Source of the DNA: Boothiomyces macroporosus
Lineage: Eukaryota; Chytridiomycota; Chytridiomycetes; Rhizophydiales; Terramycetaceae
Reading direction: 5' to 3'
DNA length: 64,000 bases
NCBI GenBank assembly: GCA_027604185.1
Contig: JADGKB010000030.1
Coordinates: 62,001-126,000, forward strand
Under the pieces are notes generated by a model. It had not been told where the DNA came from and searched no databases. It saw only the letters and a program-made list of their open reading frames with translations. How positions within the stretch are numbered: the stretch's first letter is position 1; each line of letters begins with the position of its first letter. A program made the translations under genes and the position numbers. Below, piece after piece: positions 1 through 64,000 of this stretch.

Positions 1-3000
1 TCTCATATTTCTCTAATATTTGCTGTGCCCTTCCTTTCCATCTAGCATTATCTTCGGTAAGATTGGAAATTTCAGCTTTCCTTACTTCTACCTCTCCTTC
101 TAGCTGGAAGATTTGCTCTAAACTTAAAGACAAAATACCTTTGAGAGGTGAGATTTGATCTTCTAGCGATTTGATCTTGACTTCTAAAGATTCCACTTTC
201 TTTCCTGAAGCTTCAAGCTGGTTGCGCAATGTAATATTTGATTCCCGCAACAAGTTACTCTGTTCAATTTTTTCCATAAGTTCCAAATGTTTTCTTTCAG
301 ATCCAAGACTTTCCTGGCTTCTTTTTCTTTCTTCTTCAAGAATTAATCTATTTTCATCCAATGATTTTTGCAAATGCTCAATTTGCAATCGAGATCTCTC
401 TGCTTCTTGTCTTGCAATTTGCAGCTTGGTATCAACAATCTCTTTTTCTCTTCTCAAATATTTGATAACTTCATTCAATTCAGCAAGATTTTCATTGTTT
501 CCTTCCGTTTGTTCACCAGTTGGAGCAGCCGACGTTCTAACTGAAGTTAATTGCTCGAATTGTGCATGTAACAAGTTGTTTTGATTATTTAAATCTATCA
601 CCCGGGTTTCCAGTTCAGAAATCTCTTTTTGTAATTTGTTCTTTGTCGAGTTGAATGTTTCAGTGAGCTGTGCCAAGTTCTCCTTTGCAACATTGCATTC
701 TGTAACTGCGACTTCTTTTTCTTGAGCCAAAGTTAAATTGGCTTGTTTCATTTGCGAAAGAGATTGAATAGTTGCAGAGTGGGCGACAATTTCGCGTTCG
801 TAATTATCTTGGGCATCCTTGGCAATTTTGGCCTGCCTTTCTACATCCGCTTTCATCTCATTGACATTAATAATGGCCTATGGTTAAAATCCTCTTACCG
901 TCTTTTCGCGTTCTTTCAGTGACAGTATTTGTTTATCGTAAACGGCTAAAGTGTTTTTATGTTCACTTTGCTCAAGATCCATTGCTTCTTGAGTTGAAGT
1001 AAGAGTTTCTCCCAACTTTTTCAACTGCTCAACCAAATCGGTACGTTCTTGTTCAAGTCTAGTTGTTTTGTTTGTCAATTCTGCAATCTTTTCTTCCATC
1101 TCAGATTTGTAAACATCAAAAGTGGTGTTCATTTCGTCTAGTCTTTCTTCACTAGCTTGGCTAATTTGCTTGAATGTTTCCGCCTGTTCAGTAACTAGAA
1201 CTAATTCGGCCTTCAGCTTTTCAACTTCAATTCTTGCTTTTGCCAATTCAGATTCCAAAGATCTAATTTGATCAATTTCGGTTGCTTCGGGACCCAGCTC
1301 TCCTGTATTTAATATCTTTTCCTCGTAAATACGAGCTTTGTTTTCTGCTTGCTCCAGTCTGATGGTTAACTCTGACAATCTTGCTGTTGCTGCTGCCTCT
1401 TTACTTTGAACCACTGACAATTCTCCCTTTGTTCGTTCAAAATTGCCGGTAAGTTTTTCAACTTTAAGTTGATATTCTCGCATTTCTGCATCCCTCTTTG
1501 AGCTTAGAGTTCGTTGATCATCCAGCAAATCATTGAGCTGTTTTCGAGAAAGTTGTAGCTCCCTTCCAAGTTGCTCGATCTGAGCTTCAAATTTCTTTAC
1601 GTTTTGCAGGTGGGCGTGATCTTTTTCCTCTAGGAGTGACTGAATTTCTCTTATCCTGTCGTTTGCGAGATTTCGCTCCTTGATTAGGTCTTGAACATCT
1701 TTTGACATACGAGTTTCACTCTGTTTCCAGACCTGCTTTTCTAATTTTAGGTTCTGATTCTCGAAAGTTGTAGTATCTAGAGTTTGGCGAGTGCTGGACA
1801 AAGTGTTGGATAATTCTTCAATTTTAAGATCTTGACGAGTTGACATGGTGTTGAGCACCGAGAATCGCTCCTTCAATTGTTCGAATTCCTTCTCTTTGGA
1901 TTGCAAATTATTGAGCAGCATTTCATGGCGATCTAGTGTAAGCAAAGCATATACCATTAAGATACGAGATCTGATTATTCAACTTTGCAACCTGGATTGA
2001 CAAATCCATTTTTTCGTTTTGAGTTTGCTCAAGTTGTGTTTTTAGAAGCTTGGTGTCGGTGCCACATTCTTTTCGGTATACATCAAATTCCCTTTGTAAT
2101 TCACGATAGTATGACTCGTAATCTGCACTGTTTGTCACTGAAGGAGGGTTTTCTTGGCCAGGCTCCGGTGATTGGTTTGTCGACCTATTTGGTGATCCTT
2201 TTCTAGTTTCAGCGATTCTCCTCCACTGGTCTCTTTCTCTTGCATAAGACTCTGAATTAAGTTGTTGTCTTCTCAACTCGTCTTGAAGTTTTTCTATAAG
2301 TGCAGCAGACTCGTTTAAAGCTTGAATCTTAGATTCTTCGGCCTCTTTGAGAGTTACTGATTCTTGCTGATCAAGTTTGGCAGACAAACTACGAATAGAC
2401 CGTAAGAGTTTTTGATTTTGAGCTTGTAGTTCTTGGATATTTTTAAATATGACCAAATGGTTTGAAATTATTGAATCGGCTTCTGTTTCTTCCATAGGTA
2501 TTGGAATAGGCGAGGTATCGTGCAACTGTCCTTTAAGAGATGCTTGCTCCCTCAACAATGCCTGAATTTGTCTTCCGCAGTCCATCAAATTTTTCTCATA
2601 CAGTTGATGCTCAGTCTCTTTTGCTTCCAATTCCGCCTTGAGCTTTTTCAATTGAGTGCTGTATTCCTCGTTCTGTCTAGAAACGTCACTTAAAGATTTG
2701 GCCAGGTATTCGTTTTGCTGCTTGGCTTTCTGGAAATCCTTATTGGTTTTTTCAATCATTGGTGCCTAGGAATTAACAAGGAAACACCTTTTGCTCAAAT
2801 TCTGAAACTATGTGATTTAAACATTCGTTCAACCGCGATACTTCGCTCTTTTCCTTGATTAGTTCTTGTTGAAGTTTTGTGTATTCAGAAAAAATTTGAG
2901 TGAATGACTTGCCAGTTTTCTGCAATCTACTAGCAACGGCAGCAGTTTGACTAAGTTGGCCAACTTGATCTGAAGTAGACTTTGCAGACAGTTCATTATT

Positions 3001-4504
3001 GATAGTTTGCAATTCTGATTCCAACTTTTCAATATCTAAAAGCAGCTTGTTTTTTTCCGCCTGCATTTCTTCAATTATTTCAGCCTTTTCCAACAGTCTG
3101 GTCTCTGATTCATTGCTTAATCTATTCAACTGCCCTTCTACATTGCGCAGAACTTCTTCTAGCTCCTCATTTTGAGTAGTAAGTTCTTGGCATTTCGATT
3201 GGTACAAATCTGCCAATTTTTTCTGGCTATTCATTTCGATTTTAAATTGGGATTCCAGTGTTATTTGATTATTTTCTAGTTCTCGAATACGTGCAAGCTT
3301 GCTTTCCAACTTTTCCTGCAATTCGTTATTTCGTTCAACCAAGTTTTGATTTCTAATTTGCAGAGATGCTTTTTCTTGATTGGAGACTTCCAGTTCTGCT
3401 TGTATAACAGAAAGTTGCTCACTTTTTTCTTTTCGGTACTGTTGCAGTTGCTCACCTTTACCTGCCAATTCCTGATTTAACCAATCAATAATTTTTTGCG
3501 ACTGCTCCACTTGCTGATTAGCATTTGACAATAGAGTCTTTAACTCTAGTTCACTAGCTTGTGTTTGTGCTAACAATTCCTTATCTTTACGAGATTCCAA
3601 CTTTTTTTCTTGAAGTTGTTTCTTGCTGTATTCAAGTTCCTCTACGCATAAGTTGTTCTATAACTGCATTTCAAATTCTGAAATATATATTCTTACCTGA
3701 TAGGTGCAAACACTCTTGCTGTTTTGCATTTAGAACAAATTCCAAATTCTGTTTTTCGTGATCTAAAGTTTCTTGGACAGACCTTGTTTTATGTGCATTC
3801 AAATCTTCGATGATCTTCAATTTTTCTTTTATGATAACATCTTTATCATCCTTTTCCTTTGTAATAGCTTGGGTTTTAGCCGATTGCTCTTCTAACTTTG
3901 AAGTAAGGGCGGAAATTTGTCCATACAGACCAGCAATCTGAGTCTCGTATTTCAGGGCTTCAGCTTCAAAAAGTTTACTTGCATTTAATCCTTTCTTTGG
4001 TGAAACTAGCATATCTTCCGCTAATTTCGCTTTATCAGGTGACACTTGGTTACTTTTGGTTGGAGATTCTGGTTTCCTTGGTATATCTGATGAAAATGAC
4101 TTTCCAGGTGATTTATTTCCATCATTTGAAACAGCGTGCTTGCCTTTAGTGGGAGAATTAGCTGACATGATTGCTCCTAAATCTTTTTTCGGTGTGGATT
4201 CATTTTGTAAGGTAGACAACTTTGATGGTGATGTTGCAACATTAGATTCTCCATGCTGTCTTGATTCGACTGATTTTGGTGTCATTGCCTTAACTGGGGT
4301 GCTTGGCTCCATAACAACCTTGCTTTGCGGCGTTCCAAACTCTTTCTTGTCCAAAGGTTTCTTTGGAGTTACCACGAAATTTTCGAATGGATCCTGCTCG
4401 TCTTCCAAACTAGTAGCTGGTACATTATCAGAGTTCATTTCAACATCCTCGTTAGGATTTTCAATGCCTGTAAGATTCTCTTCTTGGTCTGAACTTTTTT
4501 CCAT
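1..4504 (-). CDS. MLP1: Mlp1/TPR-type nuclear basket protein, 3' part outside window
   Basis: A long coiled-coil protein of the nuclear pore basket, a scaffold for mRNA quality control and export. About 1,460 residues are visible. Residues 1-150 are low-complexity with many (S/T)P sites; almost uninterrupted heptad coiled coil follows. The last visible part carries TPR/MLP signatures: VNEMKADVERQAKIAKDAQ, YLRREKEIVDTKLQIARQEA, LLRESNITLRNQLE and ARWKGRAQQILEKYE. Introns lie at 3642-3696 (55 nt, least certain), 2766-2787, 1933-1954 and 878-898. The ATG at 4504 is 55 bp from the divergent ATG at 4560. Family assignment rests on the middle-domain motifs; the rest is generic coiled coil. The C-terminal acidic tail is not in the window. 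Confidence 0.85.
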
Positions 4505-4559
4505 TTCACAGAGATTACCTTGTGATCTGAAAATTCAAGGAAAACAAACTTGCCAGAAA

Positions 4560-6299
4560 ATGACGATTAGAAAGAATAAAAAAATCCGTCTAGATCCTCT
4601 GCAGATAATCGAAAACATCGAAATGCAATATCTGTCTGTTCATAAGCGGAGTGATCCATTCGCCACACGCTTCTTCAAACCATCAATTCAAGTTATTAAT
4701 TTGGATAAACTTGAAGAGCCGATATCGCTGCCAGAGATTATTTGCATTCCAAAGCTGTCTAGGAAACCTATTGTAAAGAAACCTGAAAGAAAATCCTTTG
4801 AAATTCATCAATTTGTACCATACAAGTCATCAAGCATCCAGTTTCAAAAAATGGAGATACCGATAGACTTGAATATCCAAGAAAATAGACTAATCTCTAT
4901 AGGAAATTTGCCAGATGAAACTGTTTCCCTGCTGCATTATCCAATACCTTTTAAACCAGATTTTAGGGAGCTTGACAGGTGCTACGTTGAACATCCAAAC
5001 AACTTGGAGGATAAATTACAACTGATACTTGATCAACAAAATTCTTATTTAGAACTACCAATTGAAATTTCAATTAATTCAGAGCAGACAATTGAATCGC
5101 CACAGTTAAAGCCGTTAACCAATCCCCAATTACCTGGTTTGACTAATTCCAATCCATTGAAAGAAATATCAGTGATATCTGCAAACTCGGCCCATATACC
5201 TTTGAATACTGAAAAGATACAAAGGATTGATTTGCACAAGTTTGAAATGGACTTTATGGAATCGGGTGAGTGTAGTATTGGAAATCCTGGTACGTTCAAC
5301 TTTTCAAAGTTTAAAAAGAATTACGAAATGATGGACACTGGCCTTTTTCCACATTCGAGTTATCTATCGTGGAACTTGAATAACTGTTTCAACATCATGA
5401 TGAAATTGGCTAATGAACTTCAAAATCTTTACAAACCCAAACTGCACTTGTTTGCTTTTCAAACAATTCCTATAGTTTCTTGTTTCGCTTTTGATACTGA
5501 ATTGGTAATCGAAGGTCATTCAAATACAGGCGAATCATCAAGTAATCTTATCAACGTCGAGAAATCTGTAGAAAATGCTGTATTTAAATACTTTTCATTG
5601 AGAGGAGAATCACTTACTCAAAGACGACCAACGACACCAGTTAGACAAAAATCAAAGAAATTGCCTAAACGCTCCAACTCTCCGAGGTATATCTATGCTG
5701 GGTGTCAAATCATTAAAGATTTTGGCGATTTGTTTGATTTCGCAAATATTATAGCCTTGGAAAGAGAATATGACAATATGATTGCACTTGATTCCAAAAG
5801 CTGTCTGATACTAATGAAACTATCTGATATATTCCGAGATGTACGACATCAACTATTGAAAGCAGCATCAAAGTTCAGTATTATTCATATATCACTAGAA
5901 TTTGATCCTGTGTTTCAAGACGGAGAGGTCAAAGGAATATACCCATTCACTTGCCCAAACAATGCTATGATTAATGAAACTAAAGCGTTTGTGTATGGCA
6001 TATTGGAACAAGAATTGGGGTGTTCATGCTATATCTGGCATTGTGTAGATAAAGTTCAAGTTGTAGATTTAATAACCAGTTTAGCTCATGATGTTCCACT
6101 TGAAAACGAAGAACCTATACCATTTCTTTTCTTGGTTGGATTTCCAGGGATGAATTCTCACCTAGCACAAATACTATTGAAAAACTATTCGCTTCGAGAT
6201 ATATGCAAAATGAGCCTTGCTAATTTAAAAGAAAAATTTCAAGTTTATAGTGATTCTAGACGACTGGTATTCAATATTAACTTAGGAATTATTTTATAA
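4560..6299 (+). CDS. XPF-like/HhH protein, ZIP2/SHOC1-like candidate
   Basis: A 579-residue intronless protein. The open frame extends upstream to 4056, but that part is antisense to MLP/TPR, so I start at MTIRKNKKIRL (4560). The N-terminal 350 residues are rich in Leu, Ile and Pro with no recognised domain. Residues ~375-510 (from YIYAGCQIIKDFG through ALEREYDNMIALDSKSCLILMK) resemble a degenerate XPF/ERCC4 nuclease fold lacking the ERKxxxD active site. Residues ~520-570 (FLFLVGFPGMNSHLAQILL, then SLRDICKMSLANLKEKF) look like a tandem helix-hairpin-helix. This order is that of Zip2/SHOC1, the meiotic crossover XPF-like subunit. An inactive XPF-family protein of another type is possible. Function is inferred from fold-level pattern only. 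Confidence 0.5.
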   Translation: MTIRKNKKIRLDPLQIIENIEMQYLSVHKRSDPFATRFFKPSIQVINLDKLEEPISLPEIICIPKLSRKPIVKKPERKSFEIHQFVPYKSSSIQFQKMEIPIDLNIQENRLISIGNLPDETVSLLHYPIPFKPDFRELDRCYVEHPNNLEDKLQLILDQQNSYLELPIEISINSEQTIESPQLKPLTNPQLPGLTNSNPLKEISVISANSAHIPLNTEKIQRIDLHKFEMDFMESGECSIGNPGTFNFSKFKKNYEMMDTGLFPHSSYLSWNLNNCFNIMMKLANELQNLYKPKLHLFAFQTIPIVSCFAFDTELVIEGHSNTGESSSNLINVEKSVENAVFKYFSLRGESLTQRRPTTPVRQKSKKLPKRSNSPRYIYAGCQIIKDFGDLFDFANIIALEREYDNMIALDSKSCLILMKLSDIFRDVRHQLLKAASKFSIIHISLEFDPVFQDGEVKGIYPFTCPNNAMINETKAFVYGILEQELGCSCYIWHCVDKVQVVDLITSLAHDVPLENEEPIPFLFLVGFPGMNSHLAQILLKNYSLRDICKMSLANLKEKFQVYSDSRRLVFNINLGIIL

Positions 6300-6395
6300 A
6301 CTTTTGCACTACAAATTAAATTGATTTTCATACGATTGTAATATTCAAAGTGGTTTACAAGGATTGTAACAATAAAAATCATTTATAGTAATTAT

Positions 6396-9300
6396 TTAAT
6401 CGATTTTATTTCTAAAAGTTGAAGGAGACCAACTGTGATTACATTCTGGAGATACAAAGTCGTATTGGCCAAAGTTCAAAATGTATCTAGACAAATCCCT
6501 AATGTAAGGAGTACAAAAAGTTGCATTTCTGGGAACAAATGGGCCTGGAATTAATAAAAAGTACCAAATCGTTTTCCATCAAACGTAAAGAAAACCGAAT
6601 CAATGGTGGAATCTATTCCTACGCCAATCGTTCGATGATCTAATGAAGTTTTTGCTTTGTAATATACATGAACCAGTGGAGACTCTGCGTCAGTCTCTAA
6701 TATCTTTTCCAGATCCTCTACCAAGAAATTGTCTGTGACTGCAACAGAGAGTTTTACCAAGTAAATAACTTGTATGTGTGGCAAATAAACCAAAGAAATA
6801 ATCTGTTTCGGGCTAGTGATATATCCGATATGTACACACCTAACATTAGCATTGGATACCTTTCATAATAAATCTTGCCAGTTTCAACCTCATAATACAT
6901 ACATATATCTAAATTTGCCGAGGTAGTAATTTGCAGTTTCCCTTTTCTTTTTGGGCTTTTCGGTATCTGATCAGTAATATTGCCTTCCATCTCAGCAGTA
7001 GACACCTCATCTGATTGAACTGCCTCGGTAGTTGTTGCAATATGAAGCTCTCTGTTTTCAAATAAATTTTCAGTCACATTATTCAAATCTTCTTTGGCTG
7101 TAAAAGTCGTTTCAGATTTGTCTTTCCCATCTATAAGCTCGACAATTCTCTTGAAATTCTCCTCTAAATTGGCAGAGCTTTGAAGCTGAGGAGATTCATT
7201 TGTTTGTTCAACTTCCAGTGCCGGAGCAGAATAAAATACCTCTGAATCAACATTACTAAGATCATTTGAGGTATTTAAAAACTCTGTAGAATGAAAGGTA
7301 TCAAGTTCTGGGACTGGAATAGGCAGGTATTCTGTTGGACAAAAGCTACATTAATAACTATTACATTAGTTTATCAAGTTCTCCTCCAAACAAAAAAGTG
7401 CCCCACTGCTCACCAGTCAAAGAAACAGCTGGATACCAAATTTCATTTGCGTTAATATTTTCAAAAGCGACGCCCAAATCCTTTCCATTTAGCATGTACG
7501 ATATTGTTCCATTATCAAAGTCGATCAAGCAAGTTACAACATCCCTAAATGACCACTCTTCGCCATATCCGTCACTATTCACATCTCTACCGTGCCATTT
7601 GCGAACTCTTGCTCCATCGAACGCATACGATAGCATATCATCTCCAACTCCCCATCCGCCATATTCTTTAGGGGTATATTCTGAACAAACCCATCCAATT
7701 TGTAAAATACCAGCACTCCCTAGCTGAAATTCGTAGCCCCATTTTCCAGCTTTAGAAACTCCGTATTTGGCAATTGCTGTTTCAAAAGTCCAAGTTCTAT
7801 TGAAACACTACATTAGTACTACTAGTACCAGTAAAGAATGCATTTCGATATCTGCAAACTGAGTTGAACGAGATTGATCTAGTGATACAAAAGTTGGGGT
7901 ATAATCAATCGCAGTGAAATCACAGCTTCTTGACACAAATTTTCTAAAGAATGCCCAATCAATTTCGTTATTCAACTTGGCAACAGCTCTCAGTACACAT
8001 GAAAAATTTGTGTCTGAATACAAAATTTCTTCCCTAAATATATCTAAGTTAGGTAAGGTATATACTGTATTGGACAAATTGTGGAAGCGCATAGGTGATC
8101 GACTTACTAATTTTGCTTCCATAGTCCGATAGTAATACAAATAAAATAGATAAAATACTTTCGTTTACAATAAACTCTCGGAATGATTCAAAGTTAGCAT
8201 TAGAGTACCGATATACAACAGATTGACAATACATTCTAGAGCTGCTTTTGGAATTTCCAATTTCAATTCATCAGAAACTTGCTGGTTAGATTGGGTTAGA
8301 ACTAGTGGAAATACTAGCGCGTTTAATAGAGATGTTCCAACATCATCCAAAATATCGCCGACATAGTCCGAAAATTTCTGATGATTTTCAGACTCTACTT
8401 GATCAAAAATGTTACTTTTCAATAAAATGGATAAGCATTCAATAGCTGTGAGCAATTTAGAGCAATTTGTTCGGAAAGAATTCTCTTGTGGGGATACTGG
8501 TGATTCTGGCAGTTCTTGGGCAGCGGTTCTAGTTGGACTAAATGAATAACTGTCATTAGACATCCTACTATTTGGGCGTCCATGCGTTCTACCTGATTCA
8601 TGGTCTTCCAAAATCGGAGACAGAGCTGTCTTTTTGGACTCGGAGCTGTTTATTGTATTCACTACCAAAGAAATATTGCTAAACATTTTGTAAATCAGTG
8701 GTCTGATGAGAGAAATGACAATTTCAAATCGAATAGCTTCGCCTAACGTCAAGATAAAGTACAATTATTGGCCAAACTTAGAATGGCTTTACTAGCCATT
8801 TGACGAATGCTATCTGCTTCATCCGCGAGAATAATGTCTATCAAAATTTGGACTCCATTTCGATCACAGATCTGGGTGGTTATATTTGTTGATATCGACG
8901 CAATGTTTACCAAAACAGTCACTGCAGTATTTTTAATATCAATATCGTCAAATTGGATGTATGATATCAACCTTTCTACCATTTTGCTACTCTCTAAGGA
9001 AGATATATTCAATGCTAACATTAATATCAAGTACGATCAGTGCACAGAACCCCAATAATCTCAATTACATATAAATGTATATGTAGCATTACAGAATCAT
9101 GGATATTCAGCATCGCAGATAATGCCCCAGATTCGAATAAACTCTTTTGGTCGGGCATTTGAAATGCCAACATATGTAACAAGCCCAAAGCCCAGTAAAT
9201 GGTTTGCTCTTCCTGCCCTTGTAATGTTTTCACAATTTTATCTATTAATTTCACTTTAAGAATTTCCTTGTAAAATAATTCTTGTTAACAACAAATTACT

Positions 9301-10425
9301 TTCAGATTCACACAAACATTTGAGCAATCGTAAAATAATCCTGGGCAAAATGGTATCTGAATTCTTGATTAATGGCGAAATGATCTTGATGAAGCCTCGA
9401 ATCGCACAAATCTCTTTTAATTTTACTTCTAGGATTAAAAAAGACTTGCTTCTTATAACATATTCGTGTAAAACAAAAATACTCCAGCTCGCCAGTTCGA
9501 CATCGCTGTTTCGCAGACACCCTGCTGCCAAAGAAATCAATTTCAAATCCGCAAGTTCCAGTAAAATCTGCTTCGACTCGTCTTCATCATCAATAGTAGA
9601 TAGTATACGAACAATAGCATGGAAACATAACTTTTGTACATTTGGATTTCCAAAATTCAATTTAACCATTTCCGTCAGTAAATTCATAATCTTTTTTGCA
9701 ATCAAGATTGCTGATACACTATCGGTTTGGGAAAATTGGTGAATTAAACTGGCATCAAGAGATATTACCTTATACTCCAGAATTTCAAGTCGCTGTATCG
9801 GTTTGGCTCATCCTGCAAGAATTTAATCAAACAATCCAGAACACCATAAGAGACAATCTTGGCTTTCCGTTTATCTCGTTTAAATTGAAAATACCATTGT
9901 CCAAAGTTAAATGATAAAGCGATGCTACAGCATATCGATGAATCTCGGGATCGCCATCCAACCTCAGTGATTTCACCAGAATTTTGGGCAGCTTTTTCCT
10001 TGTAAGAACACCCCTGTTTCGTTCTGATCCTACTAGTTGCTGTACTATTATCATTGCTTTCTTTCTCTTTACATTGTCTTCTGATTGACAACATTCCAGC
10101 AAGTATGGCAGGTGTTTCGAGGACATTGCACGATCAAACAGTATTTGCATTGCACTGAATTAACAAATATTACCTGAGTTAAAACATTTTACCTATTGCG
10201 TATACTCGTTACTTGGCAGTCGGTTAATTTCCTCAAATCGTCCAAACTAATATAATCCTCAGATTTCATTTTATTTTTTGCATCCGGTAGTTTCGGCAAT
10301 GGTATGCGGTTGACTTCCTGGATGTGATTGTACATTCGTATTCCTAGTAGTGCCGAGCATAATCCTAGAGAGAACGACAAGAGCATTTCCTCGTGTTGCA
10401 TCTTTGAAAAAAAATGGAGAAACAA
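6396..10425 (-). CDS. Armadillo-repeat protein with SPRY domain
   Basis: A predicted 1,247-residue protein. An N-terminal hydrophobic segment (MLLSFSLGLCSALLGIRMY) is followed by armadillo-like helical repeats to ~residue 750 (for example VERLISYIQFDDIDIKNTAVTVLVN, here cited in part, and KAILSLANN). A clear SPRY domain lies at ~800-930, with TWTFETAIAKYGV, GILQIGW, GVGDDMLSYAFDGARVRKWH, YMLNGKDLGVAFE. A second, weaker SPRY-like stretch near the C-terminus contains TIGVGIDSTIDSVFFTFDGK. ARM plus SPRY recalls RSPRY1-type proteins, but no RING finger is seen. Introns: 10155-10192 (twin), 9875-9894, 9749-9768, 9281-9299, 9015-9034, 8743-8762, 8103-8168, 7808-7828, 7346-7364, 6813-6835, 6545-6564. 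The 8103-8168 junction is uncertain; two genes are possible. An alternative start is at 10401. Confidence 0.7.
10155..10192 (-). other. Twin intron: two abutting 19-nt GT-AG units
   Basis: Between SIRN and SAMQILFDR of the ARM-repeat gene, the reading frame is restored only if 38 nt are removed. These 38 nt are two complete 19-nt intron-like units, 10192-10174 (gtaaaatgttttaactcag) and 10173-10155 (gtaatatttgttaattcag), with no exon base between them. Removing only the first leaves an in-frame TAA. Confidence 0.8.
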
Positions 10426-10590
10426 GTGTGCGACAGTCAGCCATTAAAAGAATGCTTGGAAAGGAATAACGGTAAATATCTTTGATAAAGGCGAAAGGAG
10501 TAAGTGTCTTAAAGAGTGGGAGGAATTCAAACAAAAGTGCTCAGCAAGGAGACAGTAGAATCATATTGAATATATTTATTACTAATTTAA

Positions 10591-11948
10591 TTACCACATG
10601 AATCGTTGATTTCCAGGTTCATTTGGCCATTTGAACGGCTTGTATAAAAACAAGTTGAACACCACCAGGTTCAAAAACAGGTGATAAACTACTTCCATGT
10701 TTGCGAATAGACGATTGGGTTTGAGATTCAGGCGAACAAAGAAATACGGAATGATAAAGTATCTGAATTCAATCAGTGGCGACGGAACGGTCGCTGCAGC
10801 TGTGCAAGCAAGCAAGAATACAATCCACATTGGATGACGGTTGATTTGAGTTACAATCATGTAAAAGCAAAGTATGTATCCTGGAATCAATGCGTATCTG
10901 TAGATTTCATTGGATTTGAATATGTATTTCCACAAGTAAAATGTAAAATGTCTGTTGTCAGCGAGAAGAAATTGATGGCCAATGGTGTGATACTTTATCC
11001 CAAACAGCATCATTGCAGCCAAGAAAAGTGCATCAGTGAGGCGAATTCTAAGTTAATAGAAAGTACTTTTTGACCACTGTCAATATGTTGAACGGATTCA
11101 ATGAGAATATCGAGAAGAATGCGGTAAAACTGACAAAATAAAGCATTTGCGGTGTATGGATAGTTGATTGATGGTTGGATTTATCTCCCAATACGATTCC
11201 GCCATTTTGAACCACAAACCACACGAACGATAGCAAAACGAGAACATACGGATACAGAGATAGTAAGGAAGAAATATTTAAAAGACTGGATCGTAGAAAC
11301 ATACCAAACATGCGAACTAGAGAAACTAGGGTTAGAAATACTTACATGCACCATCTATCTTTATGTTGAATTCAGTAGTGTTCAACTTTGTTAAACCCAC
11401 AGTAGCCGCGATAAATGCAACCCAGATGACATTCGTCTGCCTAAAGAAAAGGGAAGCGAATCCAAACTATTGTCAGTAATATATACAATTGCACTAGACC
11501 AGATCCTGTTTTTTGTAGAGAGGTGGTAGGATAGGAAAACAAGAAAAGTTGAAATCGTATCAGTGTAGAATAGAAAGTTGAAAAAGAATGAAACTGGAAA
11601 TAGAGCTACCAGCGGTTCATTGCTCATTATTTTGAACAGCAAACAAGTGAGGATCCCAAATATCAAGTTCAAGGATCGCAAAATCACAATTTCATTGAAT
11701 TGAATCAAATTCCTAATCTCTCGTAATAAATCAGAATCCAGCTGAGTGAAATATTGGTAATAGTACATTCCAAGATAGTACAATCCAGGCGGTGTTGTGA
11801 TTTTGTCATCCCATGAAAAGTTCCCATTAATGTAATTTACTGTTTGAGTAATGTGAAATATTTCATCCATGTAAGGTTCAGTTACTGTTTGATTCACAAT
11901 CACGAATATCACCAGTGAAAGTAGAATCAAAGTGATTGCAGAAAACAT
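10591..11948 (-). CDS. ALG10: Dolichyl-P-Glc alpha-1,2-glucosyltransferase
   Basis: An ER membrane enzyme that adds the terminal third glucose to the dolichol-linked N-glycan precursor. The protein has 432 residues with multiple membrane spans. Family motifs are clear: EPYMDEIFHITQTVNYINGN and KITTPPGLYYLGMYYY near the N-terminus, LYPYVLVLL, FVVQNGGIVLGDKSNHQSTI and HTPQMLYFVSF in the middle, HQFLLADNRHFTFYLWKYI near the end. Introns at 11467-11486, 11326-11345 and 11048-11066 restore the frame. A second in-frame AG lies 9 nt past the middle intron. Length and hydrophobic profile fit the Die2/Alg10 family. Confidence 0.95.
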
Positions 11949-12172
11949 TGTGAAAATTTTCAGCTACGATTGGATGCAGTATAAACGATCAGTAATGATT
12001 GGTCACAGAAGTCCTATTCAATCAAATAATTTACTGTTGCTCCCGCGGGTATCTCAGACACATGACCTTGGACAGAATTGATTTGGTAAATAATTTTGCG
12101 TTTACAAAAGCATGGAAATACAAGGATTTCTACTGGTTATCTTAACTGATGAAGGTATGAATCATCCATCTC

Positions 12173-14504
12173 ATGCGAAATTTTTTTTCAATCTCCAACA
12201 TGAGCAAACAACTACCATTGCCAGTGCAACAGCATCGCAATACCCTATTTCTATCATTCTCGCCAAAGTGCATTCCATATGCCGAAATCGCAGCCTTTCA
12301 TTTGTCTAAAACTCAAGCCAATTTGAAACTAGGGATCCAATCCAATCTGTTATCCACACAACCACAATTGATCATTCCAAAAGGAAAATTCAGTAACCAA
12401 AAGATCACATTAACCGGCAAGTCCAGCATCTTGCGTTATTTTGCCCGTTTAGGAGGTGATTTGTATCCATCTTCAACAAAGGAAAGACTGGCAATCGATG
12501 ATTGGTTAGATAGTGCTAGAAACCATGATAAAGTATTACAAAAGTTATCCAAGAACAGTTCGAAATACCTTGTTGGACCTAAATTATCAATTGCCGATCT
12601 TGTATGTTGGGATTTCACTTTACAAAGCAATGTTACTACTGAATGGTCAAACGAAAAATCAACCATCCCTGAATTGAAAAAAGCCCAAGAATTAGCTGCT
12701 ACTACTTTGGAAAGCATTCCAGTTGTTGAGACTTACAAGTTCAAGTTAATTGAACAATTAATCACTATTACTGGCTGCGATGTTGATACTCTATACGGAT
12801 CATTCATCAAAACCAAGGCAAAGACTCATGGTGATATCGCTATTTCTCTATATCAGCTGAAAGCTGGAAATCCTGCAGAATTGGCCAAAAAGATTGTTGA
12901 TCAAGTAAGATATTTCTAACATTCTAGTTTAAACTTAACGAATACGTAACCAAAGTAACTGCTGCTGGTGCATTTGCCAACTTTACATTTAACCACCTTC
13001 CATTGTACTATGGCACTATTAAGCAAGCCATCAGACTAGGAAAGAAATACGGAACAAACACTCTTGGACTGGGCAAGTTTGGTATTGTGGAATATTCCTC
13101 ACCAAATATTGCCAAAGTTTTCCATGTTGGCCACTTGAGAAGTACTATTATTGGTAGTTTCTTGCACAAGATCTTGGATGCAAACGGCTGGAGTACTCTA
13201 TCAATCAACTATTTGGGCGACTGGGGTAAACAATTTGGTATCCTTGCAATTGGATTCCAAAAACATGGTTCTGAAGAGCTATTAAAGAAGGATGCTATCA
13301 AGCATTTATTCGATGTTTATGTTAAAATCAATGTAAGATTTTCTAATATTAGCAAGATATGGATGAAGATCCAACTATTGATGATCAAGCAAAAGCATAC
13401 TTTAAGAGAATGGAAAATGGTGAGTGATAGTTGATGTTAGGCGACAAGGACGCTCTCGTTCTATGGCAGCGCTTCAGAGATTTAAGTATTGCTGGATATG
13501 AAAAAACCTATAACCGTTTGAACATTAAATTCGATTTGTATTCTGGAGAATCACAATATTCGTTATCTCAAATGCGTGTTGTTTTGGATGAATTAAACAG
13601 CAAGGGACTATTGAAACCTGACAACGGCGCGCTGGTAATTGACCTGAAAGAGCATGGCCATGGAACAGCTGTTATTGGTAAGACTGATGGGTCCATGTTG
13701 TATCTTTCTCGTGATATTGCTGCTGCTGACTACCGTCATAAAACTTATGATTTCGAAAAGCTGTTCTATGTTGTTGCTTCTCAACAAGATCATCATTTCA
13801 AGCAATTATTCAAGATTTTAGAATTGATGGGCAAGACTTGGACTGATAAATGTACTCACATCAGTTTTGGTATGATCAAATCCAAAAATGGCACATTATC
13901 TACCCGTAAAGGCAACGTTGTTTTCCTAGCTGATATCCTTGATCAGGTCCAAGAAGAAATGCACAATGTCATGAAGAAGAATGAAGCCAAATACGCCCAA
14001 ATTGAAGATCCTGAAAGAGTATCAGACATTATTGGAATGTCTGCTGTCAAAATTCAAGATATGGCTGCACGTAGAATCAAGGATTATGATTTCGATATTG
14101 ACAGAATGACCTCATTTGAAGGTGACACTGGGCCATACTTGCAATATGCACACGCCCGTTTGTCTTCTATTCAAAGAAAGCGTGATGATATTTCAGTCAC
14201 CCTGGAAAACTTGGATGATATTAAATTGGACTTGTTGACCGAACCGTCTGCATTAGCAGTTATCGAACTGGTTCAAGAATATCCAAATGTTATTCGTGAA
14301 CTTGGACAGACTTATGAACCTTGCAACTTGGTTACTTATGCTTTGCGTTTGTCTCATGCAGTGTCGTCTGCATACAACGACCTTTGGGTTGTTGGCCAGC
14401 CAGAAGACTTGGCATATGCTCGTCTCGCACTGTACGGTGCTGCCCGTACCGCTTTGGGTAACGCACTTACGTTACTTGGTTTAGAGCCTTTGGAAAGAAT
14501 GTAA
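12173..14504 (+). CDS. Arginyl-tRNA synthetase with N-terminal GST-like domain
   Basis: A class I synthetase that charges tRNA-Arg; 755 residues. Residues ~60-150 form a GST-C-like module (TGKSSILRYFARLGG, SKYLVGPKLSIADLVCWDF) that standard yeast ArgRS lacks. An Add-1-like region follows. The catalytic core has SSPNIAKVFHVGHLRSTIIG (HIGH-type motif, ~residue 309), INYLGDWGKQFG, LYLSRDIAAADYR and LSTRKGNVV (KMSKS region, ~553). The anticodon-binding DALR domain ends in LGLEPLERM. Introns at 12905-12927, 13333-13352 and 13420-13440. Two in-frame ATGs, at 12173 and 12200, could give a longer form with a weak presequence (MRNFFSISN) and a cytosolic form. This is the only ArgRS seen here. Confidence 0.93.
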
Positions 14505-14551
14505 TCTAAAAAATAAAATTAAGCATTCAAATAATTTACTTGCGGGATGAT

Positions 14552-15988
14552 TTATTGATCAAACTTCTTTTTGTACTCTGCAACATCTTTTTCCAAAACC
14601 CTTCTTTGTGCAGCAGCTCTGTCCTGAATAGAATCAATAAGCTTAGCATCAGCAGTATCTTTCAATTCGCTTCCATATTTCTCAAGCAAGACGGCAGATT
14701 TATCTTCAATAGCCTTCAAGACAACTCCCAATTGGTTTGGCAACCAGGTAGCCATTGGAGAACCACCAGTAGCCTTTGGATATGCAGTACGCTTGATAAT
14801 GTATTCCTTGGCAAAGTTCCAGTGACGGTGTCTGAAATCTCTGACCTGATCCAAAAGAGCAATGTACAAGGTCAAACTCTTTACGTCTTGGAGACAGTAC
14901 TTTTCAATGCCAAGTTCGGAAGCGCTTTGTTGGACCCATGATACGAAACGGTTGTGGTCGATTGGTCTGTAGCTTCTGAAATCACGCAAGATTTCAGTCA
15001 TTGGGTTTTCAGGCATGCCTTGAGTCAATTGCAAGAAGTTGTCGCAACATGGAATGATGGAATCGTTGGCGCCGGATTCTCCTCTGTATTCACGAGGGTT
15101 GCTGTCAACTCCTTCGTAAACGACACCGTTAGGGAACATTTCGTTTTGACCCTTGATTCCCATGATAAAGGTTCTGAATTTCAAGTAATCAGCAGGGTGG
15201 GATTCAGCCCACATATCTTCCATAACACCGTTGATGGTCTTCATGGTGTCTACAATGGCATTTAAGTTGTGGTTGAATTCTTTGCGGTCATTCTTGGCTG
15301 CAGAATCCAAAGCTTTAGTAAGACCTTCAACAAACTGAGGAGTGTGTCTGACCATAGCAACGTGGATACCAATGAAACCGGTTTCAGATTGCATACCAGA
15401 GAACTATTGTTAAATTTTTGGCACCTTTCTGATCAATTCCAGATTTTCAAAGTACAATGGTTCAGACTTGTTCTTGCGCTTGTAGTTGTAGAGAGCATAG
15501 GATTGAGCATACTCCATGAATGGCTTTGCCTTGATTTTGTCAGATATTTGTTGGAGAGGGACAGCAATTTGTTTTGGCAAAGTTTGTCTCCCTAGACCAT
15601 AGTGACCTTTCGATCTGTTCATAATATCACAAGGTTCAAGCAAGTATGAACTGGCAGCGAATGTGTAATCTCTGAAAAGAGCCATTAATAATTCTTGGTC
15701 TTCAATATCTGCGACAGAAAGAACAGGGAGCTCCTTCAACACAGCATCACCAAATTCACCCTTTGCAAGCAATCCAGGGGTACCATCATCACGAGTCAAA
15801 GTCATTCTGTCCAACAAACTTTCAAGTGCATCGAATCTTTCAGGAAGTTTGGCGATAGGATCGTTTCTTGGCAGGAAGCCGTTATCAGGGGATACCATGA
15901 ATACAGGAGTGGTTGGTTTTGGAGAGGTTGGCCACGCCCATGATTGGTAGGATCTGATTTTTGCAGAGTTTTTAAATAGGCGATTCAT
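14552..15988 (-). CDS. BNA2: Indoleamine 2,3-dioxygenase
   Basis: A heme enzyme that opens the indole ring of tryptophan, the first step of de novo NAD synthesis through kynurenine. The 471-residue protein contains VSPDNGFLPRNDPIAKLPERF, FSGMQSETGFIGIHVAMV and, at about residue 378, FRHRHWNFAKEYIIKRT, whose second His matches the proximal heme ligand of the IDO family. One 21-nt intron (15404-15424, 5' GTGCC) separates the N-terminal small domain from the catalytic domain. The first 30 residues (MNRLFKNSAKIRSYQSWAW) are basic and could be a weak targeting signal, although fungal IDO is usually cytosolic. The gene is convergent with ArgRS, with 47 bp between stops. Confidence 0.93.
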
Positions 15989-16649
15989 ATTGTAAAGTTT
16001 TGGCAGCGTTTTTTCATTTATAAGTAAGACGCCACTTGCCGCGTGAGTACCCTGCCTCTGTCGAATAAGGTACTCTGTGGGGTATTGAAAGCAACCTATC
16101 CACAGACACTATTGAATCAAATACATTTGGTTGCCAAAGGTAACTTTCAGTCATGAATACTCTTACTGCTGTTTCCAATATGTGGAATTGCCAAGCATTT
16201 AAATGAACAAATTTTAGTCATGTGATTCCAAAGCAATACGACATGCTTTTATTGTGCTGTTGTACTATCAGAAAACCTAATGGTTCACTGACTCTGTTTA
16301 ATTCAATCTCGCCAGTAAATTATCCCCGATTTCCAAGAGCAAGCAAGTCTGAAAACACAATTAATATATATTTCAGTTCGCCTTGCGATTCCTTTTTCGT
16401 CAAATTTTCATTCCTTTGATAAGAACCAAGGCGAGATATAGTGGTCAAGTGGCGGTGTTACACGAAGTGAGGATAACCAAGCTTTTGAATAAGCTACTAT
16501 AATATTTTAAAGCTCCTACATTTTGAATCTTCAAGATGCGTGGAGGCACTTGGATGTCACTTGATTTTAATAACAATGAGTAATAACCAGAATCCCATGA
16601 TTTTTCGTACTACAATTTCTGAATTGTGCCAATGATGTTTATTAAGAGC
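15989..16649. other. Intergenic region, no gene seen
   Basis: This 661-bp stretch separates the BNA2 start from the end of the first DUF1330 gene. It should hold the BNA2 promoter. I see no conserved open frame, tRNA or repeat. Confidence 0.5.
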
Positions 16650-17039
16650 CTACAGCTTGGATAGTAGCGGAACTGTTGGGATTAATTGGGCGATTTCAAG
16701 TGAATCTTCCCTCAAATGAGCGATTTCTTTGTATTCTGCACTGCTTGACATTGTAACAAATGCTTCTTTGTTTGGGTATTCCACAATTAACATGCGATCC
16801 CAGAGATCAGTGCCAACCAATGGTCCCTCTTTCATAGGGATACCAACCCAAATAATCCTCCCGCCGACCTTTTGGACCAATTTACCCACCTTTTCCCCAT
16901 ACTTCTTGTAGGATTCTTCTCCTGTAACACCAGACACTGTTCGGTCTTTGAATTTCAATAGATTGACCTGATGTACAGTTCCTTTGTATGGACTAGCGAG
17001 GAATTTAAGGACCTGATCTCTAGTAGGAACAATTGCCAT
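16650..17039 (-). CDS. DUF1330-family small protein A
   Basis: A 129-residue intronless protein of the DUF1330 (dimeric alpha/beta-barrel, ferredoxin-like) type. Typical positions are HQVNLLKFKD, YKKYGEKVGKLVQKVGGRIIW, MLIVEYPNKEAFVTM and HLREDSLEIAQLIP. Biochemical function is not established for this family in fungi. It is the tandem copy of the gene at 17132-17527; both begin MA(I/F)VPT and share GTPMKEGPLVG-like and DLWDR/DIWDR blocks. No signal peptide is present, so it is probably cytosolic. The pair is an obvious local duplication. Confidence 0.85.
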   Translation of the reverse strand: MAIVPTRDQVLKFLASPYKGTVHQVNLLKFKDRTVSGVTGEESYKKYGEKVGKLVQKVGGRIIWVGIPMKEGPLVGTDLWDRMLIVEYPNKEAFVTMSSSAEYKEIAHLREDSLEIAQLIPTVPLLSKL

Positions 17040-17131
17040 CTGATGAAATAATGGGAAACTTGGTCATTCCGCAGTAGGCCGATACAGGAGATCATCGGAC
17101 CGTAAAACTATAAATCAACATAGCACTATAT

Positions 17132-17527
17132 TTATATCTTTGCTTTGAAATAAGTTGGGATAGCAGGAATCAATTGAAATACTTCAAGAGCTTCTTCTCT
17201 CAAGTGACTGAATGACTTGTAATCAGGACTAGCGGCCATTTTGATGAATACCTCTTTGGAAGGATATTCGGCAATCAATATTCTATCCCATATATCTGTT
17301 CCAACAAGCGGCCCTTCCTTCATTGGAGTACCAATCCAAATCATCTTTCCGCCAACTTTTTCTACCAATTCGATGGTCCTCTTCATGTATTCCTTGTATA
17401 CCAGCTCCCCACTCCTTCCATCCTTGGTTTGTTTCTTAAATTTCACAAGATTAACTTGATGAATAGGACCGGTGTATGTGCTGGAGAGGAATTTCATGAT
17501 TTGTTGCTTGGTGGGTACAAATGCCAT
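17132..17527 (-). CDS. DUF1330-family small protein B
   Basis: A 131-residue intronless paralogue of the gene at 16650-17039, on the same strand and 92 bp upstream of its start. Matching blocks are FVPTKQQIMKFLSSTYTGP, HQVNLVKFKK, MIWIGTPMKEGPLVGTDIWD, AEYPSKEVFIKM and HLREEALEVFQLIPAIP. The copies differ throughout while keeping the same length and fold pattern, so the duplication is not very recent. The molecular function is unknown; a dimeric alpha/beta-barrel binding fold is inferred from the family. Confidence 0.85.
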   Translation of the reverse strand: MAFVPTKQQIMKFLSSTYTGPIHQVNLVKFKKQTKDGRSGELVYKEYMKRTIELVEKVGGKMIWIGTPMKEGPLVGTDIWDRILIAEYPSKEVFIKMAASPDYKSFSHLREEALEVFQLIPAIPTYFKAKI

Positions 17528-17998
17528 TGTTATAATTTGGGGAAACTTGTGCTTTCGCGTCTCAAAATCTAAATTGACAGGCTAGGATTAAAATCGATCC
17601 GCAAATAAGGCATTCAGAATCCTGCATGGATCCAAATCCTCTCTAACGAAAAATATCATTGCATCACGGATGAAATGAATTCAAATTTCTGGGAAGTGTA
17701 CATTGCTCTTGCGAATATGCACTTCAATCCACCCTTCCTATTGCTAGTGCAATTAACTCTGTTCCAAGGAGGAATGATATTGAGTCATTGACTAATTGAA
17801 CGCTAGTCATTTCGGATTCAGCCGCTATAACAATATTTGATATTTGCATTTGGTCTATTATAAATCAAACCGCATAGCCGCAGCGGTTATTTAAATCGTT
17901 ATCTCTTGTATTTGAAGATAGCTCATCATCACTCATGATCTCTCATTTTTGTGCTGCTTACTTAAATAGGACAAATTAAAGCAAGAAAATTGTGAAAA
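17528..17998. other. Intergenic region, PFK and DUF1330 promoters
   Basis: A 471-bp gap between divergent start codons. It must contain the promoters of DUF1330-B (-) and PFK (+). No further open frame or RNA gene was recognised. Confidence 0.5.
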
Positions 17999-20805
17999 AT
18001 GAACAATCTGTCGCAGGTTACAATCGCTGCACCAAATCAAGAATTATTTGACAAGGCTCTGGATTTCTACCTTGACCTGGGGTTCAAGCTCATCGAGCAA
18101 CACCCAGACAAATCCTACTTGCACTACTTTTCACATGTGGGTATAGATTTGTGCATTGTCAAGGGAGAATTAATGAATCAGTCTTTTTCAATTGCGGTTC
18201 CAAAAGAGGTTGTTAATTGCTGATAATAGAATGTTGCGGTTAAAGTTGACCCTATCGGGAATACCATTAATTTCGTGGCAAGTAATAGATTCGAATTTGA
18301 GCCAGCTCCTGTGGACCTTCCTGTCACTACTGAACCAGCTCCTCCAAAGCCAATCGTTTCAAGAAACAAAAAAATTGGTATTCTTACTTCTGGAGGAGAT
18401 TCTTGTGGTATGAATGCCGCCGTTCGATCTATTACTCGCGTTTCCCTCCAGAAAGGATGTGTTCCGTTTGCTATTTATGAAGGTTATCAGGGATTAGTTG
18501 ACGGTGGAGAGAAAATCAAAGAATTACGCTGGGATGATGTGAGAGGGTATACTTTAAGTAATATTAGATACCTTGCCAAGGGTGGTACTTTAATCGGAAC
18601 AGCTAGATGTAAGGAGTTTAGAACTAGAGAAGGACGTCTAAAGGCTTGTTACAATTTAATCAAAAACGGAATCGATGCTCTAGTTGTTATCGGAGGTGAT
18701 GGATCCTTGACCGGTGCCGATACATTTAGAGCAGAATGGACAGGATTGGTTGATGAATTAGTTTCCACCGGGAAATTGACTAAAGAAGAATCTGCCCATT
18801 TGAGAAACGATCTAGCAATCGTTGGGCTCGTTGGGTCTATTGATAACGACATGTCTTCAACAGGTAATCCGTAAATTTATTATAGATATAACCATTGGGG
18901 CTGTTACATCATTACATCGTATTTGTGAATCGGTAGATTCTCTAACTTCGACTGCACAATCTCATCAACGCGCGTTTGTCGTTGAAGTTATGGGAAGACA
19001 TTGCGGCTGGTTGGCATTAATGGCTGCAATTGCAGTCGGTGCTGATTGTTGCTTCCTTCCAGAACGTCCTCCTCCATTTAATCAAGAGAAATACGGAAAT
19101 AACTGGGAACAAGAAATGTGTGATATTGTTGCCAAAAATCGCTCTTTCGGAAATCGAAAATCTCTAGTGATTGTTTGTGAAGGAGCTATCGACAAGGATT
19201 TGAACCCTATAAAGCCGGATCAAGTAAAGAAAGCACTTGAAAAAATTGGATTAGACACCAGGGTTACCACATTAGGGCACGTTCAAAGAGGTGGTTCAAC
19301 ATGTGCATTCGATAGATATTTGGCTACTGTACAAGGTGTAGAAGCAGTCGAAGCAGTTCTACGATCAAACAGGGATGTACCTGCTCCTATGATTGGTATG
19401 TTCCAAAACAAAATAGTTTCAATCCCATTAATGGAGGCTGTAAAATTGGTAATTTTTATTAATGACAGACTCAAGAAGTTGCTACGTCTATCGCTAAAAA
19501 AGATTTTGCGCACGCTATGCAACTCCGTGATCCTGGATTCACATCAAGTTTCAACTCATATATGGAAAGTGGTTTAAGAGCTTCTCTCGAAAAGAGTCAA
19601 GCAACTCCAAAGAACCTTCGTGTTGCTATTCTACACTGTGGTGCACCAGCAGGAGGAATGAATGCTGCAACAAGAATCTTGGTGCGTTTGTGCCATTCTC
19701 GCGGTCTCACTCCTCTAGCAATTAGAAACGGATTTTCGGGATTAGTCAATGGAGAAATTTCAGAAATGGCATGGGAAGATGTAAGGGGCTGGCAAGTCCT
19801 GGGTGGAACCCAGTTGGGCACTAATCGTGACCATCCTGAACCTATTCAAGGTGTTAATTCGACCCTCAATCCTTCAGAAGTTGATCATTTGGTCAATACT
19901 GGCGCGATTGCATACAACTTGCAAAAGCACAACATTAATGCTCTAGTTATTATTGGTGGATTTGAAGGATTCTCTGCTCAAATTGCACTGACCGAAGCTA
20001 GAAAAGTATATCCAGCACTTTGTATCCCTATGGTTTACTTGCCTGCTACCATTTCAAACAACATCCCTGGAACCGATTTCTCAATTGGGTCTGACACTGC
20101 TTTGAACGTTATTGTTGAAGCTTGTGACAGAATTAGACTTTCTGCAAATGCTTCAAGAAAAAGAGTCTTTGTAGTTGAAGTTCACGGAGGAAACTGTGGG
20201 TAAATTAATATTAATTTAGTTACTTGTCAACCATGAGTGCATTATCTGTTGGTGCATCTTCATCCTACATCCCCGAGGAAGGGCTGTCTATCGAAACTCT
20301 ACATAACGATGTCAAACATCTAATTCGAAGATACACTGAAGAAATCAAGAGTGGCATCGCCAATGAAGGCCGTGTAATTCTTCGTTCTGAAAACACCCAA
20401 CCTAAAGTATATTCTACTTCTGTCATTTCTGGCATTTTACGTGCCGAAGGCAAGGGCCTGTTTGACTCCAAAGAAGCTGTACTCGGACATTTGCAGCAAG
20501 GTGACATTCCATCTCCTCTTGATCGTATCAGAGCTACTAGATTGGCAGTAAGCGCAATGGATTGGATTGAAAGAGTCTTTGGAGAAATCAACCCAACTAA
20601 AGATATGCCTACTTATACTACTGATGAACAGCATTCTTGCGTGATTGGTATTGTCGGAAGTATGATTGTTCCAACCCCAATTTTGGATGCTAGGGAGTTG
20701 GCAGACATGAAGAAGCGTGTTCCAAAGGAAAGTTGGTGGATGGGATTGCGCCCATTAATTAGAGTCTTGGGCAAGAGAGAGTACCATGATCAAGCTAAAC
20801 TATAA
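17999..20805 (+). CDS. PFK: 6-phosphofructokinase with N-terminal glyoxalase-like domain
   Basis: The committed step of glycolysis, fructose 6-phosphate to fructose 1,6-bisphosphate. The protein has 907 residues. Residues 1-100 form a glyoxalase/VOC-like domain ([36 protein letters not shown]). The catalytic half starts near 120 ([19 protein letters not shown]), with [28 protein letters not shown] across intron 2, and [15 protein letters not shown]. The second half, from ~515, has degenerate motifs ([15 protein letters not shown]) as in allosteric halves. Introns: 18209-18229 (unusual GTTGT 5' site), 18864-18885, 19449-19468, 20200-20219. The glyoxalase-like N-terminus is typical of Saccharomycotina PFK subunits. 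No second subunit gene lies in this window. Confidence 0.95.
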
Positions 20806-20858
20806 TAAATCGCAGTTATCTTTGAAGTGTAAATATATGAAAGGTAATATATTTTCAA

Positions 20859-21465
20859 TTACTTGAGTGGAACGAAACGGGAAGAGTTGGTAGCACCGAT
20901 ACCTGGACGACCGTGACGAACTGGCTTGTAGGTAATAGAGAATTCTCCAAGGTAGTGTCCAACCATTTCAGCTTTAATTTCAACTTGGTTGAAAGTCTTT
21001 CCGTTGTAGATACCAATGACGGAACCAATCATTTCTGGAACAATAATCATGTTACGCAAATGAGTCTTGACGACAGCTGGTTTTTCGAATTGTGGAGCGT
21101 CCTTCTTTGCCTTACGGAGCTTCTTGATAAGACCCATAGGCTTGCGCTTAAGACCACGTTGGAAACGTCTTCTGGCACGGGAATGAACAAGGTCGACAAG
21201 CTATGATTAAAAAGTAAATACTTGCTCAGTGCTCATGTCCAACAATTGTTCCAAATCAACACCACGGTAGGTGAATTTTTTGAAGGATCTCTTTGCTCTG
21301 GCGATAGCGGCAGCTTCTTCGTCGTGATTGTCAGCCTATTGATTAGTCTTGCTCATTGTGTAAGAAATCCATCAATCCATTGCTATTTCGCTTACCCTGG
21401 ACAGCTACTTCAAACCTCTTTCAAGGCTTTACTTGAATTGATGGGTTTTACTGCTGTCTTACCAT
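20859..21465 (-). CDS. RPS15: 40S ribosomal protein S15 (uS19)
   Basis: A small-subunit ribosomal protein of 152 residues at the head and decoding side of the 40S. Exon 1 is only the ATG (21463-21465). A 127-nt intron (21336-21462) and a 21-nt intron (21201-21221) follow. The product reads [58 protein letters not shown] and ends NSSRFVPLK, the standard S15 sequence. Two palindromic TCACGTGA sites lie 87-121 bp upstream of the ATG. The ATG-only first exon is typical of some yeast ribosomal protein genes. Confidence 0.97.
21336..21462 (-). other. 127-nt intron directly after the RPS15 start codon
   Basis: This is the longest intron in the window. It begins GTAAGA directly after the ATG and ends GACTAATCAATAG, so a TAAT branch-like element still lies close to the 3' AG. 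Its size contrasts with the 20-nt norm and suggests retained regulatory content. Confidence 0.85.
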
Positions 21466-21551
21466 TTTGAAAAGTGAAAAACTTGGAGTGAGTGAGAACA
21501 AAAAAATACAGAAAATCTCCGAAGCATCCAACCAATCAAATCACTGCACAT

Positions 21552-21586
21552 TCACGTGACATTTAATGTTCTTCTAGGTCACGTGA
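21552..21586. promoter_or_regulatory. Paired TCACGTGA palindromes upstream of RPS15
   Basis: Perfect 8-bp palindromes TCACGTGA occur at 21552-21559 and 21579-21586, 27 bp apart start to start. CACGTGA elements are bound by Cbf1-type bHLH factors in yeasts, where they can drive ribosomal protein genes. A related GTCATGTGAC lies at 29066-29075, about 80 bp before eL33. Confidence 0.6.
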
Positions 21587-21708
21587 TGTTGAAAATTAGC
21601 ACAACTAGTACTTACCCCACAGTAGTGCTGAATAACTATTTCAGTCTAATCTATACGATACTAGTAGTGTTAAGAACAATCCATGTGGCTTTATGTATAA
21701 AGTTTTAT

Positions 21709-22095
21709 TCAAGGAATAATATGGTAGCAAACCTGCCGGCTTTGGCTTTGGTGGTAGATGATTAGAAATCCGATTACCAATAGCCAGGTAATGTTGGTGC
21801 CAGAGAACAAGATTCCATGACTCTTTCCAATTTGCAACAGGGAATAAAGAACATGTACAGCCAGGCACCATACAACTACTACTGTTGGTGTATCTTTAGG
21901 TTTCAGGATAGCTGATAGCACGTAAAACCATCCCAACCCCACAATTGCGAAAAGTGCGACTTCAGTAATTGCGGATCCGATATGACAATAGTCGTGGTGG
22001 CATAAAACCAAATCCCCATAAAACTGAACCGCCGAGAGATTTACCAAGTAGGTAAAGGTGAAAATTAGGAAACAGGCTGCAAACAAAATCGACAT
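21709..22095 (-). CDS. Four-TM membrane protein A, unknown function
   Basis: A 128-residue intronless protein with four hydrophobic segments: SILFAACFLIFTFTYLVNL, VALFAIVGLGWFYVLSAIL, VVVVWCLAVHVLYSLLQIG and NITWLLVIGFLIIY. The loop after TM1 carries two Cys (CHHDYCH). It ends SRQVCYHIIP, matching QRQTVYYYVPIP at the end of the neighbour at 22170-22802, so the two are diverged tandem paralogues. Topology recalls SUR7/MARVEL/claudin-like proteins, but no signature motif settles it. Function unknown. Confidence 0.7.
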   Translation of the reverse strand: MSILFAACFLIFTFTYLVNLSAVQFYGDLVLCHHDYCHIGSAITEVALFAIVGLGWFYVLSAILKPKDTPTVVVVWCLAVHVLYSLLQIGKSHGILFSGTNITWLLVIGFLIIYHQSQSRQVCYHIIP

Positions 22096-22169
22096 TTGAA
22101 TTTTTGTGTAACTTTAAAACCCTATGATCAGCTATATTAAAAAAGTTTATTGGGGAATAATCAAGGGTT

Positions 22170-22802
22170 TCATGGGATAGGAACGTAGTAATAGACTGTC
22201 TGCCTCTGGATCAGTTGGTATATGACGAATACTATAACCACGCCAATGGACAAACCCCAAGAGGCATTCAGAGCAGAGAAACTATATCCATAACCGCCGC
22301 CAACAGAGAATAAAGAGTCTTGTCTAATATTTGAAATTAGCTGCATTACTATCACTTGGAATATCGCTAAATTAATGTTCGAATACCAAACACAGAAGAA
22401 CACCAAAACACCACCGACGTAATTAGGCCGTTTACTACTACAATCCTAGTCAACCATGCGCCAACTGCAATACCGCCAAATACAAGTGCGCCGATCTCCA
22501 AATATCTAGCAGCCAGCCAAGTCTGGCAAAAAGAAAGCTCCTTGTATTTGCCTTGGTTGTCCACCAATTCCAATTTACAATCCTTTGAAGGAAACTATAT
22601 TAGTACTATATACTTGATCACAGCTGATTGAAGTTCCGGAAATGGTGCATACTTGAAAGAGCCCGAATTCTAATGTGGGGTAAGATAACCCAAAGACTGG
22701 CGTGATACGAAGAAAGTCTGCAGTGAGCGAAGCGTAGATTGAGAAAACATAAGCCCCTGAAAACAGGAGAAACAACGAAGCGATAGGTTTTGAAGGAACC
22801 AT
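22170..22802 (-). CDS. Four-TM membrane protein B, unknown function
   Basis: A 197-residue protein after removal of introns 22595-22613 and 22367-22386. It has four hydrophobic spans: ASLFLLFSGAYVFSIYASL, LEIGALVFGGIAVGAW, LITSVVFWCSSVFAIFQVIV and LSIGVVIVFVIYQLI. A first extracytoplasmic loop holds several Cys (CTISGTSISCD, DCKLEL, FCQTW). It is a paralogue of the gene at 21709-22095 by shared layout and C-terminal (R)QxxYYxxP motif. A SUR7/claudin-like plasma-membrane protein is plausible but unproven. Its ATG (22802) faces the CDK ATG (22820) with only 17 bp between. Confidence 0.75.
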
Positions 22803-22819
22803 TGAAAAAAGTTAAAAAA

Positions 22820-24024
22820 ATGAGTGAAAAACGAATCGCCGTTTATTCATTTGAAAATCCTGATACACCACATTACTTGTCGACAACTTTTAGAGGGAAT
22901 TGCACTGCGGTAGATCAGTTTAAAAAGCTGAACAGAGTAGGAGAGGGAACTTATGGGATTGTATATAGGGCACAAAAAATATCAGACAAGGAAGAGCCAA
23001 TAGTTGCGCTGAAGCGTATCAGGATGGACTATGATAATGAAGGATTCCCAATTAGCGCATTGCGTGAGATATCGCTGTTAAAGAATTTAAGACATGAAAA
23101 CATTGTGTCTGTTTACGATGTGGTTGTGGCTAATGGATTGGACAATATCTTTATGGTTATGGAGTATTGCGAGCAGGATATGGCATACTTGATGGATAAT
23201 GTTATGGCCAAGTATCCAGAAAGACAGTATAGACCAGCAGAAGTAAAATGCCTGCTTCACCAACTGCTAAAAGGTGTATCCTACTTGCATGACGAAAAGA
23301 ACATCATTCATAGGTAAAAGCCATTTGATTCAAGGGATTTGAAATTGTCCAATTTATTACTTACTGCCAAGGGCATTCTGAAGATTGCAGATTTTGGGTA
23401 AGATTGGACTAATCATAGCCTTGCTAGATCATTTGGTGATCCAATTGATAATATGACTCCGCGCGTAGTTACACTGTGGTATAGAGCCCCAGAAATCTTG
23501 TTTGGTGCTTCAGATTATACGCAATCAGTTGATTTATGGTATATTATAGTTAACGTAGGTCCGTAGGTTGTATATTTGGCGAGTTTATTCAGTCAACGCC
23601 ACTACTGCCTGGAAAGAATGAACCTAACCAGATATTACTCACTTGTAAATTGCTAGGAACCCCAACAGAACGTGTATGGCCAGAACTTGTTGATCAGCCA
23701 CTATATGGAACCATCAAATTCCCCAGTATTGATTATGATTCAATTGACAAGACGTTTCCTGATTCCACAGACGCAACCCTAGATTTACTTCGCGCGTTTC
23801 TAGCATATCGCCCATCGAGGCGCATTTCAGCAAGAGAAGCACTGAGACATTCGTATTTCACCGAGTATCCTAGAATGTGTAACCCTGCCCTGCTCCCGAC
23901 GTATCCGGAACTTCGTAATCTGAAAATGGTCGACGAACACGGCGTAAAGAAGCACAAAGTGTTTGATCCAAAGAAAGATTTGATAAACATCGACGAGCCG
24001 ATCGTGAAACGATATGACTTGTAA
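22820..24024 (+). CDS. CDK10/CDK11-like protein kinase
   Basis: A Ser/Thr kinase of the PITSLRE/CDK10-11 branch, whose members act in cell-cycle progression and RNA processing; 380 residues. Visible motifs: glycine loop [11 protein letters not shown], catalytic Lys in [10 protein letters not shown], a [11 protein letters not shown] helix in the PSTAIRE position, [10 protein letters not shown] and [20 protein letters not shown] (both rebuilt across introns), [10 protein letters not shown] and [14 protein letters not shown]. Introns: 23314-23334, 23398-23418, 23539-23558. An in-frame ATG at 22790 would overlap the neighbour's start codon, so 22820 is preferred. Closest family by the activation loop is CDK10 or S. 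pombe Ppk23; it is not Cdc28 or Pho85. Confidence 0.9.
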
Positions 24025-24030
24025 TAAAGC

Positions 24031-24216
24031 ATGTTTTCCGCATTTTCAAATAAATTTACTAAATCTTCTAGATCGATGAAACCAGCTCTAATAGCTGACA
24101 GATTGAATCTACAATTAGATAATACTGCGCTGAATTACTCCCCAGCTTGCTATTACAATTTTGGTCCTTTTCACGATTGTCTCATTTTCGGCCGCCTAAA
24201 TAATTATTTTAGATAA
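24031..24216 (+). CDS. Small open frame after the CDK, doubtful
   Basis: A 61-residue open frame starting 7 bp after the CDK stop. It has no recognised domain, and the first bases overlap a likely AATAAA polyadenylation element of the CDK gene. It may be non-coding 3' sequence. No splice extension with conserved content was found. Confidence 0.15.
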   Translation: MFSAFSNKFTKSSRSMKPALIADRLNLQLDNTALNYSPACYYNFGPFHDCLIFGRLNNYFR

Positions 24217-24411
24217 CGCTAAATCGTGATATTCAACAATATTCAAGTTCAATGGACATTAGGCTAATGCCGTTGGCGTTTTAATCGCTTTCACTCCTCT
24301 TGTCTTTCCTAAAAAGGCCTCTTGTGTGAGTGGGAAATTTTTCCGGACCAATCCGCCAGTTGCCTCGCCAAGCCACATATTGACTCCAGAGTTTATTATA
24401 ATAGCGTTTTA

Positions 24412-25107
24412 TTAAGTATTTACAGCAGTAACATCGTTCATATCTGCGTCGTTTAAATCGACCAGCTTAGACATGTAACTGTACCTCCTACTTCTGATAG
24501 GAATTCCTTGTAGCGCCAAGCACTTTGAGAGGAACGTTGATTCTAAATTAGCAAAAGGTACCGAGCATACCCGGAAAGGTCTTGGGTGGAAATATGATAA
24601 ACGACGAAGTATAGAGCTCTGTCACTCCCTCCAAAGGACTATCATTAAGTCTTGATTACTCTTCTATATTCACGATTTGACACAGGAGTCTATACTCCCC
24701 CTGTATTCTCACCGACAAATCAGGGAATATGAAAAACATAGCTTCGCCTTGATCATTTATATCGTTTAGTATTATAGCCGAGGTTGTAGTTTGTCCAAGG
24801 AGCGACTGATAAAAGACATCTTGGTCTTCTTTGCCTGGCTCCGTATCGGAGCGTATAATTGTACTTCTATTGAACGACTTGTCTGCGGAAACCAATGTTA
24901 CATGGCATACATAATTTGACGCAATTTTCTGCTTTCTAAATTATAGTATGATTACTGTTTCAAACTCATCGGAGGGATATCGAGCTCCAATATAAGCGGC
25001 GGATCACTACATTAATCTATCATGTACAGCATTCTTCGATCTGGAAGATTTGCAAACCCGCACATTCTTCCTCTTGTAGGCTGTTGTCTAATTTTCACTT
25101 CAAACAT
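24412..25107 (-). CDS. Velvet-domain transcription factor, 5' exon unresolved
   Basis: Velvet proteins are NF-kB-like DNA-binding regulators of development and secondary metabolism in fungi. The spliced product from the Met at 25107 has 204 residues and is nearly all velvet domain: VKIRQQPTRGRMCGF, NLPDRRMLDPPLILELDIP, AMFFIFPDLSVRIQGEYRL, FIIFPPKTFPGMLESTFLS and KCLALQGIPIRSRRYS. Introns: 25007-25027, 24936-24955, 24639-24659, 24543-24561. The domain normally starts with a Tyr a few residues earlier, and FSQYS precedes the Met in frame after a CAG, so an upstream exon probably exists between 25120 and 25526. The short C-terminal tail has no second domain. Confidence 0.85.
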
Positions 25108-25526
25108 GCTGTATTGGCTGAAAAAAATCCAGAGTAAAAAGTCAAGAAAATTTGTGGCTAAAATCGAAAATCCGTTGGTTGCTTTCGAGTTTCAGACGAT
25201 TCTAAAAAGGGGGTATGGACCTGTGAATAAACCCTTTGGAAAATCGAAATGCAGAAAGACAGAAATAAGCAAATTCTACATCAGAATTCAAAATAGCTCA
25301 AAAGGAGGATTTGGCTATTAAAACTCACTACTATTGGGACTGTTCAATTGAGACCGATGAGTCTTGCTTTGGATTGATAAGGAAAAAGCCCGCCAAAATT
25401 CACAGGATCAAAACTCAAAGCACAGGCTGAAACCGTTTGCTTTTGATATTAAATTTTGTACAAGCCTGGAAAACGAAAGAAAAAAAATCATGGGAAATTC
25501 AAGTGCAAATTAACAATATATTAATT
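25108..25526. other. Gap holding probable velvet 5' exon and NPL4 3' end
   Basis: A 419-bp stretch between the first assigned velvet codon and the NPL4 stop. A pyrimidine run ending TTTTTTTCAG at about 25122 on the minus strand could be a 3' splice site of a longer velvet intron. I could not place a convincing first exon. Confidence 0.4.
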
Positions 25527-27375
25527 TCAATTAGGAGGCAGCCCGCACATTTCACAGCTATCTCCTCCAATATTCTGAAAAGTGCAGTGTCTGCATGCCC
25601 AAGGAGCTCCTCCTGAGCTGGCTTGTTGCGACTGATCATGCTCGCTAAGCATCAAAACAAGCGTTTGCCAAGCGCCGTTATTTTCCAGATCCACGATATA
25701 GTTTGGTTGCTTTTCATTTACAATTTGAAGTATAATATTCCAACATTCCTAAAGTTAAATTTTGACCCACATCATCTAAAATTGAAGATTCCTTTAAATA
25801 CAACAGCAGATGGAAATCAGATAACGCGTTCATAATCGATGCATCGATGCTTTGCTTCAATGTCTTGAAATTCCTTGCATTGCTGATTCGATTTTCAATA
25901 AATGCTTCGTTCGAGATGAACCGTGGTTGAGGGTTGGCTGGGAACCCGTGAGACGACTATTTCAAGTATAAATTACAGTTATGAGTAAATATTCCACTGG
26001 GAACGTAGGTTTTGCAGCTTCTTGTACCATAATGTTATATTCATTTCTGTATTTATAAAATACATCTGGAACATACTTGGTATCTGTTGCGCTGCAAACT
26101 CTCATAAGTGAAGGTTCTTCGGATGCCTCAATAATGCCATCACGAGTCATTGAAACTGCAGAATTTGAAACTTGATAGGTTTGCATATCAATATTTGAAT
26201 CTTGGTTGCCTACATTATTTTAAATTACCTGATATAACGACAGTAACAAATCTGCTTCCAAATTCTCCCGTTGGAGAATATCGAGTTTTCACTGGATATT
26301 TTTGTTGCAATTTCGCAGAAAATATGATTTCAGCGGATGATAGAAAGTAGGAATTCAAGTGTCTCTTACAAATAACTGTACCCTTTCCTGTGCCATCATC
26401 GAACAAATCAGAATAGACTACACCAATCTTTTGTAGCCCTAAATTGGAGGCCAGTTCATTAACCTAACGATTAAAACTATAATACTTGGGACTCTAGTGG
26501 GTCTGGCAGCAATTGAATGCTGTCGTGTCCATTTTCCTGTGGTGGTTCATAAATAAGACTTACAACGGCTTTAATTCCTAGAGGCACTTTTTCGTATGGT
26601 TCGTATCTGCCATATAAAAATCCAACTCTTTGATGGCCAGTTAATCTCCAAAAATGAATGAAATGCTCAACAATTTGAGGAGATTCAAATTCGACATGGT
26701 CTACCATTCTAAAGTTCTACATTAAATCAAAATTACTTGAGTTTGTAATGTAATCGCGCTTGGTTGGCATTTACTGCAAATGCCTGCAGGATATGGTGCA
26801 TGAGTTTGAGCTGGGCAAGGGTTTAACACCCTATAATCCGGAATATCCAATGGTGGAATAAACATTGGGGAGCTTGTAGCAGGAATCTTATTTTGATCGA
26901 CTAGTTGGCGCAAATACGCATGAAAAGACATGTGTTTGATTTTGTTTTCATCCAAGTAATTTTGGTCATAAGGTTGCAAAGGCAAGCAATATTCACACAT
27001 CCCTAAATCTCCATGTTTACAACTAGAATTATAGAAAAATTTACAATTGTGGATTCTTTGGCCTTTTAATTTCTCCTTTCTGTTTGTGTAAATATTCATC
27101 AATCGGATCAATTTTCACATATTTGAATGCATGATCAACCGGTTTTGGTCCATCTCTTTTTGCAGCCAGAGATTTGACATTCAATATTTGTCCATTCTTT
27201 AAAGTGGACACTGGTGCATTTTGGTTCAATTCCTGATCCAGCTGGAAATCTGACTTTAGCAGCGCTTTGATTTTTTCGTACAACGTTGCAATTGACTCAG
27301 TTTCTTGGATTTCTACCCTGAATTGTCCAGTTGGTGCTCTGATTCTGATAATCTTGTCAGTATTCTTCTTACCAT
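25527..27375 (-). CDS. NPL4: Nuclear protein localisation 4, Cdc48 cofactor with NZF finger
   Basis: With Ufd1, Npl4 recruits ubiquitylated substrates to Cdc48 for ERAD and chromatin extraction; 567 residues. The ATG (27375) is followed at once by a 20-nt intron (27353-27372). Then come the UBX-like domain ([16 protein letters not shown]), zinc-binding region ([31 protein letters not shown]), the MPN-like domain ([40 protein letters not shown]) and [20 protein letters not shown]. The C-terminus has a RanBP2-type NZF finger ([20 protein letters not shown]). Other introns: 27023-27044, 26717-26736, 26464-26485, 26210-26228, 25957-25976, 25749-25770. S. cerevisiae Npl4 lacks the NZF; metazoan NPL4 has it. 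Confidence 0.95.
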
Positions 27376-27505
27376 TTGTAACCCTTGTTGAGATTGCAGA
27401 GAAAAAAGTCAAAAATGAAAACGTTCTAGAAAAGACTAAATGCTGCATGATGAATCATCCTAACCTCAAATTCCCAAAATGCACTATCATTTTGGATCCA
27501 ATTAA

Positions 27506-28992
<1,487 letters not shown>

Positions 28993-29155
28993 AACATTTT
29001 TCATGAATTAATAAAGCATCCCATTTAGTTGTACTCTACTATTGCATGTCAAAGAGCTGTCGAAAGTCATGTGACTTCGGAGAATTTAATTGGCTGTGGT
29101 TGTTTGAAAAAAGCTTCTTTGAAATTTTTTCAGGAGGAAAATTTTTACATTTGAA

Positions 29156-29561
29156 ATGGCCAACGTTCAACCACACAGGTAAATAATGAAAAGCAATTCA
29201 AACGAATTTAAAAGAACAGTACTTACTTTTTAGACTTTATGCTAAAGGAAGAGTAACCGGACACACCAGAGGAAAACGTAACTCCAAGGAACACACTTCT
29301 CTTATTGAAATTGAAGGAGCAAAGACTACCAAGGACGTTCAATTCTACCTCGGAAAGCGTGTTGCATACGTTTACCGTGCACAAAGAGCCGTTGATGGAT
29401 CCAAAATTAGAGTCATTTGGGGTAGAATCACCCGTCCACACGGTACTTCTGGAGTTGCCCGTGCAAAGTTCGCTTCTAACTTGCCACCAAAGGCCTTTGG
29501 TGCTCAAGTCCGCATCGTAAGAAAATTTTTAACATAGATGCTCTACCCATCCCGTGTTTAA
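29156..29561 (+). CDS. RPL33: 60S ribosomal protein eL33 (L35A)
   Basis: A large-subunit ribosomal protein of 109 residues: MANVQPHR, then [54 protein letters not shown] and a final exon MLYPSRV. Introns: 29179-29233 (55 nt) near the start codon and 29517-29537 (21 nt) eight codons before the stop. The long intron ends TACTTACTTTTTAG, with a branch element like the yeast TACTAAC farther from the AG than in the short introns. A GTCATGTGAC element lies at 29066-29075 upstream. Confidence 0.96.
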
Positions 29562-29651
29562 GTTGGTTCCTAATATTTCACGATTCCAAAATTGTAATAA
29601 ACACACCAATTAAAAGGAGAAATTGAAAAGGACGATATTTTTACAAGCATT

Positions 29652-31636
29652 TTATTGATAATTTTGGACCAATTCTTTGCACATGTTCTTGAATGACTCT
29701 AAATGTATAGTTCCAACGTTAGTTCCATCTCTAGCTCTAACTGTCACCACTTGGTCTTGTTCTTCTCTATCACCAAGTACTAATATGAAATTATAGTCGA
29801 GCTTCTGGGCGTCCCTGATCTGCTTCGCGAGAGTATTGTCACTTTTCTCATAGTCCACATAAAATTCCTTTAGCTGCTGCTGGACTTTGATGGCATAACC
29901 GTCAATTTCAGGACGAGTGGTAATAATCAACATCTGGCGAGGAGAGATCCAAAAGGGCCACTTGCCACTATAGTTTTCAGTCATAATTGCCAGCATACGT
30001 TCAATTGACCCTAATATTGCCCTGTGTATTATCACAGGTCTCGAGAAGCCCCCAGTTGCATCTTGATATAGTAAATTAAACCTTTCTGGTAGCTGAAAAT
30101 CAAGTTGAATAGTTGCAGTTTGATGAGAGCGATTCAAGCAATCTGTTACCATGATATCTATTTTTGGGCCATAGAATGCCCCATCGCCTTCTTTCAATGT
30201 CCAATTTTGTCCAGTAGAATTCAAAGCCTCTTTAAGTGATTCTTCTGCTACATCCCAATCTGCCAAGCTTCCCATAAAGTTAGATTCAGGTCTAGTAGAT
30301 AATGTTAAGCTATAGGACTGAAAGCCAAGTATTTTGTAAGTTTCTTCTACAAAATTTAACGTTGCCTTGATTTCTGAGTGGATCTGCTCTTTGGTGCAAA
30401 ATATATGCCCATCATCCTGGTGAAATTTACGAACCCTAGTTAAGCCAGTTAATGCTCCCGAAGCTTCATTCCTACCATAAGATATTTTTACCTGTGTAAA
30501 GGGCTAAACTCGGCAAACCTTAATGGGAGGTCCCTGTATGATTTTGCAGAGTTAGAGTATAATAAACAATGGCCAGGACAGTTCATTGGCTTTAATCCAT
30601 TAATTTCAGAATCCTCTGAATGATTACAACCTCCGCTGACAATAAACATGTCATCTTTATAATTTTGCCAATGACCTGAGGTTTCCCACAACTCCTTATT
30701 GAATATAAGCGGGGTAACTACTTCTTGAAATCCATATTTGCGATATTCCTGTCGAAGATAATTATACAAGCTTTGTATTATTCTGGTGCCATGGGGGAGA
30801 AAGAATGGCGATCCGGGCGAATGAGGGTGAAATGCTACCAAGCCCTGTCTCTTCCCAATAGTTCTGTGGTTTCTTTTTTCTGCTTCAATTTGCAACTTTC
30901 TGTACTCTTTTAAGCCATTGTGCGAGTCAAAAGATATTCCCATCACTCGCGACATGTTTTGACCATATTCCTTACTCCATTGCGCAGCACCTGTTTTCGA
31001 GAGCATAATCGATTTGATTAGATCGGAGTTTGGAATGTGTGGGCCTCTACGTAAATCAACGAAATCCCCACAACGAAAAACTGTGATTTTTTGTGAATCT
31101 GGGATTCTTGATATCAATGCTAATTTGAAAGGCGATCCAGAAAACATCTCTTGGGCAGTTTCTCTGTCCACTGTGATATATTCGAATGGCTGTTTGGTCT
31201 TGGCAAGAGAAGACATTACTTTCGTTAAATCCTTTAAATCATCTTCAGTAACAAAATAACTGCTTCCATATTTTCCAGTCAATAGCTCATTTATATCTGA
31301 CGAAATCTGCTGTGGTTTTAAAATTGAAGAGACATCACTATTGATTTTTTGTAGTCTGTCGCTGCTCCAAGTTGATCCATTGAATAGGAATGCGTCGTAA
31401 AAGAATCCCTCGTGAGTAGCAGGACCATGAGTTAATAGACAATCATCTCCATATTTTTTTTCCATTGCCCAACCCAGCAAATGAGCACTTGAATGCCAAA
31501 AATCCTCTTGAGTGTACGCTGATTTGGCTACTATTATATTTCAAATACTTGGCACAGGTGCTGCTTTGAATTTCTTGAACTGCTGTAATCGTCGTTCAGC
31601 TAACGCAGAGAGGAATCGTTTGTGCAACTGAATCAT
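29652..31636 (-). CDS. MST1: Threonyl-tRNA synthetase, probably mitochondrial
   Basis: A class II synthetase of 648 residues. The start (MIQLHKRFLSALAERRLQQF) is a basic amphipathic presequence and there is no TGS domain, which argues for mitochondria. Unlike S. cerevisiae Mst1, it keeps an editing-type N2 domain: HSSAHLLGWAMEKKYGDD and CGDFVDLRRGPHIPN. The catalytic core has FFLPHGTRIIQSLYNYLRQE (motif 1 region), GLKPMNCPGHCLLY, FAEFSPLHRNEASGALTGL (motif 2, across an intron) and VIIHRAILGSIERMLAI (motif 3). The anticodon-binding domain ends at KELVQNYQ. Introns: 31531-31548 (18 nt) and 30473-30492. Confidence 0.92.
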
Positions 31637-31795
31637 CAATTTTTTCGTGGTGAAAATTCCAGAGCTGCAACTGCAGGTTATGTACAGTACACCAATGAAA
31701 CAGCTATTTGAACTCAGAGTTGTAGGGAAACTCCGATTGAATGCGCGAAATAAACAAACAAATATATATGACGCGACTTTGCTGAAAAGTTTGAA

Positions 31796-33240
31796 ATGGT
31801 TGACATTACCTTGAATCTGGAAGATAGCAACCAAGGGGAATTGCGACAGCGACATGCAAGAAGACCACCTGCTCCTCCAAGAATACCTAAGCCGAGTGTA
31901 ATCAGAGAAACTATTCATCAAATTAAGGGGTACTTTGACAATTCAAGACACCACGAGTACAAGAAATCAAAGTTTCAGAACTTTAAATTCTTGTACATAG
32001 TATTCGTCGGCTTGGTGGCAGGAATTTTAGGGATTTATGCATACACTGTTTCGAGAATGAAGCAAATTCCTGTAACGAATGATGCGCCTATCATGAATGA
32101 TGCGGTTCGTAACGGATTAGACCTGGAAAAATCTAAATCTACCATAGTAATGGAAAATCCTGCTGGCTTGAACCACCTTTATGATCACATTGCGTTTAGT
32201 TTACACATGGATGAACAACGCACGGGGGAAACTCCAGTAGATCTTGCTACCTTTAACCGCGAAGTTGATTTTATTACCAACGAAATTGGACCATTCTTGC
32301 ATCAAGTAAATAATTTACAACTTCATGATGGTAAGAATGCTCGAGAATTTATCCACGGCAAAATATTTGATTCATTTGTTCAGTTTCCAAAAACTACAAC
32401 CGCATATCCAAATGCTGAAAAGTATATCGGTTCACTAAAGGCTCTATTTCAGCATTTCCCAAAAGCAGAATGGTTTGTTTCGATCAACGATGGTAATAAC
32501 GATGTAATATAGAAACTTATGTGTTTGTTGAAAATACTCGGGAAATGCTTAAGCAGTTCAATAGCAACAAACCGCTCGTTCTCTTAAATTTTGATGTTGT
32601 TGATGTAACAGCCAACAGTCACTACACCAAATCTGAATCCGCTCCAATTTCTACTACAATCATGTCTAGAGCGGCAATGGAAATAGTGTTCAGCTATGAC
32701 TTCGCGTCGTGCCTCAATGAAAACACCATTCCACACGAAGAAACTGCCCTGTCAAAATGTTTTGCTCAAGCCGGAATTCAAATAGTCCGTCAAAGAGGAA
32801 TGCACAAATCAGAACCTTCTCATGATTTCGCATGGCCAAAGAACCCTTGCGAGCTACCATGGTCTATTTCTAACCTCACCCCAAATGATTTCCAACGGAT
32901 ATATTCAAAAAATCCTTCAACAGGTGTCAACAGAAGTGGTCAAACCTTCAGATGGGATATCTTGAACACGTACGCAGATTTACTTCATATTACCTACAAT
33001 ACTGATGTAGCTACCAGAGGAATCGATCGCCATGTCGGAACTACCAGCATAATTACCCCTGCCATATCAGGTAATCAATGTATGAAGATCTGCAAGAGCG
33101 ACAAGCACTGTTTGTCCTGGACATACTCTGAATTGAGATGCTTTACAAGCAACGGAATTGGAGCAGCAATTGAAGCTGATAAAGGAATCTCTGGAATAAT
33201 CCCGTCAAGGTACATCTGTGGCCTTCCACTAATCTTCTAA
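31796..33240 (+). CDS. GT31-type glycosyltransferase with PAN-like domain
   Basis: A type II Golgi-type membrane protein of 474 residues: short basic cytosolic tail, one signal anchor (FLYIVFVGLVAGILGIYAYTV, quoted in part), then a lumenal catalytic domain. The GT31 region includes KAEWFVSINDGDETYVFVEN, where the acidic DxD-like triplet is rebuilt across the intron at 32493-32512, and HEETALSKCFAQAGI. The last 70 residues form a Cys-rich PAN/apple-like module (GNQCMKICKSDKHCLSWTYS). This layout matches fungal GT31 proteins of the fringe/C1GALT1 type. Donor and acceptor sugars cannot be read from the sequence. Confidence 0.8.
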
Positions 33241-33278
33241 GAAAGTATTAATAAAGTTCGTTTTATTTTAAAATCAAA

Positions 33279-33769
33279 TTATAAACCACAGAGGTTAAGT
33301 TCAGGAGGAATAACATCAATATGCCCCTCTTCTAGAAGAATTTGGTGTAGCTGCTTCAATTCCTTTGAAAGGAGGGCGAATTTTTCTTTTAGTCTTTCAT
33401 TTGTTTCTTTGGCTTGTGTGTTTGCTCTTTGTAAACCCTCGATCCAGTCCTTTTTCTTTAAGCGATTCCTTCAATTAGGTATAGTTACCTTCTAGCAGCT
33501 TCGCGATTGCGAATTAAACGCCTAGTGCGCTTGTCTTCAGACGAGAGCTCAGTGTCACCATGAGAATCGTTCATTATATTTGGTGTAGCGTTGGATGTCG
33601 AAGGCGATCCTTTATACGAAGATTCTGGAGAATGAGCCGCAGTTGACTTTCTTTTAGTAACAGAAGCTGCTTTAGCATTTTTAACTTGACGTGTGAAATC
33701 TACTGCGTTTCCGTATTCTGGAAGATCAAACTTTGGATGGACGAATTGCATTATAATGAAGGTATTCAA
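33279..33769 (-). CDS. bZIP transcription factor
   Basis: A 156-residue nuclear DNA-binding protein. A Ser-rich N-terminus with likely phosphorylation sites (SPESSYKGSP) precedes the basic region RRLIRNREAARRNRLKKKDW, which fits the N-x7-R bZIP signature (NREAARRNR) and is rebuilt across the intron at 33469-33488. The zipper follows with Leu/hydrophobic heptads (GLQRANTQAKETNERLKEKF, ALLSKELKQLHQILLE). A second ATG at 33751 (MQFVHPKFDLPEYG) may be the true start. The subfamily (ATF/CREB, AP-1 or Gcn4-like) is not clear. Confidence 0.88.
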
Positions 33770-33880
33770 GTTGATTTAAAAAAGATGAAATTGAATTTAA
33801 TTCTCCGAGAGCATTAAACTTCCGACAATGAATAATTTCGTCATTGTCCTCGCGAACGATTTAGCAGTTTGTAGAATAAC

Positions 33881-34528
33881 ATGGCACAGCTAGGAGGATC
33901 AAACAACAAATGCGTGCGATGCAGCAAGTCTGTGTATTTCGTGGAGCAGCAACCTGGCCCTGGAGGTTTTTATCACAAATCGTGTTTTACATGTAAGCAA
34001 TGCAACAAGCGTCTGGATTCACAAAATATGACCGATAAGGATAATGAAGCATACTGCAAATCATGCTATGGAAGGCTGTTTGGACCAAAGGGTTATGGAT
34101 ACGGTAACACCCTCTCAACAGAGACAGCAGTGCCTATTCCTGCCCCAAAATTACCTGACACGACACCAATGAGCTCTGGAAAGTCGCAATCATCAGAGAA
34201 ACTATCATCTTCCAAAGAAAATCTGTCTAGTTCTAAGGAAAATTTGTCGAAATTTGGAGGGAGCGACAAGTGCCCAGTTTGTACTAAAGCTGTATATTTT
34301 GCCGAGCAGGTACCTTGTACTAAGCTAGGCTCTTGGACCTGGAAATATAAAGTATCACAAAATGTGCTTTAAATGCTGCACTTGCTCGAAGCTTTTAGAC
34401 AGTAACAATCTCGCAGAAAAGGAAAACGTTTTATATTGCCGACCATGCCATACAAAAGCATTCGGGCCAAGAGGGTAATTTCGTGCTAACTCAGCTATGG
34501 ATATGGAGGTGCGGTAACTTTGGGATAA
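33881..34528 (+). CDS. Two-LIM-domain protein, CRP-like
   Basis: A 202-residue protein with two LIM zinc-binding domains separated by a Ser/Lys-rich linker (KLSSSKENLSSSKENLS). LIM1: CVRCSKSVYFVEQQ, YHKSCFTCKQCNKRLDS, YCKSCYGRLFGPKGYGYG. LIM2: CPVCTKAVYFAEQ, YHKMCFKCCTCSKLLDS, YCRPCHTKAFGPRGYGYG. The GPKGYGYG tails are the mark of cysteine-rich (CRP/MLP) actin-associated proteins. Introns: 34310-34328 and 34475-34494. A cytoskeletal adaptor role is inferred from the family. Confidence 0.92.
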
Positions 34529-34595
34529 AATGAAAGTATTTGATTTTAATCCGCAACTAGTGCTTGATTGGTTTTTCATTAAATAAACTGGCATT

Positions 34596-35447
34596 ATGCT
34601 AAGACTTGGATTCTTGACATTTTCAACTTTGAAAAAAATGTCTAAAATCCTGAACGCAAGTAATTCACTAAAAATATACGCATTCCCGTCGCTTAATGGA
34701 CGGTGTGTATTTCATGCACAGTTTCTATCACCAACAACAAACCTGGAATACGCTGGAATGGCAGTAGCCTATATCACTAGGAAATGGCGATATCAAATTA
34801 GCGACTATGCTGGATCGTATTGGCATAAATTGGGACACTGTAAACCAGGATCAATATTGAGCAAAGTCTATCAATTGGGCAACCGCATAACTACCAGGAG
34901 AGCCGCGGATGAATATTTCTTTAAACAAATCCCAACCAGAACAGAGCATGTAATATTAAAACTAATTCAGATTGAAATCGTGTTCCCTTCAAGTATGAAA
35001 CAGTCTGTGGTTCAAGACCAAATCCAAGTTTGGCTGGCGGATTCAGATAAATTCACTGGGAAACTGGCGCTTTATGGTGCTCTTCTTCCTACTAATTTCT
35101 ATATCGCAAAATTCTACATTCTGGCTGCTAATCTACTTTTCACCTACCATGTATTCAGAGTGAATGCGTCTTTTAGGGCACATTTTGGATCAAAGCGAAT
35201 GCAAGAGCTAATTAACAGGCGGCAAGTTAAATTCACTAGCAGTCAAGAGCTGCAAGATAAAATATTTAATGTCTCGAAAGAGGTTTCCAGCCAGTTGGAA
35301 AAGGAGAATATCAGATGGAAATGGAATGATGATGATTTGCACGATGACGTTGCTTTGAAATTGAGCACAGAACTCAAGCTACCGGAATTACTTCAAAGTG
35401 TACGTAGAAGCCGTATGCAATATATGGTGCTACCATCATCGAAATAA
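34596..35447 (+). CDS. Mitochondrial K+/H+ exchange-related protein
   Basis: A 283-residue intronless protein that fits the Mit_KHE1 family (yeast YDL183C type), linked to potassium/proton exchange in the inner mitochondrial membrane. Family-like features are an N-terminal IYAFPSLNGRCVFHA, a central ALLPTNFYIAKFYILAANLL, and VFRVNASFRAHFGSKRMQEL. The C-terminal third is charged. The start could be 34596 or the ATG at 34638 (MSKILNASNSLK). No strong membrane helix stands out, as is common in this family. Assignment is by family pattern. Confidence 0.7.
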   Translation: MLRLGFLTFSTLKKMSKILNASNSLKIYAFPSLNGRCVFHAQFLSPTTNLEYAGMAVAYITRKWRYQISDYAGSYWHKLGHCKPGSILSKVYQLGNRITTRRAADEYFFKQIPTRTEHVILKLIQIEIVFPSSMKQSVVQDQIQVWLADSDKFTGKLALYGALLPTNFYIAKFYILAANLLFTYHVFRVNASFRAHFGSKRMQELINRRQVKFTSSQELQDKIFNVSKEVSSQLEKENIRWKWNDDDLHDDVALKLSTELKLPELLQSVRRSRMQYMVLPSSK

Positions 35448-35489
35448 AGCGCATTTTCTCCTCTTTGACTATCCAAAAATTTTCACAAA

Positions 35490-38113
35490 ATGAGTTGGAA
35501 TCAACTCCCAAGCCAGCGTCCTAGCATACCACAACGAACCGCAGTTCCAGCAAATGCTACTCCCGGATATCCTGGTGCATATGGCTCAAGAACTAATCCC
35601 TCAAATATGCAGAGTGGTTACAATTACAGCCAACAATATCCCCAGCAACCATTCAATCCTTACGGTCGCAGTCAAAGTGGATACAGTCCGCAGCCGTAAT
35701 CATTCATTAATATAGTGATAATCATATTCCATCCCGAAACACTTCCATTCAAGTAACGACAATTGATGACTTGTTGAATGACGGCGCAGTTTCTATGGCT
35801 GTTCCACACTCGAATATACCAAATGCGATTGAGAAATGGAATCAGGCGCTAGTTCTAGCCAAACAAGAAAATGACATGATTCGACAAGCAAAAGCATTGT
35901 CTAATATTGGATGCGCATATAGAAAATTAGGAAAATTGGATGTTGCAAAGGAGCATTTGGACGAATCATGGGTACTGACAATTGCATATATTAGGCAATC
36001 AGCATCAAAATCAGGATCAAATTGGCTGCAGATGGCCATTCGAGCCACAGGTTTAGAAGGACAGTACGTGGAAAATGCATTTGTTACCCATTCGGAAGAT
36101 AACCAGGGCTTAAAGAAGAGCAATTCCGTCAAATCAGTAAAGGGCGCCAATGAATTCTCTCATGGGCCACCAATTGTAGTATGGGTTCTACAATTGACTA
36201 CAAATATGGGTAACCTTTGTTTTTCAAGGGGAAAATATGAGGCTGCCATAAAGTGCCATGCAATGTGCAAGAATTTGGTAGAGTCAATCTTTGAGGAGTT
36301 TCCGCTGCCTGATGAACTAATGAAAATCTCAAACACTGCCAGTTTGATGAAGCCTTTCAACCAAGAAATTAATACACCTTTGGAAAAAAAGACCTATAGA
36401 CTCTCTTATTTACATCGCTATGCAATTCTGGCTCAAGTTCGTGCAATGACACATTTAGGCGCTTGCTTTGGAGCTTTGGGTCATTCAACAGCCAGCTTGC
36501 AATACCACATGGCTTCGCATGCACTATTGGATGGAATTACTGATTTAGTCCCATCACTTGTTCCGAATATCGGGGTGTCCCAACGCTCAACCTCAATCAA
36601 TGCCAATTCATCAATCGAAGCCAGCTCAAATACAATCCAACTAAAGGCAGCAATATCCTCCAATATTGGCGTTGGATGGCATCTTGTAGGAGATTTAGCA
36701 AAGTCTGCTGCCTGGCATCAAAAGAGTTTGGAGTTATTTGAATTTAACGCTGACCTCACTCGAAAGAAGCATTTAGTCAATGGATCTGATTCTCGTAAAG
36801 TTGGGTTGGAAGAAGTGCGACAGTTGACGCAGCTAGCTGCTGCAGCAATCAGTCTAGGAACACACTTGAAGACCCTGAATTGGCTAAAGAACATGGAGAA
36901 TTCTCATGATCAGAGCTACTTTGAATCCGCTGAAGTGACTCAATTCTGGAATCCCCCAAAAGAAGATTTCAAATTGTCACAAAGGAGCCCTAATGAACCA
37001 TGGTTGGGGCATGAAAGAATATTTGACCGTGCCCTTGGAATTCTGTATGAGCAATCACAACGACAAGTAATCCTGAACGATTGGCAAGGAGCATTTGTAA
37101 CCTGGATCAATATTTGTATTCTTTGATTAATACTAGCTTCTGCATATTTGTTGTGTAATAACCCTCTGATGGCTCTCTATTATTTTGGAAAGCTCGTTGC
37201 TGGTCAATCAGCTCATGACAAACAAGTCGTATCTTTGAAAACTCAGCCAGCTATCCCTCCAGTAATGCTTCTTCGAGTTTATACTTTGCTCTGCCAGCTC
37301 TTATTTGCGTTAACACAGCTATCTCCTCGAGTCTTGGATAGTAAACTGAGAAAGCAGGATGTGGCCAGAATTCAAGTGTTTGTTGCACAATCATTCCCAA
37401 ACTGTATGCTGGATATTTCTCGGCTAGACCACGATATGGTAATTCAAATCACCGTTCAAGTTGCTAAAAAGTACAAAGACTTGCAAGAAATGTTAAATAA
37501 CCAGTTGGTTCTTTCGTTATCTCGAAACAATTACCCAATGGACTTTGAATCCTTCAATATTGATGCGCATCCATACAGAATTGATGATATAAAAGTAAAC
37601 TTGCTGCGTCTGTCTAATATCGAAACAAAGCTATATTTTGCAAAAGCTAGCTTACCTACAATTTCAACAGACCTGTCTTTGTCGTGGTACAAGCAGGGCC
37701 TTTTCACGTTCGCAAACTCAATCAATGAAGTATTATTTCAATCTCAAGCTGTTGGAGCTGCTAGTATTTTGCTTTCACATGCTGCTGATCACCTAGAAAT
37801 GCCATTTCCGCTATCACCTTCTATTATTTCTGGATCTGTATCGCCTTCCTTACTAGCCCTGCTGGGAGATATCATTGGATACGTACTCACGACAGATGAA
37901 AATCAACTGGTGTTATCTTTGCGTATTGAAGAAAACTCTATGATTGAAGTCAGAAAAGCGCTGTTGACTATCTGCCAGCATTTGCTACTGTCCAGTCTAA
38001 ATATGTGCGAAAGCTGTAATCCTTTAAACAATATTGACGGCTTGGTGTTCCCTCTAAACACAAATGAGGTGAATACTTTGGTGCCATGCAATCACGGGTA
38101 TGTTTTAGCATAG
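35490..38113 (+). CDS. TPR-repeat protein, unknown function
   Basis: An 860-residue protein. The N-terminal 70 residues are rich in Gln, Tyr, Pro and Asn (YNYSQQYPQQPFNPYGRSQS). Then come tetratricopeptide-like helices: WNQALVLAKQENDMIRQAKA, LSNIGCAYRKLGKLDVAKEH, GNLCFSRGKYEAAIKCHAMC, HLGACFGALGHSTASLQYHM, GVGWHLVGDLAKSAAWHQKS. The spacing recalls rapsyn or Pins/LGN-type TPR scaffolds. The second half (from 37137) is helical without recognised domain and ends NTLVPCNHGYVLA. Introns: 35696-35715 and 37116-37136. I cannot name an orthologue. Confidence 0.8.
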
Positions 38114-38160
38114 TTTTGTATTTTGTTATAAAAAATTGAAATTCAAAAGTGTATTTTATA

Positions 38161-40750
38161 TTAGAAATCGATAGACTTTTTGATCCACTGGAATGAAACC
38201 ATCAGCTCGTCCATTTGTTCTTGAAGCATCAGCAAGCAAGAGATATCTTGGACTAGCTGAGTCATACCATCTTCGTCAGGATACATTACATAGAGTGCCT
38301 TTGCTTGCTCTTCACATTTCTCTAATATACCATTCATATTGTCCATCAAAGACATTAAGGAACTTCGCAAATCTTCCATTTCGTTTCGCTTTTCGACCAA
38401 TGCTGAGCGCAGCTTTTCACCATCCATATCAGACTCTTGCTGGTTATCCTCTTGCAGCTTTATGTAGTTATTTGCCTGTTGCAGTTTGTTTTGTAGCTCA
38501 TCAATATGATCCTTGAGGTCTTCAATGTGCTGATAGTATTCATTTTGCTTTGACATGACAGTATTGTAATCAGATTGAAGTGTGGAATACTCGATTTTGG
38601 ATTTTTCAATTTGCACAACATTGTCTTTAAGAGATTCTTTCAATTGACTGCATAATGCTTCAACTGTAGCAAGCTTAGCCTGCAAATTGTGATTTTCGAG
38701 CATTTGGGTTTGCAACTCTGCTTCTAGCTCTTGATAGGTATTTTCCGGATCCTTTTGATCTTTAGCACCCAAAGCTAATTCATACTCTTCCACAGACTTA
38801 CTCAAGGAATCTCGCTCTGTTTGTAAACTTTCCAGTCTTTGCTGCAACAGTTCAATTTGTTCCGACATGGCAGCTATGATATTCTTTTTAGCTTCAAGAT
38901 CTTGCAGAAGCTCGTCATTTGAGTTTGAGGTTTCCAACTTTGTTTGCAATTCTAATACATAAGATTGCAATGATTCTATCTGAGATTTTGCGGCTTCCAA
39001 TTCCTCTTTAGAGAGTTCCGTATTTCCGTCTTGGGCAGTTTTCTCGGTTTCATTCAATTGCTTTTGCAATGTGGAAATCTGGAATTCGTAATTTTCGCAT
39101 TTTCTGATTGCATCTTCATATTCAGCATTCAGAGTCTGAACAGTTTGCTTGACTGTTTTATTCTCTTCACGAAGTTGTGCTACCAATTCATCTTGATCTT
39201 CATTTCCTGATTCCCTGATGGCAGGAAGACCGTTTTCTAATTCAACAATATATCCGCGAAGCTCTTCGCAAACGGTCTTGGTAACCTCAAGTTCATTGGT
39301 AGTATTAGAGAGGTTTTGAGTCAATTCTGATTCTTTTGATTGGAGAGTCGCTACATATTCCAAGGTGGAGTTGTAGTTATTCTGAACAACTTCAAAGAAT
39401 CTATTTGTTTCTTCTACTTTAGTTTCGGCAGCCTCTCGCGCGGTTGCAACGTCTTTCAGCTCTGCTTTGCAGGATTCCAATTCAGATGTAGTAGATGCAA
39501 ATTGATTTTGCAAGCTATCGATATTTGAGTGTGCAGAATCTAATTCACCTTGCAAAAATTGCAATTTTTCTTGGATTAGATTTTTAGCAACATGACTTTC
39601 TTCCAAATCATCCTTCAGGTTTTGATTTGCCAACTTAAGCTTTGCCAACTCGGTATTTAAATGGTCTAGCTCTGCTTGATTTGGAGGTGCTGAATTTTCA
39701 TTTCTTTGTGATTCCAGTTCGCTCAGTTTGTTTTTATATTCCGCCAATTGGGTTTCCAAATTTTCAATATGTGAATCCAACTTTGACTTTTCAACAGTCA
39801 TCATTTCCAACTCTGTCGATAGGTTTTGTAATTCTTCCAATTGCTTCAATGTATTGGTGTATTTCTGTACATAATCTTGCAACGAGGCATTGGTTGAAGT
39901 GTTTTCCGTACCCAATTCAGTCAACTTTATCTTTGCTGCTTCCAATTCAGATTCCAATTGGCTCTTCGCCATTAATTCATCAACCAGAGATTGAATCTTT
40001 CGTTCAGCTTCAGAATTGGTGCGTTCTAATTGACTTTTTGTAGACTCAACTTGCGCTAATTGCTCCCTGAGTAAAGAAATCTCTTCAGTTCGATCTTCAA
40101 CTGGTGCAGCTTTCAAATCGGTCAATTCCTTTTCAAGTTGCTTGATTTTTTCGTTCAATTCTGTTACCTCTGTAGATTTTGGCGAATTGACTCTGGTAGA
40201 TGCGGTGCTTTTCACTGCTGGTTTAGGAGTAGCAGCTCTAGCAGGTGAAGGCTTAGTTGCAGTTGGTTTTGGTTGAGGTTTGGAGGAAGCTGGCTTTGGA
40301 GTAATAGCTCTTGGGGTGCTAGGACGAGGAATGGTCGAAGGTGCCCGCTTTGGCAATGAGGTCTTTTCCGGAGACTTGTTCTGCTTTGTTTCGACGGGTT
40401 TCTTTGTCGATTCGACTAGTTTTTTAGCTGTTGCAGCCTTCTTTGGCGCAGGCTTTGCTTGGTGCAATTTCACTTTTGAAGCAAGTACAAATACACCTGG
40501 ATAAGTAATTCTTACCTGTGTTTTCAGGACACTTGAAATATGATACACCATTCACTGAACCGTCGTTTTTCCCTGTTCCCTGCTCTTCTAATATGATACC
40601 TTCATAAGTCATTTAAATTACCCGCCCAAGTTCCCTTTCCGAATTCAACTGAACCGACAAATGCTAACTTGCCAATATATGTTTTCTAAATTAATCCATG
40701 GGTACGTTTGTTCCAGCTGCTTGAACTATGCTTCCAATTTTCAAGGACAT
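38161..40750 (-). CDS. CAP-Gly microtubule-binding coiled-coil protein
   Basis: An 842-residue protein. Residues 1-75 form one CAP-Gly domain spread over three introns: IGKLAFVGSVEFGKGTWAGI, LEEQGTGKNDGSVNGVSYF, KCPENTGVFVLASKVKLHQA; the GKNDG microtubule/EB-binding motif is intact. A basic Ser/Pro/Lys-rich linker (38160-40 kb side, ~residues 80-160) is followed by a long coiled coil to the end. This is the layout of CLIP-170/Bik1/Tip1 plus-end proteins and of dynactin p150Glued (Nip100). No C-terminal zinc knuckle is seen, so I cannot choose. Introns: 40686-40705, 40600-40621, 40497-40515. Confidence 0.88.
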
Positions 40751-41319
40751 CGTGGTAATTATGTGGCAAGTTTGTGAACGGCGTCCTCGCATCAAGAGGT
40801 GCACCAATGGCAATGTAAACATTTCAATTATTTCTAAATTGGAAATACTATAATATATATAGATGCGAACGAGTGGGACGCTAGTGTAAACTCTGCTCAT
40901 TATCAACCTTTGAGCATTTACAAGAGGCATTGAGATTGAGTTTAATCTCGATGTATCACTCACTTATGATTGCAATGCTCATTTCATTATGATTGCAATG
41001 TTCATTTCATTTGGGAATGGGAGAGTGATATTTCGACTGTGCCCAAAAACCAACCGCAATCATGGGATGATACAGCAAACAAAAGTTGACGGAAAAGCAG
41101 TCATTATAATGATCCGGTAATCGTTTCACAAGCAAACACTCCATGTGTATTTCTGGGAGCAGCTTTCCTTATACGTAACAAATAGAAAATGTGAGCCAAT
41201 GCAAAACACCCCCTGTTTGGTGTTGAAATCATGCAATTTGAATGGGCGAGTGTGAATTCATTTAGTTCACATTAGGCCGTATCAGGATATTTAAGCCAAT
41301 TGTTCCTTCCGGAAATCCA
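40751..41319. other. Divergent promoter region of CAP-Gly and OPT genes
   Basis: A 569-bp gap between divergent starts. It contains an imperfect 23-bp tandem repeat (40965-40987 and 40988-41010) and no convincing open frame. Confidence 0.5.
40965..41010. repeat. 23-bp tandem repeat, two copies
   Basis: Two adjacent copies beginning TATGATTGCAATG and ending TCATTTCAT differ by one base. They lie between the divergent CAP-Gly and OPT genes and might be a duplicated factor-binding site. Confidence 0.7.
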
Positions 41320-43691
41320 ATGGACGAAAAGAAGCTCGACAACATTGTATATCTCGACTATGAGAGCGAAGATTTCTTTGATACCGAAACGCTTGACGTG
41401 GAACTAAAGGACGCTGATTTGTAAATTGACCCTAATCCTAGTGCTTTGGAATTCACTAAAGGTTTAATTTCAACGGAAGATGACTATGACATGCCTACAT
41501 TCACTGCCAGAGCCATCTTGATTGGATCATTTTGGGCAATATTCTTGGGATTCACTAATACAGTAGCCTCGTTCCGTGCCAATCCTTTTGCTATCCCTTC
41601 AACTATTGCGAATATGGTTGCATATCCAATCGGTTTGTTCCTTGCTAGAACTGTGCCTGACATAACAATTGCTGGCATTCAATTTAACCCAGGGCCATTC
41701 AATGTCAAAGAACGTAAAAGCATTTTAACATAGATGTACTGATTAATATTATAGTTTCTGCTGCCGCATCTCCACCATATGGGGTCGACAATGTAGTTGC
41801 TCAAAAGTTGTTCTTTAATGATCAAAAGGTAACAGTGTTTTCCTCTTTGATCTGGATCTTGGTGACTCAAATGCTTGGATATGGATTGGCTGGCTTACTT
41901 CGAAGATTTTTGGTAAAACCAACTGCAATGTTGTGGCCAGGCGTTTTGGGAAGTATTGGATTTTTCAATTCCTTTCACAATCAAAAGGGATTGGATAGCC
42001 CAGATTCCAAATATTACCATTCAATGTCAAGATTCTCTGCTTTCTGGCTTTCTTTTGCATTTATGTTCATCTATGAATGGATCCCTGGGTATTTCGCTAA
42101 ATCATTGGCATCTGTTTCGCTCTTATGCTTTATTACAACGAATAGAAATGTCAGATTCTTGGGCTCTGCTTGGTTTGAACAAGGGCCAGGAATACTCTCA
42201 TTTTCATTTGACTGGACGTTTATCAATGGGGTGTACTCACCAATGTATGTCCTGTGGAATAGCATATTCGGTAATGTCCTTGGAATGTGGATTATTGGGC
42301 CGTTAGCATATTACTTTGGTGCTTTTGGAACCCCAGTGCTTCAACCAACACTCAACTATGGCGGGGAATCGATAACTAGCAAGAATTGGAAAAACGCATC
42401 TGTCGCAACAGATCCTCTACCTAGATATGCTACAAATTCACTTTTTGACGTACATGGCTATGAAGTTCACATCTCCCAAGGCGATGGATATCCAAATTTG
42501 TTGGATCTGAATAACAACCTGAATCTACAAGCATTCCAACAAGCTGGTAGTCGATTATACCTCTCACCCGCATTTGCCATATCGTATCTCTCCTCATTCA
42601 TGACCTTTGGTGCAATGTTTTCGCAGGTTGGTCTTTGGTATGGAAAGGATATCATCAGACAGTTCAAGGAAGCTTTGCGTCAAACAGAAAGTGAATTGGA
42701 CTCTAACGATCCTCATTACAAGATTATGAAAAAATATTCAGATATATCTGAACCAACATACTTGATCTTTTTCTCTTTCTTTGTCGCTCTGTCTGTGCTA
42801 TTCTGCCAATTCTCTTCGTTCTTCATGCCATGGTGGGCAACTTTGGTAACCATTCTCATCGGGGTTGTCTGTGCAATTCCTGTTGGGGTTACTACTGGTA
42901 TCACTGGAATTTCTCCTGGGTTGAATATTATTACTGAAATGATTGGTGGTCTAATGTTTCCTGGGCAAACAGTTGTAGTCATGTGCTTTAAATCTCTTGG
43001 AACAAACATCATGATTCAAGCAGTTTCGCTACTTGGAGACTTGAAATTGGGACATTACATGCATATTGATCCAAAAGCAATGGTCGCTTCGCAACTGATT
43101 GGTACAATAATTGGCGTTTTGATCAACACTTTTGGATCATTCTGGGCAATGAACACCTTAGTAAACATAACTGATCCAAACAGCCAATACGGTGCTCAAA
43201 CGTATTTGACATTTGCAAATGCAGGAGGATTATGGGGTGCACTTGGACCAGTTCGTAGTTTCGGACCGTCTTCTCCATACTTTTCACTCAATTTTGGGTA
43301 TCTGATTGGTTTCCTGCTTCCATTTATTCCTTGGACATTGAACAAAGTGTATCCTAATCCTCGATGGATTAAAATCAACATGTTCATCATTGTAACTTCA
43401 ATGTCACCTGGCGTGTCGACTGTCAACAGCGGGTATATCAATATCATCTTATGGTCGATTTTTGTCCAATACTATCTGTATAATTATCACAGAGACTTTT
43501 GGGACAAGTATGTATATTCAATCCAAAGTGCATTTGATGCTGCTGCACCACTTGTATCATTCCTGATTGTACTGATGACAACCTACGCCTTTAACGCTAA
43601 TCAGAACCAAGTCGGACCTTTCTCACCATCTGGGCCGTACGATTATTATTGTTACGGCACCACATATGATGGTAAACCATCCTCTTTCTAA
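41320..43691 (+). CDS. OPT-family oligopeptide transporter
   Basis: A plasma-membrane proton-coupled peptide transporter of the OPT family; 776 residues with about 14-16 membrane spans. Features are a short acidic N-terminus (YESEDFFDTETLDVE), FTARAILIGSFWAIFLGFTN, GPFNVKEHVLINIIVS and ASPPYGVDN (the NPG/KEH region, rebuilt across intron 2), GISPGLNIITEMIGGLMFPG, FKSLGTNIMIQAVSLLGDLK and LGHYMHIDPKAM. Introns: 41421-41441 and 41714-41733. Substrate (small peptides, glutathione or siderophore-like) cannot be told from the sequence. Upstream spacing of 569 bp leaves room for regulated expression. Confidence 0.95.
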
Positions 43692-43896
43692 TAAATATCT
43701 GTAATTCAAGTCATTCAGAGGTTAGTTGCAACTCCACGATATTTGAAACAACCAATCATATCGTCATTGAGTTCATTTTACCGCATTGAAGGTAATTCGT
43801 ATGCTTTTTTGATGCGTGGGCTCCGGCTGGTGGTATGAGCCAACAATGTGCAAGGGGGATGTAACGAACCAATTGCAGAGAAAAGTTTTATCTGAA

Positions 43897-45066
43897 ATGC
43901 AAAAGGAGTTACTCATATCAATTCTGATTCACATGCAACTAGCTCAAACCACTGTCCAATGCCCCAAGGTAGCATTCTTCAACTATGCTGTCCCAGTTAC
44001 AATAGGAACTCCACCTCAGAAATTAATGCTGGCAATTGATTCTACGGAAACTTATGGATGCATTCAAACGGCGAATTGCGGAAGTAACTGCAATATTAAT
44101 GATACCTCAATTTATGATAGCACCAAAAGGTAGTTACTAGTTAACAGTAGCTCAACTTACAGCCGCCAAAGTGGAAATTACCCACCAAGAGTGATATTGA
44201 CAGATGATAGTATGCAAGGACCAGTTGTCTCTGACAATTTTCAAATTGGATCCACGCAGCTCACTGGAGTCACATTTAAGCAAGTTACCCCCACTTACAC
44301 CAGAAAACAAGTATCTGGTGTGATGGGATTGGGCCACTCAATTGAAGGGTCTTTCAAAGATTTTCAGCAAGCAATGTCAAAACCAATTTATGGATTTTCT
44401 GTCGATTCATCCACTAACTTTGCCAATCTGGATCTAGGATTCTACAACAAGTCGCTATACCAAGGCGAATTGGCTTTTGTCAAAGAAATACCAATGCCGA
44501 TATCAAGTCTTTTTAACCAGACCAATGTGAACTCTGTTGTTACCCCATATGCATTACCAATCAGCTCTTTTCAGGTAAATGGCATATCCATTCCAAACCT
44601 GAATTTCACTGCTTTTGTGCACACTGATTTGTCAGTGTCACAGTTTCCTTCAGACATCGTCGCTCCTATTCAGTCTACTTTTAATTTGACTTTGGGAACC
44701 GACGGCGTTTACGAAGCACCATGCTCACTTGTCAAATTTTTACCTACCGTAGTGATGACTTTTAATGGCTTCAATGCAACCTGGACTCCACAAGACTATG
44801 TTTACAAATATGCGTCCAGTGATAATTGCTTCCTGGGATTCACAGAGTACAAGGATCCCTTGTTCAAAGACAATCTTATTCTTGGAATGGGAATGCTAAG
44901 TAAATATTACCTGGCTTTTGATCACTCTAATAACCAGATTGGGTTTGCCCAAACCATACAACCAGCAGCACCAGCCCAAACTGGCCAGCTTCCTTCTCCA
45001 ACCGCTAATTCCGCTTTTAGAAACTCTGTTAATCTCCTATTGATTCTGTTTATAATTCTTCAATAA
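43897..45066 (+). CDS. GPI-anchored yapsin-like protein lacking catalytic residues
   Basis: A 383-residue secretory protein with the fold of A1 aspartic proteases. The start at MQKELLISILIHMQL gives a short signal peptide. The two lobes are recognisable: YAVPVTIGTPPQKLMLAIDS and SGVMGLGHSIEGSF in the first, NLILGMGMLSKYYLAFDHSN in the second. The active-site loops are altered. DTGS is DSTE, so the Gly is lost. In the second loop the aligned Asp is His (AFVHTDLSVSQFP against ALLDSGTTLTYLP). It is therefore probably not a protease. A Pro/Ala-rich stalk and hydrophobic C-terminus (NLLLILFIILQ) suggest a GPI anchor. One 18-nt intron at 44130-44147. Confidence 0.85.
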
Positions 45067-45106
45067 AAATGTGGCCAGTCAATTCTAATATTCTCAAACA
45101 TATTTA

Positions 45107-45418
45107 TTAATGGTGAGCTTCCTTCTTTTCAACTAGAGCTGGGAAGACTCCATTTTCACGTTGTGTATCCCACTTTTCAACCTACAATTAACGAAACCCT
45201 ACCCAGTTTACAGGACACAATGAAGTAAAGGTCTTTTTGAATTGTTGGCATGGTGCGTATTCCTCACCTCTAGCATTTACACACTTGTAATAATCGGTAT
45301 AGTTTTGCCAGCAGTTTTTAGTCTAATTCGTTATATATTCCGTTACTTGGTTTGTGTTTGGGAAACGAGCATCAAATCCTGGAGTGGAGAGTTTTGGGTA
45401 AGCAGCTTCTTCAGACAT
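45107..45418 (-). CDS. COX12: Cytochrome c oxidase subunit VIb
   Basis: An 88-residue intermembrane-space subunit of respiratory complex IV, not visible as one open frame because of two introns (45323-45346, 24 nt; 45182-45202). The spliced protein is MSEEAAYPKLSTPGFDARF, PNTNQTKNCWQNYTDYYKCV, then CQQFKKTFTSLCPVNWVEKW and a C-terminal AHH. The twin Cys motifs CX9C and CX10C are intact, for Mia40-dependent folding. Length matches yeast Cox12. It is convergent with the yapsin-like gene, with 40 bp between stops. Confidence 0.95.
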
Positions 45419-45500
45419 TTGATTACTGTGATGAAAAAAAGATTTGACCAGTTTGAAATTTTTCAACATTAGTCATGGATAGAGTAAACCTATTAGCGGG

Positions 45501-45602
45501 GATCCTTGCGGTTGAATAGAGATAACCAAAAGTAGGATGCGAAGGATATGCGATCCTTGCGGTTGAATAGAGATAACCAGAAGTAGGATGCGAAGGATAT
45601 GC
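45501..45602. repeat. 51-bp direct repeat, two copies
   Basis: Copies at 45501-45551 and 45552-45602 differ by one base, and a partial third copy starts at 45603. The period is 17 codons. On the minus strand an open frame (45423-45680) reads a repeated AYPSHPT(S/F)GYLYSTARI peptide. The frame overlaps the COX12 promoter and has no recognised domain, so coding is doubtful. Confidence 0.85.
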
Positions 45603-45750
45603 GATCATTGCGCTTTGCTTATTAAGAGATTCCGTGTTCTTGAGTTGGAGCAGTGAATTAAGATGCTCTTTCCAAAGCATTTAACTGAATGAAATACTAG
45701 AAATTCATAAATACCAAGTTTTTATTTAAATAATTCATTTACAAGTGAAA

Positions 45751-45954
45751 TTAAAGCTGCCCAGGTCGCTTTCGGTGGTTATTGTGATTTCTAGCTAAAA
45801 AAGTGGGAATGTGTTTGGGAAGTGCTTCTTGTGAAATGTCCATTCTGTAGCACTTTGCTGAACAGTAAAGACTGCCCCATTCGCTTCGCCTATTGCAGCC
45901 ACCTAAACACCAATTGAGGTCGAGGCCGCCGTTTATTTCTTGATTCCTGGCCAT
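45751..45954 (-). CDS. Ecl1-like small Cys-motif protein B
   Basis: A 67-residue protein whose core, LDLNWCLGGCNRRSEWGSLY then CSAKCYRMD, has a CX3C...CX3C motif. It matches the core of the protein at 46296-46589 (LDLEWCIAGCGKRNQLGSIY then CGPTCFRDE). The pattern resembles the fungal Ecl1 (extender of chronological lifespan) family, small zinc-binding regulators with DLDYC...C...LYCS..C. The extra residue between paired Cys is unusual. The remainder is basic and low-complexity. Function is inferred from the motif only. Confidence 0.5.
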   Translation of the reverse strand: MARNQEINGGLDLNWCLGGCNRRSEWGSLYCSAKCYRMDISQEALPKHIPTFLARNHNNHRKRPGQL

Positions 45955-46295
45955 TAGCTGTCTCGTTTGAATTGGTTTAGAATTTTAATAGAAAATTTGA
46001 CCACAATCACAGTGGCCCTACCCCCACATTTTTTCTGTGCAACGTTGCACTCCCTAGCCAAATTAGGGTGCGATCGTCTTTGATTTTGAAACCGATCACA
46101 CCACTTGCTTTGCCTGCGAGGAAACGTTTCCGACCAGTATGATAAACGTTGACCAATAGTATATCCTGTCAAAATCGCATTCCACAAAAACTGCTTTTCT
46201 AAAAGTAATGGTGCCAAAAATTTTTGGTCACTGAAACTGTGAGTAATTTTGAAAATAAATGATATCAGGCGCTATATTACATATATACAAATAAA

Positions 46296-46589
46296 TTATA
46301 TCGAAAACGAAACATTCTTTAACGAATTCGCCGACTTGTTTCGTTTCCTGTTTCGTTGGGATTGAAAATGAAAAACTGGTGAGCAGGAAGAGTACGCCTG
46401 TATAATTTCTGCACTATTGGAGGCTTTCAAACTCTTTTCGCCGGATAGAGGAAGAGATGAGTCTAATATAAGAGGTTCGTCTTGAGAAAGGATTTCATCT
46501 CTGAAGCAAGTTGGGCCGCAATATATGCTTCCTAGTTGATTGCGCTTTCCACAGCCTGCGATACACCATTCCAAATCTAATTCTTGCAT
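46296..46589 (-). CDS. Ecl1-like small Cys-motif protein A
   Basis: A 97-residue protein beginning MQELDLEWCIAGCGKRNQL, then GSIYCGPTCFRDEILS. The four Cys could bind one zinc. The C-terminal half is Ser-rich, then basic (RNRKRNKSANSLKNV). It is a tandem paralogue of the gene at 45751-45954, on the same strand with 341 bp between. An Ecl1-family stress/lifespan regulator is the best guess; the family is defined by this short N-terminal motif, so certainty is limited. Confidence 0.55.
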   Translation of the reverse strand: MQELDLEWCIAGCGKRNQLGSIYCGPTCFRDEILSQDEPLILDSSLPLSGEKSLKASNSAEIIQAYSSCSPVFHFQSQRNRKRNKSANSLKNVSFSI

Positions 46590-48131
46590 ACCAGGTTGAT
46601 GTGATTTGAATTAAAATTCTTTGAGGTCCCTATTTATAAGCAGTGCCATGCTTGCCCCATGTGTTACAACCCCTCCAAAGTATGGAATTAAAACAGACCG
46701 GGAGCGATCGGGACGTTCTGAGATAGTTGATCGCAAGAATTAGATTAGTAATTCAATGATGTGCTTCTGCAAGCTTTCTTTGGCTGTTTGGTGATTTGGT
46801 TTGCGCACTGCGATTGTTGGTTTTCCCATTTATGAGGGTGCCACCAGGCTTTTTAATCTGAACGGGCGGATAGTTGGCAAAAAAGAGACCAAATCCGGCA
46901 CCTACAGAAAAAGGAGATTTCTGTGGTTGCAGAAACCGCATCAGATACCCCAGGAACTCGTGCTTTAATCCTCGATTCCATATATCTACCAAATGCCAAA
47001 CATAATGCAAGTACAACTATATACACTTCTTCTTGTTTGGTCACAAGAGTAACTCATTCATCTCCAATTTTGAAGTAGTACAAAGTGTGTTGCCCCGAGC
47101 CAAGTCTGTTTCCGATGATTTCCCCCAGACACAGAGTGGGGAATCAAATTGAATGTCTGTTATCAGCCAAGGGCTTGTAAGATACAACGAATTACTCTGG
47201 CTAACTCTCGTTCCAACTTATGTTGGAATAAGGCTGAAAAATTCACTAAGTTTATGTTGGTTCCGACTAGCTGGCCGGAAAAACTCCCGATTACTCAGAA
47301 ACTCTATGAAACGTTTATTCCAATATGGCCGGAACACCGGAACCCAATTCTAGAGTACCATTTCGCAATATTCGAAAATTCAGATTGGGAGCCATACTTA
47401 AGCTTTTAAGGTAATGTTTGCATTGATCTTGCCATTGGTAATCATAGATTAAATATTTGAAAAAAGTTTCTCCACTTGAATTAAGCAGAAACGTTGCGAA
47501 TCCGTTAAGAGAAAGGTCGTAGACTGTAAAGTGACGGAAACCAATGCCTTCTCATAAAAAGTCTTTATACCCAACCGCAATTTCAATGCGACTAGATTCG
47601 AAAAAGGAAATCTAGAATTGAACAGCCAAATATCGAGAGCCAAACATAGAACTCAGCGATGAAATACTGATTCAAGAGGCAAACACTAGGAAATGAAACA
47701 CTGTAATCTCAGCTCCGAAATAGCTATAAAACCCTGCATATCAAGTTTATAATCAATTATGAATATATTAGTTTTTGATGGTTGGTAGTAATCCAAATCT
47801 CTTTTTCAAAGTAACTCTGTGTCTGGAATATTTGTCGTCTGGAGAAAACCTGGCTGGATGAGCAGACTTTGTAATTTTACCATCATCCGTTATCTTTTTG
47901 AGTGTATACACTCTCTTTCCATTCTCCATAGTGTACATCAAATGCATATTGAGTTTTTGTTTGGTGAAAAAAAAAAGAAAAAAATAGCCCTAACGAAAAT
48001 AGGGCTACACTTCAATTCCCTGAAATGATGAGAGGAATAGATTGATTGGAAATTCAATGCGTCCGCTGATCAAACGTGGTATACAATTCAGTATGTTTAA
48101 ATTGTATGATGCGATCGCGTGATTTTGCTAA
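46590..48131. other. Gene-poor 1.5-kb region
   Basis: The longest stretch without a recognised gene. A minus-strand open frame at 46753-47016 and a plus-strand frame at 47153-47353 have no ATG-anchored conserved product. There is a purine-rich run and a hairpin at 47986-48008. It could hold an ncRNA, a spliced small gene with unusual introns, or long promoters of the Ecl1-like gene and aminopeptidase P. Confidence 0.5.
47986..48008. other. Perfect 7-bp hairpin next to an A/T run
   Basis: TAGCCCT and AGGGCTA flank a 9-nt loop, and an A-rich run lies at about 47968-47985. Read on the minus strand this is a stem followed by a T run, a shape that could end a Pol III transcript. No RNA gene was identified next to it. 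Confidence 0.4.
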
Positions 48132-48164
48132 ATGAAATTGACCGCTATCAAAGGTTTTCTTCAA

Positions 48165-50100
48165 ATGACCAAGCTACAAGCATTGAGAAAGGTTTTGAAA
48201 GAGCACAATTACCATGCATACTTGGTGCCAACGGAAGATGCTCATCAAGTAATTGGATATTAAATTCAGAGTGAATACATTGCCGCATCAGATGCTCGCC
48301 GATCATTTATCTCTGGATTCACTGGATCTGCCGGAACAGCTGTAGTTACATTGGACAAAGCTGCCTTATGGACTGACGGAAGATACTTTTTACAGGCTTC
48401 TCAACAGCTCAATTCTGACTGGATTCTGCAAAAGGATGGCCTTCCTGAAACTCCAACTAGGGAAGAATGGCTGCTTCAAGTCTTGGAAAAGAATTCAACT
48501 GTTGCGATTGATCCTACTTTGATTACTTATGGTTTCCCGTAACTAATCCCAGAAAAGTCCAAAGTGTTAAAGGAAAAGTTGGAGAAAGCCGGACACAAAC
48601 TCGTTAGTTCTCAACAAAACTTGGTTGATTTAGTTTGGGAAAGCAAGCCTAGCCCGCCTACTAATCCGGTAATGGTTTTAGATGTCAAATATGCAGGCAA
48701 ACCGTTCCAAGAAAAAGTAAAGGAAATCCAAAAGACTTTGGCAGAAAAGAATCATTGGGGATTAGTAGTCAGTGCTTTGGATGAAATTGCTTGTAACTAG
48801 TTTATAATGCTTAGGGTTATTCAATCTGCGTGGAACTGACATCGCATTCAACCCGGTATTCCTGTCATATGCGTTAGTTACATTGAACGAAGTGTATCTT
48901 TACATTGATACTACAAAAATTACACCTGAAGTCAAATCCCACTTGACTAATGTAATCATCAAACCATACAATGCTATTTTTGAAGATTTGAAAGAGTTTG
49001 GAACTCATCACGTTAGCAACACTCCTGAAAAGAAGCTGTTGATTGATCAACGTTGCAGTCTGAAATTGGTAGAGGCATTCGGACAACCAGTACATTTTAT
49101 TAATCTCAGAGATACTTGGATGTCCTTAGAAACCCTATTCAAGATGCAAAGTCTATCAAAAATGCCACTGAATTGGAAGGATTTAGACAATGCCATCGTA
49201 GAGATGCTGCTGCACTAGTAATATTCATTAACCAAGTGCCGCTATTTTGCGTGGTTGGAAAACGAATTGTTGGTTAAAAAGAACGCTGAATTATCTGAAG
49301 CTGCAGCTGCAGATAAACTAGAAGAATTCAGAAGCCAACTTGATCTGTTCAAAGGACTCAGTTTTGATACCATTTCATCTACTGGACCAAACGGGGCTAT
49401 TATTCACTACAAACCTGAACATGGAACATGTGCTAAAATCAGAGTAGACCAAATGTACTTGTGTGATTCTGGCGGTCAATATTTGGATGGTACCACCGAT
49501 GTTACAAGAACTCTGCACTTTGGAACTCCAACAGAAGAAGAAATTGATTCATTCACCAGAGTTTTAAAGGGCCATATCCAAATTGATATGCTTGTATTCC
49601 CACATGGAACTACTGGGTATATTCTTGACCCAGTTGCTAGATTGTCTTTGTGGAGAGCTGGCTTGGACTTCCGCCATGGAACTGGACATGGTGTTGGTTC
49701 CTACTTGTAAACACAATTTAACTCCAGGAATGTGCACGAAGGACCTCATGGAATTGGTATTCGTCCAACCCTCAATGAAGCCAAACTATTAGCCGGAATG
49801 ACTGTTACTAATGAACCTGGATTCTACAAAGACGGATCTTATGGTATTAGAATTGAAAATGTTTTACTCATCAAGAACGTAGACACACCAAACAAATTTG
49901 GCGGAGTCAATTTCTATGGGTTCGAACATGTAACCGTTGTTCCAATCCAAACAAAGCTTGTAAACAAGGCTCTTTTGACCCCAGATGAAATTGAATGGCT
50001 GAACAGCTACCACAAAGAATGTTTCGATTTGGTTTCCCCATTGCTTTCCAAAGACGAACCTGGATATAAATGGTTGGAAAGAGAGACCCGCGCAATTTAA
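48165..50100 (+). CDS. Xaa-Pro aminopeptidase P (APP1-like)
   Basis: A cytosolic metallopeptidase of the creatinase fold that removes N-terminal residues before proline; 603 residues. The N-terminal domains contain [19 protein letters not shown] and [12 protein letters not shown]. The M24 domain has the metal ligands Asp-Asp ([18 protein letters not shown]), His ([18 protein letters not shown]) and two Glu ([29 protein letters not shown] region). Introns: 48249-48269, 48532-48552 (5' GTTTC), 48793-48814, 49090-49109, 49218-49236, 49707-49727. An in-frame ATG at 48132 could add 11 residues. Six 19-22 nt introns must all be removed to obtain the family sequence. Confidence 0.94.
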
Positions 50101-50159
50101 TAAACTCATTTTCCACCTAAATGTTCACAATAGACTTTTTTTTTGCAAAAAAAAGCAAA

Positions 50160-51097
50160 ATGCAAGTTGTCAAACAGCTGATAGAGATCCTCACAAAATA
50201 CCTGTTCAAACTAATAGTATTTCTCCTCAAGCTTGGTCCTATACCCAAGCATGTCGGGTTCATTATGGACGGCAACAGACGATTCGCAAAGCGATTAAAA
50301 ATGGAATCTTACAAGGGCCATTCGTTCGGATTCAAACAGCTAGAAAATGTATTTTGCATTAATATAGACCCTCGAATGGTGCATGGCAATGGGAATTAAA
50401 GTAGTATCCGTCTACGCATTCTCTATTGAGAATTTCAAAAGAACACAAAAAGAAATTGATGTGCTGATGGACTTGGCAGAAGAGAAATTTGAAGAATTTT
50501 TAAAGCAGGATGCGTTCATTAATCGGAATGGAATTTGTGTCCGAGTTATTGGAGATTTATCACTGTTGCGACCAACTACTCGCAAAGCTGCTGAAAAACT
50601 AATGTGGCATACTAGGAATGGAACTAATGCGATACTGAATATTGCTTGTCCTTACACTTCTACAGAAGAAATGAATAGTGCAATTAATGGAGTAAAAGTT
50701 GGGCTGGAAGCTGGGAAATTGGAAAAGAACGATGTAACAGAATACTTGCTGGACGATTGCATGTATACACAGGACACGTATCCATTAGATGTTATGGTGC
50801 GAACTTCTGGAGAAGTTAGATTATCTGACTTTATGCTCTGGCAGGTCGTTTATGTTTAACATAGACTTCAAAATTCGCATCAATTCATTTTATCAATGTT
50901 CTTTGGCCCGAATTCAGTTTCTGGAACATGCTGCCAATTTTTGTTAGTTATCAGTTGAATTACAAATCAAACAAAGTAATTTCACTTAACTTTAGAAAGC
51001 TAGGGACGCATACGAATCCCTTAAACCAAAGGATAATAGAATTGACGGGTATTTAAAAGATCTGTATTCTAGCAGACTGGAGAGCTGTAGACAATAA
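50160..51097 (+). CDS. RER2: cis-prenyltransferase, dehydrodolichyl diphosphate synthase
   Basis: An ER enzyme that builds the dolichol chain for protein glycosylation; 292 residues. Motifs of the UPP/DHDDS family: KHVGFIMDGNRRFAKR, GHSFGFKQLENTLEWCMAMG (across intron 1), VVSVYAFSIENFKRT, VRVIGDLSLL, VRTSGEVRLSDFMLWQ (RTSGE...S/F-W-Q substrate site) and LWPEFSFWNMLP. Introns: 50349-50367, 50844-50863 (5' GTCGT), 50976-50995. The preceding hydrophobic stretch (LFKLIVFLLKL) may attach it to the ER membrane. A longer start exists at 50121, 20 bp after the upstream stop. RER2 against SRT1 cannot be decided. Confidence 0.93.
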
Positions 51098-51152
51098 ATT
51101 AATAGTAATAAGGAAAGTCTTTAGTTTCAAGGATTCTTTAAAATGCCTTCAT

Positions 51153-53450
51153 TTATTTGCGTGATTCTTCTTCAATAGTAGTAGTCAACTTTTCCACCTT
51201 TTCAATATCTTGTGCCGCCATTTCAATCATGTAAATCAACTTTTTGATACCAATAGAAATCTTGTTGCCGTAGTCAGATGTAGTAATTGCACGAACTGCT
51301 TCTTGTCTTTGAGAATCATCAAAGGATCCCAAATCTCTGAGCACGGTATCGATGGATGATACCGCTGTCACATTTGGAACATAGATTGATGAGTTGAAGG
51401 CATCTATTAGTTCCATTTGTTCTAGAATACTTTTTTGTGAAGTGGTGGCAAGGATCAATAGCTTATGTCCTTTTGGAGGAGGTTTCTTTAGTAACACAAG
51501 CAAGGTTTGAAGGACAATGTTGGAAAATCTAGGTCCAATGGAAACCCAATCCAGTAATCTTTCGATAGAGTCTATTACAACAACTGAAAGAGGAGATTTG
51601 TACGCATCGTTAAAGATTTTGCTGATGGTGCCCATCTTTGCTTGTTCGGTGAATCCAACCATTGATTCAGGCGAGATCAATTTGATGAATGGGAACTCAC
51701 TGGTCATGGCGATTGTGGATGCCAATGCAGTTTTACCGCTTCCAACTGGACCATGCAGCAAAACTGATACAAGCGGTGTTCTTGCACTATTTCTTACTTG
51801 ATCCACATACAATTGTCCATCATTCAAGATTCGCTATTATCAAAACAGTAGTACCTCAATACTATAGTGGAACTTGATAATGCCATTAGCAACGCATTGC
51901 TGAAGTTCCGTTTCGGCAACACCAAAGGCAGGTCTCACTTCTTCTAATGCATGAATGAAATCAGATCTGGCAATTTTGATTTTATCGAAATCTTGAGCAA
52001 CTTGTGCATTGTCTCCAATCTTCACATGTCGATTGAACGCAAAAGAACTGGCGCTTTTGATTAACCCAGCGATTTCAGCACCACTAAAGTTCTTTGTTAA
52101 AGCTGCAATCTCCTTGAGATCAACATCAGGCTCAAGCAAATCATATTTACGCATCTAAATTAATACTCTAGCACCTTTTGGGTGTGTACATTCAAGATTT
52201 GTACACGACCTTTTTCATCAGGAAGATTGATTTCCATATGAATTTCAAGACGACCTGGACGCAACAGCGCTTCATCAATCATATCCATTCTGTTTGTCAT
52301 ACCTATAATCAAGATATTATTCAGTTGATCAACACCATCCATCTTTGACAGCAACTGGTTGACAATAGAGTCACCGGTGCCAGTACCATCATTCTTTGAC
52401 CCTCTCTGTTTACAGATAGCATCCAATTCATCAAAAATGATAATGTGAAGTCCCGATTCTTCCCCTTTAGCTTTATACTGTTGTTAATGATATTTACTTC
52501 AGCTTCAGCGGGTGCAAACAATTTACGGACATTCTCTTCAGATTGCCCGACGAATTTGTTTAAAATTTCAGGACCGTTAACGATCAATGGCTCTCTGCTG
52601 TTGAGCATTTTACCAATTTGTCTTGCCATCAAAGTTTTACCGGTACCAGGAGGACCGTAAAGTAGAATACCTTTGACATGCTGAATACCCATCTTTTCAA
52701 CTATAGATGGGGGGAAAATACGGGATACAAAGGCTCTTCTAAAGATATTGCTAAACTCATCATCCAAACCACCGATACCCAATTCAGAGAAATTGAAATT
52801 TGGCTTGATAATTTCCTTTGCAACTGAACTATGGTTTAAAATCAAAATACTTTGCTTCAGACCCTACAAATTTGATTGGATAGTCACCGTCCTTTGTGAA
52901 TCTGATTCCTGTCTTTTCCATCAAGATGCCTCTCTTTGGGCCAGCGATTTCCTGCTTGGAGCCCAAATCAACCAAATCAATATTTGTAACTTCCAATAGC
53001 AAATCAATTCCTCGATAGTCCATCAAAATAGATTGTCCAACTGTTAGGACTTGGGTATTGAACCATTTGATGAACAAGCTGCTTAATTGATCTGTATCGA
53101 ATGGATCAGTAGCTACTGTCGATTTTTTCAAAAATGATACTTGCAGTGTCAATCTGGCAATGAATAGTTCCTTTGAAGGCTCAAAAGTTCTGATTCGCAC
53201 ATCTACAATTATCCCAATCAGTACCTTGATTCAACGACAATCCTGCCAATTTTCGATGCAATGCAGATGTTCCTAATCCCCCCGGTGTTACTTTGGCATC
53301 AACACTATTGTTATGCTATCCTTACCCAATTGAAAAAGCGTGAAAATCATCTACAATAATGTATCGCACATTCGGATGGATGTCATTTGGATTGAGGAAT
53401 ACGAGGTTGGTTCTTGCGAGGGTCTCATCGGGACATCTAATTACTTTCAT
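51153..53450 (-). CDS. SEC18: NSF/Sec18 AAA-ATPase
   Basis: The ATPase that disassembles SNARE complexes after membrane fusion; 723 residues. N-domain: [20 protein letters not shown] and [21 protein letters not shown]1: [17 protein letters not shown], Walker A GPPGTGKT, Walker [11 protein letters not shown] (rebuilt across an intron), [18 protein letters not shown]2: Walker A GPVGSGKT and [13 protein letters not shown]. Introns: 53305-53325, 53203-53224, 52829-52850, 52478-52497, 52155-52174, 51834-51854. Length is close to yeast Sec18 (758). All signature residues seen are intact. Confidence 0.97.
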
Positions 53451-53501
53451 TTCCTTTGTTCCTTGCAAATTTGAAAAGTGAAGCGCCACTCTTTCTGGAC
53501 T

Positions 53502-53759
53502 TTACGTGTTGAATGAAATTGGCAGTCTTTTTGTATCAGTCGCCTGGACCAATTTTAGATTGAATTGGTTCACTGACTCTAGACCATTTTTACCCAAGAT
53601 AATTGCTATGAGTGGATAATTGAGAGTATCTCTTGGTGAAATGACAGCACTCTCAGGTAATTTCGTTCCGGAAATAGTGCTCTCAAACGATAGATTAGAG
53701 TACGCCATAAGGTGCACAGCTAGCGTTAAATAAACTAATATTTCAGCGATTAAGCGCAT
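53502..53759 (-). CDS. Small secreted or ER protein, unknown
   Basis: An 85-residue open frame with a clear N-terminal signal peptide (MRLIAEILVYLTLAVHLMAY) and one N-glycosylation sequon (NLS). The mature part (GTKLPESAVISPRDTLNYPL) has no recognised domain. A GTAAAG follows the last codons, so a further exon toward SEC18 is conceivable. It might also be a fragment of a larger ER protein. It lies 51 bp upstream of the SEC18 ATG on the same strand. Confidence 0.45.
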   Translation of the reverse strand: MRLIAEILVYLTLAVHLMAYSNLSFESTISGTKLPESAVISPRDTLNYPLIAIILGKNGLESVNQFNLKLVQATDTKRLPISFNT

Positions 53760-53843
53760 AAATTATGTCTAATAATTGAATCATGCCGGTCCACGGCGGA
53801 AAAAATGCAGATATAAAACACCGGAAAAAAGTTAATATACAGA

Positions 53844-54670
53844 ATGGGATTAGGACCTACGCCAGCTACTTCATCAATCATCCTTACACTAATTATTGAT
53901 GCAGGTATCCAAGTGTTTTTCTACTTGATATCAGCAGCACTAAAGACTGAAAAATTGTATGACCTTGCAGGATCGCTGACATACATTACGTGCGTTATTG
54001 TTGCAATGGCAAATAGAAATGACGGGATTGCAGCCAGACAATTGATCATGGGTATATTTACTCTTGTCTGGGCATTGCGATTAGGATCATACTTGTTTAT
54101 GCGTGTACTGAAACATTCAGATAGCAGATTTGCAGATTTGAAGAAAAGCCCAATCAAGTTTGCGATACCCTGGTTCCTGCAAATAGTTTGGATTTATTTG
54201 ACTGCATTACCTGTATTTATTATTTTGGGCAATCCTTCAAATTCACAACAGGGGCTGATATGGAGTGATATTGTAGGAATAGTGCTTTGGGCAATTGGGT
54301 TCTTGATGGAGGCAGTGGTAACTATTGGTTTATTTAGGCTGATGCACAAAAGAACAAATTTAAAAAGGAGCATCCCAGGGATTTCATAACAACAGGGCTA
54401 TTCAAGTATACCAGATATCCAAATTACTTTGGAGAGGTCTTACTATGGTTCGGTATGTGGGTAATTAGCTGTGCTGGGGTTGCCGAAAACTGGCAATGGG
54501 TGTCTGTTGTATCACCAGTGTTTGTTTACTTGTTGCTAGTCCATGGTTCTGGAGTCGCACTTTCCGAAAAAGGCCAGAAGGAGCGATATGGAGAACGACT
54601 GGATTACCAGGCTTATGTTGCGCGTACTTCTACTTTTATCCCTTGGTTTCCAAAGAAACAGGACAGTTAA
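53844..54670 (+). CDS. DUF1295 steroid-reductase-like membrane protein
   Basis: A 268-residue polytopic protein of the DUF1295/isoprenylcysteine methyltransferase-like fold. It has about six membrane spans, ALRLGSYLFMRVLKHSDSRF, and the conserved C-terminal HPRDFITTGLFKYTRYPNYF, GEVLLWFGMW and ERYGERLDYQAYVARTSTFI. The single intron (54318-54337) must be removed to join FLMEAVADAQKNKFKKEHPR. Members are ER proteins with presumed lipid or steroid reductase activity; the substrate is unknown. Confidence 0.9.
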
Positions 54671-54886
54671 TAAAGATCTTGCGAGTTTATTTTTGATATA
54701 GATTGTTGCTATCAGTAGTTCTCTACGCAAGGACGGATGGATGTAGCCCTCTTGATATCCTCACCAACTCTACTACAATTTCAAAAAACCAACTTTCTGT
54801 TAATTTATATTTATTTTTCAAAGTAGTTTTCCTGTATTTCAATTTCTGAGAAATCTTAAGTTACACATAGGTATTTGTCCAAATTA

Positions 54887-56321
54887 TTAATGTACATGTT
54901 TGTTTGGGTTGTACCTTGAGCCTCCCCAATCTGGGATAGAAGTCCCATCAGAAGTTTCAGAGTTCCTTCTCACAGGGGTGTAGGCATCTCTAGGAGGGGA
55001 ATAGTTTCTGTGTGTATTTCCACTTGAATAGTTGGATTGTGAATATCCTTGAGGGTGGTAACCTCTTGCATACTGCTGTTGGTGCTGTTGGTGATATTGA
55101 TGGTTTGGAACAGGAGGATAGTTTCCATAGTTTCGATACCCTGTGGCTCCAGAATATTCGCTTCGCATTCCATAGTCTGACCCATAATCAGAGTATGCGT
55201 ATTCTGATGGCGGGCCTTTTTGAGGATAGACGGCTACTTGCCTTGGGGACACACTTTCAAGGTCGACATCTATAGACGGTAGCGTTGGTTGACTGCCAAG
55301 TGTTGCATCCGAACCTTTGACATTGATTTTTTCTCTTTCCTGCCGTCTAGCTTCTTGAACTCTCTTTCGGGATTTTCTTTTCAAAATTTCGTCAATTCTA
55401 TCATTAAGCAGAACTTACCTCTTGTCAATTTTGTGCACGCAATATTCCTTCAGGTTTCCTCTGATATTACACAGCAGTGGAATATAGACCAGGAAAGCAA
55501 CAAAGAGTGAGGCGGCTGAGCCCAGCCAAATGAGAACGTTAATCAATTGAATCGTGAAGAACACCTTGGTTTCAGTAGACGTGGTTCCAGCATAAATATT
55601 TTGAATAGTGTTGATCGGATTGTGCTTTTGGTCGTTAAATGCCTTGTTCCAGATTTCATACAACAAAATAGCAGTCAAAAACTGACGTGGAAGTTCCGCA
55701 AATACCAAACGCTTCCAGCCTATTCATTAGCAAACCAGTACCTCTAAATTTGAAAAACACCCAGAAAGCCAACACATCGATTGTTTTTCTAGAATTTTGA
55801 ATTTGGGTAAAGAAACAGTAGTGCGGATATGAACGAATTGTATAGTATCTATAAGCGATAACACAAGTAAATGCATAGGAAATGTCCCTCGATTTGATAA
55901 TGGTGATTGCCTTCTTCCATTCAAACGCCAAGAGCACAAAGGATAGAAGCAGGGATGCCAAGATAATCATAAACATTTGAGTAACACCAATTGCTGCAAT
56001 AACCGGATTACTTGATATAGCATTAGTGTCTGACTGATTGATGCTGTTCGCCAGTTGAAATGTTGCGTTCTATGTTAGTCCGATATTACTTTTCCCTGAA
56101 AGGCATCCGAAAGAGAGTTCTTGTTCGAAACCAGCAAAATGGTAATGGAAGCCATTTCAACCATGTAGACAAGGATTTCTAATTAGTCCAGCTGTACCTT
56201 TCAAGGTGGCAAAAAACACTGTAGAATAAGCTAATCGCCTGGCTAGCGATGGATCGGTGAAATCGTCTACATCAACAAAGTCAAATTTATGATCTGGAAT
56301 TTCTTCTCTCTTCCAGCTCAT
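54887..56321 (-). CDS. KCH1: Kch1-type fungal potassium channel/transporter
   Basis: A plasma-membrane protein needed for low-affinity K+ uptake and Ca2+ signalling responses in yeasts; 450 residues. Family signature: MSWKREEIPDHKFDFVDVDD, KSRDISYAFTCVIAYRYYTI, SYPHYCFFTQIQNSRKTIDV, FWVFFKFRGWKRLVFAELPR and QFLTAILLYE. Four hydrophobic segments are followed by a cytosolic tail rich in Tyr, Gly, Gln and Asn. Introns: 56179-56197, 56070-56089, 55720-55741, 55398-55418. The start at 56321 (MSWKREE) is fixed by homology; an upstream ATG at 56399 is probably not used. Confidence 0.93.
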
Positions 56322-56523
56322 TTTTTGTTTTGTAAAGAAATTTGAACTTGCGCCAAAAATGAGGCTCATTGGTGTATGAGCCTCACCTTGCAAAACCAAG
56401 AGTGAAACATAATCAAGTAGCCCTAACCCTCATGATCAAAACCTCTCTGAAACAGCTATTCCTCTATTAGGGAAAAGGGATTTTTTATTGCCCACAGTGG
56501 ATTTTAATTTCTGATTTTTCAAA

Positions 56524-57448
56524 ATGGCATCTCTAGAGTCAATGTAATGGATAGTTAAAAATAGACGCACTGCGCAAATAGAGTCTCTGAAACCATTTTC
56601 ACCGACGGAGCTGGGAAAGTCTTATTACCAAATAGTAGCCCACCTGCCATCACAAATTGTTCACATGTATATTCATTTACCACCGCAGTTTCCAGAAATG
56701 AAACCCTGGATAGAAATTAAACCGGCAGTGAATCACCCCTGGGTCAAGAATGGAGTCGTACAGAACGAGAGGATTTTAAATTGGAATGTACACTCCTCGC
56801 TGGGCAAAGTTGTTGAAGAAATCATTACAGAGTTTACAATCAACCCGCCTCAAAAACTGAAATTGCAGTACTGTTTACTAATATCAGACAGTCTTTTGAT
56901 AATATGCAAAAGGAAGAATTTCCAGAGTTGGATGGGAAAACGTAATTTTAAAATTAACTCAGTTCTGAAGAAATTGAAGAAATTCTGTTGGATGATAATG
57001 CTTTTGCGGATTATTTTTATACGCTGGATCAAGTAAAACCAATCAAACAAATGCAGGATGACCTACTTGTAAATAACGCCGAAATTGCCAGTACCTTTTG
57101 TTTTATCCTAGAATCTAACTTGAGCAGGAAGGATCAAATAGAGGATTTAAAGAAACGTATTCAGGCACTACAGAATATCAATGCTGAGCATAGGAAGCAG
57201 CTTGATCAGCTATTATACGAGCAGCAGCAGGAATTAACAGTAATCATTACTAAATATAGCGATTTGGCTCAGAGTACTTGACCGAACAGCTTAGACAGCT
57301 GGTAGCTACTAGCGACGACATGACTGAGCTTTCAGCTGCTTCGTTTTTGGAAGGGAAGCTGTCCGAAGACGAATTTATAAAAGCTTTTAAAGAATCTAGA
57401 AAACTATACCATCTAAGAAACGCGAAACTGGAAAATCTCACTAAATAA
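56524..57448 (+). CDS. VPS37: ESCRT-I subunit Vps37
   Basis: A 273-residue endosomal sorting factor. The N-terminal 110 residues look like a UEV domain (MYIHLPPQFPEMKPWIEIKP, NHPWVKNGVVQNERILNW, HSSLGKVVEEIITEFTINPP), as in VPS37A. The C-terminal Mod(r) helices follow (FPELDGKTSEEIEEILLDDN, QQQELTRFGSEYLTEQLRQL, AASFLEGKLSEDEFIKAFKE, SRKLYHLRNAKLENL). Introns: 56544-56564, 56868-56887, 56942-56962, 57091-57111 and 57240-57259. The fourth is 21 nt without an in-frame stop, so its retention would add seven residues. Confidence 0.92.
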
Positions 57449-57455
57449 ATTTCTA

Positions 57456-58425
57456 TTATCTACTTACTCTTGAGCTGCGAGTATTTGAAGATTTCGAGTG
57501 CACAGTAGCAGGTTTGTATGACCAACCTTCATTCCTGATGAACCCAATCATGTTAAGTATGCCACCAGAAGATAAACCAACTCCTGTAATGAAAATTACA
57601 TAGTCATTATAGTAATCAAAGATCCCTAGCAAAATGTATGGAATGCACAAAGTCCTAAGTCATAGATAATTACCATTGAATAAAGTAATTCATGATAAAA
57701 GTCAGTATTTTTCGAGCGGATCGTTTCAGCACTTCATCATTCCCACTATTGGGTTTCTGAGGCAGGCTCCCATCTTGCGAGTGAAAGGATTTGGAATGAA
57801 TAATGCTTTTTACAACCACCATATTCTTTTTCTTTGTTTTCTTTACTTTTTGTATTTCTAACAGTACCCTTGAGCCCAGTATTAATACTATTAAAAACAT
57901 GGTGGTGTCTACCACGAGTGATACAATTGAAACTGCTTTGTTTGGGCTGTACATGGCCTCATAGCACCAATACCAGCTTTGGCCGTTTGAAGAGAATGCG
58001 ATGCCTTCCATCATCAACGCAAATCCAAAAACAAACAGCATCAATTTCCAATCATGTTTTCCTAAATCCAATGGTCTTCGTAGGACAGTGCTGCAGTATA
58101 CAACGACTGAAATTGATGCCACTAGAATCATATTGGAAGCTGCTGAAAATCCAGCGGCAGCAGCAACAAGTTTACAAGAAAGTCCATCCCAGTCTTTCCG
58201 ATAGATTACATTATGTACATAATTGAACATGCATGAAATATACAAGAATATATCTGTAATTGCAATGTAGAAGGGGAATTTAAGTGTTATTGGTTTTGCT
58301 CGATCCTTTTTCCATTTGTAAAGTACACGATAAATCACATAGAATGAACCAAATAAGCTGAATTGCATCAGCGTTATGCCGACGCCATATATCAATGGTG
58401 CGGCATCCTCTGGAGGTAACTGCAT
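57456..58425 (-). CDS. Seven-TM cAMP-receptor-like GPCR, copy 1
   Basis: A 316-residue seven-transmembrane protein of the Dictyostelium cAR/fungal cAMP-receptor-like group. Spans include YGVGITLMQFSLFGSFYVIY, FPFYIAITDIFLYISCMF, AAAAGFSAASNMILVASISV, KLMLFVFGFALMMEGIAF, VSIVSLVVDTTMFLIVLIL and YVIFITGVGLSSGGILNMIG. Paired Cys (LSCKL; WYWCYE) can bridge the extracellular loops. The basic third loop (VKKTKKKN) would face a G protein. One intron (57655-57673) lies just before TM6. It is a tandem paralogue of the gene at 58647-59632. The ligand is unknown. Its stop lies 7 bp from the VPS37 stop. Confidence 0.85.
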
Positions 58426-58646
58426 ACTTGTTCTGCAAAGTATAAATGACGTCCAAGAACGCGTAATAATAGCAAATGGACTAGAAATGGAAAGAAAGCA
58501 GCCATAATATAATCGTCAACTATTATTGAACAATCTGAAAGACTGAAGGCATCGTAGTTACATGTTTGATTTATTTATGTATTCAAATATTATCCTCAAT
58601 GTAAAAGAATCGATATTGCCAACTGATAGAGTATCTATGTGCCAGA

Positions 58647-59632
58647 TTAGTCTTCTTGTAGTTTAGCAACACTGTGTATATTGTGGGATGTTGAACGAAC
58701 CTCTTCCTGTTTCTTGGAAGCAGGACGGTCATACAAACCTTCGTTTATAATAAAGCCAATCATATTCCATATTCCACCAGTGCTAAACCCCAAAACAGCG
58801 ACTAGTATGATATACTTGTGGTAATAATTAAAAATTCCACATATCACGTATGGCACTGCCAGAGACCTAGTGTTAATCGCATGTACCACTGCACAAAGTA
58901 ATTGTATATAAATATCAGGATCTTTCTTGCCGAGCGATCCAGAATTTCGTCTTGAAGCGGGTTGCCCCCTTTTTCTATACACTGGGTCGATTTGGAATGG
59001 AACAATTTGTTTGATTTCTTCTGCGATTTGGTTCTCCTGGACTTTACCTTTCGGATTTGGTAAAGTACTTTTAATCCACAAAATAGAATAACTCCAAACA
59101 GTGTGGTCTCCACAACCACTGAAATTATGGGTAGAGTCTTATCGGGGCTGTACATTGTTTCAAAACACCAGTACCAGCTTTGTCCATTTGACTTGTAAGC
59201 TATGCCCTCTAGTATCAAGGCTGTCGATGTAACAAACACCAAAAGTTTCCAATCATGGGCACCAAAATCAATAGGGTGCTTCAATATAGTGCTGCAATAT
59301 ACTTGTACCGAGATACTGGCTACTAATATACAATTTAATGCTGCTGCAAATCCGGCAGCTGCAGCAATGAATTTACACATTTCGCCATCCCAATCCGTAT
59401 CGTATAATACATTGTGAAGTTGATCAATCATACACGAAAAATACATTATAATATCTGTTATAGCGATATACAAGGGAAACCGAAGAGTAATGGGCTTAGT
59501 GCCTTCCTTTTTCCATCTGTAAAATACCCGAGATATGACAAAAATCGAGCCAAGAAGGCTAAGGTGTAAAGTAACAAAACTGATTCCATAGATCAAATCT
59601 TTATCTTGTATCGGCGGAATTGGTCTGCTCAT
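58647..59632 (-). CDS. Seven-TM cAMP-receptor-like GPCR, copy 2
   Basis: A 321-residue paralogue of the GPCR at 57456-58425, same strand, 222 bp away. Shared blocks include YGISFVTLHLSLLGSIFVIS, RWKKEGTKPITLRFPLYIAI, CKFIAAAAGFAAALNCILVA, GQSWYWCFETMYSPDKTL and RSARKILIFIYNYFVQW. The intron at 58867-58886 sits at the same place (after FVQW) as in copy 1, so duplication came after this intron was present. Third loop and C-terminal tail are diverged, which suggests different coupling or regulation. Confidence 0.85.
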
Positions 59633-59731
59633 TCTGGAAAAAATATCCTATTGTGAAAAGAACGAATAATGGGGTGAAAACAATCAGCTGAAATCGGTAA
59701 TAAGTGTCTACAATAAATATACAGGATTTAT

Positions 59732-60730
59732 TTAGGCTTGTGTAGCAGTGATTCCATTACATACTCCTGATGATTGTCCAACAGCAACTTCACATTTTTG
59801 CTCCTTTTGTCCCTTTGGAGTCGAAGCAATCAAGAAGCCCGCCTTGTTGTCAGTGGAGCAGAATTGGAGAGCACATCCTTTAATTCCTCCAACGGTAGCA
59901 CAGAAAGATCCAGTGGTGGATGAAACGGTTTTGGATTCACCTCCAGCAGAAAAAGTAAATTGAGTGGCGGTGGTGCTAGTGGTTTTTGGGCAAGTTCCAG
60001 TTTTTACACCTTTGGTGTTTTGACGTGCAACACCACCAAGATCTTTTCCTCCATTAACAACAGTAGCGCCAGTAGCCAATGTGGTAGCATTTCCAGCAGC
60101 AGCACCAGCATTAGCAGCAGCACCAGCATTTCCTGCTTTCTTTCCTTTCTTTTCCTTTTTACCCTTCTTCTTGTGCTTCTTGTTCTTTTTCTTGTTCTTC
60201 TTGTTCTTTTTCTTGTTTTTCTTTCCCTTCTTATTCTTCTTGTTTTTCTTTCCCTTTCCTTTGCCCTTGGCTTTACCAGCCTTGGCAGGAGCAGCTCCAT
60301 CTTGTTGAACAGCAGTGATTCCATTACATACACCAGATGATTGCCCGACAACTACTTCGCACTTTTGCTCCTTTTGCCCTTGTGGAGTTGCGGCGATCAA
60401 GAATCCACCTTTGCTGTCATTGGCACAGAACTGGAGTGCACAACCTCTGATCCCACCTACAGTTGCACAGAAAGATCCAGTGGTAGAAGACACAGTTTTA
60501 CTTTGACCGCCAGCGGAAAAAGTGAAAGATGTTGGAGTATTGACTCCAGATGGGCAAGTACCGGTAGTGACACCTTTGGTGTTGGATCTGGCATCTCCTC
60601 CAAGAGATTTCCCTCCATTTACGACCGTGGCACCAGTAGCCAATGTGGTAGCGTTTCCAGCAGCAGCGGTATCATTTCCAGCAGCGAGTACAGCAGAGAT
60701 AAGGGTAACTAACAATGTAGAGTATTGCAT
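59732..60730 (-). CDS. Secreted duplicated-domain protein with Lys-rich linker
   Basis: A 332-residue intronless protein. Signal peptide MQYSTLLVTLISAVLA. Two copies of a ~115-residue unit (residues ~23-140 and ~212-332) share TLATGATVVNGGK, SKTVSSTTGSFCATVGGI, GCALQFC, GQKEQKCEV and VGQSSGVCNGIT. Each unit has six Cys, suggesting three disulfides. Between them (residues ~150-199) is a stretch made almost only of Lys, Asn and Gly, plus Ala-rich flanks. I do not recognise the unit. A cell-wall or secreted cationic protein is a guess; dibasic linkers could be cut by Kex2-type proteases. An upstream in-frame extension to 60958 is rejected because it precedes the signal peptide. Confidence 0.85.
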   Translation of the reverse strand: MQYSTLLVTLISAVLAAGNDTAAAGNATTLATGATVVNGGKSLGGDARSNTKGVTTGTCPSGVNTPTSFTFSAGGQSKTVSSTTGSFCATVGGIRGCALQFCANDSKGGFLIAATPQGQKEQKCEVVVGQSSGVCNGITAVQQDGAAPAKAGKAKGKGKGKKNKKNKKGKKNKKKNKKNKKKNKKHKKKGKKEKKGKKAGNAGAAANAGAAAGNATTLATGATVVNGGKDLGGVARQNTKGVKTGTCPKTTSTTATQFTFSAGGESKTVSSTTGSFCATVGGIKGCALQFCSTDNKAGFLIASTPKGQKEQKCEVAVGQSSGVCNGITATQA

Positions 60731-61255
60731 GTTGATGTTGTGCAGAAAATTGTTTCGCGTTTTATAGTTGTTTGAAACAGAGAGCCTTTGGCTTTGACAG
60801 GACCGGGAACCGTCAGGAGTTTGGAGGGGCGATTGGGAAATCCAAAAATAAAATGAAGTCATGGAAAAGCCCGAAATTATTGATCCCCTCTGAAATTCCC
60901 TGCATCTAATGTCAACCAAATCGGGTTCTAAATAATTATACCCTTTTGGAATTAGCAAAGAATAAAGTACGGTTTTTGGTGCGGTAATTACAATAATGCA
61001 AACAAAACATTTAATGTAGCCATTACCTTTCCTTATCCAAGCAGCTCAAAGTTCCATCAAATTCAGAACAATCGCCCAGTATCAGCCCACTCGATTTCCA
61101 TCTACTTGTGATTCTGCGTTTGGAGCCAACTCCTACTCCAAAAGCATTGCCGTTTGAGAGCCAAATTAAATTCATTCAAGCAAACTCGATTCCATTGAGG
61201 CCCATTTGTAACTTTTATAAAACCTTTATCATTTGAACAGTTTTTATTTAACTCG
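60731..61255. other. Promoter of the secreted protein and PRS 3' flank
   Basis: A 525-bp stretch with no recognised gene. It contains the upstream region of the secreted repeat protein and the 3' end of PRS. A minus-strand frame at 61102-61341 overlaps the PRS end and is a shadow. Confidence 0.5.
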
Positions 61256-62299
61256 TTACAATGGGTGATGGAACAAGAAAGACATACTCTCACCATTGTG
61301 GGTTCTACGAATCGCTTCTGCGAGCAATCCAGAAATGTCAAGCTGAACCAATTTTGTAGACATTCTCTTCTTTTCAGGAGGTATTGGATAGGAATTGGTC
61401 ACGATGATTCCATTAATTGCTTCGCAATTTTCAATGACCTTTAACGCATTTCCTGACAGTATACCATGAACTGCAACAATGTAGACCTTTTCAGCAGAAC
61501 ATTTCTTGAGATGCTAACTTAAACAATATGCTACCTCACACGAATCAATAAAAGAATGAGTGCCATCTATAACGTCATCCAAAACGAGACATATCTTTTC
61601 ATTAACATCTCCGACCAAGGATAACTTTGTTTCATACTCTTCGGTAACATTATTACCTTCCCTAATATGATAACGTTCACGATGAATCAGAGCAAAATCA
61701 ATTTTCAAGATATCGGCTAATTGCGCAACACTAGATCAAACTATTGTTTACCGACGAGTACCACCTGCATTTTTAGACACCATAATGCACTTGTCTGATC
61801 GGAAATGATCTGAAATATACTTTGCCAGACTTGGTTGGGCAAGTAAATTGTCACAAGGCTTGTTAAAGAAACCTTGGGTGAGAGAGGAATGCAGTTCGAG
61901 TGTGATTATGTGATCTACTCCAGCAACACTGAGCATGTTTGCCACAAGTTTGGCAGAGATAGCCCCTCTCGCCTTCTTTTTCTTTGATTGTTTGTTGTAT
62001 GGGAAATATGGCAACCTAAAGTAAGCTAATACTCACACTGCAGTGATTCTACGAGCGGAAGCTGACCGACAAGAAGAAATCATAATCAAGAGTTCCATCA
62101 AGTGATCATTCATTGAATGCGATCCCGATTGAATCAAAAATACGTCTGCATCACGAACAGATACTCCTAGTTCAACACTTGTTTCAGCATTTGGAAATCG
62201 TTTCACTACTGCTGGAGATGGAGGGATACCTAGCCTGTCAAGAATCAGACCGGTCAACTCAGGATGGGACGATCCAGTAAATATTTTGATTCCTGGCAT
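61256..62299 (-). CDS. PRS: Ribose-phosphate pyrophosphokinase
   Basis: Makes PRPP from ribose 5-phosphate and ATP for nucleotide, His and Trp synthesis; 326 residues, the usual length. Motifs: IKIFTGSSHPELTGLILDRL, FPNAETSVELGVSVRDADVF, ASARRITAVLPYFPYNKQSK (across intron 1), KARGAISAKLVANMLSVAGV, DHIITLELHSSLTQGFF and the PRPP-binding LVLDDVIDGTHSFI. Introns: 62016-62036, 61731-61751, 61514-61534. The catalytic flexible loop and HS motif look complete. Yeasts have several PRS paralogues; which one this is cannot be decided. The longer frame upstream of MPGIKIF is unlikely. Confidence 0.93.
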
Positions 62300-62367
62300 T
62301 TCTGTGGTTTTCGATTCTGAATCTGAAATTTTTAGAGCAAAGTGATTGGAAAAACTAGAGATGATTT

Positions 62368-63031
62368 TTATTCTAAAGAGTGAAGAATTTCCATTATGTC
62401 TTTGAAGGTAGTCCACCCGTGATATGGAATATTTTCTCTCTTGCAGTAGGTCTCTAAATCGTAGCCTTTGCGGGCGAAAATCAAGTGCGCTTCCCGAGCA
62501 GCTGGCATATCCGAAACCCCATCGCCAATGAATACGATTTTATGGCTGGTGCCAAGTTTCTTGTATTCTCTCAATCTGGTTCCTTTATCGTGTCCATAGT
62601 GTGAGTCATCAAGATAGATGATTTCCCAATGGCTAGGATGAATTTTCAGTCCGTTAGCAACCAATTCCAAATCATATTCTTTGAGCTCCCTTTTGAAAAA
62701 GTGCTCCAGCAATGGCACTAACCCAGACGACAGCACAGTCATTGGGTATTTCTTTTCCTGCACCCATTGGTAAAATTCCTTGAAGAATGGATCAAACTGA
62801 ATATCATCAACGATTTCTATCGCTTCTTCAAAGGTAGGGTAATCAACGGTGCTCCACATTTCTCTTACTGCATCCCTAAAACTCTTTGTTCCATTCAATA
62901 TCTCCATGTCCAGCGCTTTTCTTCTAGGCTTTCCCATCTTCAAGTCAATTAAGCGGATCCCAGTATCTTCAGTGGTAATGGTTCTTATTAGCTTATTATT
63001 ACCCATCAAAATCAGAAAATATTGCGTACAT
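62368..63031 (-). CDS. HAD-superfamily phosphatase (Pyp1/YNL010W-like)
   Basis: A 214-residue hydrolase. The nucleophile motif FSDFDGTIT (DxD with catalytic Asp) is rebuilt across a 19-nt intron (62984-63002) near the start. Motif II is TVLSSGL, motif III a Lys in KLGTSHKIV, motif IV FIGDGVSDMPAA. The central WEIIYLDDSHYGHDKGTRL block fits the fungal polyol/phospho-sugar phosphatase group related to YNL010W. The exact substrate cannot be read from the sequence. It is divergent from the BioF-like gene, with 143 bp between ATGs. Confidence 0.85.
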
Positions 63032-63174
63032 CAAGAAACAAAAAAAATAGCCTTTGATGTTCAAAAAGGAAGCGGCTATTAGTCATTCCGCAATCATCCC
63101 CTTAATTACCTCCACTGCGGGAGATGCAATTCAAATCCGTCCGTGGCGAATCACCCGACTTTACTTTTCATTAA

Positions 63175-64000
63175 ATGCCAGACAAACTATCAGAACAACT
63201 GGAGAGGATTCTAAACAACAGAAGGGAAAGACATACACTAAGAAAACTCAAAATCAATAATTTGGTTGACTTTAGTTCAAATGACTATTTAGGCTTGGCA
63301 CATTCTAAAGAGTTGAACCAAACCATCCAATCTCACTCTTTGAATGGGCTAGGCTCCACTGGTTCAAGGTTGTTATCTGGGCATTCACAAGAATCTGTGG
63401 AATTGGAACAATTTCTTGCAAAATTCCATAAAGCACCAGATGCATTGCTGTTCAATTCTGGATTTGATGCTAATTATGGTGTGTTTAGCTGTCTACCTCA
63501 GCCTGGAGATGCGATATTCTATGATGAACTTATCCATGCATCCGTTCATGCTGGAATGAGGGCTTCCCAGTCCAAAATCATCAAGCCATTCATCCACAAT
63601 AATATAGATAGCTTATTGGTGTTGATTAACAATTATAAGAATATTCATTCAGGAAATATATTTATTGCTGTAGAATCGCTTTACTCTATGGATGGGTGCT
63701 GGTCAAATTTGAAGGAAATAGTCGAGCTTGTTGAAAAGTTTGAGAATGCTTTTCTTATTATAGATGAAGTAATACCAAATTCATACTAGGCTCATTCTAC
63801 TGGAATCATTGGAGAAGAAGGTAGAGGACTGGCTTGCCATTTGAATGTAGAAAGTAAAATCCTTGTTCGTGTGCATACATTTGGAAAGGCAGTTGGCTGT
63901 CATGGAGGTAATACCCACTAATCCCAGCGGCTGTTCTTTGCAGCTCCCTTTTAAAACAGTACTTTATCAACTATTCCAAACCTGTCATTTTTTCAACTTT
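63175..64000 (+). CDS. 8-amino-7-oxononanoate synthase-like enzyme, 3' part outside window
   Basis: A PLP-dependent alpha-oxoamine synthase of the BioF type, which would join pimeloyl thioester and alanine in biotin synthesis. Visible: VDFSSNDYLGLAHSKELNQ, GLGSTGSRLLSGHSQESVEL, LLFNSGFDANYGVFSCL, DELIHASVHAGMRAS, IIDEAHSTGIIGEEGRGL (Asp and His of the PLP site, rebuilt across the intron at 63769-63789) and RVHTFGKAVGCHGG with the Schiff-base Lys. A second intron is at 63908-63927. The C-terminus, which could show a peroxisomal signal, is outside the window. 5-Aminolevulinate synthase and Lcb-type enzymes are less likely by the N-terminal motifs. Confidence 0.9.

Follow-up and report, generated by a model that had tools for sequence, protein, structure and literature searches.

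Genes and introns of the window

The window is the whole stretch of DNA analysed, 64,000 nt in length. The organism is a chytrid related to Terramyces and Boothiomyces. With a motif-aware decoder, 84 introns were called in 36 of its genes in the window, and 80 of the 84 were 19-23 nt (Table 1); the earlier note had resolved about 90 junctions by hand, slightly more than were called here.

Residues 16-602 of the spliced Xaa-Pro aminopeptidase aligned with the solved Xaa-Pro aminopeptidase 1 (3ctz_A, E 1.3e-178), and the alignment ran through the junctions AHQ/SEYIA, IA/WLFNLRG, and GVGSY/LNVHEGP. The spliced SEC18/NSF product of 723 aa was 93% identical to the protein of the closest relative, Terramyces sp. 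JEL0728, also 723 aa, and was gap-free against it at all six junctions. In the cyclin-dependent-kinase-like gene, intron removal restored IIH/RDLK, ADF/GLAR, and VDL/WSVGC, the invariant motifs of kinases. The product of this gene matched the Pfam Pkinase profile from position 2 to its end at 263. The spliced ribose-phosphate pyrophosphokinase aligned over 1-324 with the solved enzyme I (2h08_A, E 2.6e-95), gap-free at its three junctions, and the spliced product of the Mod(r)-domain gene matched Pfam Mod_r at residues 124-268 (E 3.8e-31). In the gene at 17999-20805, splicing turned overlapping open frames into a single one of 908 codons, stop codon counted. This gene is presumably two-domain phosphofructokinase-like, and the one at 12200-14504 is, we assume, arginyl-tRNA-synthetase-like.

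Table 1. Short introns called in the window, with the genes that carry them where named
Feature	Position	Strand	Introns	Intron length (nt)
Xaa-Pro aminopeptidase gene	48165-50100	+	six: 48249-48269, 48532-48552, 48793-48814, 49090-49109, 49218-49236, 49707-49727	19-22
SEC18/NSF gene	51153-53450	-	six: 51834-51854, 52155-52174, 52478-52497, 52829-52850, 53203-53224, 53305-53325	20-22
Cyclin-dependent-kinase-like gene	22820-24024	+	23314-23334, 23398-23418, 23539-23558	20-21
Ribose-phosphate pyrophosphokinase gene	61256-62299	-	61514-61534, 61731-61751, 62016-62036	21 (all)
Gene	17999-20805	+	18209-18229, 18864-18885, 19449-19468, 20200-20219	20-22
Gene	12200-14504	+	12905-12927, 13333-13352, 13420-13440	20-23
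Gene	6396-10150	-	nine: 6545-6564, 6840-6859, 7346-7364, 7808-7828, 8743-8762, 9015-9034, 9281-9299, 9749-9768, 9875-9894	19-21
Gene	25714-27448	-	25957-25976, 26210-26228, 26464-26485, 26717-26736, 27023-27044	19-22
Mod(r)-domain gene	56524-57448	+	56544-56564, 56868-56887, 56942-56962, 57091-57111, 57240-57259	20-21
Gene	54887-56321	-	55398-55418, 55720-55741, 56070-56089, 56179-56197	19-22
Gene with AGTAG tandem acceptor	43846-45066	+	44130-44150 (18-nt version ends at 44147)	21 (preferred reading)
Gene with AGTAG tandem acceptor	29652-31636	-	31528-31548 (18-nt version 31531-31548)	21 (preferred reading)
Remaining introns (motif-aware decoder; 30 on both strands)		+	6267-6285, 28230-28249, 28657-28677, 29517-29537, 32493-32512, 34310-34328, 34475-34494, 35696-35715, 37116-37136, 41421-41441, 41714-41733, 50349-50367, 54318-54337, 63769-63789	19-22
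Remaining introns		-	878-898, 1933-1954, 2766-2787, 11048-11066, 11326-11345, 11467-11486, 15404-15424, 21201-21221, 30472-30491, 33469-33488, 40497-40515, 40600-40621, 40686-40705, 57655-57673, 58867-58886, 62984-63002	19-22

Length distribution and chance level

The sample comprised the window and 20 pieces from other contigs (21 stretches, 264 kb in total). The first decoder had a flat length prior over 8-250 nt and no preferred intron length; the second, motif-aware decoder kept a 15% uniform length share over 15-299 nt and searched to 290 nt. Decoding was based on coding sequence, and long introns in untranslated regions would escape it. With the flat prior, GT-AG introns peaked sharply at 19-22 nt, and 131 introns of 17-24 nt were obtained, compared to a mean of 18.3 and a maximum of 52 when the 255 other dinucleotide pairs were used. 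With the motif-aware decoder, the corresponding values for 18-24 nt were 363 for GT-AG and a mean of 36.7 and a maximum of 117 for the 255 control pairs. GT-AG ranked first among the 256 end pairs with both decoders.

The motif-aware pass called 386 introns, a density of approximately 1.9 per kb of coding sequence. The 363 of 18-24 nt included none of 18 nt; 364 were 19-25 nt, which makes the ultra-short class the large majority, and 351 were 19-22 nt (49, 161, 89, and 52 at 19, 20, 21, and 22 nt, respectively). Introns of 19-23 nt formed the majority of the calls in each of the 21 stretches. The proposal that introns of about 20 nt, near the known lower limit, are the norm in this fungus was borne out; the mode is 20 nt, where the earlier note had given 20-21 nt. 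All 363 short introns were distinct in sequence, and the introner signature of many near-identical copies was absent among them.

A strict motif was also searched for without gene models, and 37, 89, 42, and 14 matches were found at 19, 20, 21, and 22 nt, compared to 2.5, 1.3, 1.7, and 0.9 in dinucleotide shuffles. Of the 185 matches of 19-23 nt, 160 were called introns and 3 overlapped one; 5 were sense but uncalled in genes, 3 antisense in genes, and 14 outside genes. Chance falls far short of explaining the short introns, which are genuine features of the sequence. The strict motif was in addition slightly over-represented at 15 nt (10 versus 1.6 in shuffles), where 7 of the 10 matches lay inside longer called introns.

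The earlier note had set the lower bound at 18 nt on two introns with tandem acceptors, starting at 44130 and 31548. The 18- and 21-nt readings preserve the frame at both sites. The shorter one requires a branch-to-end distance of 3, which was allowed in the spacing analysis and seen in 0 of 124 cases; one AG further on, both introns are 21 nt and, like the other introns, place the branch A 6 nt before the end, here at position 15. At 31548 the flat-prior pass settled on 21 nt; at 44130 it chose 42 nt (44130-44171), against the 21-nt reading, and the branch-to-end distance favours 44150 as the end. Across the sample, the flat-prior pass gave one weak 18-nt call. Judged on sequence, both cases appear better read as 21-nt introns ending at the next in-frame AG, and the 18-nt bound was not sustained.

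Only 23 of the 386 motif-aware calls exceeded 24 nt, and these are probably mostly decoder artefacts. In the window, the four calls outside the peak were 55, 132, 165, and 215 nt. At least the 215-nt call looks like a fusion of two neighbouring genes by the decoder, judging from the translation and from a protein family that we assume, and the 165-nt call at 8044-8208, in the gene at 6396-10150, is doubtful. It could be argued that the 20-nt class is real but partial, many introns of 50-250 nt being underrated by the short-length prior of the decoder. The flat-prior pass did give 126 calls of 31-250 nt, a 46-nt Isy1 intron has support from homologues on either side, and the strict motif was often slightly above shuffles at 28-60 nt (8 versus 1.0 at 53 nt, 7 versus 1.2 at 39 nt). 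However, the long flat-prior calls were thinly scattered at 0-4 per length, the pattern expected of false calls, and total introns were similar for the controls (247-285 among the pairs listed, compared to 277 for GT-AG). Up to 60 nt, the strict motif had no second peak of comparable height, and the short class prevailed in spite of the uniform share of the motif-aware prior. We consider this explanation unlikely.

Intron motifs and the splicing machinery

The introns share one layout: a 5' site GTAA(.)T, a branch motif, mainly YTAAY, whose A lies at position 14-16, and then TAG or CAG, so that the intron ends 5-6 nt past the branch A. The +5 G of the 5' site is weak (19%). The distance from the 5' site to the branch and that from the branch to the 3' site were uncorrelated (-0.06 and -0.05) and thus look like two separate limits; the motif-aware spacing figures are shaped by the decoder's own priors, and the flat-prior figures (122 introns), which are free of them, agree. 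The suggestion that the spliceosome treats the 5' site and the branch site as almost one unit finds no support in this independent variation, although the gap between the 5' and branch motifs is a few nucleotides only. The use of YTAAY dropped with length, from about 38 of 49 introns at 19 nt to 32 of 64 at 22-24 nt, and the branch site may thus not be fully independent of intron length.

The survey of the machinery covered eight proteins and three snRNAs, a part of the full set. All were found: U1, U2, and U6, and genes for SF1, U2AF-large, Slu7, Prp18, Cwc25, Yju2, Isy1, and Prp8. As far as these eleven components go, this argues somewhat against a reduced spliceosome of the mikrocytid or microsporidian kind, in which many splicing proteins are missing. 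U1 starts AUACUUACCUG and its pairing segment is canonical; GUAGUA is present in both U2 copies, in an intact branch-pairing segment; and U6 has an intact ACAGAGA box. A one-base insertion was seen in U6. With the stop counted, the Slu7 and Prp18 models have 478 and 297 codons, and Prp8 carries six introns of 19-22 nt, the machinery genes sharing the short-intron pattern.

Two explanations without splicing were weighed. In the first, the segments stem from assembly indels or from the decay of pseudogenes, and GT...AG removal mends the genes by chance. The assembly is a draft of 216 contigs with identical duplicated stretches; nevertheless, indels would not bring 5' and branch motifs together with an AG at constant distances, nor should GT-AG then outscore every other pair. 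Moreover, the pattern extends to all stretches and to genes such as Prp8, SEC18, and U2AF-large, and the SEC18 protein of the closest relative corresponds to the spliced product. This explanation is highly improbable. All 151 genes clear of piece ends spliced to open frames, with no bad case; the decoder enforces such frames, and the agreement is not independent evidence. In the second explanation, the mRNA keeps the segments and ribosomes skip them, by bypassing or programmed frameshifting. The motifs are spliceosomal, the branch motif fitting the organism's own U2 GUAGUA and the 5' motif its own U1; skipping would be needed at every intron of the density given above; and the spliceosome genes exist, yet the sample offers their products hardly any other introns. 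We regard it, too, as scarcely credible.

With GT...AG ends preferred, a branch motif pairable with U2, and a 5' site pairable with U1, the segments are very probably ordinary U2-type spliceosomal introns, shrunk to 19-23 nt across the sampled part of the genome, where two separate limits would set the floor. Their removal would be the work of a complete major spliceosome acting through intron definition. One limit would be about 14 nt between the 5' site and the branch A, the other about 5 nt between that A and the intron end; a polypyrimidine tract past the branch would not fit into the latter distance. Small deletions may have trimmed the introns until either limit was hit, and longer introns would still be spliced, as the 46-nt Isy1 intron suggests.

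Known short-intron systems and Isy1

Introns of such size are already known from heterotrich ciliates, mikrocytids, and a nucleomorph. The nucleomorph of the chlorarachniophyte Bigelowiella natans has introns of 18-21 nt, nearly the same narrow range, and many of them, more than 800 in about 300 genes (quoted in PMC10245619); however, it is a relic endosymbiont nucleus, whereas here every splicing factor sought was found in a fungal genome. The same paper describes very short introns of conserved sequence in a narrow range (16-17 nt) in mikrocytids (Mikrocytos mackini), where 224 introns are predicted and the spliceosome has 17-19 proteins; the present genome is intron-dense and no sought factor is missing. 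Stentor coeruleus, a heterotrich ciliate, has near-uniform introns of 15-16 nt as standard (PMC9505925); those found here are longer, with a clear YTAAY. In Paramecium and Nyctotherus, ultra-short introns of around 25 nt are the only class (PMC5014332); the present ones are shorter, and their 21-nt class has no visible deficit. Trichomonas type B introns start from 23 nt and T. vaginalis has 63 active introns, part of which belong to a long class, whereas nearly all are short here. As the earlier note had supposed, no fungus with introns of about 20 nt as standard was found among the literature matches listed.

The shortest intron removable by a complete spliceosome is an unsettled question, and the Stentor paper (PMC9505925) poses the minimum-intron question for vertebrates. 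The extreme cases among the literature matches listed are a relic nucleus, parasites, and ciliates. Extrapolated from 386 per 264 kb to 15.2 Mb, the genome would hold about 22,000 such introns at the sampled density. They could help to reveal the smallest intron size within reach of a normal spliceosome. In practice, a gene finder that imposes a minimum intron length will break up most genes in such genomes.

The N-terminus of Isy1 is the one clear protein departure found. It lacks the conserved MARN and the following conserved segment and is extended instead, and the best PDB alignment begins at residue 43. The earlier note had expected changes in U2AF, SF1, Prp8, Prp18, Slu7, U2, and U6; all these genes were found, with the U2 and U6 features described above, and the departure lay in Isy1, which it had not named. 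One possible reading, along the lines of a proposal for Stentor, is that the machinery is remodelled for tiny lariats: the Isy1 N-terminus reaches the active site in other eukaryotes, and its loss here would avoid a clash with the tight loop. MARN is also missing from the Boothiomyces Isy1, the Globomyces Isy1 is altered, and the Isy1 N-terminus is given as non-conserved in Stentor (PMC9505925). However, the N-terminal glycine plug of Cwc25 is retained here (MGGGDLNLKKSWHP) and its GGG is absent in Stentor, and Slu7 and Prp18, present here, are listed as not found there. A single protein in a single lineage can also diverge by chance, and the start of the Isy1 model hangs on one atypical 22-nt intron. 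We therefore hold remodelling to be rather doubtful, and ordinary introns at a double length limit remain the preferred explanation.

A more far-reaching proposal, which we offer tentatively, is that in the Terramycetaceae, which are free-living, and perhaps in relatives, nearly all introns may have been driven to the mechanical lower limit of a spliceosome that is otherwise complete, as measured by two independent rulers; the loss of the Isy1 N-terminus would then be a convergent adaptation shared with Stentor, and Cwc25, Slu7, and Prp18 would have needed no change at such a length. With its canonical U1, U2, and U6 pairing segments and its Slu7, Prp18, SF1, and U2AF, such a fungus would allow comparison with yeast biochemistry and structures, and would separate the changes that tiny introns require, perhaps that of the Isy1 N-terminus, from dispensable ones.

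The public Boothiomyces Isy1 model drops residues at one such short intron, as if a longer intron had been removed, and at least this published gene model disagrees with the present short-intron model.

Length distribution of the introns

The sample comprised the window and 20 pieces, each 10 kb long, from contigs C1-C20 of the same genome (15.2 Mb, 216 contigs), 264 kb in total or 1.7% of the genome. The gene decoder drew on the usage of codons and codon pairs, learned from long open frames, on start and stop codons, and on the terminal dinucleotides of introns. In pass 1, all intron lengths from 8 to 250 nt were equally likely for the given starting and ending dinucleotides. This pass called 325 introns in the 264 kb, and 17, 52, 34, and 25 of them were 19, 20, 21, and 22 nt long, respectively, with 0 to 6 at any other length. 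When a single retrained model with a stiffer intron cost was applied to the 264 kb, GT-AG yielded 131 introns of 17-24 nt, compared to a mean of 18.3, a median of 16, and a maximum of 52 for the other 255 dinucleotide pairs. The runner-up pairs were mostly such as TA-GG and GG-TA, and we infer that some of them are GT-AG introns read about a base off register.

A motif-aware decoder (pass 2) called 386 introns: 49, 161, 89, 52, 10, and 2 at 19, 20, 21, 22, 23, and 24 nt, plus a single 25-nt intron and 22 longer ones. For lengths of 18-24 nt, GT-AG gave 363 introns in this pass, while the control pairs gave a mean of 36.7 and a maximum of 117. The short introns were also counted free of gene models, as GTA...YTAAY followed by YAG at a fixed distance, over 12-60 nt and against dinucleotide shuffles. 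This strict motif had 37, 89, 42, and 14 matches at 19, 20, 21, and 22 nt, versus 2.5, 1.3, 1.7, and 0.9 after shuffling, and no other length from 12 to 60 nt came near these counts. The largest other excess was at 15 nt (10 versus 1.6 shuffled), and 7 of these 10 matches lay inside longer called introns. It is improbable that a large set of longer introns went undetected, since the long pass-1 calls were thinly spread and no second motif peak of comparable height appeared up to 60 nt.

Throughout the sampled parts of the genome the ultra-short introns are real and out of the ordinary, and the machinery is canonical where tested. The earlier note had taken introns of 18-24 nt, with a mode of 20-21 nt, as the norm in the window; this was borne out across the whole sample, with the range corrected to 19-23 nt and the mode to 20 nt. 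The splicing signals are canonical. Its lower edge of 18 nt was rejected, as none of the 386 pass-2 introns had that length.

Intron architecture and protein continuity

The typical 5' site of the 127 pass-1 introns of 18-24 nt was GTAA followed by a T-rich stretch, the branch motif was YTAAY, and position -3 was T in 75%. Assembly error as the source of these segments was rejected as exceedingly unlikely, given the 5' motif, the branch motif, and the AG at fixed spacing, and given that GT-AG beat all 255 other pairs. Ribosome skipping was rejected with equal firmness and has scarcely any likelihood, because the motifs are spliceosomal and the branch motif matches the GUAGUA of the organism's own U2. 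The introns were not introners either, since all 363 short intron sequences were distinct.

Branch distances were taken from introns that were 17-25 nt long and had a clear branch motif (n = 122 in pass 1, n = 356 in pass 2); a separate pass-1 tally covered 124 of the 127 introns. In pass 2, the branch A occupied position 14-16 in 342 of the 356 introns, and its distance to the last G was 5 or 6 nt in 320 of the 356. The 5'-site-to-branch and branch-to-end distances were uncorrelated (-0.06 in pass 1, -0.05 in pass 2), and the variance of intron length was approximately the sum of their two variances. Therefore, judging from these sequences, two separate distances, rather than total length, look like the quantities measured.

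In a test for selection, 83 of the 91 introns with a length divisible by three would bring an in-frame stop if retained, although stop-free introns of this class tend to escape the decoder. With the same tendency of the decoder, phase 0 was commoner among them than among the others (50/91 versus 100/272).

Removal of the introns restored continuous proteins. The six introns of SEC18 gave a 723-residue protein, 93% identical to and of the same length as that of Terramyces sp. JEL0728, with no gap at any junction. Among the 120 SEC18 relatives listed, two junctions were gap-free in 119 and 118 rows; the other four fell in insertion columns of the alignment, where 0-2 rows were gap-free. Three introns of a cyclin-dependent-kinase-like gene lay exactly within HRDLK, DFG, and DLWSVG. 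The Xaa-Pro aminopeptidase (six introns) and the ribose-phosphate pyrophosphokinase (three introns) aligned over nearly their whole lengths with the solved structures 3ctz_A and 2h08_A, respectively, which we take to be human proteins. Pfam domains were found on all six spliced products tested, namely five from the window and Isy1.

Splicing machinery and Isy1

The earlier note had proposed a search for changes in U2AF, SF1, Prp8, Prp18, Slu7, U2, and U6. A gene for each was found (for U2AF, the large subunit), the GUAGUA of U2 and the ACAGAGA of U6 were intact, and U6 carried one extra U. There were two U2 genes with GUAGUA intact, one of them (on L021) beside open frames that look like a transposase; one U6 with ACAGAGA intact and the extra U near the internal stem; and one U1 of 68.8 bits (Rfam threshold 69.5). 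The U1 5' end was canonical, although a G at intron position +5 was rare (19%). The proteins found were SF1, U2AF-large, Slu7, Prp18, Cwc25, Yju2, Isy1, and Prp8 (2330 codons including the stop), and all eight models except Yju2 contained at least one intron of 19-24 nt. U2AF-large (spliced model of 452 codons) reached 230.7 bits against a family cut-off of 310.3; the shortfall probably arises from a search that reads each exon separately.

Slu7, Prp18, and the Cwc25 plug were kept and the Yju2 N-terminus was conserved. Isy1 lacked MARN and the following conserved segment. Its start model depends on one intron of 22 nt whose branch-to-end distance, 8, is unusual, and a search of L036 for an upstream MARN exon found none; the only ATGGC-then-Arg match on the strand was downstream. 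Of 263 Isy1 relatives found, 120 were listed and 20 of these aligned. MARN or MARS stood near the start in 75 of the 120 listed. Inspected by eye, the remaining 45 comprise 36 that start from a Met inside the protein, four close to canonical (QARS, MARD, MART, and QARN), three with a deeper or dissimilar start, and two altered proteins of full length, those of Boothiomyces and Globomyces. The N-terminus was normal in P0123, labelled Hompol1, which we take to be a Rhizophydiales chytrid. The altered N-terminus could possibly be an adaptation to a tight lariat. Isy1 also has one 46-nt intron, which combines a perfect GTAAGT with branch spacing of the usual kind and across which the Boothiomyces and Globomyces proteins run without a gap; the spliceosome is thus probably not confined to tiny introns.

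Relation to known systems and minor features

The best protein matches, by which the organism was placed, were from Terramyces sp. JEL0728 for SEC18 (93%) and Boothiomyces sp. JEL0838 for Isy1 (96%). Terramyces is classified in Terramycetaceae, order Rhizophydiales, and Boothiomyces belongs beside it. Public Terramyces gene models, such as that of SEC18, evidently splice such introns; therefore, short introns may be implicit in public annotation, and may also have been stated in print.

According to PMC9505925, Slu7 and Prp18 were not found in Stentor, whose Cwc25 lacks the glycine plug and whose Isy1 has a non-conserved N-terminus; the paper proposes that a clash with a tight lariat is thereby avoided. 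The Isy1 N-terminus is altered in both organisms, whereas the chytrid retains Slu7, Prp18, and the Cwc25 plug. Introns this short are the norm in heterotrich ciliates (15-16 nt), mikrocytids (16-17 nt), and a nucleomorph (18-21 nt) (PMC10245619), Paramecium introns are around 25 nt (PMC5014332), and those of Trichomonas start from 23 nt (PMC12316389). Among 644 fungal genomes, Chytridiomycota included, the shortest mean named in the accessible part of the survey is 63 bp, in Cryptococcus (PMC8476143), and the genome paper of a Rhizophydium refers to introns a single time, in the methods (PMC13391722). Among the matches listed from the open-licence literature, none described 20-nt introns as the standard in a fungus, which does not prove absence.

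Locations of the window and of individual features
Feature	Location	Strand	Description
Window	G000:C30:62001-126000		
Similar short genes	window 16650-17527	-	two, side by side, intronless
Tandem repeat	window 45501-45602		51-nt unit in two intergenic copies that differ by one mismatch
Membrane-receptor-like genes	window 57456-59632		two adjacent, related, in tandem; a single tiny intron close to each 3' end
Two-halved protein	window 59732-60862		similar halves, long lysine-rich KKNKKNKK linker between, intronless
U6	L023:1501-1606 (C59)		extra U between AGCAUGGC and CCCUG versus the Rfam model
Secreted-protein-like gene	L023:1-496	-	adjoins U6; near-identical inverted partner of the next
Secreted-protein-like gene	L023:913-1425	+	adjoins U6
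Isy1	L036:1225-2104 (C39)		public Boothiomyces protein P0121 lacks about 10 residues where a 22-nt intron fits here

Identical decoded genes and introns were observed over about 3 kb on two contigs (L032 on C49 and L033 on C100). Kinase matches within C10 and within C65 and RNA-binding-domain matches within C20 were likewise paired, with equal scores. These paired copies would represent recent duplication or unmerged haplotypes.
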